From contig NC_079878.1 in the NCBI RefSeq assembly GCF_029227915.1, positions 6,758,001 to 6,822,000 of the forward strand: a stretch of DNA of 64,000 nucleotides, in the 5' to 3' direction. The position numbers and the translations under genes are program-made. The stretch is from Hydractinia symbiolongicarpus (taxonomy: Eukaryota; Cnidaria; Hydrozoa; Anthoathecata; Hydractiniidae). A model generated the notes under the pieces. That model did not search any database. It saw nothing but the letters and a program-made list of their open reading frames with translations, and was not told where the DNA came from. Below are positions 1 to 64,000 of the stretch, one piece after another; within the stretch, counting starts at the first letter, position 1, and each line of letters begins with the position of its first letter.

Positions 1-34
1 TCATATTTCTCACGCTTTGATACGAGTCCAAGCA

Positions 35-42
35 ATGCAAAT
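35..42 (+). promoter_or_regulatory. Octamer-like motif ATGCAAAT, unit 1
   Basis: This is a perfect match to the octamer bound by POU-domain factors such as Oct-1 in animals, which occurs in the distal elements of snRNA and tRNA-Sec genes. It recurs once per unit; in unit 2 it is at 730-737, about 114 bp upstream of unit 1's tRNA-Ile(AAT). An 8-base match can arise by chance, so a role is uncertain. Confidence 0.3.
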
Positions 43-103
43 AGCCGCAACCCGCTCGAAAGAGGAGTCATGTTAGGCCAACTTTAAACGGACATTCCCT
101 GAA

Positions 104-176
104 AGCCCTCGGAGAGATTTGAACTCTCGACCCCTGGTTTACAAGACCAGTGCTCTAACCCCTGAGCTACGAAGGC
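104..176 (-). tRNA. trnT(ugu): tRNA-Thr(TGT), unit 1 (reference copy)
   Basis: This 73-base gene decodes threonine ACA codons, and ACG by wobble. Read on minus it folds as a full cloverleaf: acceptor GCCTTCG with CGAGGGC (one T-G pair at 4-69), D-stem GCTC/GAGC, anticodon stem CTGGT/ACCAG, loop CTTGTAA with anticodon TGT (141-143 on plus), variable GGGTC, T-stem GAGAG/CTCTC and loop TTCAAAT. The A box starts at T8 and the B box spans positions 53-61. The discriminator is T, as in animal tRNA-Thr, and no CCA is encoded. The body from the D-arm to the variable loop looks like vertebrate tRNA-Thr(TGT). It is divergent from the tRNA-Ile(TAT) gene 149 bp away. There is no T4 terminator close behind its 3' end. 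Confidence 0.97.
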
Positions 177-325
177 ACGCGATCCTTGCCAAATACGAAA
201 AGTCGGTGCATCAGGCAAAACAGGCCAGTTGCAACGTGTACTTGCCATAAAGTGATACCGTCAATGCCCTACTGGACCATGACTATTCTAATCACGGACC
301 TCAGCTTTCCCGTTAACATCCACGG
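177..325. other. Spacer between divergent tRNA-Thr and tRNA-Ile(TAT), unit 1
   Basis: These 149 bp are the shared 5' flank of two divergent genes and recur in all units. I see no further RNA gene, no clear TATA element at a useful distance and no strong hairpin. An open frame starting at a TTG at 186 begins here but runs through both tRNA-Ile genes and is not a gene. Confidence 0.7.
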
Positions 326-418
326 GCTCCAGTGGCGTAGTCGGTTATCGCGTCGTACTTATAAGTCAGTATCGACAAAGACATGCGAAGATCGGGAGTT
401 CGAGCCTCCCCTGGAGCA
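326..418 (+). tRNA. trnI(uau): tRNA-Ile(TAT) with intron, unit 1 (reference position; G22T variant)
   Basis: This gene is 93 bases with the intron and 74 after splicing, and decodes isoleucine AUA. The acceptor is GCTCCAG with CTGGAGC and discriminator A418. The anticodon stem is TCGTA with TGCGA, interrupted after position 37 by a 19-base intron. The anticodon TAT is at 360-362, the T-stem is GGGAG/CTCCC and the loop TTCGAGC. A and B boxes are intact in the consensus. The layout matches animal tRNA-Ile(TAT), which normally carries an intron here. A T4 terminator follows 7 bases downstream. This first copy differs from most others by T for G at position 22, turning the T13-G22 pair into a T-T mismatch; unit 6 shares the change. 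Confidence 0.95.
364..382 (+). other. Intron of tRNA-Ile(TAT), unit 1
   Basis: Nineteen bases sit between position 37 (A363) and position 38 (A383), the usual place of eukaryotic nuclear tRNA introns. The third base from the intron's 3' end is G380, which can pair with C32 at 358, the anticodon-intron pair that tRNA splicing endonuclease needs. The intron GTA at 369-371 can pair with the anticodon TAT using one wobble. The intron recurs in all 92 units; the only changes noticed are in units 80 and 83. Confidence 0.88.
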
Positions 419-425
419 AGGTTTC

Positions 426-429
426 TTTT
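426..429 (+). terminator. Pol III T4 terminator of tRNA-Ile(TAT), unit 1
   Basis: Four T residues lie 7 bases past the discriminator and are preceded by TTTC. This is a typical RNA polymerase III stop and is present in every unit read. Confidence 0.88.
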
Positions 430-513
430 CATGCGCCGTCAACACACGCCACAGCACGGGCAGATCACCAGTAAAATCTAGCAACGTGGCAGTGCACCCA
501 GGTTGTTTTGATC

Positions 514-528
514 CCGTCAACGTGACGG
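514..528. other. Small perfect hairpin in convergent spacer, unit 1
   Basis: CCGTCA and TGACGG form a 6-bp stem around a three-base loop, ACG. It lies 15 bases beyond the tRNA-Ile(AAT) 3' end in that gene's reading direction. It recurs in every unit; unit 28 changes only the loop. No function is shown. Confidence 0.6.
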
Positions 529-538
529 CAAAGCCCGT

Positions 539-542
539 AAAA
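539..542 (-). terminator. Pol III T4 terminator of tRNA-Ile(AAT), unit 1
   Basis: AAAA on plus reads as TTTT on minus directly after the discriminator A of the tRNA-Ile(AAT) gene. It is intact in all units except 34 and 87, where one base change leaves only TTT. Confidence 0.88.
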
Positions 543-616
543 TGGCCAGTGTGGGGCTCGAACCCACGACATTCGCGTTATTAGCACGACGCTCTAGCCG
601 ACTGAGCTAACCGGCC
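543..616 (-). tRNA. trnI(aau): tRNA-Ile(AAT), unit 1 (reference copy)
   Basis: This 74-base gene has no intron. On minus the acceptor is GGCCGGT with ACTGGCC and discriminator A, the D-stem is GCTC/GAGC, and the anticodon stem is TCGTG/CGCGA. The loop CTAATAA has anticodon AAT, whose A34 is expected to become inosine and read AUU, AUC and AUA. The variable loop is ATGTC, the T-stem GTGGG/CCCAC and the loop TTCGAGC. It closely resembles animal tRNA-Ile(AAT). A and B boxes are complete and T4 follows at once. Its 5' side carries a direct repeat CGTGAAC (616-622 and 624-630) and, about 52-63 bp upstream, an A/T tract. Confidence 0.97.
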
Positions 617-798
617 GTGAACGCGTGAACACGGACTCACTTCCTATGTCAACTCTAAGCAAAATACTTTTATTTTTTTACTTAAAACGTTACCGTCATA
701 TTTCTCACGCTTTGATACGAGTCCAAGCAATGCAAATAGCCGCAACCCGCTCGAAAGAGGAGTCATGTTAGGCCAACTTTAAACGGACATTCCCTGAA
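617..798. other. Long spacer between tRNA-Ile(AAT) and the next unit's tRNA-Thr
   Basis: This is the longest gene-free stretch of the unit, 182 bp. It holds T4 at 668-671 and T7 at 673-679 on plus, AAAA at 684-687, which is the first minus-strand T4 reached by transcripts of the unit-2 tRNA-Thr, and an octamer-like motif at 730-737. No RNA or protein gene is seen. Confidence 0.7.
668..679. promoter_or_regulatory. T4-A-T7 tract upstream of tRNA-Ile(AAT), unit 1
   Basis: On plus it is a strong T tract that would stop any Pol III transcript coming from the left. On minus it is an A-rich, loosely TATA-like element 52-63 bp upstream of the tRNA-Ile(AAT) gene, and could also keep nucleosomes away. 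Some units have a base change just beyond it (TTTTTTG in 15, 18, 34 and 63) or within it (TTTTCTT in 47, 54 and 58). Its role is inferred. Confidence 0.4.
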
Positions 799-871
799 AG
801 CCCTCGGAGAGATTTGAACTCTCGACCCCTGGTTTACAAGACCAGTGCTCTAACCCCTGAGCTACGAAGGC
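799..871 (-). tRNA. trnT(ugu): tRNA-Thr(TGT), unit 2
   Basis: Same as unit 1. Confidence 0.95.
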
Positions 872-1020
872 ACGCGATCCTTGCCAAATACGAAAAGTCG
901 GTGCATCAGGCAAAACAGGCCAGTTGCAACGTGTACTTGCCATAAAGTGATACCGTCAATGCCCTACTGGACCATGACTATTCTAATCACGGACCTCAGC
1001 TTTCCCGTTAACATCCACGG

Positions 1021-1113
1021 GCTCCAGTGGCGTAGTCGGTTAGCGCGTCGTACTTATAAGTCAGTATCGACAAAGACATGCGAAGATCGGGAGTTCGAGC
1101 CTCCCCTGGAGCA
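1021..1113 (+). tRNA. trnI(uau): tRNA-Ile(TAT), intron, unit 2
   Basis: First consensus copy: G22 present, so the T13-G22 pair closes the D-stem. Intron 1059-1077. Confidence 0.96.
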
Positions 1114-1237
1114 AGGTTTCTTTTCATGCGCCGTCAACACACGCCACAGCACGGGCAGATCACCAGTAAAATCTAGCAACGTGGCAGTGCACCCAGGTTG
1201 TTTTGATCCCGTCAACGTGACGGCAAAGCCCGTAAAA

Positions 1238-1311
1238 TGGCCAGTGTGGGGCTCGAACCCACGACATTCGCGTTATTAGCACGACGCTCTAGCCGACTGA
1301 GCTAACCGGCC
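1238..1311 (-). tRNA. trnI(aau): tRNA-Ile(AAT), unit 2
   Basis: Same as unit 1. Confidence 0.95.
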
Positions 1312-1493
1312 GTGAACGCGTGAACACGGACTCACTTCCTAAGTCAACTCTAAGCAAAATACTTTTATTTTTTTACTCAAAACGTTACCGTCATATTTCT
1401 CACGCTTTGATAGGAGTCCAAGCAATGCAAATAGCCGCAACCCGCTCGAAAGAGGAGTCATGTTAGGCCAACTTTAAACGGACATTCCCTGAA

Positions 1494-1566
1494 AGCCCAC
1501 GGAGAGATTTGAACTCTCGACCCCTGGTTTACAAGACCAGTGCTCTAACCCCTGAGCTACGAAGGC
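1494..1566 (-). tRNA. trnT(ugu): tRNA-Thr(TGT), unit 3, A68T
   Basis: A68 is T, giving a T5-T68 mismatch in the acceptor stem. Shared with units 6 and 8. Confidence 0.88.
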
Positions 1567-1715
1567 ACGCGATCCTTGCCAAATACGAAAAGTCGGTGCA
1601 TCAGGCAAAACAGGCCAGTTGCAACGTGTACTTGCCATAAAGTGATACCGTCAATGCCCTACTGGACCATGACTATTCTAATCACGGACCTCAGCTTTCC
1701 CGTTAACATCCACGG

Positions 1716-1808
1716 GCTCCAGTGGCGTAGTCGGTTAGCGCGTCGTACTTATAAGTCAGTATCGACAAAGACATGCGAAGATCGGGAGTTCGAGCCTCCC
1801 CTGGAGCA
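1716..1808 (+). tRNA. trnI(uau): tRNA-Ile(TAT), intron, unit 3
   Basis: Consensus. Confidence 0.95.
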
Positions 1809-1932
1809 AGGTTTCTTTTCATGCGCCGTCAACACACGCCACAGCACGGGCAGATCACCAGTAAAATCTAGCAACGTGGCAGTGCACCCAGGTTGTTTTG
1901 ATCCCGTCAACGTGACGGCAAAGCCCGTAAAA

Positions 1933-2006
1933 TGGCCAGTGTGGGGCTCGAACCCACGACATTCGCGTTATTAGCACGACGCTCTAGCCGACTGAGCTAA
2001 CCGGCC
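1933..2006 (-). tRNA. trnI(aau): tRNA-Ile(AAT), unit 3
   Basis: Consensus. Confidence 0.95.
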
Positions 2007-2188
2007 GTGAACGCGTGAACACGGACTCACTTCCTAAGTCAACTCTAAGCAAAATACTTTTATTTTTTTACTCAAAACGTTACCGTCATATTTCTCACGC
2101 TTTGATACGAGTCCAAGCAATGCAAATAGCCGCAACCCGCTCGAAAGAGGAGTCATGTTAGGCCAACTTTAAACGGACATTCCCTGAA

Positions 2189-2261
2189 AGCCCTCGGAGA
2201 GATTTGAACTCTCCTCCCCTGGTTTACAAGACCAGTGCTCTAACCCCTGAGCTACGAAGGC
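2189..2261 (-). tRNA. trnT(ugu): tRNA-Thr(TGT), unit 4, T47A/C48G
   Basis: Variable-loop TC at 47-48 is AG, which removes the G15-C48 Levitt pair. Shared with unit 9. Confidence 0.88.
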
Positions 2262-2410
2262 ACGCGATCCTTGCCAAATACGAAAAGTCGGTGCATCAGG
2301 CAAAACAGGCCAGTTGCAACGTGTACTTGCCATAAAGTGATACCGTCAATGCCCTACTGGACCATGACTATTCTAATCACGGACCTCAGCTTTCCCGTTA
2401 ACATCCACGG

Positions 2411-2503
2411 GCTCCAGTGGCGTAGTCGGTTAGCGCGTCGTACTTATAAGTCAGTATCGACAAAGACATGCGAAGATCGGGAGTTCGAGCCTCCCCTGGA
2501 GCA
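2411..2503 (+). tRNA. trnI(uau): tRNA-Ile(TAT), intron, unit 4
   Basis: Consensus. Confidence 0.95.
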
Positions 2504-2627
2504 AGGTTTCTTTTCATGCGCCGTCAACACACGCCACAGCACGGGCAGATCACCAGTAAAATCTAGCAACGTGGCAGTGCACCCAGGTTGTTTTGATCCC
2601 GTCAACGTGACGGCAAAGCCCGTAAAA

Positions 2628-2701
2628 TGGCCAGTGTGGGGCTCGAACCCACGACATTCGCGTTATTAGCACGACGCTCTAGCCGACTGAGCTAACCGGC
2701 C
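2628..2701 (-). tRNA. trnI(aau): tRNA-Ile(AAT), unit 4
   Basis: Consensus. Confidence 0.95.
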
Positions 2702-2883
2702 GTGAACGCGTGAACACGGACTCACTTCCTAAGTCAACTCTAAGCAAAATACTTTTATTTTTTTACTCAAAACGTTACCGTCATATTTCTCACGCTTTGA
2801 TACGAGTCCAAGCAATGCAAATAGCCGCAACCCGCTCGAAAGAGGAGTCATGTTAGGCCAACTTTAAACGGACATTCCCTGAA

Positions 2884-2956
2884 AGCCCTCGGAGAGATTT
2901 GAACTCTCGACCCCTGGTTTACAAGACCAGTGCTCTAACCCCTGAGCTACGAAGGC
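2884..2956 (-). tRNA. trnT(ugu): tRNA-Thr(TGT), unit 5
   Basis: Consensus. Confidence 0.95.
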
Positions 2957-3105
2957 ACGCGATCCTTGCCAAATACGAAAAGTCGGTGCATCAGGCAAAA
3001 CAGGCCAGTTGCAACGTGTACTTGCCATAAACTGATACCGTCAATGCCCTACTGGACCATGACTATTCTAATCACGGACCTCAGCTTTCCCGTTAACATC
3101 CACGG

Positions 3106-3198
3106 GCTCCAGTGGCGTAGTCGGTTAGCGCGTCGTACTTATAAGTCAGTATCGACAAAGACATGCGAAGATCGGGAGTTCGAGCCTCCCCTGGAGCA
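3106..3198 (+). tRNA. trnI(uau): tRNA-Ile(TAT), intron, unit 5
   Basis: Consensus. Confidence 0.95.
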
Positions 3199-3322
3199 AG
3201 GTTTCTTTTCATGCGCCGTCAACACACGCCACAGCACGGGCAGATCACCAGTAAAATCTAGCAACGTGGCAGTGCACCCAGGTTGTTTTGATCCCGTCAA
3301 CGTGACGGCAAAGCCCGTAAAA

Positions 3323-3396
3323 TGGCCAGTGTGGGGCTCGAACCCACGACATTCGCGTTATTAGCACGACGCTCTAGCCGACTGAGCTAACCGGCC
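3323..3396 (-). tRNA. trnI(aau): tRNA-Ile(AAT), unit 5
   Basis: Consensus. Confidence 0.95.
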
Positions 3397-3578
3397 GTGA
3401 ACGCGTGAACACGGACTCACTTCCTAAGTCAACTCTAAGCAAAATACTTTTATTTTTTTACTCAAAACGTTACCGTCATATTTCTCACGCTTTGATACGA
3501 GTCCAAGCAATGCAAATAGCCGCAACCCGCTCGAAAGAGGAGTCATGTTAGGCCAACTTTAAACGGACATTCCCTGAA

Positions 3579-3651
3579 AGCCCACGGAGAGATGCGAACT
3601 CTCGATCCCTGGTTTACAAGACCAGTGCTCTAACCCCTGAGCTACGAAGGC
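3579..3651 (-). tRNA. trnT(ugu): tRNA-Thr(TGT), unit 6, T-loop damaged
   Basis: Four changes: A68T in the acceptor, A57G and A58C in the T-loop, G46A in the variable loop. A58 is nearly universal and lies in the B box, so this copy is probably poorly transcribed or misfolded. Confidence 0.7.
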
Positions 3652-3800
3652 ACGCGATCCTTGCCAAATACGAAAAGTCGGTGCATCAGGCAAAACAGGC
3701 CAGTTGCAACGTGTACTTGCCATAAAGTGATACCGTCAATGCCCTACTGGACCATGACTATTCTAATCACGGACCTCAGCTTTCCCGTTAACATCCACGG

Positions 3801-3893
3801 GCTCCAGTGGCGTAGTCGGTTATCGCGTCGTACTTATAAGTCAGTATCGACAAAGACATGCGAAGATCGGGAGTTCGAGCCTCCCCTGGAGCA
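3801..3893 (+). tRNA. trnI(uau): tRNA-Ile(TAT), intron, unit 6, G22T
   Basis: G22T as in unit 1. Confidence 0.92.
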
Positions 3894-4017
3894 AGGTTTC
3901 TTTTCATGCGCCGTCAACACACGCCACAGCACGGGCAGATCACCAGTAAAATCTAGCAACGTGGCAGTGCACCCAGGTTGTTTTGATCCCGTCAACGTGA
4001 CGGCAAAGCCCGTAAAA

Positions 4018-4091
4018 TGGCCAGTGTGGGGCTCGAACCCACGACATTCGCGTTATTAGCACGACGCTCTAGCCGACTGAGCTAACCGGCC
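4018..4091 (-). tRNA. trnI(aau): tRNA-Ile(AAT), unit 6
   Basis: Consensus. Confidence 0.95.
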
Positions 4092-4273
4092 GTGAACGCG
4101 TGAACACGGACTCACTTCCTATGTCAACTCTAAGCAAAATACTTTTATTTTTTTACTCAAAACGTTACCGTCATATTTCTCACGCTTTGATACGAGTCCA
4201 AGCAATGCAAATAGCCGCAACCCGCTCGAAAGAGGAGTCATGTTAGGCCAACTTTAAACGGACATTCCCTGAA

Positions 4274-4346
4274 AGCCCTCGGAGAGATTTGAACTCTCGA
4301 CCCCTGGTTTACAAGACCAGTGCTCTAACCCCTGAGCTACGAAGGC
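4274..4346 (-). tRNA. trnT(ugu): tRNA-Thr(TGT), unit 7
   Basis: Consensus. Confidence 0.95.
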
Positions 4347-4495
4347 ACGCGATCCTTGCCAAATACGAAAAGTCGGTGCATCAGGCAAAACAGGCCAGTT
4401 GCAACGTGTACTTGCCATAAAGTGATACCGTCAATGCCCTACTGGACCATGACTATTCTAATCACGGACCTCAGCTTTCCCGTTAACATCCACGG

Positions 4496-4588
4496 GCTCC
4501 AGTGGCGTAGTCGGTTAGCGCGTCGTACTTATAAGTCAGTATCGACAAAGACATGCGAAGATCGGGAGTTCGAGCCTCCCCTGGAGCA
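4496..4588 (+). tRNA. trnI(uau): tRNA-Ile(TAT), intron, unit 7
   Basis: Consensus. Confidence 0.95.
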
Positions 4589-4712
4589 AGGTTTCTTTTC
4601 ATGCGCCGTCAACACACGCCACAGCACGGGCAGATCACCAGTAAAATCTAGCAACGTGGCAGTGCACCCAGGTTGTTTTGATCCCGTCAACGTGACGGCA
4701 AAGCCCGTAAAA

Positions 4713-4786
4713 TGGCCAGTGTGGGGCTCGAACCCACGACATTCGCGTTATTAGCACGACGCTCTAGCCGACTGAGCTAACCGGCC
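4713..4786 (-). tRNA. trnI(aau): tRNA-Ile(AAT), unit 7
   Basis: Consensus. Confidence 0.95.
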
Positions 4787-4968
4787 GTGAACGCGTGAAC
4801 ACGGACTCACTTCCTAAGTCAACTCTAAGCAAAATACTTTTATTTTTTTACTCAAAACGTTACCGTCATATTTCTCACGCTTTGATACGAGTCCAAGCAA
4901 TGCAAATAGCCGCAACCCGCTCGAAAGAGGAGTCATGTTAGGCCAACTTTAAACGGACATTCCCTGAA

Positions 4969-5041
4969 AGCCCACGGAGAGATTTGAACTCTCGACCCCT
5001 GGTTTACAAGACCAGTGCTCTAACCCCTGAGCTACGAAGGC
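4969..5041 (-). tRNA. trnT(ugu): tRNA-Thr(TGT), unit 8, A68T
   Basis: A68T as in unit 3. Confidence 0.88.
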
Positions 5042-5190
5042 ACGCGATCCTTGCCAAATACGAAAAGTCGGTGCATCAGGCAAAACAGGCCAGTTGCAAC
5101 GTGTACTTGCCATAAAGTGATACCGTCAATGCCCTACTGGACCATGACTATTCTAATCACGGACCTCAGCTTTCCCGTTAACATCCACGG

Positions 5191-5283
5191 GCTCCAGTGG
5201 CGTAGTCGGTTAGCGCGTCGTACTTATAAGTCAGTATCGACAAAGACATGCGAAGATCGGGAGTTCGAGCCTCCCCTGGAGCA
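5191..5283 (+). tRNA. trnI(uau): tRNA-Ile(TAT), intron, unit 8
   Basis: Consensus. Confidence 0.95.
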
Positions 5284-5407
5284 AGGTTTCTTTTCATGCG
5301 CCGTCAACACACGCCACAGCACGGGCAGATCACCAGTAAAATCTAGCAACGTGGCAGTGCACCCAGGTTGTTTTGATCCCGTCAACGTGACGGCAAAGCC
5401 CGTAAAA

Positions 5408-5481
5408 TGGCCAGTGTGGGGCTCGAACCCACGACATTCGCGTTATTAGCACGACGCTCTAGCCGACTGAGCTAACCGGCC
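5408..5481 (-). tRNA. trnI(aau): tRNA-Ile(AAT), unit 8
   Basis: Consensus. Confidence 0.95.
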
Positions 5482-5663
5482 GTGAACGCGTGAACACGGA
5501 CTCACTTCCTAAGTCAACTCTAAGCAAAATACTTTTATTTTTTTACTCAAAACGTTACCGTCATATTTCTCACGCTTTGATACGAGTCCAAGCAATGCAA
5601 ATAGCCGCAACCCGCTCGAAAGAGGAGTCATGTTAGGCCAACTTTAAACGGACATTCCCTGAA

Positions 5664-5736
5664 AGCCCTCGGAGAGATTTGAACTCTCCTCCCCTGGTTT
5701 ACAAGACCAGTGCTCTAACCCCTGAGCTACGAAGGC
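5664..5736 (-). tRNA. trnT(ugu): tRNA-Thr(TGT), unit 9, T47A/C48G
   Basis: Same double change as unit 4. Confidence 0.88.
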
Positions 5737-5885
5737 ACGCGATCCTTGCCAAATACGAAAAGTCGGTGCATCAGGCAAAACAGGCCAGTTGCAACGTGTA
5801 CTTGCCATAAAGTGATACCGTCAATGCCCTACTGGACCATGACTATTCTAATCACGGACCTCAGCTTTCCCGTTAACATCCACGG

Positions 5886-5978
5886 GCTCCAGTGGCGTAG
5901 TCGGTTAGCGCGTCGTACTTATAAGTCAGTATCGACAAAGACATGCGAAGATCGGGAGTTCGAGCCTCCCCTGGAGCA
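5886..5978 (+). tRNA. trnI(uau): tRNA-Ile(TAT), intron, unit 9
   Basis: Consensus. Confidence 0.95.
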
Positions 5979-6102
5979 AGGTTTCTTTTCATGCGCCGTC
6001 AACACACGCCACAGCACGGGCAGATCACCAGTAAAATCTAGCAACGTGGCAGTGCACCCAGGTTGTTTTGATCCCGTCAACGTGACGGCAAAGCCCGTAA
6101 AA

Positions 6103-6176
6103 TGGCCAGTGTGGGGCTCGAACCCACGACATTCGCGTTATTAGCACGACGCTCTAGCCGACTGAGCTAACCGGCC
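6103..6176 (-). tRNA. trnI(aau): tRNA-Ile(AAT), unit 9
   Basis: Consensus. Confidence 0.95.
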
Positions 6177-6358
6177 GTGAACGCGTGAACACGGACTCAC
6201 TTCCTAAGTCAACTCTAAGCAAAATACTTTTATTTTTTTACTCAAAACGTTACCGTCATATTTCTCACGCTTTGATACGAGTCCAAGCAATGCAAATAGC
6301 CGCAACCCGCTCGAAAGAGGAGTCATGTTAGGCCAACTTTAAACGGACATTCCCTGAA

Positions 6359-6431
6359 AGCCCTCGGAGAGATTTGAACTCTCGACCCCTGGTTTACAAG
6401 ACCAGTGCTCTAACCCCTGAGCTACGAAGGC
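6359..6431 (-). tRNA. trnT(ugu): tRNA-Thr(TGT), unit 10
   Basis: Consensus. Confidence 0.95.
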
Positions 6432-6580
6432 ACGCGATCCTTGCCAAATACGAAAAGTCGGTGCATCAGGCAAAACAGGCCAGTTGCAACGTGTACTTGC
6501 CATAAACTGATACCGTCAATGCTCTACTGGACCATGACTATTCTAATCACGGACCTCAGCTTTCCCGTTAACATCCACGG

Positions 6581-6673
6581 GCTCCAGTGGCGTAGTCGGT
6601 TAGCGCGTCGTACTTATAAGTCAGTATCGACAAAGACATGCGAAGATCGGGAGTTCGAGCCTCCCCTGGAGCA
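6581..6673 (+). tRNA. trnI(uau): tRNA-Ile(TAT), intron, unit 10
   Basis: Consensus. Confidence 0.95.
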
Positions 6674-6797
6674 AGGTTTCTTTTCATGCGCCGTCAACAC
6701 ACGCCACAGCACGGGCAGATCACCAGTAAAATCTAGCAACGTGGCAGTGCACCCAGGTTGTTTTGATCCCGTCAACGTGACGGCAAAGCCCGTAAAA

Positions 6798-6871
6798 TGG
6801 CCAGTGTGGGGCTCGAACCCACGACATTCGCGTTATTAGCACGACGCTCTAGCCGACTGAGCTAACCGGCC
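6798..6871 (-). tRNA. trnI(aau): tRNA-Ile(AAT), unit 10
   Basis: Consensus. Confidence 0.95.
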
Positions 6872-7053
6872 GTGAACGCGTGAACACGGACTCACTTCCT
6901 AAGTCAACTCTAAGCAAAATACTTTTATTTTTTTACTCAAAACGTTACCGTCATATTTCTCACGCTTTGATACGAGTCCAAGCAATGCAAATAGCCGCAA
7001 CCCGCTCGAAAGAGGAGTCATGTTAGGCCAACTTTAAACGGACATTCCCTGAA

Positions 7054-7126
7054 AGCCCTCGGAGAGATTTGAACTCTCGACCCCTGGTTTACAAGACCAG
7101 TGCTCTAACCCCTGAGCTACGAAGGC
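7054..7126 (-). tRNA. trnT(ugu): tRNA-Thr(TGT), unit 11
   Basis: Consensus. Confidence 0.95.
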
Positions 7127-7275
7127 ACGCGATCCTTGCCAAATACGAAAAGTCGGTGCATCAGGCAAAACAGGCCAGTTGCAACGTGTACTTGCCATAA
7201 AGTGATACCGTCAATGCCCTACTGGACCATGACTATTCTAATCACGGACCTCAGCTTTCCCGTTAACATCCACGG

Positions 7276-7368
7276 GCTCCAGTGGCGTAGTCGGTTAGCG
7301 CGTCGTACTTATAAGTCAGTATCGACAAAGACATGCGAAGATCGGGAGTTCGAGCCTCCCCTGGAGCA
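7276..7368 (+). tRNA. trnI(uau): tRNA-Ile(TAT), intron, unit 11
   Basis: Consensus. Confidence 0.95.
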
Positions 7369-7492
7369 AGGTTTCTTTTCATGCGCCGTCAACACACGCC
7401 ACAGCACGGGCAGATCACCAGTAAAATCTAGCAACGTGGCAGTGCACCCAGGTTGTTTTGATCCCGTCAACGTGACGGCAAAGCCCGTAAAA

Positions 7493-7566
7493 TGGCCAGT
7501 GTGGGGCTCGAACCCACGACATTCGCGTTATTAGCACGACGCTCTAGCCGACTGAGCTAACCGGCC
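7493..7566 (-). tRNA. trnI(aau): tRNA-Ile(AAT), unit 11
   Basis: Gene is consensus; the 5' flank has GTGAGC for GTGAAC, as in units 14 and 17. Confidence 0.95.
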
Positions 7567-7748
7567 GTGAGCGCGTGAACACGGACTCACTTCCTAAGTC
7601 AACTCTAAGCAAAATACTTTTATTTTTTTACTCAAAACGTTACCGTCATATTTCTCACGCTTTGATACGAGTCCAAGCAATGCAAATAGCCGCAACCCGC
7701 TCGAAAGAGGAGTCATGTTAGGCCAACTTTAAACGGACATTCCCTGAA

Positions 7749-7814
7749 AGCCCTCGGACAACTCTCGACCCCTGGTTTACAAGACCAGTGCTCTAACCCC
7801 TGAGCTACGAAGGC
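7749..7814 (-). pseudogene. trnT(ugu): Broken tRNA-Thr(TGT), unit 12, 7-bp deletion
   Basis: Seven bases are missing, with one adjacent substitution. This removes most of the T-loop and the 3' half of the T-stem, leaving 66 bases. The acceptor, D and anticodon arms and the TGT anticodon remain. Loss of the B box makes Pol III transcription unlikely. It is the only length change within a tRNA-Thr gene in the window. Confidence 0.9.
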
Positions 7815-7963
7815 ACGCGATCCTTGCCAAATACGAAAAGTCGGTGCATCAGGCAAAACAGGCCAGTTGCAACGTGTACTTGCCATAAAGTGATACCGTC
7901 AATGCCCTACTGGACCATGACTATTCTAATCACGGACCTCAGCTTTCCCGTTAACATCCACGG

Positions 7964-8056
7964 GCTCCAGTGGCGTAGTCGGTTAGCGCGTCGTACTTAT
8001 AAGTCAGTATCGACAAAGACATGCGAAGATCGGGAGTTCGAGCCTCCCCTGGAGCA
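7964..8056 (+). tRNA. trnI(uau): tRNA-Ile(TAT), intron, unit 12
   Basis: Consensus. Confidence 0.95.
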
Positions 8057-8180
8057 AGGTTTCTTTTCATGCGCCGTCAACACACGCCACAGCACGGGCA
8101 GATCACCAGTAAAATCTAGCAACGTGGCAGTGCACCCAGGTTGTTTTGATCCCGTCAACGTGACGGCAAAGCCCGTAAAA

Positions 8181-8254
8181 TGGCCAGTGTGGGGCTCGAA
8201 CCCACGACATTCGCGTTATTAGCACGACGCTCTAGCCGACTGAGCTAACCGGCC
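8181..8254 (-). tRNA. trnI(aau): tRNA-Ile(AAT), unit 12
   Basis: Consensus. Confidence 0.95.
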
Positions 8255-8436
8255 GTGAACGCGTGAACACGGACTCACTTCCTAAGTCAACTCTAAGCAA
8301 AATACTTTTATTTTTTTACTCAAAACGTTACCGTCATATTTCTCACGCTTTGATACGAGTCCAAGCAATGCAAATAGCCGCAACCCGCTCGAAAGAGGAG
8401 TCATGTTAGGCCAACTTTAAACGGACATTCCCTGAA

Positions 8437-8509
8437 AGCCCTCGGAGAGATTTGAACTCTCGACCCCTGGTTTACAAGACCAGTGCTCTAACCCCTGAGC
8501 TACGAAGGC
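8437..8509 (-). tRNA. trnT(ugu): tRNA-Thr(TGT), unit 13
   Basis: Consensus. Confidence 0.95.
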
Positions 8510-8658
8510 ACGCGATCCTTGCCAAATACGAAAAGTCGGTGCATCAGGCAAAACAGGCCAGTTGCAACGTGTACTTGCCATAAAGTGATACCGTCAATGC
8601 CCTACTGGACCATGACTATTCTAATCACGGACCTCAGCTTTCCCGTTAACATCCACGG

Positions 8659-8751
8659 GCTCCAGTGGCGTAGTCGGTTAGCGCGTCGTACTTATAAGTC
8701 AGTATCGACAAAGACATGCGAAGATCGGGAGTTCGAGCCTCCCCTGGAGCA
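8659..8751 (+). tRNA. trnI(uau): tRNA-Ile(TAT), intron, unit 13
   Basis: Consensus. Confidence 0.95.
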
Positions 8752-8875
8752 AGGTTTCTTTTCATGCGCCGTCAACACACGCCACAGCACGGGCAGATCA
8801 CCAGTAAAATCTAGCAACGTGGCAGTGCACCCAGGTTGTTTTGATCCCGTCAACGTGACGGCAAAGCCCGTAAAA

Positions 8876-8949
8876 TGGCCAGTGTGGGGCTCGAACCCAC
8901 GACATTCGCGTTATTAGCACGACGCTCTAGCCGACTGAGCTAACCGGCC
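8876..8949 (-). tRNA. trnI(aau): tRNA-Ile(AAT), unit 13
   Basis: Consensus. Confidence 0.95.
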
Positions 8950-9131
8950 GTGAACGCGTGAACACGGACTCACTTCCTAAGTCAACTCTAAGCAAAATAC
9001 TTTTATTTTTTTACTCAAAACGTTACCGTCATATTTCTCACGCTTTGATACGAGTCCAAGCAATGCAAATAGCCGCAACCCGCTCGAAAGAGGAGTCATG
9101 TTAGGCCAACTTTAAACGGACATTCCCTGAA

Positions 9132-9204
9132 AGCCCTCGGAGAGATTTGAACTCTCGACCCCTGGTTTACAAGATCAGTGCTCTAACCCCTGAGCTACGA
9201 AGGC
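9132..9204 (-). tRNA. trnT(ugu): tRNA-Thr(TGT), unit 14, G30A
   Basis: G30A gives an A30-C40 mismatch in the anticodon stem. Confidence 0.88.
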
Positions 9205-9353
9205 ACGCGATCCTTGCCAAATACGAAAAGTCGGTGCATCAGGCAAAACAGGCCAGTTGCAACGTGTACTTGCCATAAAGTGATACCGTCAATGCCCTAC
9301 TGGACCATGACTATTCTAATCACGGACCTCAGCTTTCCCGTTAACATCCACGG

Positions 9354-9446
9354 GCTCCAGTGGCGTAGTCGGTTAGCGCGTCGTACTTATAAGTCAGTAT
9401 CGACAAAGACATGCGAAGATCGGGAGTTCGAGCCTCACCTGGAGCA
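9354..9446 (+). tRNA. trnI(uau): tRNA-Ile(TAT), intron, unit 14, C64A
   Basis: C64A gives a G50-A64 mismatch in the T-stem. Shared with units 17, 39 and 44. Confidence 0.9.
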
Positions 9447-9570
9447 AGGTTTCTTTTCATGCGCCGTCAACACACGCCACAGCACGGGCAGATCACCAGT
9501 AAAATCTAGCAACGTGGCAGTGCACCCAGGTTGTTTTGATCCCGTCAACGTGACGGCAAAGCCCGTAAAA

Positions 9571-9644
9571 TGGCCAGTGTGGGGCTCGAACCCACGACAT
9601 TCGCGTTATTAGCACGACGCTCTAGCCGACTGAGCTAACCGGCC
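9571..9644 (-). tRNA. trnI(aau): tRNA-Ile(AAT), unit 14
   Basis: Gene consensus; 5' flank GTGAGC as in unit 11. Confidence 0.95.
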
Positions 9645-9826
9645 GTGAGCGCGTGAACACGGACTCACTTCCTAAGTCAACTCTAAGCAAAATACTTTTA
9701 TTTTTTTACTCAAAACGTTACCGTCATATTTCTCACGCTTTGATACGAGTCCAAGCAATGCAAATAGCCGCAACCCGCTCGAAAGAGGAGTCATGTTAGG
9801 CCAACTTTAAACGGACATTCCCTGAA

Positions 9827-9899
9827 AGCCCTCGGAGAGATTTGAACTCTCGAACCCTGGTTTACAAGACCAGTGCTCTAACCCCTGAGCTACGAAGGC
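9827..9899 (-). tRNA. trnT(ugu): tRNA-Thr(TGT), unit 15, G46T
   Basis: G46T in the variable loop, shared with unit 45. Confidence 0.92.
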
Positions 9900-10048
9900 A
9901 CGCGATCCTTGCCAAATACGAAAAGTCGGTGCATCAGGCAAAACAGGCCAGTTGCAACGTGTACTTGCCATAAAGTGATACCGTCAATGCCCTACTGGAC
10001 CATGACTATTCTAATCACGGACCTCAGCTTTCCCGTTAACATCCACGG

Positions 10049-10141
10049 GCTCCAGTGGCGTAGTCGGTTAGCGCGTCGTACTTATAAGTCAGTATCGACA
10101 AAGACATGCGAAGATCGGGAGTTCGAGCCTCCCCTGGAGCA
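10049..10141 (+). tRNA. trnI(uau): tRNA-Ile(TAT), intron, unit 15
   Basis: Consensus. Confidence 0.95.
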
Positions 10142-10265
10142 AGGTTTCTTTTCATGCGCCGTCAACACACGCCACAGCACGGGCAGATCACCAGTACAAT
10201 CTAGCAACGTGGCAGTGCACCCAGGTTGTTTTGATCCCGTCAACGTGACGGCAAAGCCCGTAAAA

Positions 10266-10339
10266 TGGCCAGTGTGGGGCTCGAACCCACGACATTCGCG
10301 TTATTAGCACGACGCTCTAGCCGACTGAGCTAACCGGCC
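10266..10339 (-). tRNA. trnI(aau): tRNA-Ile(AAT), unit 15
   Basis: Gene consensus. The back-up minus-strand T4 in the convergent spacer is lost in this unit (A to C), but the main terminator is intact. Confidence 0.95.
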
Positions 10340-10521
10340 GTGAACGCGTGAACACGGACTCACTTCCTAAGTCAACTCTAAGCAAAATACTTTTATTTTT
10401 TGACTCAAAACGTTACCGTCATATTTCTCACGCTTTGATACGAGTCCAAGCAATGCAAATAGCCGCAACCCGCTCGAAAGAGGAGTCATGTTAGGCCAAC
10501 TTTAAACGGACATTCCCTGAA

Positions 10522-10594
10522 AGCCCTCGGAGAGATTTGAACTCTCGACCCCTGGTTTACAAGACCAGTGCTCTAACCCCTGAGCTACGAAGGC
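10522..10594 (-). tRNA. trnT(ugu): tRNA-Thr(TGT), unit 16
   Basis: Consensus. Confidence 0.95.
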
Positions 10595-10743
10595 ACGCGA
10601 TCCTTGCCAAATACGAAAAGTCGGTGCATCAGGCAAAACAGGCCAGTTGCAACGTGTACTTGCCATAAAGTGATACCGTCAATGCCCTACTGGACCATGA
10701 CTATTCTAATCACGGACCTCAGCTTTCCCGTTAACATCCACGG

Positions 10744-10836
10744 GCTCCAGTGGCGTAGTCGGTTAGCGCGTCGTACTTATAAGTCAGTATCGACAAAGAC
10801 ATGCGAAGATCGGGAGTTCGAGCCTCCCCTGGAGCA
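10744..10836 (+). tRNA. trnI(uau): tRNA-Ile(TAT), intron, unit 16
   Basis: Consensus. Confidence 0.95.
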
Positions 10837-10960
10837 AGGTTTCTTTTCATGCGCCGTCAACACACGCCACAGCACGGGCAGATCACCAGTAAAATCTAGC
10901 AACGTGGCAGTGCACCCAGGTTGTTTTGATCCCGTCAACGTGACGGCAAAGCCCGTAAAA

Positions 10961-11034
10961 TGGCCAGTGTGGGGCTCGAACCCACGACATTCGCGTTATT
11001 AGCACGACGCTCTAGCCGACTGAGCTAACCGGCC
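10961..11034 (-). tRNA. trnI(aau): tRNA-Ile(AAT), unit 16
   Basis: Consensus. Confidence 0.95.
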
Positions 11035-11216
11035 GTGAACGCGTGAACACGGACTCACTTCCTAAGTCAACTCTAAGCAAAATACTTTTATTTTTTTACT
11101 CAAAACGTTACCGTCATATTTCTCACGCTTTGATACGAGTCCAAGCAATGCAAATAGCCGCAACCCGCTCGAAAGAGGAGTCATGTTAGGCCAACTTTAA
11201 ACGGACATTCCCTGAA

Positions 11217-11289
11217 AGCCCTCGGAGAGATTTGAACTCTCGACCCCTGGTTTACAAGACCAGTGCTCTAACCCCTGAGCTACGAAGGC
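11217..11289 (-). tRNA. trnT(ugu): tRNA-Thr(TGT), unit 17
   Basis: Consensus. Confidence 0.95.
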
Positions 11290-11438
11290 ACGCGATCCTT
11301 GCCAAATACGAAAAGTCGGTGCATCAGGCAAAACAGGCCAGTTGCAACGTGTACTTGCCATAAAGTGATACCGTCAATGCCCTACTGGACCATGACTATT
11401 CTAATCACGGACCTCAGCTTTCCCGTTAACATCCACGG

Positions 11439-11531
11439 GCTCCAGTGGCGTAGTCGGTTAGCGCGTCGTACTTATAAGTCAGTATCGACAAAGACATGCG
11501 AAGATCGGGAGTTCGAGCCTCACCTGGAGCA
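11439..11531 (+). tRNA. trnI(uau): tRNA-Ile(TAT), intron, unit 17, C64A
   Basis: C64A as in unit 14. Confidence 0.9.
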
Positions 11532-11655
11532 AGGTTTCTTTTCATGCGCCGTCAACACACGCCACAGCACGGGCAGATCACCAGTAAAATCTAGCAACGT
11601 GGCAGTGCACCCAGGTTGTTTTGATCCCGTCAACGTGACGGCAAAGCCCGTAAAA

Positions 11656-11729
11656 TGGCCAGTGTGGGGCTCGAACCCACGACATTCGCGTTATTAGCAC
11701 GACGCTCTAGCCGACTGAGCTAACCGGCC
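11656..11729 (-). tRNA. trnI(aau): tRNA-Ile(AAT), unit 17
   Basis: Gene consensus; 5' flank GTGAGC as in units 11 and 14. Confidence 0.95.
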
Positions 11730-11911
11730 GTGAGCGCGTGAACACGGACTCACTTCCTAAGTCAACTCTAAGCAAAATACTTTTATTTTTTTACTCAAAA
11801 CGTTACCGTCATATTTCTCACGCTTTGATACGAGTCCAAGCAATGCAAATAGCCGCAACCCGCTCGAAAGAGGAGTCATGTTAGGCCAACTTTAAACGGA
11901 CATTCCCTGAA

Positions 11912-11984
11912 AGCCCTCGGAGAGATTTGAACTCTCGACCCCTGGTTTACAAGACCAGTGCTCTAACCCCTGAGCTACGAAGGC
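11912..11984 (-). tRNA. trnT(ugu): tRNA-Thr(TGT), unit 18
   Basis: Consensus. Confidence 0.95.
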
Positions 11985-12133
11985 ACGCGATCCTTGCCAA
12001 ATACGAAAAGTCGGTGCATCAGGCAAAACAGGCCAGTTGCAACGTGTACTTGCCATAAAGTGATACCGTCAATGCCCTACTGGACCATGACTATTCTAAT
12101 CACGGACCTCAGCTTTCCCGTTAACATCCACGG

Positions 12134-12226
12134 GCTCCAGTGGCGTAGTCGGTTAGCGCGTCGTACTTATAAGTCAGTATCGACAAAGACATGCGAAGAT
12201 CGGGAGTTCGAGCCTCCCCTGGAGCA
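12134..12226 (+). tRNA. trnI(uau): tRNA-Ile(TAT), intron, unit 18
   Basis: Consensus. Confidence 0.95.
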
Positions 12227-12350
12227 AGGTTTCTTTTCATGCGCCGTCAACACACGCCACAGCACGGGCAGATCACCAGTAAAATCTAGCAACGTGGCAG
12301 TGCACCCAGGTTGTTTTGATCCCGTCAACGTGACGGCAAAGCCCGTAAAA

Positions 12351-12424
12351 TGGCCAGTGTGGGGCTCGAACCCACGACATTCGCGTTATTAGCACGACGC
12401 TCTAGCCGACTGAGCTAACCGGCC
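12351..12424 (-). tRNA. trnI(aau): tRNA-Ile(AAT), unit 18
   Basis: Consensus. Confidence 0.95.
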
Positions 12425-12606
12425 GTGAACGCGTGAACACGGACTCACTTCCTAAGTCAACTCTAAGCAAAATACTTTTATTTTTTGACTCAAAACGTTA
12501 CCGTCATATTTCTCACGCTTTGATACGAGTCCAAGCAATGCAAATAGCCGCAACCCGCTCGAAAGAGGAGTCATGTTAGGCCAACTTTAAACGGACATTC
12601 CCTGAA

Positions 12607-12679
12607 AGCCCTCGGAGAGATTTGAACTCTCGACCCCTGGTTTACAAGACCAGTGCTCTAACCCCTGAGCTACGAAGGC
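12607..12679 (-). tRNA. trnT(ugu): tRNA-Thr(TGT), unit 19
   Basis: Consensus. Confidence 0.95.
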
Positions 12680-12828
12680 ACGCGATCCTTGCCAAATACG
12701 AAAAGTCGGTGCATCAGGCAAAACAGGCCAGTTGCAACGTGTACTTGCCATAAAGTGATACCGTCAATGCCCTACTGGACCATGACTATTCTAATCACGG
12801 ACCTCAGCTTTCCCGTTAACATCCACGG

Positions 12829-12921
12829 GCTCCAGTGGCGTAGTCGGTTAGCGCGTCGTACTTATAAGTCAGTATCGACAAAGACATGCGAAGATCGGGA
12901 GTTCGAGCCTCCCCTGGAGCA
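12829..12921 (+). tRNA. trnI(uau): tRNA-Ile(TAT), intron, unit 19
   Basis: Consensus. Confidence 0.95.
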
Positions 12922-13045
12922 AGGTTTCTTTTCATGCGCCGTCAACACACGCCACAGCACGGGCAGATCACCAGTAAAATCTAGCAACGTGGCAGTGCAC
13001 CCAGGTTGTTTTGATCCCGTCAACGTGACGGCAAAGCCCGTAAAA

Positions 13046-13119
13046 TGGCCAGTGTGGGGCTCGAACCCACGACATTCGCGTTATTAGCACGACGCTCTAG
13101 CCGACTGAGCTAACCGGCC
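13046..13119 (-). tRNA. trnI(aau): tRNA-Ile(AAT), unit 19
   Basis: Consensus. Confidence 0.95.
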
Positions 13120-13301
13120 GTGAACGCGTGAACACGGACTCACTTCCTAAGTCAACTCTAAGCAAAATACTTTTATTTTTTTACTCAAAACGTTACCGTC
13201 ATATTTCTCACGCTTTGATACGAGTCCAAGCAATGCAAATAGCCGCAACCCGCTCGAAAGAGGAGTCATGTTAGGCCAACTTTAAACGGACATTCCCTGA
13301 A

Positions 13302-13374
13302 AGCCCTCGGAGAGATTTGAACTCTCGACCCCTGGTTTACAAGACCAGTGCTCTAACCCCTGAGCTACGAAGGC
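13302..13374 (-). tRNA. trnT(ugu): tRNA-Thr(TGT), unit 20
   Basis: Consensus. Confidence 0.95.
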
Positions 13375-13523
13375 ACGCGATCCTTGCCAAATACGAAAAG
13401 TCGGTGCATCAGGCAAAACAGGCCAGTTGCAACGTGTACTTGCCATAAAGTGATACCGTCAATGCCCTACTGGACCATGACTATTCTAATCACGGACCTC
13501 AGCTTTCCCGTTAACATCCACGG

Positions 13524-13616
13524 GCTCCAGTGGCGTAGTCGGTTAGCACGTCGTACTTATAAGTCAGTATCGACAAAGACATGCGAAGATCGGGAGTTCG
13601 AGCCTCCCCTGGAGCA
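13524..13616 (+). tRNA. trnI(uau): tRNA-Ile(TAT), intron, unit 20, G24A
   Basis: G24A gives a C11-A24 mismatch in the D-stem. Confidence 0.88.
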
Positions 13617-13740
13617 AGGTTTCTTTTCATGCGCCGTCAACACACGCCACAGCACGGGCAGATCACCAGTAAAATCTAGCAACGTGGCAGTGCACCCAGG
13701 TTGTTTTGATCCCGTCAACGTGACGGCAAAGCCCGTAAAA

Positions 13741-13814
13741 TGGCCAGTGTGGGGCTCGAACCCACGACATTCGCGTTATTAGCACGACGCTCTAGCCGAC
13801 TGAGCTAACCGGCC
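13741..13814 (-). tRNA. trnI(aau): tRNA-Ile(AAT), unit 20
   Basis: Consensus. Confidence 0.95.
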
Positions 13815-13996
13815 GTGAACGCGTGAACACGGACTCACTTCCTAAGTCAACTCTAAGCAAAATACTTTTATTTTTTTACTCAAAACGTTACCGTCATATT
13901 TCTCACGCTTTGATACGAGTCCAAGCAATGCAAATAGCCGCAACCCGCTCGAAAGAGGAGTCATGTTAGGCCAACTTTAAACGGACATTCCCTGAA

Positions 13997-14069
13997 AGCC
14001 CTCGGAGAGATTTGAACTCTCGACCCCTGGTTTACAAGACCAGTGCTCTAACCCCTGAGCTACGAAGGC
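13997..14069 (-). tRNA. trnT(ugu): tRNA-Thr(TGT), unit 21
   Basis: Consensus. Confidence 0.95.
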
Positions 14070-14218
14070 ACGCGATCCTTGCCAAATACGAAAAGTCGGT
14101 GCATCAGGCAAAACAGGCCAGTTGCAACGTGTACTTGCCATAAAGTGATACCGTCAATGCCCTACTGGACCATGACTATTCTAATCACGGACCTCAGCTT
14201 TCCCGTTAACATCCACGG

Positions 14219-14311
14219 GCTCCAGTGGCGTAGTCGGTTAGCGCGTCGAACTTATAAGTCAGTATCGACAAAGACATGCGAAGATCGGGAGTTCGAGCCT
14301 CCCCTGGAGCA
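14219..14311 (+). tRNA. trnI(uau): tRNA-Ile(TAT), intron, unit 21, T30A
   Basis: T30A replaces the T30-G40 wobble with an A-G mismatch in the anticodon stem. Shared with unit 59. Confidence 0.88.
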
Positions 14312-14435
14312 AGGTTTCTTTTCATGCGCCGTCAACACACGCCACAGCACGGGCAGATCACCAGTAAAATCTAGCAACGTGGCAGTGCACCCAGGTTGTT
14401 TTGATCCCGTCAACGTGACGGCAAAGCCCGTAAAA

Positions 14436-14509
14436 TGGCCAGTGTGGGGCTCGAACCCACGACATTCGCGTTATTAGCACGACGCTCTAGCCGACTGAGC
14501 TAACAGGCC
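14436..14509 (-). tRNA. trnI(aau): tRNA-Ile(AAT), unit 21, G5T
   Basis: G5T gives a T5-T68 mismatch in the acceptor stem. Confidence 0.88.
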
Positions 14510-14691
14510 GTGAACGCGTGAACACGGACTCACTTCCTAAGTCAACTCTAAGCAAAATACTTTTATTTTTTTACTCAAAACGTTACCGTCATATTTCTCA
14601 CGCTTTGATACGAGTCCAAGCAATGCAAATAGCCGCAACCCGCTCGAAAGAGGAGTCATGTTAGGCCAACTTTAAACGGACATTCCCTGAA

Positions 14692-14764
14692 AGCCCTCGG
14701 AGAGATTTGAACTCTCGACCCCTGGTTTACAAGACCAGTGCTCTAACCCCTGAGCTACGAAGGC
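14692..14764 (-). tRNA. trnT(ugu): tRNA-Thr(TGT), unit 22
   Basis: Consensus. Confidence 0.95.
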
Positions 14765-14913
14765 ACGCGATCCTTGCCAAATACGAAAAGTCGGTGCATC
14801 AGGCAAAACAGGCCAGTTGCAACGTGTACTTGCCATAAAGTGATACCGTCAATGCCCTACTGGACCATGACTATTCTAATCACGGACCTCAGCTTTCCCG
14901 TTAACATCCACGG

Positions 14914-15006
14914 GCTCCAGTGGCGTAGTCGGTTAGCGCGTCGTACTTATAAGTCAGTATCGACAAAGACATGCGAAGATCGGGAGTTCGAGCCTCCCCT
15001 GGAGCA
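14914..15006 (+). tRNA. trnI(uau): tRNA-Ile(TAT), intron, unit 22
   Basis: Consensus. Confidence 0.95.
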
Positions 15007-15130
15007 AGGTTTCTTTTCATGCGCCGTCAACACATGCCACAGCACGGGCAGATCACCAGTAAAATCTAGCAACGTGGCAGTGCACCCAGGTTGTTTTGAT
15101 CCCGTCAACGTGACGGCAAAGCCCGTAAAA

Positions 15131-15204
15131 TGGCCAGTGTGGGGCTCGAACCCACGACATTCGCGTTATTAGCACGACGCTCTAGCCGACTGAGCTAACC
15201 GGCC
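15131..15204 (-). tRNA. trnI(aau): tRNA-Ile(AAT), unit 22
   Basis: Consensus. Confidence 0.95.
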
Positions 15205-15386
15205 GTGAACGCGTGAACACGGACTCACTTCCTAAGTCAACTCTAAGCAAAATACTTTTATTTTTTTAATCAAAACGTTACCGTCATATTTCTCACGCTT
15301 TGATACGAGTCCAAGCAATGCAAATAGCCGCAACCCGCTCGAAAGAGGAGTCATGTTAGGCCAACTTTAAACGGACATTCCCTGAA

Positions 15387-15459
15387 AGCCCTCGGAGAGA
15401 TTTGAACTCTCGACCCCTGGTTTACAAGACCAGTGCTCTAACCCCTGAGCTACGAAGGC
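15387..15459 (-). tRNA. trnT(ugu): tRNA-Thr(TGT), unit 23
   Basis: Consensus. Confidence 0.95.
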
Positions 15460-15608
15460 ACGCGATCCTTGCCAAATACGAAAAGTCGGTGCATGAGGCA
15501 AAACAGGCCAGTTGCAACGTGTACTTGCCATAAAGTGATACCGTCAATGCCCTACTGGACCATGACTATTCTAATCACGGACCTCAGCTTTCCCGTTAAC
15601 ATCCACGG

Positions 15609-15701
15609 GCTCCAGTGGCGTAGTCGGTTAGCGCGTCGTACTTATAAGTCAGTATCGACAAAGACATGCGAAGATCGGGAGTTCGAGCCTCCCCTGGAGC
15701 A
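15609..15701 (+). tRNA. trnI(uau): tRNA-Ile(TAT), intron, unit 23
   Basis: Consensus. Confidence 0.95.
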
Positions 15702-15825
15702 AGGTTTCTTTTCATGCGCCGTCAACACACGCCACAGCACGGGCAGATCACCAGTAAAATCTAGCAACGTGGCAGTGCACCCAGGTTGTTTTGATCCCGT
15801 CAACGTGACGGCAAAGCCCGTAAAA

Positions 15826-15899
15826 TGGCCAGTGTGGGGCTCGAACCCACGACATTCGCGTTATTAGCACGACGCTCTAGCCGACTGAGCTAACCGGCC
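15826..15899 (-). tRNA. trnI(aau): tRNA-Ile(AAT), unit 23
   Basis: Consensus. Confidence 0.95.
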
Positions 15900-16081
15900 G
15901 TGAACGCGTGAACACGGACTCACTTCCTAAGTCAACTCTAAGCAAAATACTTTTATTTTTTTACTCAAAACGTTACCGTCATATTTCTCACGCTTTGATA
16001 CGAGTCCAAGCAATGCAAATAGCCGCAACCCGCTCGAAAGAGGAGTCATGTTAGGCCAACTTTAAACGGACATTCCCTGAA

Positions 16082-16154
16082 AGCCCTCGGAGAGATTTGA
16101 ACTCTCGACCCCTGGTTTACAAGACCAGTGCTCTAACCCCTGAGCTACGAAGGC
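16082..16154 (-). tRNA. trnT(ugu): tRNA-Thr(TGT), unit 24
   Basis: Consensus. Confidence 0.95.
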
Positions 16155-16303
16155 ACGCGATCCTTGCCAAATACGAAAAGTCGGTGCATCAGGCAAAACA
16201 GGCCAGTTGCAACGTGTACTTGCCATAAAGTGATACCGTCAATGCCCTACTGGACCATGACTATTCTAATCACGGACCTCAGCTTTCCCGTTAACATCCA
16301 CGG

Positions 16304-16396
16304 GCTCCAGTGGCGTAGTCGGTTAGCGCGTCGTACTTATAAGTCAGTATCGACAAAGACATGCGAAGATCGGGAGTTCGAGCCTCCCCTGGAGCA
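16304..16396 (+). tRNA. trnI(uau): tRNA-Ile(TAT), intron, unit 24
   Basis: Consensus. Confidence 0.95.
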
Positions 16397-16520
16397 AGGT
16401 TTCTTTTCATGCGCCGTCAACACACGCCACAGCACGGGCAGATCACCAGTAAAATCTAGCAACGTGGCAGTGCACCCAGGTTGTTTTGATCCCGTCAACG
16501 TGACGGCAAAGCCCGTAAAA

Positions 16521-16594
16521 TGGCCAGTGTGGGGCTCGAACCCACGACATTCGCGTTATTAGCACGACGCTCTAGCCGACTGAGCTAACCGGCC
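16521..16594 (-). tRNA. trnI(aau): tRNA-Ile(AAT), unit 24
   Basis: Consensus. Confidence 0.95.
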
Positions 16595-16776
16595 GTGAAC
16601 GCGTGAACACGGACTCACTTCCTAAGTCAACTCTAAGCAAAATACTTTTATTTTTTTACTCAAAACGTTACCGTCATATTTCTCACGCTTTGATACGAGT
16701 CCAAGCAATGCAAATAGCCGCAACCCGCTCGAAAGAGGAGTCATGTTAGGCCAACTTTAAACGGACATTCCCTGAA

Positions 16777-16849
16777 AGCCCTCGCAGAGATTTGAACTCT
16801 CGACCCCTAGTTTACAAGACCAGTGCTCTAACCCCTGAGCTACGAAGGC
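16777..16849 (-). tRNA. trnT(ugu): tRNA-Thr(TGT), unit 25, C65G/C41T
   Basis: C65G breaks the first T-stem pair (G49-G65); C41T leaves a G29-T41 wobble. Confidence 0.85.
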
Positions 16850-16998
16850 ACGCGATCCTTGCCAAATACGAAAAGTCGGTGCATCAGGCAAAACAGGCCA
16901 GTTGCAACGTGTACTTGCCATAAAGTGATACCGTCAATGCCCTACTGGACCATGACTATTCTAATCACGGACCTCAGCTTTCCCGTTAACATCCACGG

Positions 16999-17091
16999 GC
17001 TCCAGTGGCGTAGTCGGTTAGCGCGTCGTACTTATAAGTCAGTATCGACAAAGACATGCGAAGATCGGGAGTTCGAGCCTCCCCTGGAGCA
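16999..17091 (+). tRNA. trnI(uau): tRNA-Ile(TAT), intron, unit 25
   Basis: Consensus. Confidence 0.95.
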
Positions 17092-17215
17092 AGGTTTCTT
17101 TTCATGCGCCGTCAACACACGCCACAGCACGGGCAGATCACCAGTAAAATCTAGCAACGTGGCAGTGCACCCAGGTTGTTTTGATCCCGTCAACGTGACG
17201 GCAAAGCCCGTAAAA

Positions 17216-17289
17216 TGGCCAGTGTGGGGCTCGAACCCACGACATTCGCGTTATTAGCACGACGCTCTAGCCGACTGAGCTAACCGGCC
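17216..17289 (-). tRNA. trnI(aau): tRNA-Ile(AAT), unit 25
   Basis: Consensus. Confidence 0.95.
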
Positions 17290-17471
17290 GTGAACGCGTG
17301 AACACGGACTCACTTCCTAAGTCAACTCTAAGCAAAATAGTTTTATTTTTTTACTCAAAACGTTACCGTCATATTTCTCACGCTTTGATACGAGTCCAAG
17401 CAATGCAAATAGCCGCAACCCGCTCGAAAGAGGAGTCATGTTAGGCCAACTTTAAACGGACATTCCCTGAA

Positions 17472-17544
17472 AGGCCTCGGAGAGATTTGAACTCTCGACC
17501 CCTGGTTTACAAGACCAGTGCTCTAACCCCTGAGCTACGAAGGC
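17472..17544 (-). tRNA. trnT(ugu): tRNA-Thr(TGT), unit 26, G71C
   Basis: G71C gives a C2-C71 mismatch. First of four consecutive copies with this change. Confidence 0.88.
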
Positions 17545-17693
17545 ACGCGATCCTTGCCAAATACGAAAAGTCGGTGCATCAGGCAAAACAGGCCAGTTGC
17601 AACGTGTACTTGCCATAAAGTGATACCGTCAATGCCCTACTGGACCATGACTATTCTAATCACGGACCTCAGCTTTCCCGTTAACATCCACGG

Positions 17694-17786
17694 GCTCCAG
17701 TGGCGTAGTCGGTTAGCGCGTCGTACTTATAAGTCAGTATCGACAAAGACATGCGAAGATCGGGAGTTCGAGCCTCCCCTGGAGCA
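17694..17786 (+). tRNA. trnI(uau): tRNA-Ile(TAT), intron, unit 26
   Basis: Consensus. Confidence 0.95.
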
Positions 17787-17910
17787 AGGTTTCTTTTCAT
17801 GCGCCGTCAACACACGCCACAGCACGGGCAGATCACCAGTAAAATCTAGCAACGTGGCAGTGCACCCAGGTTGTTTTGATCCCGTCAACGTGACGGCAAA
17901 GCCCGTAAAA

Positions 17911-17984
17911 TGGCCAGTGTGGGGCTCGAACCCACTACATTCGCGTTATTAGCACGACGCTCTAGCCGACTGAGCTAACCGGCC
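17911..17984 (-). tRNA. trnI(aau): tRNA-Ile(AAT), unit 26, C48A
   Basis: C48A removes the G15-C48 Levitt pair. Confidence 0.9.
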
Positions 17985-18166
17985 GTGAACGCGTGAACAC
18001 GGACTCACTTCCTAAGTCAACTCTAAGCAAAATACTTTTATTTTTTTACTCAAAACGTTACCGTCATATTTCTCACGCTTTGATACGAGTCCAAGCAATG
18101 CAAATAGCCGCAACCCGCTCGAAAGAGGAGTCATGTTAGGCCAACTTTAAACGGACATTCCCTGAA

Positions 18167-18239
18167 AGGCCTCGGAGAGATTTGAACTCTCGACCCCTGG
18201 TTTACAAGACCAGTGCTCTAACCCCTGAGCTACGAAGGC
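18167..18239 (-). tRNA. trnT(ugu): tRNA-Thr(TGT), unit 27, G71C
   Basis: G71C as in unit 26. Confidence 0.88.
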
Positions 18240-18388
18240 ACGCGATCCTTGCCAAATACGAAAAGTCGGTGCATCAGGCAAAACAGGCCAGTTGCAACGT
18301 GTACTTGCCATAAAGTGATACCGTCAATGCCCTACTGGACCATGACTATTCTAATCACGGACCTCAGCTTTCCCGTTAACATCCACGG

Positions 18389-18481
18389 GCTCCAGTGGCG
18401 TAGTCGGTTAGCGCGTCGTACTTATAAGTCAGTATCGACAAAGACATGCGAAGATCGGGAGTTAGAGCCTCCCCTGGAGCA
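18389..18481 (+). tRNA. trnI(uau): tRNA-Ile(TAT), intron, unit 27, C56A
   Basis: C56A in the T-loop removes a near-universal base of the B box and the G19-C56 contact; probably weak or inactive. Confidence 0.78.
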
Positions 18482-18605
18482 AGGTTTCTTTTCATGCGCC
18501 GTCAACACACGCCACAGCACGGGCAGATCACCAGTAAAATCTAGCAACGTGGCAGTGCACCCAGGTTGTTTTGATCCCGTCAACGTGACGGCAAAGCCCG
18601 TAAAA

Positions 18606-18679
18606 TGGCCAGTGTGGGGCTCGAACCCACGACATTCGCGTTATTAGCACGACGCTCTAGCCGACTGAGCTAACCGGCC
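18606..18679 (-). tRNA. trnI(aau): tRNA-Ile(AAT), unit 27
   Basis: Consensus. Confidence 0.95.
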
Positions 18680-18861
18680 GTGAACGCGTGAACACGGACT
18701 CACTTCCTAAGTCAACTCTAAGCTAAATACTTTTATTTTTTTACTCAAAACGTTACCGTCATATTTCTCACGCTTTGATACGAGTCCAAGCAATGCAAAT
18801 AGCCGCAACCCGCTCGAAAGAGGAGTCATGTTAGGCCAACTTTAAACGGACATTCCCTGAA

Positions 18862-18934
18862 AGGCCTCGGAGAGATTTGAACTCTCGACCCCTGGTTTAC
18901 AAGACCAGTGCTCTAACCCCTGAGCTACGAAGGC
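18862..18934 (-). tRNA. trnT(ugu): tRNA-Thr(TGT), unit 28, G71C
   Basis: G71C as in unit 26. Confidence 0.88.
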
Positions 18935-19083
18935 ACGCGATCCTTGCCAAATACGAAAAGTCGGTGCATCAGGCAAAACAGGCCAGTTGCAACGTGTACT
19001 TGCCATAAAGTGATACCGTCAATGCCCTACTGGACCATGACTATTCTAATCACGGACCTCAGCTTTCCCGTTAACATCCACGG

Positions 19084-19176
19084 GCTCCAGTGGCGTAGTC
19101 GGTTAGCGCGTCGTACTTATAAGTCAGTATCGACAAAGACATGCGAAGATCGGGAGTTCGAGCCTCCCCTGGAGCA
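19084..19176 (+). tRNA. trnI(uau): tRNA-Ile(TAT), intron, unit 28
   Basis: Consensus. Confidence 0.95.
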
Positions 19177-19300
19177 AGGTTTCTTTTCATGCGCCGTCAA
19201 CACACGCCACAGCACGGGCAGATCACCAGTAAAATCTAGCAACGTGGCAGTGCACCCAGGTTGTTTTGATCCCGTCACCGTGACGGCAAAGCCCGTAAAA

Positions 19301-19374
19301 TGGCCAGTGTGGGGCTCGAACCCACGACATTCGCGTTATTAGCACGACGCTCTAGCCGACTGAGCTAACCGGCC
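19301..19374 (-). tRNA. trnI(aau): tRNA-Ile(AAT), unit 28
   Basis: Consensus. Confidence 0.95.
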
Positions 19375-19556
19375 GTGAACGCGTGAACACGGACTCACTT
19401 CCTAAGTCAACTCTAAGCAAAATACTTTTATTTTTTTACTCAAAACGTTACCGTCATATTTCTCACGCTTTGATACGAGTCCAAGCAATGCAAATAGCCG
19501 CAACCCGCTTGAAAGAGGAGTCATGTTAGGCCAACTTTAAACGGACATTCCCTGAA

Positions 19557-19629
19557 AGGCCTCGGAGAGATTTGAACTCTCGACCCCTGGTTTACAAGAC
19601 CAGTGCTCTAACCCCTGAGCTACGAAGGC
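19557..19629 (-). tRNA. trnT(ugu): tRNA-Thr(TGT), unit 29, G71C
   Basis: G71C, last of the run that began in unit 26. Confidence 0.88.
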
Positions 19630-19778
19630 ACGCGATCCTTGCCAAATACGAAAAGTCGGTGCATCAGGCAAAACAGGCCAGTTGCAACGTGTACTTGCCA
19701 TAAAGTGATACCGTCAATGCCCTACTGGACAATGACTATTCTAATCACGGACCTCAGCTTTCCCGTTAACATCCACGG

Positions 19779-19871
19779 GCTCCAGTGGCGTAGTCGGTTA
19801 GCGCGTCGTACTTATAAGTCAGTATCGACAAAGACATGCGAAGATCGGGAGTTCGAGCCTCCCCTGGAGCA
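19779..19871 (+). tRNA. trnI(uau): tRNA-Ile(TAT), intron, unit 29
   Basis: Consensus. Confidence 0.95.
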
Positions 19872-19995
19872 AGGTTTCTTTTCATGCGCCGTCAACACAC
19901 GCCACAGCACGGGCAGATCACCAGTAAAATCTAGCAACGTGGCAGTGCACCCAGGTTGTTTTGATCCCGTCAACGTGACGGCAAAGCCCGTAAAA

Positions 19996-20069
19996 TGGCC
20001 AGTGTGGGGCTCGAACCCACGACATTCGCGTTATTAGCACGACGCTCTAGCCGACTGAGCTAACCGGCC
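19996..20069 (-). tRNA. trnI(aau): tRNA-Ile(AAT), unit 29
   Basis: Consensus. Confidence 0.95.
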
Positions 20070-20251
20070 GTGAACGCGTGAACACGGACTCACTTCCTAA
20101 GTCAACTCTAAGCAAAATACTTTTATTTTTTTACTCAAAACGTTACCGTCATATTTCTCACGCTTTGATACGAGTCCAAGCAATGCAAATAGCCGCAACC
20201 CGCTCGAAAGAGGAGTCATGTTAGGCCAACTTTAAACGGACATTCCCTGAA

Positions 20252-20324
20252 AGCCCTCGGAGAGATTTGAACTCTCGACCCCTGGTTTACAAGACCAGTG
20301 CTCTAACCCCTGAGCTACGAAGGC
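20252..20324 (-). tRNA. trnT(ugu): tRNA-Thr(TGT), unit 30
   Basis: Consensus; G71 is back. Confidence 0.95.
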
Positions 20325-20473
20325 ACGCGATCCTTGCCAAATACGAAAAGTCGGTGCATCAGGCAAAACAGGCCAGTTGCAACGTGTACTTGCCATAAAG
20401 TGATACCGTCAATGCCCTACTGGACCATGACTATTCTAATCACGGACCTCAGCTTTCCCGTTAACATCCACGG

Positions 20474-20566
20474 GCTCCAGTGGCGTAGTCGGTTAGCGCG
20501 TCGTACTTATAAGTCAGTATCGACAAAGACATGCGAAGATCGGGAGTTCGAGCCTCCCCTGGAGCA
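20474..20566 (+). tRNA. trnI(uau): tRNA-Ile(TAT), intron, unit 30
   Basis: Consensus. Confidence 0.95.
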
Positions 20567-20690
20567 AGGTTTCTTTTCATGCGCCGTCAACACACGCCAC
20601 AGCACGGGCAGATCACCAGTAAAATCTAGCAACGTGGCAGTGCACCCAGGTTGTTTTGATCCCGTCAACGTGACGGCAAAGCCCGTAAAA

Positions 20691-20764
20691 TGGCCAGTGT
20701 GGGGCTCGAACCCACGACATTCGCGTTATTAGCACGACGCTCTAGCCGACTGAGCTAACCGGCC
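20691..20764 (-). tRNA. trnI(aau): tRNA-Ile(AAT), unit 30
   Basis: Consensus. Confidence 0.95.
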
Positions 20765-20946
20765 GTGAACGCGCGAACACGGACTCACTTCCTAAGTCAA
20801 CTCTAAGCAAAATACTTTTATTTTTTTACTCAAAACGTTACCGTCATATTTCTCACGCTTTGATACGAGTCCAAGCAATGCAAATAGCCGCAACCCGCTC
20901 GAAAGAGGAGTCATGTTAGGCCAACTTTAAACGGACATTCCCTGAA

Positions 20947-21019
20947 AGCCCTCGGAGAGATTTGAACTCTCGACCCCTGGTTTACAAGACCAGTGCTCTA
21001 ACCCCTGAGCTACGAAGGC
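20947..21019 (-). tRNA. trnT(ugu): tRNA-Thr(TGT), unit 31
   Basis: Consensus. Confidence 0.95.
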
Positions 21020-21168
21020 ACGCGATCCTTGCCAAATACGAAAAGTCGGTGCATCAGGCAAAACAGGCCAGTTGCAACGTGTACTTGCCATAAAGTGATA
21101 CCGTCAATGCCCTACTGGACCATGACTATTCTAATCACGGACCTCAGCTTTCCCGTTAACATCCACGG

Positions 21169-21261
21169 GCTCCAGTGGCGTAGTCGGTTAGCGCGTCGTA
21201 CTTATAAGTCAGTATCGACAAAGACATGCGAAGATCGGGAGTTCGAGCCTCCCCTGGAGCA
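21169..21261 (+). tRNA. trnI(uau): tRNA-Ile(TAT), intron, unit 31
   Basis: Consensus. Confidence 0.95.
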
Positions 21262-21385
21262 AGGTTTCTTTTCATGCGCCGTCAACACACGCCACAGCAC
21301 GGGCAGATCACCAGTAAAATCTAGCAACGTGGCAGTGCACCCAGGTTGTTTTGATCCCGTCAACGTGACGGCAAAGCCCGTAAAA

Positions 21386-21459
21386 TGGCCAGTGTGGGGC
21401 TCGAACCCACGACATTCGCATTATTAGCACGACGCTCTAGCCGACTGAGCTAACCGGCC
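21386..21459 (-). tRNA. trnI(aau): tRNA-Ile(AAT), unit 31, C39T
   Basis: C39T leaves a G31-T39 wobble next to the anticodon loop. Confidence 0.92.
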
Positions 21460-21641
21460 GTGAACGCGTGAACACGGACTCACTTCCTAAGTCAACTCTA
21501 AGCAAAATACTTTTATTTTTTTACTCAAAACGTTACCGTCATATTTCTCACGCTTTGATACGAGTCCAAGCAATGCAAATAGCCGCAACCCGCTCGAAAG
21601 AGGAGTCATGTTAGGCCAACTTTAAACGGACATTCCCTGAA

Positions 21642-21714
21642 AGCCCTCGGAGAGATTTGAACTCTCGACCCCTGGTTTACAAGACCAGTGCTCTAACCCC
21701 TGAGCTACGAAGGC
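21642..21714 (-). tRNA. trnT(ugu): tRNA-Thr(TGT), unit 32
   Basis: Consensus. Confidence 0.95.
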
Positions 21715-21863
21715 ACGCGATCCTTGCCAAATACGAAAAGTCGGTGCATCAGGCAAAACAGGCCAGTTGCAACGTGTACTTGCCATAAAGTGATACCGTC
21801 AATGCCCTACTGGACCATGACTATTCTAATCACGGACCTCAGCTTTCCCGTTAACATCCACGG

Positions 21864-21956
21864 GCTCCAGTGGCGTAGTCGGTTAGCGCGTCGTACTTAT
21901 AAGTCAGTATCGACAAAGACATGCGAAGATCGGGAGTTCGAGCCTCCCCTGGAGCA
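21864..21956 (+). tRNA. trnI(uau): tRNA-Ile(TAT), intron, unit 32
   Basis: Consensus. Confidence 0.95.
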
Positions 21957-22080
21957 AGGTTTCTTTTCATGCGCCGTCAACACACGCCACAGCACGGGCA
22001 GATCACCAGTAAAATCTAGCAACGTGGCAGTGCACCCAGGTTGTTTTGATCCCGTCAACGTGACGGCAAAGCCCGTAAAA

Positions 22081-22154
22081 TGGCCAGTGTGGGGCTCGAA
22101 CCCACGACATTCGCGTTATTAGCACGACGCTCTAGCCGACTGAGCTAACCGGCC
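22081..22154 (-). tRNA. trnI(aau): tRNA-Ile(AAT), unit 32
   Basis: Consensus. Confidence 0.95.
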
Positions 22155-22336
22155 GTGAACGCGTGAACACGGACTCACTTCCTAAGTCAACTCTAAGCAA
22201 AATACTTTTATTTTTTTACTCAAAACGTTACCGTCATATTTCTCACGCTTTGATACGAGTCCAAGCAATGCAAATAGCCGCAACCCGCTCGAAAGAGGAG
22301 TCATGTTAGGCCAACTTTAAACGGACATTCCCTGAA

Positions 22337-22409
22337 AGCCCTCGGAGAGATTTGAACTCTCGACCCCTGGTTTACAAGACCAGTGCTCTAACCCCTGAGC
22401 TACGAAGGC
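22337..22409 (-). tRNA. trnT(ugu): tRNA-Thr(TGT), unit 33
   Basis: Consensus. Confidence 0.95.
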
Positions 22410-22558
22410 ACGCGATCCTTGCCAAATACGAAAAGTCGGTGCATCAGGCAAAACAGGCCAGTTGCAACGTGTACTTGCCATAAAGTGATACCGTCAATGC
22501 CCTACTGGACCATGACTATTCTAATCACGGACCTCAGCTTTCCCGTTAACATCCACGG

Positions 22559-22651
22559 GCTCCAGTGGCGTAGTCGGTTAGCGCGTCGTACTTATAAGTC
22601 AGTATCGACAAAGACATGCGAAGATCGGGAGTTCGAGCCTCCCCTGGAGCA
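22559..22651 (+). tRNA. trnI(uau): tRNA-Ile(TAT), intron, unit 33
   Basis: Consensus. Confidence 0.95.
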
Positions 22652-22775
22652 AGGTTTCTTTTCATGCGCCGTCAACACACGCCACAGCACGGGCAGATCA
22701 CCAGTAAAATCTAGCAACGTGGCAGTGCACCCAGGTTGTTTTGATCCCGTCAACGTGACGGCAAAGCCCGTAAAA

Positions 22776-22849
22776 TGGCCAGTGTGGGGCTCGAACCCAC
22801 GACATTCGCGTTATTAGCACGACGCTCTAGCCGACTGAGCTAACCGGCC
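22776..22849 (-). tRNA. trnI(aau): tRNA-Ile(AAT), unit 33
   Basis: Consensus. Confidence 0.95.
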
Positions 22850-23031
22850 GTGAACGCGTGAACACGGACTCACTTCCTAAGTCAACTTTAAGCAAAATAC
22901 TTTTATTTTTTTACTCAAAACGTTACCGTCATATTTCTCACGCTTTGATACGAGTCCAAGCAATGCAAATAGCCGCAACCCGCTCGAAAGAGGAGTCATG
23001 TTAGGCCAACTTTAAACGGACATTCCCTGAA

Positions 23032-23104
23032 AGCCCTCGGAGAGATTTGAACTCTCGACCCCTGGTTTACAAGACCAGTGCTCTAACCCCTGAGCTACGA
23101 AGGC
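23032..23104 (-). tRNA. trnT(ugu): tRNA-Thr(TGT), unit 34
   Basis: Consensus. Confidence 0.95.
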
Positions 23105-23253
23105 ACGCGATCCTTGCCAAATACGAAAAGTCGGTGCATCAGGCAAAACAGGCCAGTTGCAACGTGTACTTGCCATAAAGTGATACCGTCAATGCCTTAC
23201 TGGACCATGACTATTCTAATCACGGACCTCAGCTTTCCCGTTAACATCCACGG

Positions 23254-23346
23254 GCTCCAGTGGCGTAGTCGGTTAGCGCGTCGTACTTATAAGTCAGTAT
23301 CGACAAAGACATGCGAAGATCGGGAGTTCGAGCCTCCCCTGGAGCA
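23254..23346 (+). tRNA. trnI(uau): tRNA-Ile(TAT), intron, unit 34
   Basis: Consensus. Confidence 0.95.
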
Positions 23347-23470
23347 AGGTTTCTTTTCATGCGCCGTCAACACACGCCACAGCACGGGCAGATCACCAGT
23401 AAAATCTAGCAACGTGGCAGTGCACCCAGGTTGTTTTGATCCCGTCAACGTGACGGCAAAGCCCGTAAAT

Positions 23471-23544
23471 TGGCCAGTGTGGGGCTCGAACCCACGACAT
23501 TCGCGTTATTAGCACGACGCTCTAGCCGACTGAGCTAACCGGCC
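23471..23544 (-). tRNA. trnI(aau): tRNA-Ile(AAT), unit 34, terminator lost
   Basis: Gene body is consensus, but A to T at 23470 cuts the terminator from TTTT to ATTT. The next T4 in this direction is at 23401-23404. Confidence 0.93.
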
Positions 23545-23726
23545 GTGAACGCGTGAACACGGACTCACTTCCTAAGTCAACTCTAAGCAAAATACTTTTA
23601 TTTTTTGACTCAAAACGTTACCGTCATATTTCTCACGCTTTGATACGAGTCCAAGCAATGCAAATAGCCGCAACCCGCTCGAAAGAGGAGTCATGTTAGG
23701 CCAACTTTAAACGGACATTCCCTGAA

Positions 23727-23799
23727 AGCCCTCGGAGAGATTTGAACTCTCGACCCCTGGTTTACAAGACCAGTGCTCTAACCCCTGAGCTACGAAGGC
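23727..23799 (-). tRNA. trnT(ugu): tRNA-Thr(TGT), unit 35
   Basis: Consensus. Confidence 0.95.
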
Positions 23800-23948
23800 A
23801 CGCGATCCTTGCCAAATACGAAAAGTCGGTGCATCAGGCAAAACAGGCCAGTTGCAACGTGTACTTGCCACAAAGTGATACCGTCAATGCCCTACTGGAC
23901 CATGACTATTCTAATCACGGACCTCAGCTTTCCCGTTAACATCCACGG

Positions 23949-24041
23949 GCTCCAGTGGCGTAGTCGGTTAGCGCGTCGTACTTATAAGTCAGTATCGACA
24001 AAGACATGCGAAGATCGGGAGTTCGAGCCTCCCCTGGAGGA
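23949..24041 (+). tRNA. trnI(uau): tRNA-Ile(TAT), intron, unit 35, C72G
   Basis: C72G breaks the terminal G1-C72 pair (G-G), which should harm 5'/3' processing and charging. Confidence 0.85.
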
Positions 24042-24165
24042 AGGTTTCTTTTCATGCGCCGTCAACACACGCCACAGCACGGGCAGATCACCAGTAAAAT
24101 CTAGCAACGTGGCAGTGCACCCAGGTTGTTTTGATCCCGTCAACGTGACGGCAAAGCCCGTAAAA

Positions 24166-24239
24166 TGGCCAGTGTGGGGCTCGAACCCACGACATTCGCG
24201 TTATTAGCACGACGCTCTAGCCGACTGAGCTAACCGGCC
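24166..24239 (-). tRNA. trnI(aau): tRNA-Ile(AAT), unit 35
   Basis: Consensus. Confidence 0.95.
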
Positions 24240-24421
24240 GTGAACGCGTGAACACGGACTCACTTCCTAAGTCAACTCTAAGCAAAATACTTTTATTTTT
24301 TTACTCAAAACGTTACCGTCATATTTCTCACGCTTTGATACGAGTCCAAGCAATGCAAATAGCCGCAACCCGCTCGAAAGAGGAGTCATGTTAGGCCAAC
24401 TTTAAACGGACATTCCCTGAA

Positions 24422-24494
24422 AGCCCTCGGAGAGATTTGAACTCTCGACCCCTGGTTCACAAGACCAGTGCTCTAACCCCTGAGCTACGAGGGC
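24422..24494 (-). tRNA. trnT(ugu): tRNA-Thr(TGT), unit 36, A37G/T4C
   Basis: A37 beside the anticodon is G (plus-strand 24458), so the t6A37 modification expected in tRNA-Thr cannot form. T4C turns the T4-G69 wobble into a C-G pair. Confidence 0.88.
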
Positions 24495-24643
24495 ACGCGA
24501 TCCTTGCCAAATACGAAAAGTCGGTGCATCAGGCAAAACAGGCCAGTTGCAACGTGTACTTGCCATAAAGTGATACCGTCAATGCCCTACTGGACCATGA
24601 CTATTCTAATCACGGACCTCAGCTTTCCCGTTAACATCCACGG

Positions 24644-24736
24644 GCTCCAGTGGCGTAGTCGGTTAGCGCGTCGTACTTATAAGTCAGTATCGACAAAGAC
24701 ATGCGAAGATCGGGAGTTCGAGCCTCCCCTGGAGCA
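24644..24736 (+). tRNA. trnI(uau): tRNA-Ile(TAT), intron, unit 36
   Basis: Consensus. Confidence 0.95.
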
Positions 24737-24860
24737 AGGTTTCTTTTCATGCGCCGTCAACACACGCCACAGCACGGGCAGATCACCAGTAAAATCTAGC
24801 AACGTGGCAGTGCACCCAGGTTGTTTTGATCCCGTCAACGTGACGGCAAAGCCCGTAAAA

Positions 24861-24934
24861 TGGCCAGTGTGGGGCTCGAACCCACGACATTCGCGTTATT
24901 AGCACGACGCTCTAGCCGACTGAGCTAACCGGCC
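24861..24934 (-). tRNA. trnI(aau): tRNA-Ile(AAT), unit 36
   Basis: Consensus. Confidence 0.95.
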
Positions 24935-25116
24935 GTGAACGCGTGAACACGGACTCACTTCCTAAGTCAACTCTAAGCAAAATACTTTTATTTTTTTACT
25001 CAAAACGTTACCGTCATATTTCTCACGCTTTGATACGAGTCCAAGCAATGCAAATAGCCGCAACCCGCTCGAAAGAGGAGTCATGTTAGGCCAACTTTAA
25101 ACGGACATTCCCTGAA

Positions 25117-25189
25117 AGCCCTCGGAGAGATTTGAACTCTCGACCCCTGGTTTACAAGACCAGTGCTCTAACCCCTGAGCTACGAAGGC
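25117..25189 (-). tRNA. trnT(ugu): tRNA-Thr(TGT), unit 37
   Basis: Consensus. Confidence 0.95.
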
Positions 25190-25338
25190 ACGCGATCCTT
25201 GCCAAATACGAAAAGTCGGTGCATCAGGCAAAACAGGCCAGTTGCAACGTGTACTTGCCATAAAGTGATACCGTCAATGCCCTACTGGACCATGACTATT
25301 CTAATCACGGACCTCAGCTTTCCCGTTAACATCCACGG

Positions 25339-25431
25339 GCTCCAGTGGCGTAGTCGGTTAGCGCGTCGTACTTATAAGTCAGTATCGACAAAGACATGCG
25401 AAGATCGGGAGTTCGAGCCTCCCCTGGAGCA
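25339..25431 (+). tRNA. trnI(uau): tRNA-Ile(TAT), intron, unit 37
   Basis: Consensus. Confidence 0.95.
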
Positions 25432-25555
25432 AGGTTTCTTTTCATGCGCCGTCAACACACGCCACAGCACGGGCAGATCACCAGTAAAATCTAGCAACGT
25501 GGCAGTGCACCCAGGTTGTTTTGATCCCGTCAACGTGACGGCAAAGCCCGTAAAA

Positions 25556-25629
25556 TGGCCAGTGTGGGGCTCGAACCCACGACATTCGCGTTATTAGCAC
25601 GACGCTCTAGCCGACTGAGCTAACCGGCC
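25556..25629 (-). tRNA. trnI(aau): tRNA-Ile(AAT), unit 37
   Basis: Consensus. Confidence 0.95.
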
Positions 25630-25811
25630 GTGAACGCGTGAACACGGACTCACTTCCTAAGTCAACTCTAAGCAAAATACTTTTATTTTTTTACTCAAAA
25701 CGTTACCGTCATATTTCTCACGCTTTGATACGAGTCCAAGCAATGCAAATAGCCGCAACCCGCTCGAAAGAGGAGTCATGTTAGGCCAACTTTAAACGGA
25801 CATTCCCTGAA

Positions 25812-25884
25812 AGCCCTCGGAGAGATTTGAACTCTCGACCCCTGGTTTACAAGACCAGTGCTCTAACCCCTGAGCTACGAAGGC
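25812..25884 (-). tRNA. trnT(ugu): tRNA-Thr(TGT), unit 38
   Basis: Consensus. Confidence 0.95.
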
Positions 25885-26033
25885 ACGCGATCCTTGCCAA
25901 ATACGAAAAGTCGGTGCATCAGGCAAAACAGGCCAGTTGCAACGTGTACTTGCCATAAAGTGATACCGTCAATGCCCTACTGGACCATGACTATTCTAAT
26001 CACGGACCTCAGCTTTCCCGTTAACATCCACGG

Positions 26034-26126
26034 GCTCCAGTGGCGTAGTCGGTTAGCGCGTCGTACTTATAAGTCAGTATCGACAAAGACATGCGAAGAT
26101 CGGGAGTTCGAGCCTCCCCTGGAGCA
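26034..26126 (+). tRNA. trnI(uau): tRNA-Ile(TAT), intron, unit 38
   Basis: Consensus. Confidence 0.95.
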
Positions 26127-26250
26127 AGGTTTCTTTTCATGCGCCGTCAACACACGCCACAGCACGGGCAGATCACCAGTAAAATCTAGCAACGTGGCAG
26201 TGCACCCAGGTTGTTTTGATCCCGTCAACGTGACGGCAAAGCCCGTAAAA

Positions 26251-26324
26251 TGGCCAGTGTGGGGCTCGAACCCACGACATTCGCGTTATTAGCACGACGC
26301 TCTAGCCGACTGAGCTAACCGGCC
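26251..26324 (-). tRNA. trnI(aau): tRNA-Ile(AAT), unit 38
   Basis: Consensus. Confidence 0.95.
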
Positions 26325-26506
26325 GTGAACGCGTGAACACGGACTCACTTCCTAAGTCAACTCTAAGCAAAATACTTTTATTTTTTTACTCAAAACGTTA
26401 CCGTCATATTTCTCACGCTTTGATACGAGTCCAAGCAATGCAAATAGCCGCAACCCGCTCGAAAGAGGAGTCATGTTAGGCCAACTTTAAACGGACATTC
26501 CCTGAA

Positions 26507-26579
26507 AGCCCTCGGAGAGATATGAACTCTCGACCCCTGGTTTACAAGACCAGTGCTCTAACCCCTGAGCTACGAAGGC
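26507..26579 (-). tRNA. trnT(ugu): tRNA-Thr(TGT), unit 39, A58T
   Basis: A58T removes the T54-A58 pair and a B-box base; probably weak or inactive. Confidence 0.78.
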
Positions 26580-26728
26580 ACGCGATCCTTGCCAAATACG
26601 AAAAGTCGGTGCATCAGGCAAAACAGGCCAGTTGCAACGTGTACTTGCCATAAAGTGATACCGTCAATGCCCTACTGGACCATGACTATTCTAATCACGG
26701 ACCTCAGCTTTCCCGTTAACATCCACGG

Positions 26729-26821
26729 GCTCCAGTGGCGTAGTCGGTTAGCGCGTCGTACTTATAAGTCAGTATCGACAAAGACATGCCAAGATCGGGA
26801 GTTCGAGCCTCACCTGGAGCA
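26729..26821 (+). tRNA. trnI(uau): tRNA-Ile(TAT), intron, unit 39, C64A/G42C
   Basis: C64A as in unit 14, plus G42C giving a C28-C42 mismatch in the anticodon stem. Both Thr and Ile(TAT) genes of this unit are damaged. Confidence 0.82.
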
Positions 26822-26945
26822 AGGTTTCTTTTCATGCGCCGTCAACACACGCCACAGCACGGGCAGATCACCAGTAAAATCTAGCAACGTGGCAGTGCAC
26901 CCAGGTTGTTTTGATCCCGTCAACGTGACGGCAAAGCCCGTAAAA

Positions 26946-27019
26946 TGGCCAGTGTGGGGCTCGAACCCACGACATTCGCGTTATTAGCACGACGCTCTAG
27001 CCGACTGAGCTAACCGGCC
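26946..27019 (-). tRNA. trnI(aau): tRNA-Ile(AAT), unit 39
   Basis: Consensus. Confidence 0.95.
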
Positions 27020-27201
27020 GTGAACGCGTGAACACGGACTCACTTCCTAAGTCAACTCTAAGCAAAATACTTTTATTTTTTTACTCAAAACGTTACCGTC
27101 ATATTTCTCACGCTTTGATACGAGTCCAAGCAATGCAAATAGCCGCAACCCGCTCGAAAGAGGAGTCATGTTAGGCCAACTTTAAATGGACATTCCCTGA
27201 A

Positions 27202-27274
27202 AGCCCTCGGAGAGATTTAAACTCTCGACCCCTGGTTTACAAGACCAGTGCTCTAACCCCTGAGCTACGAAGGC
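27202..27274 (-). tRNA. trnT(ugu): tRNA-Thr(TGT), unit 40, C56T
   Basis: C56T in the T-loop and B box removes the G19-C56 contact; probably weak or inactive. Confidence 0.78.
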
Positions 27275-27423
27275 ACGCGATCCTTGCCAAATACGAAAAG
27301 TCGGTGCATCAGGCAAAACAGGCCAGTTGCAACGTGTACTTGCCATAAAGTGATACCGTCAATGCCCTACTGGACCATGACTATTCTAATCACGGACCTC
27401 AGCTTTCCCGTTAACATCCACGG

Positions 27424-27516
27424 GCTCCAGTGGCGTAGTCGGTTAGCGCGTCGTACTTATAAGTCAGTATCGACAAAGACATGCGAAGATCGGGAGTTCG
27501 AGCCTCCCCTGGAGCA
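27424..27516 (+). tRNA. trnI(uau): tRNA-Ile(TAT), intron, unit 40
   Basis: Consensus. Confidence 0.95.
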
Positions 27517-27640
27517 AGGTTTCTTTTCATGCGCCGTCAACACACGCCACAGCACGGGCAGATCACCAGTAAAATCTAGCAACGTGGCAGTGCACCCAGG
27601 TTGTTTTGATCCCGTCAACGTGACGGCAAAGCCCGTAAAA

Positions 27641-27714
27641 TGGCCAGTGTGGGGCTCGAACCCACGACATTCGCGTTATTAGCACGACGCTCTAGCCGAC
27701 TGAGCTAACCGGCC
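27641..27714 (-). tRNA. trnI(aau): tRNA-Ile(AAT), unit 40
   Basis: Consensus. Confidence 0.95.
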
Positions 27715-27896
27715 GTGAACGCGTGAACACGGACTCACTTCCTAAGTCAACTCTAAGCAAAATACTTTTATTTTTTTACTCAAAACGTTACCGTCATATT
27801 TCTCACGCTTTGATACGAGTCCAAGCAATGCAAATAGCCGCAACCCGCTCGAAAGAGGAGTCATGTTAGGCCAACTTTAATCGGACATTCCCTGAA

Positions 27897-27969
27897 AGCC
27901 CTCGGAGAGATTTGAACTCTCGACCCCTGGTTTACAAGACCAGTGCTCTAACCCCTGAGCTACGAAGGC
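27897..27969 (-). tRNA. trnT(ugu): tRNA-Thr(TGT), unit 41
   Basis: Consensus. Confidence 0.95.
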
Positions 27970-28118
27970 ACGCGATCCTTGCCAAATACGAAAAGTCGGT
28001 GCATCAGGCAAAACAGGCCAGTTGCAACGTGTACTTGCCATAAAGTGATACCGTCAATGCCCTACTGGACCATGACTATTCTAATCACGGACCTCAGCTT
28101 TCCCGTTAACATTCACGG

Positions 28119-28211
28119 GCTCCAGTGGCGTAGTCGGTTAGCGCGTCGTACTTATAAGTCAGTATCGACAAAGACATGCGAAGATCGGGAGTTCGAGCCT
28201 CCCCTGGAGCA
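28119..28211 (+). tRNA. trnI(uau): tRNA-Ile(TAT), intron, unit 41
   Basis: Gene consensus; 5' flank has C to T (CATTCACGG), shared only with unit 42. Confidence 0.95.
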
Positions 28212-28335
28212 AGGTTTCTTTTCATGCGCCGTCAACACACGCCACAGCACGGGCAGATCACCAGTAAAATCTAGCAACGTGGCAGTGCACCCAGGTTGTT
28301 TTGATCCCGTCAACGTGACGGCAAAGCCCGTAAAA

Positions 28336-28409
28336 TGGCCAGTGTGGGGCTCGAACCCACGACATTCGCGTTATTAGCACGACGCTCTAGCCGACTGAGC
28401 TAACCGGCC
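28336..28409 (-). tRNA. trnI(aau): tRNA-Ile(AAT), unit 41
   Basis: Consensus. Confidence 0.95.
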
Positions 28410-28591
28410 GTGAACGCGTGAACACGGACTCACTTCCTAAGTCAACTCTAAGCAAAATACTTTTATTTTTTTACTCAAAACGTTACCGTCATATTTCTCA
28501 CGCTTTGATACGAGTCCAAGCAATGCAAATAGCCGCAACCCGCTCGAAAGAGGAGTCATGTTAGGCCAACTTTAAACGGACATTCCCTGAA

Positions 28592-28664
28592 AGCCCTCGG
28601 AGAGATTTGAACTCTCGACCCCTGGTTTACAAGACCAGTGCTCTAACCCCTGAGCTACGAAGGC
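28592..28664 (-). tRNA. trnT(ugu): tRNA-Thr(TGT), unit 42
   Basis: Consensus. Confidence 0.95.
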
Positions 28665-28813
28665 ACGCGATCCTTGCCAAATACGAAAAGTCGGTGCATC
28701 AGGCAAAACAGGCCAGTTGCAACGTGTACTTGCCATAAAGTGATACCGTCAATGCCCTACTGGACCATGACTATTCTAATCACGGACCTCAGCTTTCCCG
28801 TTAACATTCACGG

Positions 28814-28906
28814 GCTCCAGTGGCGTAGTCGGTTAGCGCGTCGTACTTATAAGTCAGTATCGACAAAGACATGCGAAGATCGGGAGTTCGAGCCTCCCCT
28901 GGAGCA
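28814..28906 (+). tRNA. trnI(uau): tRNA-Ile(TAT), intron, unit 42
   Basis: Gene consensus; same 5'-flank change as unit 41. Confidence 0.95.
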
Positions 28907-29030
28907 AGGTTTCTTTTCATGCGCCGTCAACACACGCCACAGCACGGGCAGATCACCAGTAAAATCTAGCAACGTGGCAGTGCACCCAGGTTGTTTTGAT
29001 CCCGTCAACGTGACGGCAAAGCCCGTAAAA

Positions 29031-29104
29031 TGGCCAGTGTGGGGCTCGAACCCACGACATTCGCGTTATTAGCACGACGCTCTAGCCGACTGAGCTAACC
29101 GGCC
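29031..29104 (-). tRNA. trnI(aau): tRNA-Ile(AAT), unit 42
   Basis: Consensus. Confidence 0.95.
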
Positions 29105-29286
29105 GTGAACGCGTGAACACGGACTCACTTCCTAAGTCAACTCTAAGCAAAATACTTTTATTTTTTTACTCAAAACGTTACCGTCATATTTCTCACGCTT
29201 TGATACGAGTCCAAGCAATGCAAATAGCCGCAACCCGCTCGAAAGAGGAGTCATGTTAGGCCAACTTTAAACGGACATTCCCTGAA

Positions 29287-29359
29287 AGCCCTCGGAGAGA
29301 TTTGAACTCTCGACCCCTGGTTTACAAGACCAGTGCTCTAACCCCTGAGCTACGAAGGC
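29287..29359 (-). tRNA. trnT(ugu): tRNA-Thr(TGT), unit 43
   Basis: Consensus. Confidence 0.95.
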
Positions 29360-29508
29360 ACGCGATCCTTGCCAAATACGAAAAGTCGGTGCATCAGGCA
29401 AAACAGGCCAGTTGCAACGTGTACTTGCCATAAAGTGATACCGTCAATGCCCTACTGGACCATGACTATTCTAATCACGGACCTCAGCTTTCCCGTTAAC
29501 ATCCACGG

Positions 29509-29600
29509 GCTCCAGTGCGTAGTCGGTTAGCGCGTCGTACTTATAAGTCAGTATCGACAAAGACATGCGAAGATCGGGAGTTCGAGCCTCCCCTGGAGCA
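29509..29600 (+). tRNA. trnI(uau): tRNA-Ile(TAT), intron, unit 43, 1-bp deletion
   Basis: One G of the GG at positions 9-10 is gone, so the gap between acceptor and D-stem or the D-stem itself is one base short and the A box is altered. Total 92 bases. Likely impaired. Confidence 0.8.
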
Positions 29601-29724
29601 AGGTTTCTTTTCATGCGCCGTCAACACACGCCACAGCACGGGCAGATCACCAGTAAAATCTAGCAACGTGGCAGTGCACCCAGGTTGTTTTGATCCCGTC
29701 AACGTGACGGCAAAGCCCGTAAAA

Positions 29725-29798
29725 TGGCCAGTGTGGGGCTCGAACCCACGACATTCGCGTTATTAGCACGACGCTCTAGCCGACTGAGCTAACCGGCC
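29725..29798 (-). tRNA. trnI(aau): tRNA-Ile(AAT), unit 43
   Basis: Consensus. Confidence 0.95.
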
Positions 29799-29980
29799 GT
29801 GAACGCGTGAACACGGACTCACTTCCTAAGTCAACTCTAAGCAAAATACTTTTATTTTTTTACTCAAAACGTTACCGTCATATTTCTCACGCTTTGATAC
29901 GAGTCCAAGCAATGCAAATAGCCGCAACCCGCTCGAAAGAGGAGTCATGTTAGGCCAACTTTAAACGGACATTCCCTGAA

Positions 29981-30053
29981 AGCCCTCGGAGAGATTTGAA
30001 CTCTCGACCCCTGGTTTACAAGACCAGTGCTCTAACCCCTGAGCTACGAAGGC
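29981..30053 (-). tRNA. trnT(ugu): tRNA-Thr(TGT), unit 44
   Basis: Consensus. Confidence 0.95.
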
Positions 30054-30202
30054 ACGCGATCCTTGCCAAATACGAAAAGTCGGTGCATCAGGCAAAACAG
30101 GCCAGTTGCAACGTGTACTTGCCATAAAGTGATACCGTCAATGCCCTACTGGACCATGACTATTCTAATCACGGACCTCAGCTTTCCCGTTAACATCCAC
30201 GG

Positions 30203-30295
30203 GCTCCAGTGGCGTAGTCGGTTAGCGCGTCGTACTTATAAGTCAGTATCGACAAAGACATGCGAAGATCGGGAGTTCGAGCCTCACCTGGAGCA
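30203..30295 (+). tRNA. trnI(uau): tRNA-Ile(TAT), intron, unit 44, C64A
   Basis: C64A as in unit 14. Confidence 0.9.
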
Positions 30296-30419
30296 AGGTT
30301 TCTTTTCATGCGCCGTCAACACACGCCACAGCACGGGCAGATCACCAGTAAAATCTAGCAACGTGGCAGTGCACCCAGGTTGTTTTGATCCCGTCAACGT
30401 GACGGCAAAGCCCGTAAAA

Positions 30420-30493
30420 TGGCCAGTGTGGGGCTCGAACCCACGACATTCGCGTTATTAGCACGACGCTCTAGCCGACTGAGCTAACCGGCC
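30420..30493 (-). tRNA. trnI(aau): tRNA-Ile(AAT), unit 44
   Basis: Consensus. Confidence 0.95.
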
Positions 30494-30675
30494 GTGAACG
30501 CGTGAACACGGACTCACTTCCTAAGTCAACTCTAAGCAAAATACTTTTATTTTTTTACTCAAAACGTTACCGTCATATTTCTCACGCTTTGATACGAGTC
30601 CAAGCAATGCAAATAGCCGCAACCCGCTCGAAAGAGGAGTCATGTTAGGCCAACTTTAAACGGACATTCCCTGAA

Positions 30676-30748
30676 AGCCCTCGGAGAGATTTGAACTCTC
30701 GAACCCTGGTTTACAAGACCAGTGCTCTAACCCCTGAGCTACGAAGGC
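30676..30748 (-). tRNA. trnT(ugu): tRNA-Thr(TGT), unit 45, G46T
   Basis: G46T as in unit 15. Confidence 0.92.
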
Positions 30749-30897
30749 ACGCGATCCTTGCCAAATACGAAAAGTCGGTGCATCAGGCAAAACAGGCCAG
30801 TTGCAACGTGTACTTGCCATAAAGTGATACCGTCAATGCCCTACTGGACCATGACTATTCTAATCACGGACCTCAGCTTTCCCGTTAACATCCACGG

Positions 30898-30990
30898 GCT
30901 TCAGTGGCGTAGTCGGTTAGCGCGTCGTACTTATAAGTCAGTATCGACAAAGACATGCGAAGATCGGGAGTTCGAGCCTCCCCTGGAGCA
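30898..30990 (+). tRNA. trnI(uau): tRNA-Ile(TAT), intron, unit 45, C4T
   Basis: C4T leaves a T4-G69 wobble in the acceptor. Confidence 0.92.
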
Positions 30991-31114
30991 AGGTTTCTTT
31001 TCATGCGCCGTCAACACACGCCACAGCACGGGCAGATCACCAGTAAAATCTAGCAACGTGGCAGTGCACCCAGGTTGTTTTGATCCCGTCAACGTGACGG
31101 CAAAGCCCGTAAAA

Positions 31115-31188
31115 TAGCCAGTGTGGGGCTCGAACCCACGACATTCGCGTTATTAGCACGACGCTCTAGCCGACTGAGCTAACTGGCC
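31115..31188 (-). tRNA. trnI(aau): tRNA-Ile(AAT), unit 45, C72T/G5A
   Basis: C72T leaves a G1-T72 wobble, while G5A turns the G5-T68 wobble into an A-T pair. The cloverleaf is kept. Confidence 0.92.
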
Positions 31189-31370
31189 GTGAACGCGTGA
31201 ACACGGACTCACTTCCTAAGTCAACTCTAAGCAAAATACTTTTATTTTTTTACTCAAAACGTTACCGTCATATTTCTCACGCTTTGATACGAGTCCAAGC
31301 AATGCAAATAGCCGCAACCGGCTCGAAAGAGGAGTCATGTTAGGCCAACTTTAAACGGACATTCCCTGAA

Positions 31371-31443
31371 AGCCCTCGGAGAGATTTGAACTCTCGACCC
31401 CTGGTTTACAAGACCAGTGCTCTAACCCCTGAGCTACGAAGGC
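31371..31443 (-). tRNA. trnT(ugu): tRNA-Thr(TGT), unit 46
   Basis: Consensus. Confidence 0.95.
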
Positions 31444-31592
31444 ACGCGATCCTTGCCAAATACGAAAAGTCGGTGCATCAGGCAAAACAGGCCAGTTGCA
31501 ACGTGTAGTTGCCATAAAGTGATACCGTCAATGCCCTACTGGACCATGACTATTCTAATCACGGACCTCAGCTTTCCCGTTAACATCCACGG

Positions 31593-31685
31593 GCTCCAGT
31601 GGCGTAGTCGGTTAGCGCGTCGTACTTATAAGTCAGTATCGACAAAGACATGCGAAGATCGGGAGTTCGAGCCTCCCCTGGAGCA
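31593..31685 (+). tRNA. trnI(uau): tRNA-Ile(TAT), intron, unit 46
   Basis: Consensus. Confidence 0.95.
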
Positions 31686-31809
31686 AGGTTTCTTTTCATG
31701 CGCCGTCAACACACGCCACAGCACGGGCAGATCACCAGTAAAATCTAGCAACGTGGCAGTGCACCCAGGTTGTTTTGATCCCGTCAACGTGACGGCAAAG
31801 CCCGTAAAA

Positions 31810-31883
31810 TGGCCAGTGTGGGGCTCGAACCCACGACATTCGCGTTATTAGCACGACGCTCTAGCCGACTGAGCTAACCGGCC
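31810..31883 (-). tRNA. trnI(aau): tRNA-Ile(AAT), unit 46
   Basis: Consensus. Confidence 0.95.
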
Positions 31884-32065
31884 GTGAACGCGTGAACACG
31901 GACTCACTTCCTATGTCAACTCTAAGCAAAATACTTTTATTTTTTTACTCAAAACGTTACCGTCATATTTCTCACGCTTTGATACGAGTCCAAGCAATGC
32001 AAATAGCCGCAACCCGCTCGAAAGAGGAGTCATGTTAGGCCAACTTTAAACGGACATTCCCTGAA

Positions 32066-32138
32066 AGCCCTCGGAGAGATTTGAACTCTCGACCCCTGGT
32101 TTACAAGACCAGTGCTCTAACCCCTGAGCTACGAAGGC
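32066..32138 (-). tRNA. trnT(ugu): tRNA-Thr(TGT), unit 47
   Basis: Consensus. Confidence 0.95.
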
Positions 32139-32287
32139 ACGCGATCCTTGCCAAATACGAAAAGTCGGTGCATCAGGCAAAACAGGCCAGTTGCAACGTG
32201 TACTTGCCATAAAGTGATACCGTCAATGCCCTACTGGACCATGACTATTCTAATCACGGACCTCAGCTTTCCCGTTAACATCCACGG

Positions 32288-32380
32288 GCTCCAGTGGCGT
32301 AGTCGGTTAGCGCGTCGTACTTATAAGTCAGTATCGACAAAGACATGCGAAGATCGGAAGTTCGAGCCTCCCCTGGAGCA
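32288..32380 (+). tRNA. trnI(uau): tRNA-Ile(TAT), intron, unit 47, G51A
   Basis: G51A gives an A51-C63 mismatch in the T-stem. Shared with unit 54. Confidence 0.9.
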
Positions 32381-32504
32381 AGGTTTCTTTTCATGCGCCG
32401 TCAACACACGCCACAGCACGGGCAGATCACCAGTAAAATCTAGCAACGTGGCAGTGCACCCAGGTTGTTTTGATCCCGTCAACGTGACGGCAAAGCCCGT
32501 AAAA

Positions 32505-32578
32505 TGGCCAGTGTGGGGCTCGAACCCACGACATTCGCGTTATTAGCACGACGCTCTAGCCGACTGAGCTAACCGGCC
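32505..32578 (-). tRNA. trnI(aau): tRNA-Ile(AAT), unit 47
   Basis: Gene consensus; 5' flank has GTGCAC for GTGAAC, as in units 54 and 58. Confidence 0.95.
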
Positions 32579-32760
32579 GTGAACGCGTGCACACGGACTC
32601 ACTTCCTAAGTCAACTCTAAGCAAAATACTTTTATTTTCTTACTCAAAACGTTACCGTCATATTTCTCACGCTTTGATACGAGTCCAAGAAATGCAAATA
32701 GCCGCAACCCGCTCGAAAGAGGAGTCATGTTAGGCCAACTTTAAACGGACATTCCCTGAA

Positions 32761-32833
32761 AGCCCTCGGAGAGATTTGAACTCTCGACCCCTGGTTTACA
32801 AGACCAGTGCTCTAACCCCTGAGCTACGAAGGC
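32761..32833 (-). tRNA. trnT(ugu): tRNA-Thr(TGT), unit 48
   Basis: Consensus. Confidence 0.95.
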
Positions 32834-32982
32834 ACGCGATCCTTGCCAAATACGAAAAGTCGGTGCATCAGGCAAAACAGGCCAGTTGCAACGTGTACTT
32901 GCCATAAAGTGATACCGTCAATGCCCTACTGGACCATGACTATTCTAATCACGGACCTCAGCTTTCCCGTTAACATCCACGG

Positions 32983-33075
32983 GCTCCAGTGGCGTAGTCG
33001 GTTAGCGCGTCGTACTTATAAGTCAGTATCGACAAAGACATGCGAAGATCGGGAGTTCGAGCCTCCCCTGGAGCA
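32983..33075 (+). tRNA. trnI(uau): tRNA-Ile(TAT), intron, unit 48
   Basis: Consensus. Confidence 0.95.
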
Positions 33076-33199
33076 AGGTTTCTTTTCATGCGCCGTCAAC
33101 ACACGCCACAGCACGGGCAGATCACCAGTAAAATCTAGCAACGTGGCAGTGCACCCAGGTTGTTTTGATCCCGTCAACGTGACGGCAAAGCCCGTAAAA

Positions 33200-33273
33200 T
33201 GGCCAGTGTGGGGCTCGAACCCACGACATTCGCGTTATTAGCACGACGCTCTAGCCGACTGAGCTAACCGGCC
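33200..33273 (-). tRNA. trnI(aau): tRNA-Ile(AAT), unit 48
   Basis: Consensus. Confidence 0.95.
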
Positions 33274-33455
33274 GTGAACGCGTGAACACGGACTCACTTC
33301 CTAAGTCAACTCTAAGCAAAATACTTTTATTTTTTTACTCAAAACGTTACCGTCATATTTCTCACGCTTTGATACGAGTCCAAGCAATGCAAATAGCCGC
33401 AACCCGCTCGAAAGAGGAGTCATGTTAGGCCAACTTTAAACGGACATTCCCTGAA

Positions 33456-33528
33456 AGCCCTCGGAGAGATTTGAACTCTCGACCCCTGGTTTACAAGACC
33501 AGTGCTCTAACCCCTGAGCTACGAAGGC
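33456..33528 (-). tRNA. trnT(ugu): tRNA-Thr(TGT), unit 49
   Basis: Consensus. Confidence 0.95.
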
Positions 33529-33677
33529 ACGCGATCCTTGCCAAATACGAAAAGTCGGTGCATCAGGCAAAACAGGCCAGTTGCAACGTGTACTTGCCAT
33601 AAAGTGATACCGTCAATGCCCTACTGGACCATGACTATTCTAATCACGGACCTCAGCTTTCCCGTTAACATCCACGG

Positions 33678-33770
33678 GCTCCAGTGGCGTAGTCGGTTAG
33701 CGCGTCGTACTTATAAGTCAGTATCGACAAAGACATGCGAAGATCGGGAGTTCGAGCCTCCCCTGGAGCA
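33678..33770 (+). tRNA. trnI(uau): tRNA-Ile(TAT), intron, unit 49
   Basis: Consensus. Confidence 0.95.
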
Positions 33771-33894
33771 AGGTTTCTTTTCATGCGCCGTCAACACACG
33801 CCACAGCACGGGCAGATCACCAGTAAAATCTAGCAACGTGGCAGTGCACCCAGGTTGTTTTGATCCCGTCAACGTGACGGCAAAGCCCGTAAAA

Positions 33895-33968
33895 TGGCCA
33901 GTGTGGGGCTCGAACCCACGACATTCGCGTTATTAGCACGACGCTCTAGCCGACTGAGCTAACCGGCC
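33895..33968 (-). tRNA. trnI(aau): tRNA-Ile(AAT), unit 49
   Basis: Consensus. Confidence 0.95.
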
Positions 33969-34150
33969 GTGAACGCGTGAACACGGACTCACTTCCTAAG
34001 TCAACTCTAAGCAAAATACTTTTATTTTTTTACTCAAAACGTTACCGTCATATTTCTCACGCTTTGATACGAGTCCAAGCAATGCAAATAGCCGCAACCC
34101 GCTCGAAAGAGGAGTCATGTTAGGCCAACTTTAAACGGACATTCCCTGAA

Positions 34151-34223
34151 AGCCCTCGGAGAGATTTGAACTCTCGACCCCTGGTTTACAAGACCAGTGC
34201 TCTAACCCCTGAGCTACGAAGGC
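34151..34223 (-). tRNA. trnT(ugu): tRNA-Thr(TGT), unit 50
   Basis: Consensus. Confidence 0.95.
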
Positions 34224-34372
34224 ACGCGATCCTTGCCAAATACGAAAAGTCGGTGCATCAGGCAAAACAGGCCAGTTGCAACGTGTACTTGCCATAAAGT
34301 GATACCGTCAATGCCCTACTGGACCATGACTATTCTAATCACGGACCTCAGCTTTCCCGTTAACATCCACGG

Positions 34373-34465
34373 GCTCCAGTGGCGTAGTCGGTTAGCGCGT
34401 CGTACTTATAAGTCAGTATCGACAAAGACATGCGAAGATCGGGAGTTCGAGCCTCCCCTGGAGCA
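34373..34465 (+). tRNA. trnI(uau): tRNA-Ile(TAT), intron, unit 50
   Basis: Consensus. Confidence 0.95.
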
Positions 34466-34589
34466 AGGTTTCTTTTCATGCGCCGTCAACACACGCCACA
34501 GCACGGGCAGATCACCAGTAAAATCTAGCAACGTGGCAGTGCACCCAGGTTGTTTTGATCCCGTCAACGTGACGGCAAAGCCCGTAAAA

Positions 34590-34663
34590 TGGCCAGTGTG
34601 GGGCTCGAACCCACGACATTCGCGTTATTAGCACGACGCTCTAGCCGACTGAGCTAACCGGCC
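34590..34663 (-). tRNA. trnI(aau): tRNA-Ile(AAT), unit 50
   Basis: Consensus. Confidence 0.95.
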
Positions 34664-34845
34664 GTGAACGCGTGAACACGGACTCACTTCCTATGTCAAC
34701 TCTAAGCAAAATACTTTTATTTTTTTACTCAAAACGTTACCGTCATATTTCTCACGCTTTGATACGAGTCCAAGCAATGCAAATAGCCGCAACCCGCTCG
34801 AAAGAGGAGTCATGTTAGGCCAACTTTAAACGGACATTCCCTGAA

Positions 34846-34918
34846 AGCCCTCGGAGAGATTTGAACTCTCGACCCCTGGTTTACAAGACCAGTGCTCTAA
34901 CCCCTGAGCTACGAAGGC
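34846..34918 (-). tRNA. trnT(ugu): tRNA-Thr(TGT), unit 51
   Basis: Consensus. Confidence 0.95.
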
Positions 34919-35067
34919 ACGCGATCCTTGCCAAATACGAAAAGTCGGTGCATCAGGCAAAACAGGCCAGTTGCAACGTGTACTTGCCATAAAGTGATAC
35001 CGTCAATGCCCTACTGGACCATGACTATTCTAATCACGGACCTCAGCTTTCCCGTTAACATCCACGG

Positions 35068-35160
35068 GCTCCAGTGGCGTAGTCGGTTAGCGCGTCGTAC
35101 TTATAAGTCAGTATCGACAAAGACATGCGAAGATCGGGAGTTCGAGCCTCCCCTGGAGCA
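35068..35160 (+). tRNA. trnI(uau): tRNA-Ile(TAT), intron, unit 51
   Basis: Consensus. Confidence 0.95.
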
Positions 35161-35284
35161 AGGTTTCTTTTCATGCGCCGTCAACACACGCCACAGCACG
35201 GGCAGATCACCAGTAAAATCTAGCAACGTGGCAGTGCACCCAGGTTGTTTTGATCCCGTCAACGTGACGGCAAAGCCCGTAAAA

Positions 35285-35358
35285 TGGCCAGTGTGGGGCT
35301 CGAACCCACGACATTCGCGTTATTAGCACGACGCTCTAGCCGACTGAGCTAACCGGCC
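35285..35358 (-). tRNA. trnI(aau): tRNA-Ile(AAT), unit 51
   Basis: Consensus. Confidence 0.95.
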
Positions 35359-35540
35359 GTGAACGCGTGAACACGGACTCACTTCCTAAGTCAACTCTAA
35401 GCAAAATACTTTTATTTTTTTACTCAAAACGTTACCGTCATATTTCTCACGCTTTGATACGAGTCCAAGCAATGCAAATAGCCGCAACCCGCTCGAAAGA
35501 GGAGTCATGTTAGGCCAACTTTAAACGGACATTCCCTGAA

Positions 35541-35613
35541 AGCCCTCGGAGAGATTTGAACTCTCGACCCCTGGTTTACAAGACCAGTGCTCTAACCCCT
35601 GAGCTACGAAGGC
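35541..35613 (-). tRNA. trnT(ugu): tRNA-Thr(TGT), unit 52
   Basis: Consensus. Confidence 0.95.
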
Positions 35614-35762
35614 ACGCGATCCTTGCCAAATACGAAAAGTCGGTGCATCAGGCAAAACAGGCCAGTTGCAACGTGTACTTGCCATAAAGTGATACCGTCA
35701 ATGCCCTACTGGACCATGACTATTCTAATCACGGACCTCAGCTTTCCCGTTAACATCCACGG

Positions 35763-35855
35763 GCTCCAGTGGCGTAGTCGGTTAGCGCGTCGTACTTATA
35801 AGTCAGTATCGACAAAGACATGCGAAGATCGGGAGTTCGAGCCTCCCCTGGAGCA
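35763..35855 (+). tRNA. trnI(uau): tRNA-Ile(TAT), intron, unit 52
   Basis: Consensus. Confidence 0.95.
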
Positions 35856-35979
35856 AGGTTTCTTTTCATGCGCCGTCAACACACGCCACAGCACGGGCAG
35901 ATCACCAGTAAAATCTAGCAACGTGGCAGTGCACCCAGGTTGTTTTGATCCCGTCAACGTGACGGCAAAGCCCGTAAAA

Positions 35980-36053
35980 TGGCCAGTGTGGGGCTCGAAC
36001 CCACGACATTCGCGTTATTAGCACGACGCTCTAGCCGACTGAGCTAACCGGCC
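35980..36053 (-). tRNA. trnI(aau): tRNA-Ile(AAT), unit 52
   Basis: Consensus. Confidence 0.95.
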
Positions 36054-36235
36054 GTGAACGCGTGAACACGGACTCACTTCCTAAGTCAACTCTAAGCAAA
36101 ATACTTTTATTTTTTTACTCAAAACGTTACCGTCATATTTCTCACGCTTTGATACGAGTCCAAGCAATGCAAATAGCCGCAACCCGCTCGAAAGAGGAGT
36201 CATGTTAGGCCAACTTTAAACGGACATTCCCTGAA

Positions 36236-36308
36236 AGCCCTCGGAGAGATTTGAACTCTCGACCCCTGGTTTACAAGACCAGTGCTCTAACCCCTGAGCT
36301 ACGAAGGC
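36236..36308 (-). tRNA. trnT(ugu): tRNA-Thr(TGT), unit 53
   Basis: Consensus. Confidence 0.95.
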
Positions 36309-36457
36309 ACGCGATCCTTGCCAAATACGAAAAGTCGGTGCATCAGGCAAAACAGGCCAGTTGCAACGTGTACTTGCCATAAAGTGATACCGTCAATGCC
36401 CTACTGGACCATGACTATTCTAATCACGGACCTCAGCTTTCCCGTTAACATCCACGG

Positions 36458-36550
36458 GCTCCAGTGGCGTAGTCGGTTAGCGCGTCGTACTTATAAGTCA
36501 GTATCGACAAAGACATGCGAAGATCGGGAGTTCGAGCCTCCCCTGGAGCA
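36458..36550 (+). tRNA. trnI(uau): tRNA-Ile(TAT), intron, unit 53
   Basis: Consensus. Confidence 0.95.
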
Positions 36551-36674
36551 AGGTTTCTTTTCATGCGCCGTCAACACACGCCACAGCACGGGCAGATCAC
36601 CAGTAAAATCTAGCAACGTGGCAGTGCACCCAGGTTGTTTTGATCCCGTCAACGTGACGGCAAAGCCCGTAAAA

Positions 36675-36748
36675 TGGCCAGTGTGGGGCTCGAACCCACG
36701 ACATTCGCGTTATTAGCACGACGCTCTAGCCGACTGAGCTAACCGGCC
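36675..36748 (-). tRNA. trnI(aau): tRNA-Ile(AAT), unit 53
   Basis: Consensus. Confidence 0.95.
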
Positions 36749-36930
36749 GTGAACGCGTGAACACGGACTCACTTCCTATGTCAACTCTAAGCAAAATACT
36801 TTTATTTTTTTACTCAAAACGTTACCGTCATATTTCTCACGCTTTGATACGAGTCCAAGCAATGCAAATAGCCGCAACCCGCTCGAAAGAGGAGTCATGT
36901 TAGGCCAACTTTAAACGGACATTCCCTGAA

Positions 36931-37003
36931 AGCCCTCGGAGAGATTTGAACTCTCGACCCCTGGTTTACAAGACCAGTGCTCTAACCCCTGAGCTACGAA
37001 GGC
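36931..37003 (-). tRNA. trnT(ugu): tRNA-Thr(TGT), unit 54
   Basis: Consensus. Confidence 0.95.
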
Positions 37004-37152
37004 ACGCGATCCTTGCCAAATACGAAAAGTCGGTGCATCAGGCAAAACAGGCCAGTTGCAACGTGTACTTGCCATAAAGTGATACCGTCAATGCCCTACT
37101 GGACCATGACTATTCTAATCACGGACCTCAGCTTTCCCGTTAACATCCACGG

Positions 37153-37245
37153 GCTCCAGTGGCGTAGTCGGTTAGCGCGTCGTACTTATAAGTCAGTATC
37201 GACAAAGACATGCGAAGATCGGAAGTTCGAGCCTCCCCTGGAGCA
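37153..37245 (+). tRNA. trnI(uau): tRNA-Ile(TAT), intron, unit 54, G51A
   Basis: G51A as in unit 47. Confidence 0.9.
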
Positions 37246-37369
37246 AGGTTTCTTTTCATGCGCCGTCAACACACGCCACAGCACGGGCAGATCACCAGTA
37301 AAATCTAGCAACGTGGCAGTGCACCCAGGTTGTTTTGATCCCGTCAACGTGACGGCAAAGCCCGTAAAA

Positions 37370-37443
37370 TGGCCAGTGTGGGGCTCGAACCCACGACATT
37401 CGCGTTATTAGCACGACGCTCTAGCCGACTGAGCTAACCGGCC
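37370..37443 (-). tRNA. trnI(aau): tRNA-Ile(AAT), unit 54
   Basis: Gene consensus; 5' flank GTGCAC as in unit 47. Confidence 0.95.
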
Positions 37444-37625
37444 GTGAACGCGTGCACACGGACTCACTTCCTAAGTCAACTCTAAGCAAAATACTTTTAT
37501 TTTCTTACTCAAAACGTTACCGTCATATTTCTCACGCTTTGATACGAGTCCAAGAAATGCAAATAGCCGCAACCCGCTCGAAAGAGGAGTCATGTTAGGC
37601 CAACTTTAAACGGACATTCCCTGAA

Positions 37626-37698
37626 AGCCCTCGGAGAGATTTGAACTCTCGACCCCTGGTTTACAAGACCAGTGCTCTAACCCCTGAGCTACGAAGGC
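37626..37698 (-). tRNA. trnT(ugu): tRNA-Thr(TGT), unit 55
   Basis: Consensus. Confidence 0.95.
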
Positions 37699-37847
37699 AC
37701 GCGATCCTTGCCAAATACGAAAAGTCGGTGCATCAGGCAAAACAGGCCAGTTGCAACGTGTACTTGCCATAAAGTGATACCGTCAATGCCCTACTGGACC
37801 ATGACTATTCTAATCACGGACCTCAGCTTTCCCGTTAACATCCACGG

Positions 37848-37940
37848 GCTCCAGTGGCGTAGTCGGTTAGCGCGTCGTACTTATAAGTCAGTATCGACAA
37901 AGACATGCGAAGATCGGGAGTTCGAGCCTCCCCTGGAGCA
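37848..37940 (+). tRNA. trnI(uau): tRNA-Ile(TAT), intron, unit 55
   Basis: Consensus. Confidence 0.95.
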
Positions 37941-38064
37941 AGGTTTCTTTTCATGCGCCGTCAACACACGCCACAGCACGGGCAGATCACCAGTAAAATC
38001 TAGCAACGTGGCAGTGCACCCAGGTTGTTTTGATCCCGTCAACGTGACGGCAAAGCCCGTAAAA

Positions 38065-38138
38065 TGGCCAGTGTGGGGCTCGAACCCACGACATTCGCGT
38101 TATTAGCACGACGCTCTAGCCGACTGAGCTAACCGGCC
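38065..38138 (-). tRNA. trnI(aau): tRNA-Ile(AAT), unit 55
   Basis: Consensus. Confidence 0.95.
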
Positions 38139-38320
38139 GTGAACGCGTGAACACGGACTCACTTCCTAAGTCAACTCTAAGCAAAATACTTTTATTTTTT
38201 TACTCAAAACGTTACCGTCATATTTCTCACGCTTTGATACGAGTCCAAGCAATGCAAATAGCCGCAACCCGCTCGAAAGAGGAGTCATGTTAGGCCAACT
38301 TTAAACGGACATTCCCTGAA

Positions 38321-38393
38321 AGCCCTCGGAGAGATTTGAACTCTCGACCCCTGGTTTACAAGACCAGTGCTCTAACCCCTGAGCTACGAAGGC
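38321..38393 (-). tRNA. trnT(ugu): tRNA-Thr(TGT), unit 56
   Basis: Consensus. Confidence 0.95.
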
Positions 38394-38542
38394 ACGCGAT
38401 CCTTGCCAAATACGAAAAGTCGGTGCATCAGGCAAAACAGGCCAGTTGCAACGTGTACTTGCCATAAAGTGATACCGTCAATGCCCTACTGGACCATGAC
38501 TATTCTAATCACGGACCTCAGCTTTCCCGTTAACATCCACGG

Positions 38543-38635
38543 GCTCCAGTGGCGTAGTCGGTTAGCGCGTCGTACTTATAAGTCAGTATCGACAAAGACA
38601 TGCGAAGATCGGGAGTTCGAGCCTCCCCTGGAGCA
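38543..38635 (+). tRNA. trnI(uau): tRNA-Ile(TAT), intron, unit 56
   Basis: Consensus. Confidence 0.95.
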
Positions 38636-38759
38636 AGGTTTCTTTTCATGCGCCGTCAACACACGCCACAGCACGGGCAGATCACCAGTAAAATCTAGCA
38701 ACGTGGCAGTGCACCCAGGTTGTTTTGATCCCGTCAACGTGACGGCAAAGCCCGTAAAA

Positions 38760-38833
38760 TGGCCAGTGTGGGGCTCGAACCCACGACATTCGCGTTATTA
38801 GCACGACGCTCTAGCCGACTGAGCTAACCGGCC
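38760..38833 (-). tRNA. trnI(aau): tRNA-Ile(AAT), unit 56
   Basis: Consensus. Confidence 0.95.
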
Positions 38834-39015
38834 GTGAACGCGTGAACACGGACTCACTTCCTAAGTCAACTCTAAGCAAAATACTTTTATTTTTTTACTC
38901 AAAACGTTACCGTCATATTTCTCACGCTTTGATACGAGTCCAAGCAATGCAAATAGCCGCAACCCGCTCGAAAGAGGAGTCATGTTAGGCCAACTTTAAA
39001 CGGACATTCCCTGAA

Positions 39016-39088
39016 AGCCCTCGGAGAGATTTGAACTCTCGACCCCTGGTTTACAAGACCAGTGCTCTAACCCCTGAGCTACGAAGGC
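39016..39088 (-). tRNA. trnT(ugu): tRNA-Thr(TGT), unit 57
   Basis: Consensus. Confidence 0.95.
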
Positions 39089-39237
39089 ACGCGATCCTTG
39101 CCAAATACGAAAAGTCGGTGCATCAGGCAAAACAGGCCAGTTGCAACGTGTACTTGCCATAAAGTGATACCGTCAATGCCCTACTGGACCATGACTATTC
39201 TAATCACGGACCTCAGCTTTCCCGTTAACATCCACGG

Positions 39238-39330
39238 GCTCCAGTGGCGTAGTCGGTTAGCGCGTCGTACTTATAAGTCAGTATCGACAAAGACATGCGA
39301 AGATCGGGAGTTCGAGCCTCCCCTGGAGCA
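39238..39330 (+). tRNA. trnI(uau): tRNA-Ile(TAT), intron, unit 57
   Basis: Consensus. Confidence 0.95.
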
Positions 39331-39454
39331 AGGTTTCTTTTCATGCGCCGTCAACACACGCCACAGCACGGGCAGATCACCAGTAAAATCTAGCAACGTG
39401 GCAGTGCACCCAGGTTGTTTTGATCCCGTCAACGTGACGGCAAAGCCCGTAAAA

Positions 39455-39528
39455 TGGCCAGTGTGGGGCTCGAACCCACGACATTCGCGTTATTAGCACG
39501 ACGCTCTAGCCGACTGAGCTAACCGGCC
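39455..39528 (-). tRNA. trnI(aau): tRNA-Ile(AAT), unit 57
   Basis: Consensus. Confidence 0.95.
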
Positions 39529-39710
39529 GTGAACGCGTGAACACGGACTCACTTCCTAAGTCAACTCTAAGCAAAATACTTTTATTTTTTTACTCAAAAC
39601 GTTACCGTCATATTTCTCACGCTTTGATACGAGTCCAAGCAATGCAAATAGCCGCAACCCGCTCGAAAGAGGAGTCATGTTAGGCCAACTTTAAACGGAC
39701 ATTCCCTGAA

Positions 39711-39783
39711 AGCCCTCGGAGAGATTTGAACTCTCGACCCCTGGTTTACAAGACCAGTGCTCTAACCCCTGAGCTACGAAGGC
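39711..39783 (-). tRNA. trnT(ugu): tRNA-Thr(TGT), unit 58
   Basis: Consensus. Confidence 0.95.
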
Positions 39784-39932
39784 ACGCGATCCTTGCCAAA
39801 TACGAAAAGTCGGTGCATCAGGCAAAACAGGCCAGTTGCAACGTGTACTTGCCATAAAGTGATACCGTCAATGCCCTACTGGACCATGACTATTCTAATC
39901 ACGGACCTCAGCTTTCCCGTTAACATCCACGG

Positions 39933-40025
39933 GCTCCAGTGGCGTAGTCGGTTAGCGCGTCGTACTTATAAGTCAGTATCGACAAAGACATGCGAAGATC
40001 GGGAGTTCGAGCCTCCCCTGGAGCA
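39933..40025 (+). tRNA. trnI(uau): tRNA-Ile(TAT), intron, unit 58
   Basis: Consensus. Confidence 0.95.
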
Positions 40026-40149
40026 AGGTTTCTTTTCATGCGCCGTCAACACACGCCACAGCACGGGCAGATCACCAGTAAAATCTAGCAACGTGGCAGT
40101 GCACCCAGGTTGTTTTGATCCCGTCAACGTGACGGCAAAGCCCGTAAAA

Positions 40150-40223
40150 TGGCCAGTGTGGGGCTCGAACCCACGACATTCGCGTTATTAGCACGACGCT
40201 CTAGCCGACTGAGCTAACCGGCC
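40150..40223 (-). tRNA. trnI(aau): tRNA-Ile(AAT), unit 58
   Basis: Gene consensus; 5' flank GTGCAC as in units 47 and 54. Confidence 0.95.
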
Positions 40224-40405
40224 GTGAACGCGTGCACACGGACTCACTTCCTAAGTCAACTCTAAGCAAAATACTTTTATTTTCTTACTCAAAACGTTAC
40301 CGTCATATTTCTCACGCTTTGATACGAGTCCAAGCAATGCAAATAGCCGCAACCCGCTCGAAAGAGGAGTCATGTTAGGCCAACTTTAAACGGACATTCC
40401 CTGAA

Positions 40406-40478
40406 AGCCCTCGGAGAGATTTGAACTCTCGACCCCTGGTTTACAAGACCAGTGCTCTAACCCCTGAGCTACGAAGGC
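40406..40478 (-). tRNA. trnT(ugu): tRNA-Thr(TGT), unit 59
   Basis: Consensus. Confidence 0.95.
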
Positions 40479-40627
40479 ACGCGATCCTTGCCAAATACGA
40501 AAAGTCGGTGCATCAGGCAAAACAGGCCAGTTGCAACGTGTACTTGCCATAAAGTGATACCGTCAATGCCCTACTGGACCATGACTATTCTAATCACGGA
40601 CCTCAGCTTTCCCGTTAACATCCACGG

Positions 40628-40720
40628 GCTCCAGTGGCGTAGTCGGTTAGCGCGTCGAACTTATAAGTCAGTATCGACAAAGACATGCGAAGATCGGGAG
40701 TTCGAGCCTCCCCTGGAGCA
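40628..40720 (+). tRNA. trnI(uau): tRNA-Ile(TAT), intron, unit 59, T30A
   Basis: T30A as in unit 21. Confidence 0.88.
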
Positions 40721-40844
40721 AGGTTTCTTTTCATGCGCCGTCAACACACGCCACAGCACGGGCAGATCACCAGTAAAATCTAGCAACGTGGCAGTGCACC
40801 CAGGTTGTTTTGATCCCGTCAACGTGACGGCAAAGCCCGTAAAA

Positions 40845-40918
40845 TGGCCAGTGTGGGGCTCGAACCCACGACATTCGCGTTATTAGCACGACGCTCTAGC
40901 CGACTGAGCTAACCGGCC
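40845..40918 (-). tRNA. trnI(aau): tRNA-Ile(AAT), unit 59
   Basis: Consensus. Confidence 0.95.
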
Positions 40919-41100
40919 GTGAACGCGTGAACACGGACTCACTTCCTAAGTCAACTCTAAGCAAAATACTTTTATTTTTTTACTCAAAACGTTACCGTCA
41001 TATTTCTCACGCTTTGATACGAGTCCAAGCAATGCAAATAGCCGCAACCCGCTCGAAAGAGGAGTCATGTTTGGCCAACTTTAAACGGACATTCCCTGAA

Positions 41101-41173
41101 AGCCCTCGGAGAGATTTGAACTCTCGACCCCTGGTTTACAAGACCAGTGCTCTAACCCCTGAGCTACGAAGGC
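41101..41173 (-). tRNA. trnT(ugu): tRNA-Thr(TGT), unit 60
   Basis: Consensus. Confidence 0.95.
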
Positions 41174-41322
41174 ACGCGATCCTTGCCAAATACGAAAAGT
41201 CGGTGCATCAGGCAAAACAGGCCAGTTGCAACGTGTACTTGCCATAAAGTGATACCGTCAATGCCCTACTGGACCATGACTATTCTAATCACGGACCTCA
41301 GCTTTCCCGTTAACATCCACGG

Positions 41323-41415
41323 GCTCCAGTGGCGTAGTCGGTTAGCGCGTCGTACTTATAAGTCAGTATCGACAAAGACATGCGAAGATCGGGAGTTCGA
41401 GCCTCCCCTGGAGCA
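41323..41415 (+). tRNA. trnI(uau): tRNA-Ile(TAT), intron, unit 60
   Basis: Consensus. Confidence 0.95.
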
Positions 41416-41539
41416 AGGTTTCTTTTCATGCGCCGTCAACACACGCCACAGCACGGGCAGATCACCAGTAAAATCTAGCAACGTGGCAGTGCACCCAGGT
41501 TGTTTTGATCCCGTCAACGTGACGGCAAAGCCCGTAAAA

Positions 41540-41613
41540 TGGCCAGTGTGGGGCTCGAACCCACGACATTCGCGTTATTAGCACGACGCTCTAGCCGACT
41601 GAGCTAACCGGCC
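41540..41613 (-). tRNA. trnI(aau): tRNA-Ile(AAT), unit 60
   Basis: Consensus. Confidence 0.95.
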
Positions 41614-41795
41614 GTGAACGCGTGAACACGGACTCACTTCCTAAGTCAACTCTAAGCAAAATACTTTTATTTTTTTACTCAAAACGTTACCGTCATATTT
41701 CTCACGCTTTGATACGAGTCCAAGCAATGCAAATAGCCGCAACCCGCTCGAAAGAGGAGTCATGTTAGGCCAACTTTAAACGGACATTCCCTGAA

Positions 41796-41868
41796 AGCCC
41801 TCGGAGAGATTTGAACTCTCGACCCCTGGTTTACAAGACCAGTGCTCTAACCCCTGAGCTACGAAGGC
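41796..41868 (-). tRNA. trnT(ugu): tRNA-Thr(TGT), unit 61
   Basis: Consensus. Confidence 0.95.
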
Positions 41869-42017
41869 ACGCGATCCTTGCCAAATACGAAAAGTCGGTG
41901 CATCAGGCAAAACAGGCCAGTTGCAACGTGTACTTGCCATAAAGTGATACCGTCAATGCCCTACTGGACCATGACTATTCTAATCATGGACCTCAGCTTT
42001 CCCGTTAACATCCACGG

Positions 42018-42110
42018 GCTCCAGTGGCGTAGTCGGTTAGCGCGTCGTACTTATAAGTCAGTATCGACAAAGACATGCGAAGATCGGGAGTTCGAGCCTC
42101 CCCTGGAGCA
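42018..42110 (+). tRNA. trnI(uau): tRNA-Ile(TAT), intron, unit 61
   Basis: Consensus. Confidence 0.95.
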
Positions 42111-42234
42111 AGGTTTCTTTTCATGCGCCGTCAACACACGCCACAGCACGGGCAGATCACCAGTAAAATCTAGCAACGTGGCAGTGCACCCAGGTTGTTT
42201 TGATCCCGTCAACGTGACGGCAAAGCCCGTAAAA

Positions 42235-42308
42235 TGGCCAGTGTGGGGCTCGAACCCACGACATTCGCGTTATTAGCACGACGCTCTAGCCGACTGAGCT
42301 AACCGGCC
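42235..42308 (-). tRNA. trnI(aau): tRNA-Ile(AAT), unit 61
   Basis: Consensus. Confidence 0.95.
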
Positions 42309-42490
42309 GTGAACGCGTAAACACGGACTCACTTCCTAAGTCAACTCTAAGCAAAATACTTTTATTTTTTTACTCAAAACGTTACCGTCATATTTCTCAC
42401 GCTTTGATACGAGTCCAAGCAATGCAAATAGCCGCAACCCGCTCGAAAGAGGAGTCATGTTAGGCCAACTTTAAACGGACATTCCCTGAA

Positions 42491-42563
42491 AGCCCTCGGA
42501 GAGATTTGAATTCTCGACCCCTGGTTTACAAGACCAGTGCTCTAACCCCTGAGCTACGAAGGC
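42491..42563 (-). tRNA. trnT(ugu): tRNA-Thr(TGT), unit 62, G53A
   Basis: G53A breaks the G53-C61 pair that closes the T-loop and changes a B-box base. Shared with unit 83. Confidence 0.82.
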
Positions 42564-42712
42564 ACGCGATCCTTGCCAAATACGAAAAGTCGGTGCATCA
42601 GGCAAAACAGGCCAGTTGCAACGTGTACTTGCCATAAAGTGATACCGTCAATGCCCTACTGGACCATGACTATTCTAATCACGGACCTCAGCTTTCCCGT
42701 TAACATCAACGG

Positions 42713-42805
42713 GCTCCAGTGGCGTAGTCGGTTAGCGCGTCGTACTTATAAGTCAGTATCGACAAAGACATGCGAAGATCGGGAGTTCGAGCCTCCCCTG
42801 GAGCA
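42713..42805 (+). tRNA. trnI(uau): tRNA-Ile(TAT), intron, unit 62
   Basis: Consensus. Confidence 0.95.
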
Positions 42806-42929
42806 AGGTTTCTTTTCATGCGCCGTCAACACACGCCACAGCACGGGCAGATCACCAGTAAAATCTAGCAACGTGGCAGTGCACCCAGGTTGTTTTGATC
42901 CCGTCAACGTGACGGCAAAGCCCGTAAAA

Positions 42930-43003
42930 TGGCCAGTGTGGGGCTCGAACCCACGACATTCGCGTTATTAGCACGACGCTCTAGCCGACTGAGCTAACCG
43001 GCC
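42930..43003 (-). tRNA. trnI(aau): tRNA-Ile(AAT), unit 62
   Basis: Consensus. Confidence 0.95.
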
Positions 43004-43185
43004 GTGAACGCGTGAACACGGACTCACTTCCTAAGTCAACTCTAAGCAAAATACTTTTATTTTTTTACTCAAAACGTTACCGTCATATTTCTCACGCTTT
43101 GATACGAGTCCAAGCAATGCAAATAGCCGCAACCCGCTCGAAAGAAGAGTCATGTTAGGCCAACTTTAAACGGACATTCCCTGAA

Positions 43186-43258
43186 AGCCCTCGGAGAGAT
43201 TTGAACTCTCGACCCCTGGTTTACAAGACCAGTGCTCTAACCCCTGAGCTACGAAGGC
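43186..43258 (-). tRNA. trnT(ugu): tRNA-Thr(TGT), unit 63
   Basis: Consensus. Confidence 0.95.
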
Positions 43259-43407
43259 ACGCGATCCTTGCCAAATACGAAAAGTCGGTGCATCAGGCAA
43301 AACAGGCCAGTTGCAACGTGTACTTGCCATAAAGTGATACCGTCAATGCCCTACTGGACCATGACTATTCTAATCACGGACCTCAGCTTTCCCGTTAACA
43401 TCCACGG

Positions 43408-43500
43408 GCTCCAGTGGCGTAGTCGCTTAGCGCGTCGTACTTATAAGTCAGTATCGACAAAGACATGCGAAGATCGGGAGTTCGAGCCTCCCCTGGAGCA
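43408..43500 (+). tRNA. trnI(uau): tRNA-Ile(TAT), intron, unit 63, G19C
   Basis: G19C in the D-loop removes the G19-C56 contact and an A-box base; probably impaired. Confidence 0.8.
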
Positions 43501-43624
43501 AGGTTTCTTTTCATGCGCCGTCAACACACGCCACAGCACGGGCAGATCACCAGTAAAATCTAGCAACGTGGCAGTGCACCCAGGTTGTTTTGATCCCGTC
43601 AACGTGACGGCAAAGCCCGTAAAA

Positions 43625-43698
43625 TGGCCAGTGTGGGGCTCGAACCCACGACATTCGCGTTATTAGCACGACGCTCTAGCCGACTGAGCTAACCGGCC
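43625..43698 (-). tRNA. trnI(aau): tRNA-Ile(AAT), unit 63
   Basis: Consensus. Confidence 0.95.
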
Positions 43699-43880
43699 GT
43701 GAACGCGTGAACGCGGACTCACTTCCTAAGTCAACTCTAAGCAAAATACTTTTATTTTTTGACTCAAAACGTTACCGTCATATTTCTCACGCTTTGATAC
43801 GAGTCCAAGCAATGCAAATAGCCGCAACCCGCTCGAAAGAGGAGTCATGTTAGGCCAACTTTAAACGGACATTCCCTGAA

Positions 43881-43953
43881 AGCCCTCGGAGAGATTTGAA
43901 CTCTCGACCCCTGGTTTACAAGACCAGTGCTCTAACCCCTGAGCTACGAAGGC
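43881..43953 (-). tRNA. trnT(ugu): tRNA-Thr(TGT), unit 64
   Basis: Consensus. Confidence 0.95.
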
Positions 43954-44102
43954 ACGCGATCCTTGCCAAATACGAAAAGTCGGTGCATCAGGCAAAACAG
44001 GCCAGTTGCAACGTGTACTTGCCATAAAGTGATACCGTCAATGCCCTACTGGACCATGACTATTCTAATCACGGACCTCAGCTTTCCCGTTAACATCCAC
44101 GG

Positions 44103-44195
44103 GCTCCAGTGGCGTAGTCGGTTAGCGCGTCGTACTTATAAGTCAGTATCGACAAAGACATGCGAAGATCGGGAGTTCGAGCCTCCCCTGGAGCA
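44103..44195 (+). tRNA. trnI(uau): tRNA-Ile(TAT), intron, unit 64
   Basis: Consensus. Confidence 0.95.
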
Positions 44196-44319
44196 AGGTT
44201 TCTTTTCATGCGCCGTCAACACACGCCACAGCACGGGCAGATCACCAGTAAAATCTAGCAACGTGGCAGTGCACCCAGGTTGTTTTGATCCCGTCAACGT
44301 GACGGCAAAGCCCGTAAAA

Positions 44320-44393
44320 TGGCCAGTGTGGGGCTCGAACCCACGACATTCGCGTTATTAGCACGACGCTCTAGCCGACTGAGCTAACCGGCC
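44320..44393 (-). tRNA. trnI(aau): tRNA-Ile(AAT), unit 64
   Basis: Consensus. Confidence 0.95.
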
Positions 44394-44575
44394 GTGAACG
44401 CGTGAACACGGACTCACTTCCTAAGTCAACTCTAAGCAAAATACTTTTATTTTTTTACTCAAAACGTTACCGTCATATTTCTCACGCTTTGATACGAGTC
44501 CAAGCAATGCAAATAGCCGCAACCCGCTCGAAAGAGGAGTCATGTTAGGCCAACTTTAAACGGACATTCCCTGAA

Positions 44576-44648
44576 AGCCCTCGGAGAGATTTGAACTCTC
44601 GACCCCTGGTTTACAAGACCAGTGATCTAACCCCTGAGCTACGAAGGC
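44576..44648 (-). tRNA. trnT(ugu): tRNA-Thr(TGT), unit 65, G24T
   Basis: G24T gives a C11-T24 mismatch in the D-stem. Shared with unit 78. Confidence 0.87.
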
Positions 44649-44797
44649 ACGCGATCCTTGCCAAATACGAAAAGTCGGTGCATCAGGCAAAACAGGCCAG
44701 TTGCAACGTGTACTTGCCATAAAGTGATACCGTCAATGCCCTACTGGACCATGACTATTCTAATCACGGACCTCAGCTTTCCCGTTAACATCCACGG

Positions 44798-44890
44798 GCT
44801 CCAGTGGCGTAGTCGGTTAGCGCGTCGTACTTATAAGTCAGTATCGACAAAGACATGCGAAGATCGGGAGTTCGAGCCTCCCCTGGAGCA
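44798..44890 (+). tRNA. trnI(uau): tRNA-Ile(TAT), intron, unit 65
   Basis: Consensus. Confidence 0.95.
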
Positions 44891-45014
44891 AGGTTTCTTT
44901 TCATGCGCCGTCAACACACGCCACAGCACGGGCAGATCACCAGTAAAATCTAGCAACGTGGCAGTGCACCCAGGTTGTTTTGATCCCGTCAACGTGACGG
45001 CAAAGCCCGTAAAA

Positions 45015-45088
45015 TGGCCAGTGTGGGGCTCGAACCCACGACATTCGCGTTATTAGCACGACGCTCTAGCCGACTGAGCTAACCGGCC
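45015..45088 (-). tRNA. trnI(aau): tRNA-Ile(AAT), unit 65
   Basis: Consensus. Confidence 0.95.
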
Positions 45089-45270
45089 GTGAACGCGTGA
45101 ACACGGACTCACTTCCTAAGTCAACTCTAAGCAAAATACTTTTATTTTTTTACTCAAAACGTTACCGTCATATTTCGCACGCTTTGATACGAGTCCAAGC
45201 AATGCAAATTGCCGCAACCCGCTCGAAAGAGGAGTCATGTTAGGCCAACTTTAAACGGACATTCCCTGAA

Positions 45271-45343
45271 AGCCCTCGGAGAGATTTGAACTCTCGACCC
45301 CTGGTTTACAAGACCAGTGCTCTAACCCCTGAGCTACGAAGGC
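45271..45343 (-). tRNA. trnT(ugu): tRNA-Thr(TGT), unit 66
   Basis: Consensus. Confidence 0.95.
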
Positions 45344-45492
45344 ACGCGATCCTTGCCAAATACGAAAAGTCGGTGCATCAGGCAAAACAGGCCAGTTGCA
45401 ACGTGTACTTGCCATAAAGTGATACCGTCAATGCCCTACTGGACCATGACTATTCTAATCACGGACCTCAGCTTTCCCGTTAACATCCACGG

Positions 45493-45585
45493 GCTCCAGT
45501 GGCGTAGTCGGTTAGCGCGTCGTACTTATAAGTCAGTATCGACAAAGACATGCGAAGATCGGGAGTTCGAGCCTCCCCTGGAGCA
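45493..45585 (+). tRNA. trnI(uau): tRNA-Ile(TAT), intron, unit 66
   Basis: Consensus. Confidence 0.95.
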
Positions 45586-45709
45586 AGGTTTCTTTTCATG
45601 CGCCGTCAACACACGCCACAGCACGGGCAGATCACCAGTAAAATCTAGCAACGTGGCAGTGCACCCAGGTTGTTTTGATCCCGTCAACGTGACAGCAAAG
45701 CCCGTAAAA

Positions 45710-45783
45710 TGGCCAGTGTGGGGCTCGAACCCACGACATTCGCGTTATTAGCACGACGCTCTAGCCGACTGAGCTAACCGGCC
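45710..45783 (-). tRNA. trnI(aau): tRNA-Ile(AAT), unit 66
   Basis: Gene consensus; a 3'-side change in the hairpin stem (GACAG for GACGG) is shared with unit 70. Confidence 0.95.
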
Positions 45784-45965
45784 GTGAACGCGTGAACACG
45801 GACTCACTTCCTAAGTCAACTCTAAGCAAAATACTTTTATTTTTTTACTCAAAACGTTACCGTCATATTTCTCACGCTTTGATACGAGTCCAAGCAATGC
45901 AAATAGCCGCAACCCGCTCGAAAGAGGAGTCATGTTAGGCCAACTTTAAACGGACATTCCCTGAA

Positions 45966-46038
45966 AGCCCTCGGAGAGATTTGAACTCTCGACCCCTGGT
46001 TTACAAGACCAGTGCTCTAACCCCTGAGCTACGAAGGC
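45966..46038 (-). tRNA. trnT(ugu): tRNA-Thr(TGT), unit 67
   Basis: Consensus. Confidence 0.95.
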
Positions 46039-46187
46039 ACGCGATCCTTGCCAAATACGAAAAGTCGGTGCATCAGGCAAAACAGGCCAGTTGCAACGTG
46101 TACTTGCCATAAAGTGATACCGTCAATGCCCTACTGGACCATGACTATTCTAATCACGGACCTCAGCTTTCCCGTTAACATCCACGG

Positions 46188-46280
46188 GCTCCAGTGGCGT
46201 AGTCGGTTAGCGCGTCGTACTTATAAGTCAGTATCGACAAAGACATGCGAAGATCGGGAGTTCGAGCCTCCCCTGGAGCA
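46188..46280 (+). tRNA. trnI(uau): tRNA-Ile(TAT), intron, unit 67
   Basis: Consensus. Confidence 0.95.
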
Positions 46281-46404
46281 AGGTTTCTTTTCATGCGCCG
46301 TCAACACACGCCACAGCACGGGCAGATCACCAGTAAAATCTAGCAACGTGGCAGTGCACCCAGGTTGTTTTGATCCCGTCAACGTGACGGCAAAGCCCGT
46401 AAAA

Positions 46405-46478
46405 TGGCCAGTGTGGGGCTCGAACCCACGACATTCGCGTTATTAGCACGACGCTCTAGCCGACTGAGCTAACCGGCC
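46405..46478 (-). tRNA. trnI(aau): tRNA-Ile(AAT), unit 67
   Basis: Consensus. Confidence 0.95.
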
Positions 46479-46660
46479 GTGAACGCGTGAACACGGACTC
46501 ACTTCCTAAGTCAACTCTAAGCAAAATACTTTTATTTTTTTACTCAAAACGTTACCGTCATATTTCTCACGCTTTGATACGAGTCCAAGCAATGCAAATA
46601 GCCGCAACCCGCTCGAAAGAGGAGTCATGTTAGGCCAACTTTAAACGGACATTCCCTGAA

Positions 46661-46733
46661 AGCCCTCGGAGAGATTTGAACTCTCGACCCCTGGTTTACA
46701 AGACCAGTGCTCTAACCCCTGAGCTACGAAGGC
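46661..46733 (-). tRNA. trnT(ugu): tRNA-Thr(TGT), unit 68
   Basis: Consensus. Confidence 0.95.
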
Positions 46734-46882
46734 ACGCGATCCTTGCCAAATACGAAAAGTCGGTGCATCAGGCAAAACAGGCCAGTTGCAACGTGTACTT
46801 GCCATAAAGTGATACCGTCAATGCCCTACTGGACCATGACTATTCTAATCACGGACCTCAGCTTTCCCGTTAACATCCACGG

Positions 46883-46975
46883 GCTCCAGTGGCGTAGTCG
46901 GTTAGCGCGTCGTACTTATAAGTCAGTATCGACAAAGACATGCGAAGATCGGGAGTTCGAGCCTCCCCTGGAGCA
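46883..46975 (+). tRNA. trnI(uau): tRNA-Ile(TAT), intron, unit 68
   Basis: Consensus. Confidence 0.95.
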
Positions 46976-47099
46976 AGGTTTCTTTTCATGCGCCGTCAAC
47001 ACACGCCACAGCACGGGCAGATCACCAGTAAAATCTAGCAACGTGGCAGTGCACCCAGGTTGTTTTGATCCCGTCAACGTGACGGCAAAGCCCGTAAAA

Positions 47100-47173
47100 T
47101 GGCCAGTGTGGGGCTCGAACCCACGACATTCGCGTTATTAGCACGACGCTCTAGCCGACTGAGCTAACCGGCC
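47100..47173 (-). tRNA. trnI(aau): tRNA-Ile(AAT), unit 68
   Basis: Consensus. Confidence 0.95.
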
Positions 47174-47355
47174 GTGAACGCGTGAACACGGACTCACTTC
47201 CTAAGTCAACTCTAAGCAAAATACTTTTATTTTTTTACTCAAAACGTTACCGTCATATTTCTCACGCTTTGATACGAGTCCAAGCAATGCAAATAGCCGC
47301 AACCCGCTCGAAAGAGGAGTCATGTTAGGCCAACTTTAAACGGACATTCCCTGAA

Positions 47356-47428
47356 AGCCCTCGGAGAGATTTGAACTCTCGACCCCTGGTTTACAAGACC
47401 AGTGCTCTAACCCCTGAGCTACGAAGGC
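47356..47428 (-). tRNA. trnT(ugu): tRNA-Thr(TGT), unit 69
   Basis: Consensus. Confidence 0.95.
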
Positions 47429-47577
47429 ACGCGATCCTTGCCAAATACGAAAAGTCGGTGCATCAGGCAAAACAGGACAGTTGCAACGTGTACTTGCCAT
47501 AAAGTGATACCGTCAATGCCCTACTGGACCATGACTATTCTAATCACGGACCTCAGCTTTCCCGTTAACATCCACGG

Positions 47578-47670
47578 GCTCCAGTGGCGTAGTCGGTTAG
47601 CGCGTCGTACTTATAAGTCAGTATCGACAAAGACATGCGAAGATCGGGAGTTCGAGCCTCCCCTGGAGCA
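47578..47670 (+). tRNA. trnI(uau): tRNA-Ile(TAT), intron, unit 69
   Basis: Consensus. Confidence 0.95.
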
Positions 47671-47794
47671 AGGTTTCTTTTCATGCGCCGTCAACACACG
47701 CCACAGCACGGGCAGATCACCAGTAAAATCTAGCAACGTGGCAGTGCACCCAGGTTGTTTTGATCCCGTCAACGTGACGGCAAAGCCCGTAAAA

Positions 47795-47868
47795 TGGCCA
47801 GTGTGGGGCTCGAACCCACGACATTCGCGTTATTAGCACGACGCTCTAGCCGACTGAGCTAACCGGCC
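47795..47868 (-). tRNA. trnI(aau): tRNA-Ile(AAT), unit 69
   Basis: Consensus. Confidence 0.95.
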
Positions 47869-48050
47869 GTGAACGCGTGAACACGGACTCACTTCCTAAG
47901 TCAACTCTAAGCAAAATACTTTTATTTTTTTACTCAAAACGTTACCGTCATATTTCTCACGCTTTGATACGAGTCCAAGCAATGCAAATAGCCGCAACCC
48001 GCTCGAAAGAGGAGTCATGTTAGGCCAACTTTAAACGGGCATTCCCTGAA

Positions 48051-48123
48051 AGCCCTCGGAGAGATTTGAACTCTCGACCCCTGGTTTACAAGACCAGTGC
48101 TCTAACCCCTGAGCTACGAAGGC
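48051..48123 (-). tRNA. trnT(ugu): tRNA-Thr(TGT), unit 70
   Basis: Consensus. Confidence 0.95.
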
Positions 48124-48272
48124 ACGCGATCCTTGCCAAATACGAAAAGTCGGTGCATCAGGCAAAACAGGCCAGTTGCAACGTGTACTTGCCATAAAGT
48201 GATACCGTCAATGCCCTACTGGACCATGACTATTCTAATCACGGACCTCAGCTTTCCCGTTAACATCCACGG

Positions 48273-48365
48273 GCTCCAGTGGCGTAGTCGGTTAGCGCGT
48301 CGTACTTATAAGTCAGTATCGACAAAGACATGCGAAGATCGGGAGTTCGAGCCTCCCCTGGAGCA
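48273..48365 (+). tRNA. trnI(uau): tRNA-Ile(TAT), intron, unit 70
   Basis: Consensus. Confidence 0.95.
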
Positions 48366-48489
48366 AGGTTTCTTTTCATGCGCCGTCAACACACGCCACA
48401 GCACGGGCAGATCACCAGTAAAATCTAGCAACGTGGCAGTGCACCCAGGTTGTTTTGATCCCGTCAACGTGACAGCAAAGCCCGTAAAA

Positions 48490-48563
48490 TGGCCAGTGTG
48501 GGGCTCGAACCCACGACATTCGCGTTATTAGCACGACGCTCTAGCCGACTGAGCTAACCGGCC
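48490..48563 (-). tRNA. trnI(aau): tRNA-Ile(AAT), unit 70
   Basis: Gene consensus; hairpin-stem change as in unit 66. Confidence 0.95.
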
Positions 48564-48745
48564 GTGAACGCGTGAACACGGACTCACTTCCTAAGTCAAC
48601 TCTAAGCAAAATACTTTTATTTTTTTACTCAAAACGTTACCGTCATATTTCTCACGCTTTGATACGAGTCCAAGCAATGCAAATAGCCGCAACCCGCTCG
48701 AAAGAGGAGTCATGTTAGGCCAACTTTAAACGGACATTCCCTGAA

Positions 48746-48818
48746 AGCCCTCGGAGAGATTTGAACTCTCGACCCCTGGTTTACAAGACCAGTGCTCTAA
48801 CCCCTGAGCTACGAAGGC
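48746..48818 (-). tRNA. trnT(ugu): tRNA-Thr(TGT), unit 71
   Basis: Consensus. Confidence 0.95.
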
Positions 48819-48967
48819 ACGCGATCCTTGCCAAATACGAAAAGTCGGTGCATCAGGCAAAACAGGCCAGTTGCAACGTGTACTTGCCATAAAGTGATAC
48901 CGTCAATGCCCTACTGGACCATGACTATTCTAATCACGGACCTCAGCTTTCCCGTTAACATCCACGG

Positions 48968-49060
48968 GCTCCAGTGGCGTAGTCGGTTAGCGCGTCGTAC
49001 TTATAAGTCAGTATCGACAAAGACATGCGAAGATCGGGAGTTCGAGCCTCCCCTGGAGCA
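48968..49060 (+). tRNA. trnI(uau): tRNA-Ile(TAT), intron, unit 71
   Basis: Consensus. Confidence 0.95.
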
Positions 49061-49184
49061 AGGTTTCTTTTCATGCGCCGTCAACACACGCCACAGCACG
49101 GGCAGATCACCAGTAAAATCTAGCAACGTGGCAGTGCACCCAGGTTGTTTTGATCCCGTCAACGTGACGGCAAAGCCCGTAAAA

Positions 49185-49258
49185 TGGCCAGTGTGGGGCT
49201 CGAACCCACGACATTCGCGTTATTAGCACGACGCTCTAGCCGACTGAGCTAACCGGCC
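49185..49258 (-). tRNA. trnI(aau): tRNA-Ile(AAT), unit 71
   Basis: Consensus. Confidence 0.95.
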
Positions 49259-49440
49259 GTGAACGCGTGAACACGGACTCACTTCCTAAGTCAACTCTAA
49301 GCAAAATACTTTTATTTTTTTACTCAAAACGTTACCGTCATATTTCTCACGCTTTGATACGAGTCCAAGCAATGCAAATAGCCGCAACCCGCTCGAAAGA
49401 GGAGTCATGTTAGGCCAACTTTAAACGGACATTCCCTGAA

Positions 49441-49513
49441 AGCCCTCGGAGAGATTTGAACTCTCGACCCCTGGTTTACAAGACCAGTGCTCTAACCCCT
49501 GAGCTACGAAGGC
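49441..49513 (-). tRNA. trnT(ugu): tRNA-Thr(TGT), unit 72
   Basis: Consensus. Confidence 0.95.
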
Positions 49514-49662
49514 ACGCGATCCTTGCCAAATACGAAAAGTCGGTGCATCAGGCAAAACAGGCCAGTTGCAACGTGTACTTGCCATAAAGTGATACCGTCA
49601 ATGCCCTACTGGACCATGACTATTCTAATCACGGACCTCAGCTTTCCCGTTAACATCCACGG

Positions 49663-49755
49663 GCTCCAGTGGCGTAGTCGGTTAGCGCGTCGTACTTATA
49701 AGTCAGTATCGACAAAGACATGCGAAGATCGGGAGTTCGAGCCTCCCCTGGAGCA
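49663..49755 (+). tRNA. trnI(uau): tRNA-Ile(TAT), intron, unit 72
   Basis: Consensus. Confidence 0.95.
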
Positions 49756-49879
49756 AGGTTTCTTTTCATGCGCCGTCAACACACGCCACAGCACGGGCAG
49801 ATCACCAGTAAAATCTAGCAACGTGGCAGTGCACCCAGGTTGTTTTGATCCCGTCAACGTGACGGCAAAGCCCGTAAAA

Positions 49880-49953
49880 TGGCCAGTGTGGGGCTCGAAC
49901 CCACGACATTCGCGTTATTAGCACGACGCTCTAGCCGACTGAGCTAACCGGCC
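49880..49953 (-). tRNA. trnI(aau): tRNA-Ile(AAT), unit 72
   Basis: Consensus. Confidence 0.95.
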
Positions 49954-50135
49954 GTGAACGCGTGAACACGGACTCACTTCCTAAGTCAACTCTAAGCAAA
50001 ATACTTTTATTTTTTTACTCAAAACGTTACCGTCATATTTCTCACGCTTTGATACGAGTCCAAGCAATGCAAATAGCCGCAACCCGCTCGAAAGAGGAGT
50101 CATGTTAGGCCAACTTTAAACGGACATTCCCTGAA

Positions 50136-50208
50136 AGCCCTCGGAGAGATTTGAACTCTCGACCCCTGGTTTACAAGACCAGTGCTCTAACCCCTGAGCT
50201 ACGAAGGC
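50136..50208 (-). tRNA. trnT(ugu): tRNA-Thr(TGT), unit 73
   Basis: Consensus. Confidence 0.95.
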
Positions 50209-50357
50209 ACGCGATCCATGCCAAATACGAAAAGTCGGTGCATCAGGCAAAACAGGCCAGTTGCAACGTGTACTTGCCATAAAGTGATACCGTCAATGCC
50301 CTACTGGACCATGACTATTCTAATCACGGACCTCAGCTTTCCCGTTAACATCCACGG

Positions 50358-50450
50358 GCTCCAGTGGCGTAGTCGGTTAGCGCGTCGTACTTATAAGTCA
50401 GTATCGACAAAGACATGCGAAGATCGGGAGTTCGAGCCTCCCCTGGAGCA
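50358..50450 (+). tRNA. trnI(uau): tRNA-Ile(TAT), intron, unit 73
   Basis: Consensus. Confidence 0.95.
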
Positions 50451-50574
50451 AGGTTTCTTTTCATGCGCCGTCAACACACGCCACAGCACGGGCAGATCAC
50501 CAGTAAAATCTAGCAACGTGGCAGTGCACCCAGGTTGTTTTGATCCCGTCAACGTGACGGCAAAGCCCGTAAAA

Positions 50575-50648
50575 TGGCCAGTGTGGGGCTCGAACCCACG
50601 ACATTCGCGTTATTAGCACAACGCTCTAGCCGACTGAGCTAACCGGCC
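50575..50648 (-). tRNA. trnI(aau): tRNA-Ile(AAT), unit 73, C28T
   Basis: C28T leaves a T28-G42 wobble in the anticodon stem. Shared with unit 76. Confidence 0.92.
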
Positions 50649-50830
50649 GTGAACGCGTGAACACGGACTCACTTCCTAAGTCAACTCTAAGCAAAATACT
50701 TTTATTTTTTTACTCAAAACGTTACCGTCATATTTCTCACGCTTTGATACGAGTCCAAGCAATGCAAATAGCCGCAACCCGCTCGAAAGAGGAGTCATGT
50801 TAGGCCAACTTTAAACGGACATTCCCTGAA

Positions 50831-50903
50831 AGCCCTCGGAGAGATTTGAACTCTCGACCCCTGGTTTACAAGACCAGTGCTCTAACCCCTGAGCTACGAA
50901 GGC
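50831..50903 (-). tRNA. trnT(ugu): tRNA-Thr(TGT), unit 74
   Basis: Gene consensus; the 5' flank has CGCC for CGCG, shared with unit 77. Confidence 0.95.
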
Positions 50904-51052
50904 ACGCCATCCTTGCCAAATACGAAAAGTCGGTGCATCAGGCAAAACAGGCCAGTTGCAACGTGTACTTGCCATAAAGTGATACCGTCAATGCCCTACT
51001 GGACCATGACTATTCTAATCCCCGACCTCAGCTTTCCCGTTAACATCCACGG

Positions 51053-51145
51053 GCTCCAGTGGCGTAGTCGGTTAGCGCGTCGTACTTTTAAGTCAGTATC
51101 GACAAAGACATGCGAAGATCGGGAGTTCGAGCCTCCCCTGGAGCA
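51053..51145 (+). tRNA. tRNA-Ile scaffold with anticodon TTT, unit 74
   Basis: A35 is T at 51088, so the anticodon at 51087-51089 reads TTT, a lysine anticodon, in an otherwise intact tRNA-Ile(TAT) body with its intron. The same change makes TTTT at 51086-51089, an internal Pol III stop inside exon 1. If transcription stops there no tRNA forms; if it is read through, the product could insert a wrong amino acid at AAA. The 5' flank also has CCCC for CACG near 51021, shared with unit 77. Confidence 0.85.
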
Positions 51146-51269
51146 AGGTTTCTTTTCATGCGCCGTCAACACACGCCACAGCACGGGCAGATCACCAGTA
51201 AAATCTAGCAACGTGGCAGTGCACCCAGGTTGTTTTGATCCCGTCAACGTGACGGCAAAGCCCGTAAAA

Positions 51270-51343
51270 TGGCCAGTGTGGGGCTCGAACCCACGACATT
51301 CGCGTTATTAGCACGACGCTCTAGCCGACTGAGCTAACCGGCC
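51270..51343 (-). tRNA. trnI(aau): tRNA-Ile(AAT), unit 74
   Basis: Consensus. Confidence 0.95.
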
Positions 51344-51525
51344 GTGAACGCGTGAACACGGACTCACTTCCTAAGTCAACTCTAAGCAAAATACTTTTAT
51401 TTTTTTACTCAAAACGTTACCGTCATATTTCTCACGCTTTGATACGAGTCCAAGCAATGCAAATAGCCGCAACCCGCTCGAAAGAGGAGTCATGTTAGGC
51501 CAACTTTAAACGGACATTCCCTGAA

Positions 51526-51598
51526 AGCCCTCGGAGAGATTTGAACTCTCGACCCCTGGTTTACAAGACCAGTGCTCTAACCCCTGAGCTACGAAGGC
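51526..51598 (-). tRNA. trnT(ugu): tRNA-Thr(TGT), unit 75
   Basis: Consensus. Confidence 0.95.
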
Positions 51599-51747
51599 AC
51601 GCGATCCTTGCCAAATACGAAAAGTCGGTGCATCAGGCAAAACAGGCCAGTTGCAACGTGTACTTGCCATAAAGTGATACCGTCAATGCCCTACTGGACC
51701 ATGACTATTCTAATCACGGACCTCAGCTTTCCCGTTAACATCCACGG

Positions 51748-51840
51748 GCTCCAGTGGCGTAGTCGGTTAGCGCGTCGTACTTATAAGTCAGTATCGACAA
51801 AGACATGCGAAGATCGGGAGTTCGAGCCTCCCCTGGAGCA
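51748..51840 (+). tRNA. trnI(uau): tRNA-Ile(TAT), intron, unit 75
   Basis: Consensus. Confidence 0.95.
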
Positions 51841-51964
51841 AGGTTTCTTTTCATGCGCCGTCAACACACGCCACAGCACGGGCAGATCACCAGTAAAATC
51901 TAGCAACGTGGCAGTGCACCCAGGTTGTTTTGATCCCGTCAACGTGACGGCAAAGCCCGTAAAA

Positions 51965-52038
51965 TGGCCAGTGTGGGGCTCGAACCCACGACATTCGCGT
52001 TATTAGCACGACGCTCTAGCCGACTGAGCTAACCGGCC
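51965..52038 (-). tRNA. trnI(aau): tRNA-Ile(AAT), unit 75
   Basis: Consensus. Confidence 0.95.
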
Positions 52039-52220
52039 GTGAACGCGTGAACACGGACTCACTTCCTAAGTCAACTCTAAGCAAAATACTTTTATTTTTT
52101 TACTCAAAACGTTACCGTCATATTTCTCACGCTTTGATACGAGTCCAAGCAATGCAAATAGCCGCAACCCGCTCGAAAGAGGAGTCATGTTAGGCCAACT
52201 TTAAACGGACATTCCCTGAA

Positions 52221-52293
52221 AGCCCTCGGAGAGATTTGAACTCTCGACCCCTGGTTTACAAGACCAGTGCTCTAACCCCTGAGCTACGAAGGC
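52221..52293 (-). tRNA. trnT(ugu): tRNA-Thr(TGT), unit 76
   Basis: Consensus. Confidence 0.95.
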
Positions 52294-52442
52294 ACGCGAT
52301 CCATGCCAAATACGAAAAGTCGGTGCATCAGGCAAAACAGGCCAGTTGCAACGTGTACTTGCCATAAAGTGATACCGTCAATGCCCTACTGGACCATGAC
52401 TATTCTAATCACGGACCTCAGCTTTCCCGTTAACATCCACGG

Positions 52443-52535
52443 GCTCCAGTGGCGTAGTCGGTTAGCGCGTCGTACTTATAAGTCAGTATCGACAAAGACA
52501 TGCGAAGATCGGGAGTTCGAGCCTCCCCTGGAGCA
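52443..52535 (+). tRNA. trnI(uau): tRNA-Ile(TAT), intron, unit 76
   Basis: Consensus. Confidence 0.95.
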
Positions 52536-52659
52536 AGGTTTCTTTTCATGCGCCGTCAACACACGCCACAGCACGGGCAGATCACCAGTAAAATCTAGCA
52601 ACGTGGCAGTGCACCCAGGTTGTTTTGATCCCGTCAACGTGACGGCAAAGCCCGTAAAA

Positions 52660-52733
52660 TGGCCAGTGTGGGGCTCGAACCCACGACATTCGCGTTATTA
52701 GCACAACGCTCTAGCCGACTGAGCTAACCGGCC
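52660..52733 (-). tRNA. trnI(aau): tRNA-Ile(AAT), unit 76, C28T
   Basis: C28T as in unit 73. Confidence 0.92.
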
Positions 52734-52915
52734 GTGAACGCGTGAACACGGACTCACTTCCTAAGTCAACTCTAAGCAAAATACTTTTATTTTTTTACTC
52801 AAAACGTTACCGTCATATTTCTCACGCTTTGATACGAGTCCAAGCAATGCAAATAGCCGCAACCCGCTCGAAAGAGGAGTCATGTTAGGCCAACTTTAAA
52901 CGGACATTCCCTGAA

Positions 52916-52988
52916 AGCCCTCGGAGAGATTTGAACTCTCGACCCCTGGTTTACAAGACCAGTGCTCTAACCCCTGAGCTACGAAGGC
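52916..52988 (-). tRNA. trnT(ugu): tRNA-Thr(TGT), unit 77
   Basis: Gene consensus; 5' flank CGCC as in unit 74. Confidence 0.95.
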
Positions 52989-53137
52989 ACGCCATCCTTG
53001 CCAAATACGAAAAGTCGGTGCATCAGGCAAAACAGGCCAGTTGCAACGTGTACTTGCCATAAAGTGATACCGTCAATGCCCTACTGGACCATGACTATTC
53101 TAATCCCCGACCTCAGCTTTCCCGTTAACATCCACGG

Positions 53138-53230
53138 GCTCCAGTGGCGTAGTCGGTTAGCGCGTCGTACTTTTAAGTCAGTATCGACAAAGACATGCGA
53201 AGATCGGGAGTTCGAGCCTCCCCTGGAGCA
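53138..53230 (+). tRNA. tRNA-Ile scaffold with anticodon TTT, unit 77
   Basis: Same A35T change as unit 74: anticodon TTT at 53172-53174 and internal TTTT at 53171-53174. Confidence 0.85.
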
Positions 53231-53354
53231 AGGTTTCTTTTCATGCGCCGTCAACACACGCCACAGCACGGGCAGATCACCAGTAAAATCTAGCAACGTG
53301 GCAGTGCACCCAGGTTGTTTTGATCCCGTCAACGTGACGGCAAAGCCCGTAAAA

Positions 53355-53428
53355 TGGCCAGTGTGGGGCTCGAACCCACGACATTCGCGTTATTAGCACG
53401 ACGCTCTAGCCGACTGAGCTAACCGGCC
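53355..53428 (-). tRNA. trnI(aau): tRNA-Ile(AAT), unit 77
   Basis: Consensus. Confidence 0.95.
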
Positions 53429-53610
53429 GTGAACGCGTGAACACGGACTCACTTCCTAAGTCAACTCTAAGCAAAATACTTTTATTTTTTTACTCAAAAC
53501 GTTACCGTCATATTTCTCACGCTTTGATACGAGTCCAAGCAATGCAAATAGCCGCAACCCACTCGAAAGAGGAGTCATGTTAGGCCAACTTTAAACGGAC
53601 ATTCCCTGAA

Positions 53611-53683
53611 AGCCCTCGGAGAGATTTGAACTCTCGACCCCTGGTTTACAAGACCAGTGATCTAACCCCTGAGCTACGAAGGC
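53611..53683 (-). tRNA. trnT(ugu): tRNA-Thr(TGT), unit 78, G24T
   Basis: G24T as in unit 65. Confidence 0.87.
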
Positions 53684-53832
53684 ACGCGATCCTTGCCAAA
53701 TACGAAAAGTCGGTGCATCAGGCAAAACAGGCCAGTTGCAACGTGTACTTGCCATAAAGTGATACCGTCAATGCCCTACTGGACCATGACTATTCTAATC
53801 ACGGACCTCAGCTTTCCCGTTAACATCCACGG

Positions 53833-53925
53833 GCTCCAGTGGCGTAGTCGGTTAGCGCGTCGTACTTATAAGTCAGTATCGACAAAGACATGCGAAGATC
53901 GGGAGTTCGAGCCTCCCCTGGAGCA
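53833..53925 (+). tRNA. trnI(uau): tRNA-Ile(TAT), intron, unit 78
   Basis: Consensus. Confidence 0.95.
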
Positions 53926-54049
53926 AGGTTTCTTTTCATGCGCCGTCAACACACGCCACAGCACGGGCAGATCACCAGTAAAATCTAGCAACGTGGCAGT
54001 GCACCCAGGTTGTTTTGATCCCGTCAACGTGACGGCAAAGCCCGTAAAA

Positions 54050-54123
54050 TGGCCAGTGTGGGGCTCGAACCCACGACATTCGCGTTATTAGCACGACGCT
54101 CTAGCCGACTGAGCTAACCGGCC
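54050..54123 (-). tRNA. trnI(aau): tRNA-Ile(AAT), unit 78
   Basis: Consensus. Confidence 0.95.
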
Positions 54124-54305
54124 GTGAACGCGTGAACACGGACTCACTTCCTAAGTCAACTCTAAGCAAAATACTTTTATTTTTTTACTCAAAACGTTAC
54201 CGTCATATTTCTCACGCTTTGATACGAGTCCAAGCAATGCAAATAGCCGCAACCCGCTCGAAAGAGGAGTCATGTTAGGCCAATTTTAAACGGACATTCC
54301 CTGAA

Positions 54306-54378
54306 AGCCCTCGGAGAGATTTGAACTCTCGACCCCTGGTTTACAAGACCAGTGCTCTAACCCCTGAGCTACGAAGGC
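54306..54378 (-). tRNA. trnT(ugu): tRNA-Thr(TGT), unit 79
   Basis: Consensus. Confidence 0.95.
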
Positions 54379-54527
54379 ACGCGATCCTTGCCAAATACGA
54401 AAAGTCGGTGCATCAGGCAAAACAGGCCAGTTGCAACGTGTACTTGCCATAAAGTGATACCGTCAATGCCCTACTGGACCATGACTATTCTAATCACGGA
54501 CCTCAGCTTTCCCGTTAACATCCACGG

Positions 54528-54620
54528 GCTCCAGTGGCGTAGTCGGTTAGCGCGTCGTACTTATAAGTCAGTATCGACAAAGACATGCGAAGATCGGGAG
54601 TTCGAGCCTCCCCTGGAGCA
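54528..54620 (+). tRNA. trnI(uau): tRNA-Ile(TAT), intron, unit 79
   Basis: Consensus. Confidence 0.95.
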
Positions 54621-54744
54621 AGGTTTCTTTTCATGCGCCGTCAACACACGCCACAGCACGGGCAGATCACCAGTAAAATCTAGCAACGTGGCAGTGCACC
54701 CAGGTTGTTTTGATCCCGTCAACGTGACGGCAAAGCCCGTAAAA

Positions 54745-54818
54745 TGGCCAGTGTGGGGCTCGAACCCACGACATTCGCGTTATTAGCACGACGCTCTAGC
54801 CGACTGAGCTAACCGGCC
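54745..54818 (-). tRNA. trnI(aau): tRNA-Ile(AAT), unit 79
   Basis: Consensus. Confidence 0.95.
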
Positions 54819-55000
54819 GTGAACGCGTGAACACGGACTCACTTCCTAAGTCAACTCTAAGCAAAATACTTTTATTTTTTTACTCAAAACGTTACCGTCA
54901 TATTTCTCACGCTTTGATACGAGTCCAAGCAATGCAAATAGCCGCAACCCGCTCGAAAGAGGAGTCATGTTAGGCCAACTTTAAACGGACATTCCCTGAA

Positions 55001-55073
55001 AGCCCTCGGAGAGATTTGAACTCTCGACTCCTGGTTTACAAGACCAGTGCTCTAACCCCTGAGCTACGAAGGC
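55001..55073 (-). tRNA. trnT(ugu): tRNA-Thr(TGT), unit 80, G45A
   Basis: G45A in the variable loop; the base just upstream of the gene is also changed. Confidence 0.92.
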
Positions 55074-55222
55074 TCGCGATCCTTGCCAAATACGAAAAGT
55101 CGGTGCATCAGGCAAAACAGGCCAGTTGCAACGTGTACTTGCCATAAAGTGATACCGTCAATGCCCTACTGGACCATGACTATTCTAATCACGGACCTCA
55201 GCTTTCCCGTTAACATCCACGG

Positions 55223-55315
55223 GCTCCAGTGGCGTAGTCGGTTAGCGCGTCGTACTTATAAGTCAGCATCGACAAAGACATGCGAAGATCGGGAGTTCGA
55301 GCCTCCCCTGGAGCA
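55223..55315 (+). tRNA. trnI(uau): tRNA-Ile(TAT), intron variant, unit 80
   Basis: Exons consensus. One T to C in the intron turns GTA into GCA, weakening its pairing with the anticodon. Confidence 0.93.
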
Positions 55316-55439
55316 AGGTTTCTTTTCATGCGCCGTCAACACACGCCACAGCACGGGCAGATCACCAGTAAAATCTAGCAACGTGGCAGTGCACCCAGGT
55401 TGTTTTGATCCCGTCAACGTGACGGCAAAGCCCGTAAAA

Positions 55440-55513
55440 TGGCCAGTGTGGGGCTCGAACCCACGACATTCGCGTTATTAGCACGACGCTCTAGCCGACT
55501 GAGCTAACCGGCC
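55440..55513 (-). tRNA. trnI(aau): tRNA-Ile(AAT), unit 80
   Basis: Consensus. Confidence 0.95.
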
Positions 55514-55695
55514 GTGAACGCGTGAACACGGACTCACTTCCTAAGTCAACTCTAAGCAAAATACTTTTATTTTTTTACTCAAAACGTTACCGTCATACTT
55601 CTCACGCTTTGATACGAGTCCAAGCAATGCAAATAGCCGCAACCCGCTCGAAAGAGGAGTCATGTTAGGCCAACTTTAAACGGACATTCCCTGAA

Positions 55696-55768
55696 AGCCC
55701 TCGGAGAGATTTGAACTCTCGACCCCTGGTTTACAAGACCAGTGCTCTAACCCCTGAGCTACGAAGGC
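55696..55768 (-). tRNA. trnT(ugu): tRNA-Thr(TGT), unit 81
   Basis: Consensus. Confidence 0.95.
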
Positions 55769-55917
55769 ACGCGATCCTTGCCAAATACGAAAAGTCGGTG
55801 CATCAGGCAAAACATGCCAGTTGCAACGTGTACTTGCCATAAAGTGATACCGTCAATGCCCTACTGGACCATGACTATTCTAATCACGGACATCAGCTTT
55901 CCCGTTAACATCCACGG

Positions 55918-56010
55918 GCTCCAGTGGCGTAGTCGGTTAGCGCGTCGTACTTATAAGTCAGTATCGACAAAGACATGCGAAGATCGGGAGTTCGAGCCTC
56001 CCCTGGAGCA
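55918..56010 (+). tRNA. trnI(uau): tRNA-Ile(TAT), intron, unit 81
   Basis: Gene consensus; the divergent spacer carries two private changes. Confidence 0.95.
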
Positions 56011-56134
56011 AGGTTTCTTTTCATGCGCCGTCAACACACGCCACAGCACGGGCAGATCACCAGTAAAATCTAGCAACGTGGCAGTGCACCCAGGTTGTTT
56101 TGATCCCGTCAACGTGACGGCAAAGCCCGTAAAA

Positions 56135-56208
56135 TGGCCAGTGTGGGGCTCGAACCCACGACATTCGCGTTATTAGCACGACGCTCTAGCCGACTGAGCT
56201 AACCGGCC
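56135..56208 (-). tRNA. trnI(aau): tRNA-Ile(AAT), unit 81
   Basis: Consensus. Confidence 0.95.
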
Positions 56209-56390
56209 GTGAACGCGTGAACACGGACTCACTTCCTAAGTCAACTCTAAGCAAAATACTTTTATTTTTTTACTCAAAACGTTACCGTCATATTTCTCAC
56301 GCTTTGATACGAGTCCAAGCAATGCAAATAGCCGCAACCCGCTCGAAAGAGGAGTCATGTTAGGCCAACTTTAAACGGACATTCCCTGAA

Positions 56391-56463
56391 AGCCCTCGGA
56401 GAGATTTGAACTCTCGACCCCTGGTTTACAAGACCAGTGCTCTAACCCCTGAGCTACGAAGGC
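56391..56463 (-). tRNA. trnT(ugu): tRNA-Thr(TGT), unit 82
   Basis: Consensus. Confidence 0.95.
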
Positions 56464-56612
56464 ACGCGATCCTTGCCAAATACGAAAAGTCGGTGCATCA
56501 GGCAAAACAGGCCAGTTGCAACGTGTACTTGCCATAAAGTGATACCGTCAATGCCCTACTGGACCATGACTATTCTAATCACGGACCTCAGCTTTCCCGT
56601 TAACATCCACGG

Positions 56613-56705
56613 GCTCCAGTGGCGTAGTCGGTTAGCGCGTCGTACTTATAAGTCAGTATCGACAAAGACATGCGAAGATCGGGAGTTCGAGCCTCCCCTG
56701 GACCA
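56613..56705 (+). tRNA. trnI(uau): tRNA-Ile(TAT), intron, unit 82, G71C
   Basis: G71C gives a C2-C71 mismatch in the acceptor. Confidence 0.86.
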
Positions 56706-56829
56706 AGGTTTCTTTTCATGCGCCGTCAACACACGTCACAGCACGGGCAGATCACCAGTAAAATCTAGCAACGTGGCAGTGCACCCAGGTTGTTTTGATC
56801 CCGTCAACGTGACGGCAAAGCCCGTAAAA

Positions 56830-56903
56830 TGGCCAGTGTGGGGCTCGAACCCACGACATTCGCGTTATTAGCACGACGCTCTAGCCGACTGAGCTAACCG
56901 GCC
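56830..56903 (-). tRNA. trnI(aau): tRNA-Ile(AAT), unit 82
   Basis: Consensus. Confidence 0.95.
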
Positions 56904-57085
56904 GTGAACGCGTGAACACGGACTCACTTCCTAAGTCAACTCTAAGCAAAATACTTTTATTTTTTTACTCAAAACGTTACCGTCATATTTCTCACGCTTT
57001 GATACGAGTCCAAGCAATGCAAATAGCCGCAACCCGCTCGAAAGAGGAGTCATGTTAGGCCAACTTTAAACGGACATTCCCTGAA

Positions 57086-57158
57086 ATCCCTCGGAGAGAT
57101 TTGAATTCTCGACCCCTGGTTTACAAGACAAGTGCTCTAACCCCTGAGCTACGAAGGC
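57086..57158 (-). tRNA. trnT(ugu): tRNA-Thr(TGT), unit 83, three stem mismatches
   Basis: C72A breaks the first acceptor pair, G53A the pair closing the T-loop and a B-box base, and G29T the middle of the anticodon stem. Probably a decayed copy. Confidence 0.68.
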
Positions 57159-57307
57159 ACGCGATCCTTGCCAAATACGAAAAGTCGGTGCATCAGGCAA
57201 AACAGGCCAGTTGCAACGTGTACTTGCCATAAAGTGATACCGTCAATGCCCTACTGGACCATGACTATTCTAATCACGGACCTCAGCTTTCCCGTTAACA
57301 TCCACGG

Positions 57308-57400
57308 GCTCCAGTGGCGTAGTCGGTTAGCGCGTCGTACTTATAAGTCAGTATCGACAAAAACATGCGAAGATCGGGAGTTCGAGCCTCCCCTGGAGCA
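57308..57400 (+). tRNA. trnI(uau): tRNA-Ile(TAT), intron -3 changed, unit 83
   Basis: Exons are consensus, but the third base from the intron's 3' end is A instead of G, so it cannot form the anticodon-intron pair with C32. Splicing of this copy is predicted to be poor. Confidence 0.88.
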
Positions 57401-57524
57401 AGGTTTCTTTTCATGCGCCGTCAACACACGCCACAGCACGGGCAGATCACCAGTAAAATCTAGCAACGTGGCAGTGCACCCAGGTTGTTTTGATCCCGTC
57501 AACGTGACGGCAAAGCCCGTAAAA

Positions 57525-57598
57525 TGGCCAGTGTGGGGCTCGAACCCACGACATTCGCGTTATTAGCACGACGCTCTAGCCGACTGAGCTAACCGGCC
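57525..57598 (-). tRNA. trnI(aau): tRNA-Ile(AAT), unit 83
   Basis: Consensus. Confidence 0.95.
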
Positions 57599-57780
57599 GT
57601 GAACGCGTGAACACGGACTCACTTCCTAAGTCAACTCTAAGCAAAATACTTTTATTTTTTTACTCAAAACGTTACCGTCATATTTCTCACGCTTTGATAC
57701 GAGTCCAAGCAATGCAAATAGCCGCAACCCGCTCGAAAGAGGAGTCATGTTAGGCCAACTTTAAACGGACATTCCCTGAA

Positions 57781-57853
57781 AGCCCTCGGAGAGATTTGAA
57801 CTCTCGACCCCTGGTTTACAAGACCAGTGCTCTAACCCCTGAGCTACGAAGGC
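57781..57853 (-). tRNA. trnT(ugu): tRNA-Thr(TGT), unit 84
   Basis: Consensus. Confidence 0.95.
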
Positions 57854-58002
57854 ACGCGATCCTTGCCAAATACGAAAAGTCGGTGCATCAGGCAAAACAG
57901 GCCAGTTGCAACGTGTACTTGCCATAAAGTGATACCGTCAATGCCCTACTGGACCATGACTATTCTAATCACGGACCTCAGCTTTCCCGTTAACATCCAC
58001 GG

Positions 58003-58095
58003 GCTCCAGTGGCGTAGTCGGTTAGCGCGTCGTACTTATAAGTCAGTATCGACAAAGACATGCGAAGATCGGGAGTTCGAGCCTCCCCTGGAGCA
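58003..58095 (+). tRNA. trnI(uau): tRNA-Ile(TAT), intron, unit 84
   Basis: Consensus. Confidence 0.95.
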
Positions 58096-58219
58096 AGGTT
58101 TCTTTTCATGCGCCGTCAACACACGCCACAGCACGGGCAGATCACCAGTAAAATCTAGCAACGTGGCAGTGCACCCAGGTTGTTTTGATCCCGTCAACGT
58201 GACGGCAAAGCCCGTAAAA

Positions 58220-58293
58220 TGGCCAGTGTGGGGCTCGAACCCACGACATTCGCGTTATTAGCATGACGCTCTAGCCGACTGAGCTAACCGGCC
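58220..58293 (-). tRNA. trnI(aau): tRNA-Ile(AAT), unit 84, G29A
   Basis: G29A gives an A29-C41 mismatch in the anticodon stem. Confidence 0.88.
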
Positions 58294-58475
58294 GTGAACG
58301 CGTGAACACGGACTCACTTCCTAAGTCAACTCTAAGCAAAATACTTTTATTTTTTTACTCAAAACGTTACCGTCATATTTCTCACGCTTTGATACGAGTC
58401 CAAGCAATGCAAATAGCCGCAACCCGCTCGAAAGAGGAGTCATGTTAGGCCAACTTTAAACGGACATTCCCTGAA

Positions 58476-58548
58476 AGCCCTCGGAGAGATTTGAACTCTC
58501 GACCCCTGGTTTACAAGACCAGTGCTCTAACCCCTGAGCTACGAAGGC
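58476..58548 (-). tRNA. trnT(ugu): tRNA-Thr(TGT), unit 85
   Basis: Consensus. Confidence 0.95.
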
Positions 58549-58697
58549 ACGCGATCCTTGCCAAATACGAAAAGTCGGTGCATCAGGCAAAACAGGCCAG
58601 TTGCAACGTGTACTTGCCATAAAGTGATACCGTCAATGCCCTACTGGACCATGACTATTCTAATCACGGACCTCAGCTTTCCCGTTAACATCCACGG

Positions 58698-58790
58698 GCT
58701 CCAGTGGCGTAGTCGGTTAGCGCGTCGTACTTATAAGTCAGTATCGACAAAGACATGCGAAGATCGGGAGTTCGAGCCTCCCCTGGAGCA
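58698..58790 (+). tRNA. trnI(uau): tRNA-Ile(TAT), intron, unit 85
   Basis: Consensus. Confidence 0.95.
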
Positions 58791-58914
58791 AGGTTTCTTT
58801 TCATGCGCCGTCAACACACGCCACAGCACGGGCAGATCACCAGTAAAATCTAGCAACGTGGCAGTGCACCCAGGTTGTTTTGATCCCGTCAACGTGACGG
58901 CAAAGCCCGTAAAA

Positions 58915-58988
58915 TGGCAAGTGTGGGGCTCGAACCCACGACATTCGCGTTATTAGCACGACGCTCTAGCCGACTGAGCTAACCGGCC
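58915..58988 (-). tRNA. trnI(aau): tRNA-Ile(AAT), unit 85, G69T
   Basis: G69T gives a C4-T69 mismatch in the acceptor. Confidence 0.88.
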
Positions 58989-59170
58989 GTGAACGCGTGA
59001 ACACGGACTCACTTCCTAAGTCAACTCTAAGCAAAATACTTTTATTTTTTTACTCAAAACGTTACCGTCATATTTCTCACGCTTTGATACGAGTCCAAGC
59101 AATGCAAATAGCCGCAACCCGCTCGAAAGAGGAGTCATGTTAGGCCAACTTTAAACGGACATTCCCTGAA

Positions 59171-59243
59171 AGCCCTCGGAGAGATTTGAACTCTCGACCC
59201 CTGGTTTACAAGACCAGTGCTCTAACCCCTGAGCTACGAAGGC
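59171..59243 (-). tRNA. trnT(ugu): tRNA-Thr(TGT), unit 86
   Basis: Consensus. Confidence 0.95.
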
Positions 59244-59392
59244 ACGCGATCCTTGCCAAATACGAAAAGTCGGTGCATCAGGCAAAACAGGCCAGTTGCA
59301 ACGTGTACTTGCCATAAAGTGATACCGTCAATGCCCTACTGGACCATGACTATTCTAATCACGGACCTCAGCTTTCCCGTTAACATCCACGG

Positions 59393-59485
59393 GCTCCAGT
59401 GGCGTAGTCGGTTAGCGCGTCGTACTTATAAGTCAGTATCGACAAAGACATGCGAAGATCGGGAGTTCGAGCCTCCCCTGGAGCA
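59393..59485 (+). tRNA. trnI(uau): tRNA-Ile(TAT), intron, unit 86
   Basis: Consensus. Confidence 0.95.
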
Positions 59486-59609
59486 AGGTTTCTTTTCATG
59501 CGCCGTCAACACACGCCACAGCACGGGCAGATCACCAGTAAAATCTAGCAACGTGGCAGTGCACCCAGGTTGTTTTGATCCCGTCAACGTGACGGCAAAG
59601 CCCGTAAAA

Positions 59610-59683
59610 TGGCCAGTGTGGGGCTCGAACCCACGACATTCGCGTTATTAGCACGACGCTCTAGCCGACTGAGCTAACCGGCC
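59610..59683 (-). tRNA. trnI(aau): tRNA-Ile(AAT), unit 86
   Basis: Consensus. Confidence 0.95.
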
Positions 59684-59865
59684 GTGAACGCGTGAACACG
59701 GACTCACTTCCTAAGTCAACTCTAAGCAAAATACTTTTATTTTTTTACTCAAAACGTTACCGTCATATTTCTCACGCTTTGATACGAGTCCAAGCAATGC
59801 AAATAGCCGCAACCCGCTCGAAAGAGGAGTCATGTTAGGCCAACTTTAAACGGACATTCCCTGAA

Positions 59866-59938
59866 AGCCCTCGGAGAGATTTGAACTCTCGACCCCTGGT
59901 TTACAAGACCAGTGCTCTAACCCCTGAGCTACGAAGGC
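59866..59938 (-). tRNA. trnT(ugu): tRNA-Thr(TGT), unit 87
   Basis: Consensus. Confidence 0.95.
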
Positions 59939-60087
59939 ACGCAATCCTTGCCAAATACGAAAAGTCGGTGCATCAGGCAAAACAGGCCAGTTGCAACGTG
60001 TACTTGCCATAAAGTGATACCGTCAATGCCCTACTGGACCATGACTATTCTAATCACGGACCTCAGCTTTCCCGTTAACATCCACGG

Positions 60088-60180
60088 GCTCCAGTGGCGT
60101 AGTCGGTTAGCGCGTCGTACTTATAAGTCAGTATCGACAAAGACATGCGAAGATCGGGAGTTCGAGCCTCCCCTGGAGCA
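60088..60180 (+). tRNA. trnI(uau): tRNA-Ile(TAT), intron, unit 87
   Basis: Gene consensus; one G to A in the trailer, T4 terminator intact. Confidence 0.95.
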
Positions 60181-60304
60181 AGATTTCTTTTCATGCGCCG
60201 TCAACACACGCCACAGCACGGGCAGATCACCAGTAAAATCTAGCAACGTGGCAGTGCACCCAGGTTGTTTTGATCCCGTCAACGTGACGGCAAAGCCCGT
60301 AAAT

Positions 60305-60378
60305 TGGCCAGTGTGGGGCTCGAACCCACGACATTCGCGTTATTAGCACGACGCTCTAGCCGACTGAGCTAACCGGCC
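60305..60378 (-). tRNA. trnI(aau): tRNA-Ile(AAT), unit 87, terminator lost
   Basis: Gene consensus; A to T at 60304 reduces the terminator to TTT, as in unit 34. Confidence 0.93.
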
Positions 60379-60560
60379 GTGAACGCGTGAACACGGACTC
60401 ACTTCCTAAGTCAACTCTAAGCAAAATACTTTTATTTTTTTACTCAAAACGTTACCGTCATATTTCTCACGCTTTGATACGAGTCCAAGCAATGCAAATA
60501 GCCGCAACCCGCTCGAAAGAGGAGTCATGTTAGGCCAACTTTAAACGGACATTCCCTGAA

Positions 60561-60633
60561 AGCCCTCGGAGAGATTTGAACTCTCGACCCCTGGTTTACA
60601 AGACCAGTGCTCTAACCCCTGAGCTACGAAGGC
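60561..60633 (-). tRNA. trnT(ugu): tRNA-Thr(TGT), unit 88
   Basis: Consensus. Confidence 0.95.
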
Positions 60634-60782
60634 ACGCGATCCTTGCCAAATACGAAAAGTCGGTGCATCAGGCAAAACAGGCCAGTTGCAACGTGTACTT
60701 GCCATAAAGTGATACCGTCAATGCCCTACTGGACCATGACTATTCTAATCACGGACCTCAGCTTTCCCGTTAACATCCACGG

Positions 60783-60875
60783 GCTCCAGTGGCGTAGTCG
60801 GTTAGCGCGTCGTACTTATAAGTCAGTATCGACAAAGACATGCGAAGATCGGGAGTTCGAGCCTCCCCTGGAGCA
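60783..60875 (+). tRNA. trnI(uau): tRNA-Ile(TAT), intron, unit 88
   Basis: Consensus. Confidence 0.95.
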
Positions 60876-60999
60876 AGGTTTCTTTTCATGCGCCGTCAAC
60901 ACACGCCACAGCACGGGCAGATCACCAGTAAAATCTAGCAACGTGGCAGTGCACCCAGGTTGTTTTGATCCCGTCAACGTGACGGCAAAGCCCGTAAAA

Positions 61000-61073
61000 T
61001 GGCCAGTGTGGGGCTCAAACCCACGACATTCGCGTTATTAGCACGACGCTCTAGCCGACTGAGCTAACCGGCC
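61000..61073 (-). tRNA. trnI(aau): tRNA-Ile(AAT), unit 88, C56T
   Basis: C56T in the T-loop removes a near-universal B-box base and the G19-C56 contact; probably weak. Confidence 0.8.
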
Positions 61074-61255
61074 GTGAACGCGTGAACACGGACTCACTTC
61101 CTAAGTCAACTCTAAGCAAAATACTTTTATTTTTTTACTCAAAACGTTACCGTCATATTTCTCACGCTTTGATACGAGTCCAAGCAATGCAAATAGCCGC
61201 AACCCGCTCGAAAGAGGAGTCATGTTAGGCCAACTTTAAACGGACATTCCCTGAA

Positions 61256-61328
61256 AGCCCTCGGAGAGATTTGAACTCTCGACCCCTGGTTTACAAGACC
61301 AGTGCTCTAACCCCTGAGCTACGAAGGC
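61256..61328 (-). tRNA. trnT(ugu): tRNA-Thr(TGT), unit 89
   Basis: Consensus. Confidence 0.95.
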
Positions 61329-61477
61329 ACGCGATCCTTGCCAAATACGAAAAGTCGGTGCATCAGGCAAAACAGGCCAGTTGCAACGTGTACTTGCCAT
61401 AAAGTGATACCGTCAATGCCCTACTGGACCATGACTATTCTAATCGCGGACCTAAGCTTTCCCGTTAACATCCACGG

Positions 61478-61570
61478 GCTCCAGTGGCGTAGTCGGTTAG
61501 CGCGTCGTACTTATAAGTCAGTATCGACAAAGACATGCGAAGATCGGGAGTTCGAGCCTCCCCTGGAGCA
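61478..61570 (+). tRNA. trnI(uau): tRNA-Ile(TAT), intron, unit 89
   Basis: Gene consensus; two changes in the 5' flank. Confidence 0.95.
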
Positions 61571-61694
61571 AGGTTTCTTTTCATGCGCCGTCAACACACG
61601 CCACAGCACGGGCAGATCACCAGTAAAATCTAGCAACGTGGCAGTGCACCCAGGTTGTTTTGATCCCGTCAACGTGACGGCAAAGCCCGTAAAA

Positions 61695-61768
61695 TGGCCA
61701 GTGTGGGGCTCGAACCCACGACATTCGCGTTATTAGCACGACGCTCTAGCCGACTGAGCTAACCGGCC
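61695..61768 (-). tRNA. trnI(aau): tRNA-Ile(AAT), unit 89
   Basis: Consensus. Confidence 0.95.
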
Positions 61769-61950
61769 GTGAACGCGTGAACACGGACTCACTTCCTAAG
61801 TCAACTCTAAGCAAAATACTTTTATTTTTTTACTCAAAACGTTACCGTCATATTTCTCACGCTTTGATACGAGTCCAAGCAATGCAAATAGCCGCAACCC
61901 GCTCGAAAGAGGAGTCATGTTAGGCCAACTTTAAACGGACATTCCCTGAA

Positions 61951-62023
61951 AGCCCTCGGAGAGATTTGAACTCTCGACCCCTGGTTTACAAGACCAGTGC
62001 TCTAACCCCTGAGCTACGAAGGC
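61951..62023 (-). tRNA. trnT(ugu): tRNA-Thr(TGT), unit 90
   Basis: Consensus. Confidence 0.95.
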
Positions 62024-62172
62024 ACGCGATCCTTGCCAAATACGAAAAGTCGGTGCATCAGGCAAAACAGGCCAGTTGCAACGTGTACTTGCCATAAAGT
62101 GATACCGTCAATGCCCTACTGGACCATGACTATTCTAATCACGGACCTCAGCTTTCCCGTTAACATCCACGG

Positions 62173-62265
62173 GCTCCAGTGGCGTAGTCGGTTAGCGCGT
62201 CGTACTTATAAGTCAGTATCGACAAAGACATGCGAAGATCGGGAGTTCGAGCCTCCCCTGGAGCA
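62173..62265 (+). tRNA. trnI(uau): tRNA-Ile(TAT), intron, unit 90
   Basis: Consensus. Confidence 0.95.
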
Positions 62266-62389
62266 AGGTTTCTTTTCATGCGCCGTCAACACACGCCACA
62301 GCACGGGCAGATCACCAGTAAAATCTAGCAACGTGGCAGTGCACCCAGGTTGTTTTGATCCCGTCAACGTGACGGCAAAGCCCGTAAAA

Positions 62390-62463
62390 TGGCCAGTGTG
62401 GGGCTCGAACCCACGACATTCGCGTTATTAGCACGACGCTCTAGCCGACTGAGCTAACCGGCC
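62390..62463 (-). tRNA. trnI(aau): tRNA-Ile(AAT), unit 90
   Basis: Consensus. Confidence 0.95.
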
Positions 62464-62645
62464 GTGAACGCGTGAACACGGACTCACTTCCTAAGTCAAC
62501 TCTAAGCAAAATACTTTTATTTTTTTACTCAAAACGTTACCGTCATATTTCTCACGCTTTGATACGAGTCCAAGCAATGCAAATAGCCGCAACCCGCTCG
62601 AAAGAGGAGTCATGTTAGGCCAACTTTAAACGGACATTCCCTGAA

Positions 62646-62718
62646 AGCCCTCGGAGAGATTTGAACTCTCGACCCCTGGTTTACAAGACCAGTGCTCTAA
62701 CCCCTGAGCTACGCAGGC
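62646..62718 (-). tRNA. trnT(ugu): tRNA-Thr(TGT), unit 91, T5G
   Basis: T5G gives a G5-A68 mismatch in the acceptor. Confidence 0.88.
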
Positions 62719-62867
62719 ACGCGATCCTTGCCAAATACGAAAAGTCGGTGCATCAGGCAAAACAGGCCAGTTGCAACGTGTACTTGCCATAAAGTGATAC
62801 CGTCAATGCCCTACTGGACCATGACTATTCTAATCACGGACCTCAGCTTTCCCGTTAACATCCACGG

Positions 62868-62960
62868 GCTCCAGTGGCGTAGTCGGTTAGCGCGTCGTAC
62901 TTATAAGTCAGTATCGACAAAGACATGCGAAGATCGGGAGTTCGAGCCTCCCCTGGAGCA
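62868..62960 (+). tRNA. trnI(uau): tRNA-Ile(TAT), intron, unit 91
   Basis: Consensus. Confidence 0.95.
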
Positions 62961-63084
62961 AGGTTTCTTTTCATGCGCCGTCAACACACGCCACAGCACG
63001 GGCAGATCACCAGTAAAATCTAGCAACGTGGCAGTGCACCCAGGTTGTTTTGATCCCGTCAACGTGACGGCAAAGCCCGTAAAA

Positions 63085-63158
63085 TGGCCAGTGTGGGGCT
63101 CGAACCCACGACATTCGCGTTATTAGCACGACGCTCTAGCCGACTGAGCTAACCGGCC
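63085..63158 (-). tRNA. trnI(aau): tRNA-Ile(AAT), unit 91
   Basis: Consensus. Confidence 0.95.
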
Positions 63159-63340
63159 GTGAACGCGTGAACACGGACTCACTTCCTAAGTCAACTCTAA
63201 GCAAAATACTTTTATTTTTTTACTCAAAACGTTACCGTCATATTTCTCACGCTTTGATACGAGTCCAAGCAATGCAAATAGCCGCAACCCGCTCGAAAGA
63301 GGAGTCATGTTAGGCCAACTTTAAACGGACATTCCCTGAA

Positions 63341-63413
63341 AGCCCTCGGAGAGATTTGAACTCTCGACCCCTGGTTTACAAGACCAGTGCTCTAACCCCT
63401 GAGCTACGAAGGC
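63341..63413 (-). tRNA. trnT(ugu): tRNA-Thr(TGT), unit 92
   Basis: Consensus. Confidence 0.95.
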
Positions 63414-63562
63414 ACGCGATCCTTGCCAAATACGAAAAGTCGGTGCATCAGGCAAAACAGGCCAGTTGCAACGTGTACTTGCCATAAAGTGATACCGTCA
63501 ATGCCCTACTGGACCATGACTATTCTAATCACGGACCTCAGCTTTCCCGTTAACATCCACGG

Positions 63563-63655
63563 GCTCCAGTGGCGTAGTCGGTTAGCGCGTCGTACTTATA
63601 AGTCAGTATCGACAAAGACATGCGAAGATCGGGAGTTCGAGCCTCCCCTGGAGCA
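63563..63655 (+). tRNA. trnI(uau): tRNA-Ile(TAT), intron, unit 92
   Basis: Consensus. Confidence 0.95.
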
Positions 63656-63779
63656 AGGTTTCTTTTCATGCGCCGTCAACACACGCCACAGCACGGGCAG
63701 ATCACCAGTAAAATCTAGCAACGTGGCAGTGCACCCAGGTTGTTTTGATCCCGTCAACGTGACGGCAAAGCCCGTAAAA

Positions 63780-63853
63780 TGGCCAATGTGGGGCTCGAAC
63801 CCACGACATTCGCGTTATTAGCACGACGCTCTAGCCGACTGAGCTAACCGGCC
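63780..63853 (-). tRNA. trnI(aau): tRNA-Ile(AAT), unit 92, C67T
   Basis: C67T leaves a G6-T67 wobble in the acceptor. Confidence 0.92.
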
Positions 63854-63932
63854 GTGAACGCGTGAACACGGACTCACTTCCTAAGTCAACTCTAAGCAAA
63901 ATACTTTTATTTTTTTACTCAAAACGTTACCG

Positions 63933-64000
63933 TCATATTTCTCACGCTTTGATACGAGTCCAAGCAATGCAAATAGCCGCAACCCGCTCGAAAGAGGAGT
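63933..64000. repeat. Partial unit 93
   Basis: The first 68 bases of another unit, including the octamer-like motif at 63967-63974, are cut by the window edge before its tRNA-Thr gene. The array therefore goes on to the right, as it presumably does to the left. Confidence 0.95.

Follow-up and report, generated by a model that had tools for sequence, protein, structure and literature searches.

A Tandem Array of tRNA-Thr and tRNA-Ile Gene Triplets With the Appearance of Recent Expansion and Ongoing Turnover

Organization of the Array

The stretch of DNA analyzed here (the window, 64,000 bp) consists of 92 complete head-to-tail units and 68 bp of a 93rd (Table 1). The unit is 695 bp long in 90 of the 92 cases; units 12 (688 bp, beginning at 7646) and 43 (694 bp, beginning at 29184) are shorter, so that the fixed 695-bp spacing proposed in the sequence-only reading applies to all units but these two. 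No edge of the array occurs within the window, both ends lying outside it. The GC content of the unit is 50.5%, and the 92 units comprise 65 different sequences. No repeat was reported by Tandem Repeats Finder, whose longest period here (500 bp) is below the length of the unit. Chance is not a serious possibility for the origin of such regularity.

Each unit harbors three tRNA genes. Those for tRNA-Thr(UGU) and tRNA-Ile(AAU) lie on the minus strand, whereas that for tRNA-Ile(UAU), interrupted by a 19-nt intron, lies on the plus strand. With cmscan, 138 tRNAs are found in 1-31962 and 138 in 31963-64000, i.e., each of the 276 expected genes passes the Rfam gathering threshold, which no other RNA family reaches in the window. 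An array of 92 tRNA triplets without a boundary in view, as first described from the letters of the sequence, is therefore upheld by both the unit count and the gene count. ARAGORN reports 266 genes when introns are disallowed, leaving most Ile(UAU) copies unnamed, and 274 when they are allowed (92 Ile(AAT), 91 Thr(TGT), 87 Ile(TAT), 2 Lys(TTT), and 2 Leu(CAG)); all 87 Ile(TAT) predictions carry the 19-nt intron. The Thr(TGT)-Ile(TAT)-Ile(AAT) content given earlier for the unit is correct. The accompanying claim of three genes in each unit holds in that all of them score as tRNAs, but a minority contain damaging or identity-changing mutations. The consensus of each of the three genes has no mismatched stem pairs, and the exons match the consensus exactly in 69 of 92 Thr, 73 of 92 Ile(UAU), and 82 of 92 Ile(AAU) copies (224 of 276 in total). 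The CCA end is not encoded. An intron-bearing Ile(UAU), an Ile(AAU), and an uncoded CCA are marks of eukaryotic nuclear tRNA genes, and the gene features, judged from sequence, are those of eukaryotic nuclear DNA.

Table 1. Coordinates of the array, of the features of its first unit, and of altered genes and duplicated blocks.
Feature	Position	Strand	Remarks
Tandem array, 92 complete units and 68-bp partial unit	1..64000	.	
Unit 1, reference register for unit coordinates	1..695	.	
tRNA-Thr(UGU), 73 nt, unit 1	104..176	-	Rfam 70.2 bits; present in every unit, unit 12 copy partly deleted
tRNA-Ile(UAU), 93 nt including intron, unit 1	326..418	+	cmscan/ARAGORN; present in every unit
tRNA-Ile(UAU) intron, 19 nt	364..382	+	ARAGORN; one base 3' of anticodon
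T4 run within TTTCTTTT, likely Pol III terminator	426..429	+	8 nt past tRNA-Ile(UAU)
T4 run, likely Pol III terminator	539..542	-	Immediately past tRNA-Ile(AAU) (+1)
tRNA-Ile(AAU), 74 nt, unit 1	543..616	-	cmscan/ARAGORN; present in every unit
T-rich stretch T4 A T7	668..679	+	Includes the unit's longest homopolymer
Units 1-5, duplicated block with units 6-10 (3476-6950), offset 5	1..3475	.	Units 1, 3, 4, 5 share variants with 6, 8, 9, 10
tRNA-Thr, unit 12, 7-bp deletion in T arm region, 43 bits	7749..7814	-	Probable pseudogene
tRNA-Ile(UAU), unit 43, 1-bp deletion, 48.5 bits	29509..29600	+	
Units 47-48, duplicated block with units 54-55 (36828-38217), offset 7	31963..33352	.	Shared variants
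Units 73-74, duplicated block with units 76-77 (52118-53507), offset 3	50033..51422	.	Six shared variants, nowhere else in window
Ile(UAU) gene, unit 74, anticodon now UUU (Lys)	51053..51145	+	
Ile(UAU) gene, unit 77, identical Ile-to-Lys anticodon change	53138..53230	+	

Transcription Signals and Spacers

The B boxes of all three genes fit the consensus. The A box was matched by script in both Ile genes and recognized by eye in the Thr gene, which the script pattern missed. Likely terminators lie close behind the two Ile genes (Table 1). The nearest T4 run downstream of tRNA-Thr is 112 nt away and termination of this gene may therefore be weak or rely on some non-canonical signal. The T4 A T7 stretch starts 250 nt past tRNA-Ile(UAU) and is located upstream of the opposite-strand tRNA-Ile(AAU). 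In unconstrained folding the plain cloverleaf is not the best structure for either Ile gene, and a clear splice-site helix is not predicted for the Ile(UAU) intron with the four stems enforced. No direct repeats were found in unit 1; its one inverted repeat is located between the Ile genes.

The window contains no ORF of at least 150 aa (standard code, open ends excluded). A scan of 1-2085 for bacterial promoters and terminators, which is uninformative for a eukaryote, returned 0 of each. In the Rfam search of 1-2200 with E up to 1, nine matches are to tRNA and three, antisense and below threshold, are to a plastid family over the Thr gene; the latter were rejected as chance. The viral contigs scanned contain no exact match to 65 bases of the Thr gene or to a degenerate 45-base segment of the Ile(AAU) gene, and the prokaryote genomes scanned contain none to 49 bases of the Thr gene. 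A distant search with the first 1400 bases against a phage collection returned 182 records, the best 20 of which match the Thr gene region; these are taken as ordinary tRNA similarity.

Variation Among Units

Mean divergence from the consensus is 0.22% (90 full-length units, spacers counted). Substitutions per unit are Poisson-distributed (mean 1.53, variance 1.64), in keeping with a recent star-like expansion. There are 101 distinct substitutions, 74 of them singletons, vs. two indel events; the T7 run is free of indels and the Tajima's-D-like value is -2.77. The observed/expected CpG ratio of the unit is 1.14 and 13 of the 101 substitutions are CpG transitions; germline methylation decay is not clearly indicated. 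Stem pairing is broken by 20 of the 44 exon substitutions, close to the ~47% expected by chance, and purifying selection on single copies is thus not detectable. Unit positions 363 and 382 show no variant.

Variants are shared mainly between neighbors. Variant-sharing pairs lie at most 8 units apart in 37 of 59 cases (27 variants), a count in which linked variants enter more than once, compared with a mean of 9.8 and a maximum of 26 in 10,000 shuffles. Counting each unit pair once gives 27 of 48 within 8 units (mean 8.4, maximum 21 in 10,000), and merging collinear pairs gives 16 of 36 vs. 17% expected. Collinear blocks occur at offsets 3, 5, and 7, and private changes have accumulated in them since duplication; the Lys anticodon of unit 77 was probably carried there by block duplication. 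Clustering among neighbors together with collinear blocks is the pattern that unequal exchange would give. Judged by these features, the array looks real and lately expanded, with turnover ongoing.

Variable sites amount to 40 of 221 in tRNA exons and 55 of 474 elsewhere (Fisher p = 0.024). With linked changes merged (one-sided), the excess is marginal: exons account for 39 of 93 events (p = 0.025) and Thr alone for 17 of 93 (p = 0.016), while the two Ile genes without Thr give p = 0.18; all these p-values are uncorrected for several tests. Before merging, the scan statistics were matched by 18, 7, and 16 of 2000 random sets (scan widths of 20, 49, and 73 bases). Any difference between tRNA genes and spacers is thus toward denser variants in the genes, but it is suggestive only; it could mean that the genes are not needed. 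Transcription-associated mutation is described for tRNA gene flanks. It was rejected as an explanation here: the 30-base flanks are barely denser than other spacer (22 events in 180 bases vs. 30 in 275) and the sense-strand spectra have no clear strand bias.

Comparison With Known tRNA Arrays

The locus is of a recognized kind and a striking one, known from Phytophthora, Entamoeba, Hydractinia, plants, and humans. Like other eukaryotic tandem tRNA arrays, it consists of short tRNA units placed head-to-tail, nearly identical including the spacers, with genes of nuclear type. The sequence-only reading named Entamoeba and Xenopus as known cases and did not recognize the Thr-Ile-Ile combination; the suggestion that the array is unusual beyond those two is too strong, since such arrays have been published in Phytophthora infestans, Hydractinia, and Arabidopsis. 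The exact Thr-Ile-Ile triplet was not found in the main texts consulted on tRNA arrays.

P. infestans has ~11,000 predicted tRNA genes, ~64% in single-gene arrays and 36% in dimeric or trimeric ones; examples are a 513-nt monomeric unit with 271 copies, an 850-nt dimeric unit with 85 copies, and a trimeric Thr-Trp-Ser case (PMC9584435). Array growth is ascribed to unequal crossing-over, and the tRNA families with the greatest expansion match rarely used codons (PMC9584435). As in the present array, units are short, head-to-tail, and carry one to three tRNA genes. However, dimeric and trimeric genes of P. infestans are far more diverse than monomeric ones, whereas the trimeric array described here is nearly uniform, and the available text mentions no Thr(UGU)-Ile(UAU)-Ile(AAU) combination (PMC9584435). 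An oomycete source was considered as a lead on account of the P. infestans arrays; the GC content and CpG ratio of the unit point to no particular group.

Among cnidarians, all 20 amino acids are represented by tRNA arrays in Hydractinia, according to a paper that calls such arrays unusual outside Entamoeba (PMC11067881), and Nematostella has very many tRNA genes, 89% of them clustered, with arrays noted (PMC2888827). The likeness to both is at the level of the array, as their units are not described in the available parts of these papers. Entamoeba has long arrays with one to five tRNA genes per unit and mostly uniform copies, as here, and their homogenization is ascribed to concerted evolution (PMC2652664). 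In contrast to unit 1, the spacers of E. histolytica and E. dispar hold short tandem repeats, and clear pseudogene copies are not reported, whereas a few damaged copies occur here (PMC2652664). The other Entamoeba species likewise lack these complex repeats. The functions of the arrays are termed obscure or unclear in the Entamoeba (PMC2652664) and Hydractinia (PMC11067881) papers.

The Ser-Tyr-Tyr cluster of Arabidopsis (27 units, PMC12652284) resembles the present locus in having a repeated triplet, intron-bearing genes, a core whose units are more uniform, and some pseudogenes (PMC12308677). Unlike the array here, it is a plant locus; it overlaps heterochromatin and is silent in most tissues (PMC12308677). 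The human 1q23.3 repeat is likewise tandem, has several tRNA genes per unit distributed over both strands, and varies in copy number, with 9-43 units per allele, but its units are 7.3 kb long, with five tRNA genes, a CTCF site, and 98% inter-unit identity (PMC4041453). The present array reveals no new kind of system. It is a trimeric array with directly readable turnover, i.e., star-like expansion, block duplications (offsets three to seven), and neutral decay of single genes, and it makes measurable an old question, namely whether selection in a tRNA array targets the copy, the unit, or the total dosage.

Function and Maintenance of the Array

From the observed array, its gene content, its variation pattern, and the clustering of shared variants, we consider it likely that this is a high-copy Pol III array, kept alike through recombination, that raises Ile and Thr tRNA gene dosage. 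A single ancestral 695-bp segment with Thr(UGU), Ile(UAU), and Ile(AAU) would have been amplified recently. Blocks of a few units would still be duplicated and homogenized, by unequal exchange or replication-based duplication, as happens in rDNA and 5S arrays. Transcription of the genes by RNA polymerase III would then probably supply the entire isoleucine set and one threonine tRNA at high dosage. Redundancy would let single copies decay neutrally, with the common unit type remaining intact.

Alternatively, the locus may be a mostly silent, satellite-like block spread by recombination, its tRNA genes being passengers under repressive chromatin or woken only in special cells. This reading, which we regard as possible though doubtful, is consistent with the chance-level frequency of stem-breaking changes and with variants being no rarer in genes than in spacers; in addition, the Arabidopsis Ser-Tyr-Tyr cluster is methylated, silent in most tissues, and reactivated in root-tip cells (PMC12308677). 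Against it stand the scoring of every gene as a tRNA, the large majority with exact consensus exons, and the lack of CpG depletion. Variation itself cannot separate an active from a silent array, because a young star-like array varies neutrally in both cases. A main role as a chromatin boundary or nuclear-organization block, which has been suggested for the human 1q23.3 repeat, is unlikely. The human repeat is CTCF-bound at a domain boundary (PMC4041453) and a role in nuclear or chromatin organization is raised for P. infestans (PMC9584435); speaking weakly against it, the human unit has ten times the length and consists largely of non-tRNA sequence, unit 1 has a single inverted repeat and lacks direct ones, and the S/MAR motifs of Entamoeba arrays are not conserved (PMC2652664). 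The organism may also lack CTCF.

The chance that an assembler inflated a short true array appears very slim. Random errors would also look Poisson-distributed, but an artifact is unlikely because the variation is dominated by substitutions, with the T7 run untouched, and is block-structured; duplicated blocks have diverged after copying (e.g., units 1 and 6), most units are distinct, and in P. infestans the numbers of array tRNA genes agreed with read depth (PMC9584435).

Within the favored high-dosage reading, the unit combines the complete isoleucine anticodon set (AAU, UAU) with Thr(UGU). It is a long shot that it might be a cassette dedicated to supplying a tissue, a stage, or a secreted protein with a high content of Ile and Thr, by analogy with the Ser-Tyr-Tyr cluster and with the maternally deposited tRNAs of zebrafish, which originate in repeat regions.

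Organization of the array

Counted from its first base, the window comprises 92 complete units, the 695-bp repeats that each carry three tRNA genes, and 68 bp of a 93rd. Covariance scoring recovers 138 tRNAs in each half, and all 276 exceed the Rfam threshold; no other RNA family reaches that threshold in either half. The array of 92 triplets and 276 tRNA genes proposed by the sequence-only reading is thus confirmed by both unit count and covariance scoring. Its fixed 695-bp spacing holds for 90 units and fails for two shorter ones (unit 12, 688 bp; unit 43, 694 bp), and the triplet is present in every unit, with the qualification that some copies are damaged. The 92 units represent 65 distinct sequences.

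Features of the array (gene coordinates in unit 1; single copies in window positions)
Feature	Position	Strand	Remark
tRNA-Thr(UGU)	104-176	minus	one per unit
tRNA-Ile(UAU)	326-418	plus	one per unit
tRNA-Ile(AAU)	543-616	minus	one per unit
Lys(TTT) call, unit 74	51053-51145		anticodon now UUU
Lys(TTT) call, unit 77	53138-53230		anticodon now UUU
Thr copy, unit 83	57086-57158		probable new pseudogene
Block	units 1, 3, 4, 5 with 6, 8, 9, 10		variants in common
Block	units 47-48 with 54-55		variants in common
Block	units 73-74 with 76-77		variants in common
Run of four adjacent units	units 26-29		one common change

The tRNA genes

Compared with the familiar box and terminator consensus sequences, all three genes contain a B-box match. 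A script pattern also detects the A box of both Ile genes; that of the Thr gene, which the pattern missed, fits the consensus by eye. A run of four T residues directly follows Ile(AAU) and lies 8 nt after Ile(UAU). Unlike in both Ile genes, the first such run downstream of the Thr gene is reached only at 112 nt, and its terminator may therefore be weak, non-canonical or distant.

Without introns, ARAGORN reports 266 genes and leaves most Ile(UAU) copies unnamed, so recognition of this gene depends on allowing an intron. With introns, it reports 274 genes (92 Ile(AAT), 91 Thr(TGT), 87 Ile(TAT), 2 Lys(TTT) and 2 Leu(CAG)) and places a 19-nt intron one base 3' of the Ile(UAU) anticodon. Two genes with deletions are still missed: Thr in unit 12, which lacks 7 bp, and Ile(UAU) in unit 43, which lacks 1 bp. 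The Leu calls, in units 21 and 59, share the same anticodon-stem change and are taken as misreadings by ARAGORN. The Lys calls reflect true anticodon changes, which probably spread through block duplication; if expressed, the tRNAs from these two Ile(UAU) gene copies could accept Lys or cause mistranslation. When the four canonical stems are enforced, all form in the Ile(UAU) precursor (-29.3 kcal/mol); the unconstrained optimum is different (-31.9), and folding predicts no clear splice-site helix. Unconstrained folding yields a plain cloverleaf for the Thr gene, but not for either Ile gene. The Ile(UAU) intron, an isoleucine tRNA with A34 and the lack of an encoded CCA are marks of nuclear eukaryotic genes, which we take the tRNA genes of the array to be.

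Variation and turnover

The 90 full-length units diverge from the consensus by 0.22% on average. Over all 92 units, substitutions per unit (mean 1.53, variance 1.64) fit a Poisson distribution well. Singletons account for 74 of the 101 distinct substitutions, and a statistic analogous to Tajima's D comes to -2.77; because of these features, the array is read as a star-like expansion out of one unit type. The 27 variants common to at least two units make 59 pairs, 37 of them no more than eight units apart (10,000 shuffles: mean 9.8, maximum 26). With each unit pair counted once, 27 of 48 fall within eight units (shuffled mean 8.4, maximum 21), and after merging of collinear pairs 16 of 36 do so, vs. 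17% expected (binomial p ~1e-4). Since 21 of the 48 pairs lie farther apart, distant exchange or recurrent mutation is also at work. Block copies carry private changes gained after copying, the pattern expected from real duplication followed by mutation.

Individual copies gather changes as if neutral. In all three consensus genes the stems are free of mismatches; among 44 distinct exon substitutions, 20 (45%) break a stem, vs. ~47% for random changes (Thr 9/22, Ile(UAU) 8/12, Ile(AAU) 3/10). Exact consensus exons are retained by 69, 73 and 82 of 92 copies of Thr, Ile(UAU) and Ile(AAU), respectively. The Thr copy of unit 83 has three substitutions, all stem-breaking, and scores 46.8 bits. Variant density is higher in the tRNA genes than in the spacers, chiefly through the Thr gene, an excess that is marginal once linked changes are merged. 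The Thr gene has the highest density of the unit, with 20 of its 22 distinct substitutions at unit positions 105-153. The excess could arise from transcription-associated mutation, as described for tRNA flanks (PMC8113476), but variant density shows no clear rise in the flanks of this array (22 events in 180 bases vs. 30 in 275 of the remaining spacer); it may also be chance.

Proposed role and relation to known arrays

These observations are best explained by a Pol III gene array that was amplified recently, undergoes recombination and increases gene dosage for the whole set of isoleucine tRNAs and for one threonine tRNA, and presumably tRNA supply with it. Redundancy would shield every single copy, and homogenization together with selection on the total would keep the common unit type intact. 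The strongest rival is an array that is silent or conditionally active, like the Ser-Tyr-Tyr cluster of Arabidopsis; the internal boxes and T runs are predicted signals and not proof of transcription. A putative boundary role is a weaker alternative. An assembly artefact is unlikely, given the star-like variation, the clustered sharing of variants, the blocks with later private changes and the scarcity of indels (two events across 64 kb).

Large tRNA clusters arose independently many times among eukaryotes (Bermudez-Santana et al., PMC2888827), and the present array is a large, very regular member of an already known kind. Nematostella has more than 17,000 tRNA genes and pseudogenes, 89% of them clustered (PMC2888827). 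Among ~11,000 predicted tRNA genes of P. infestans, with read depth consistent with gene numbers, single-gene arrays make up ~64% (e.g., 271 Cys genes, 513-nt unit) and arrays of dimeric or trimeric units 36% (e.g., 85 copies of Val and Ser genes, 850-nt unit; PMC9584435). Arabidopsis has 27 Tyr-Tyr-Ser units, and a bryophyte has two- or three-gene units in up to 37 repeats (PMC12652284). Hydractinia has tRNA arrays for all 20 amino acids, with copy numbers from the tens into the hundreds; the authors deemed such arrays unusual beyond Entamoeba, with one mammalian example (PMC11067881). The exact Thr-Ile-Ile triplet was not found in published descriptions of tRNA arrays in the main text of open-licence papers, and may already be published elsewhere.

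Base composition

The CpG observed/expected ratio of 1.14 gives no sign of long-term germline methylation, a value equally expected in an organism without CpG methylation. On the plus strand of the window, A and C outnumber T and G (17423 A and 17938 C vs. 14290 T and 14349 G), a skew also present in the unit consensus.
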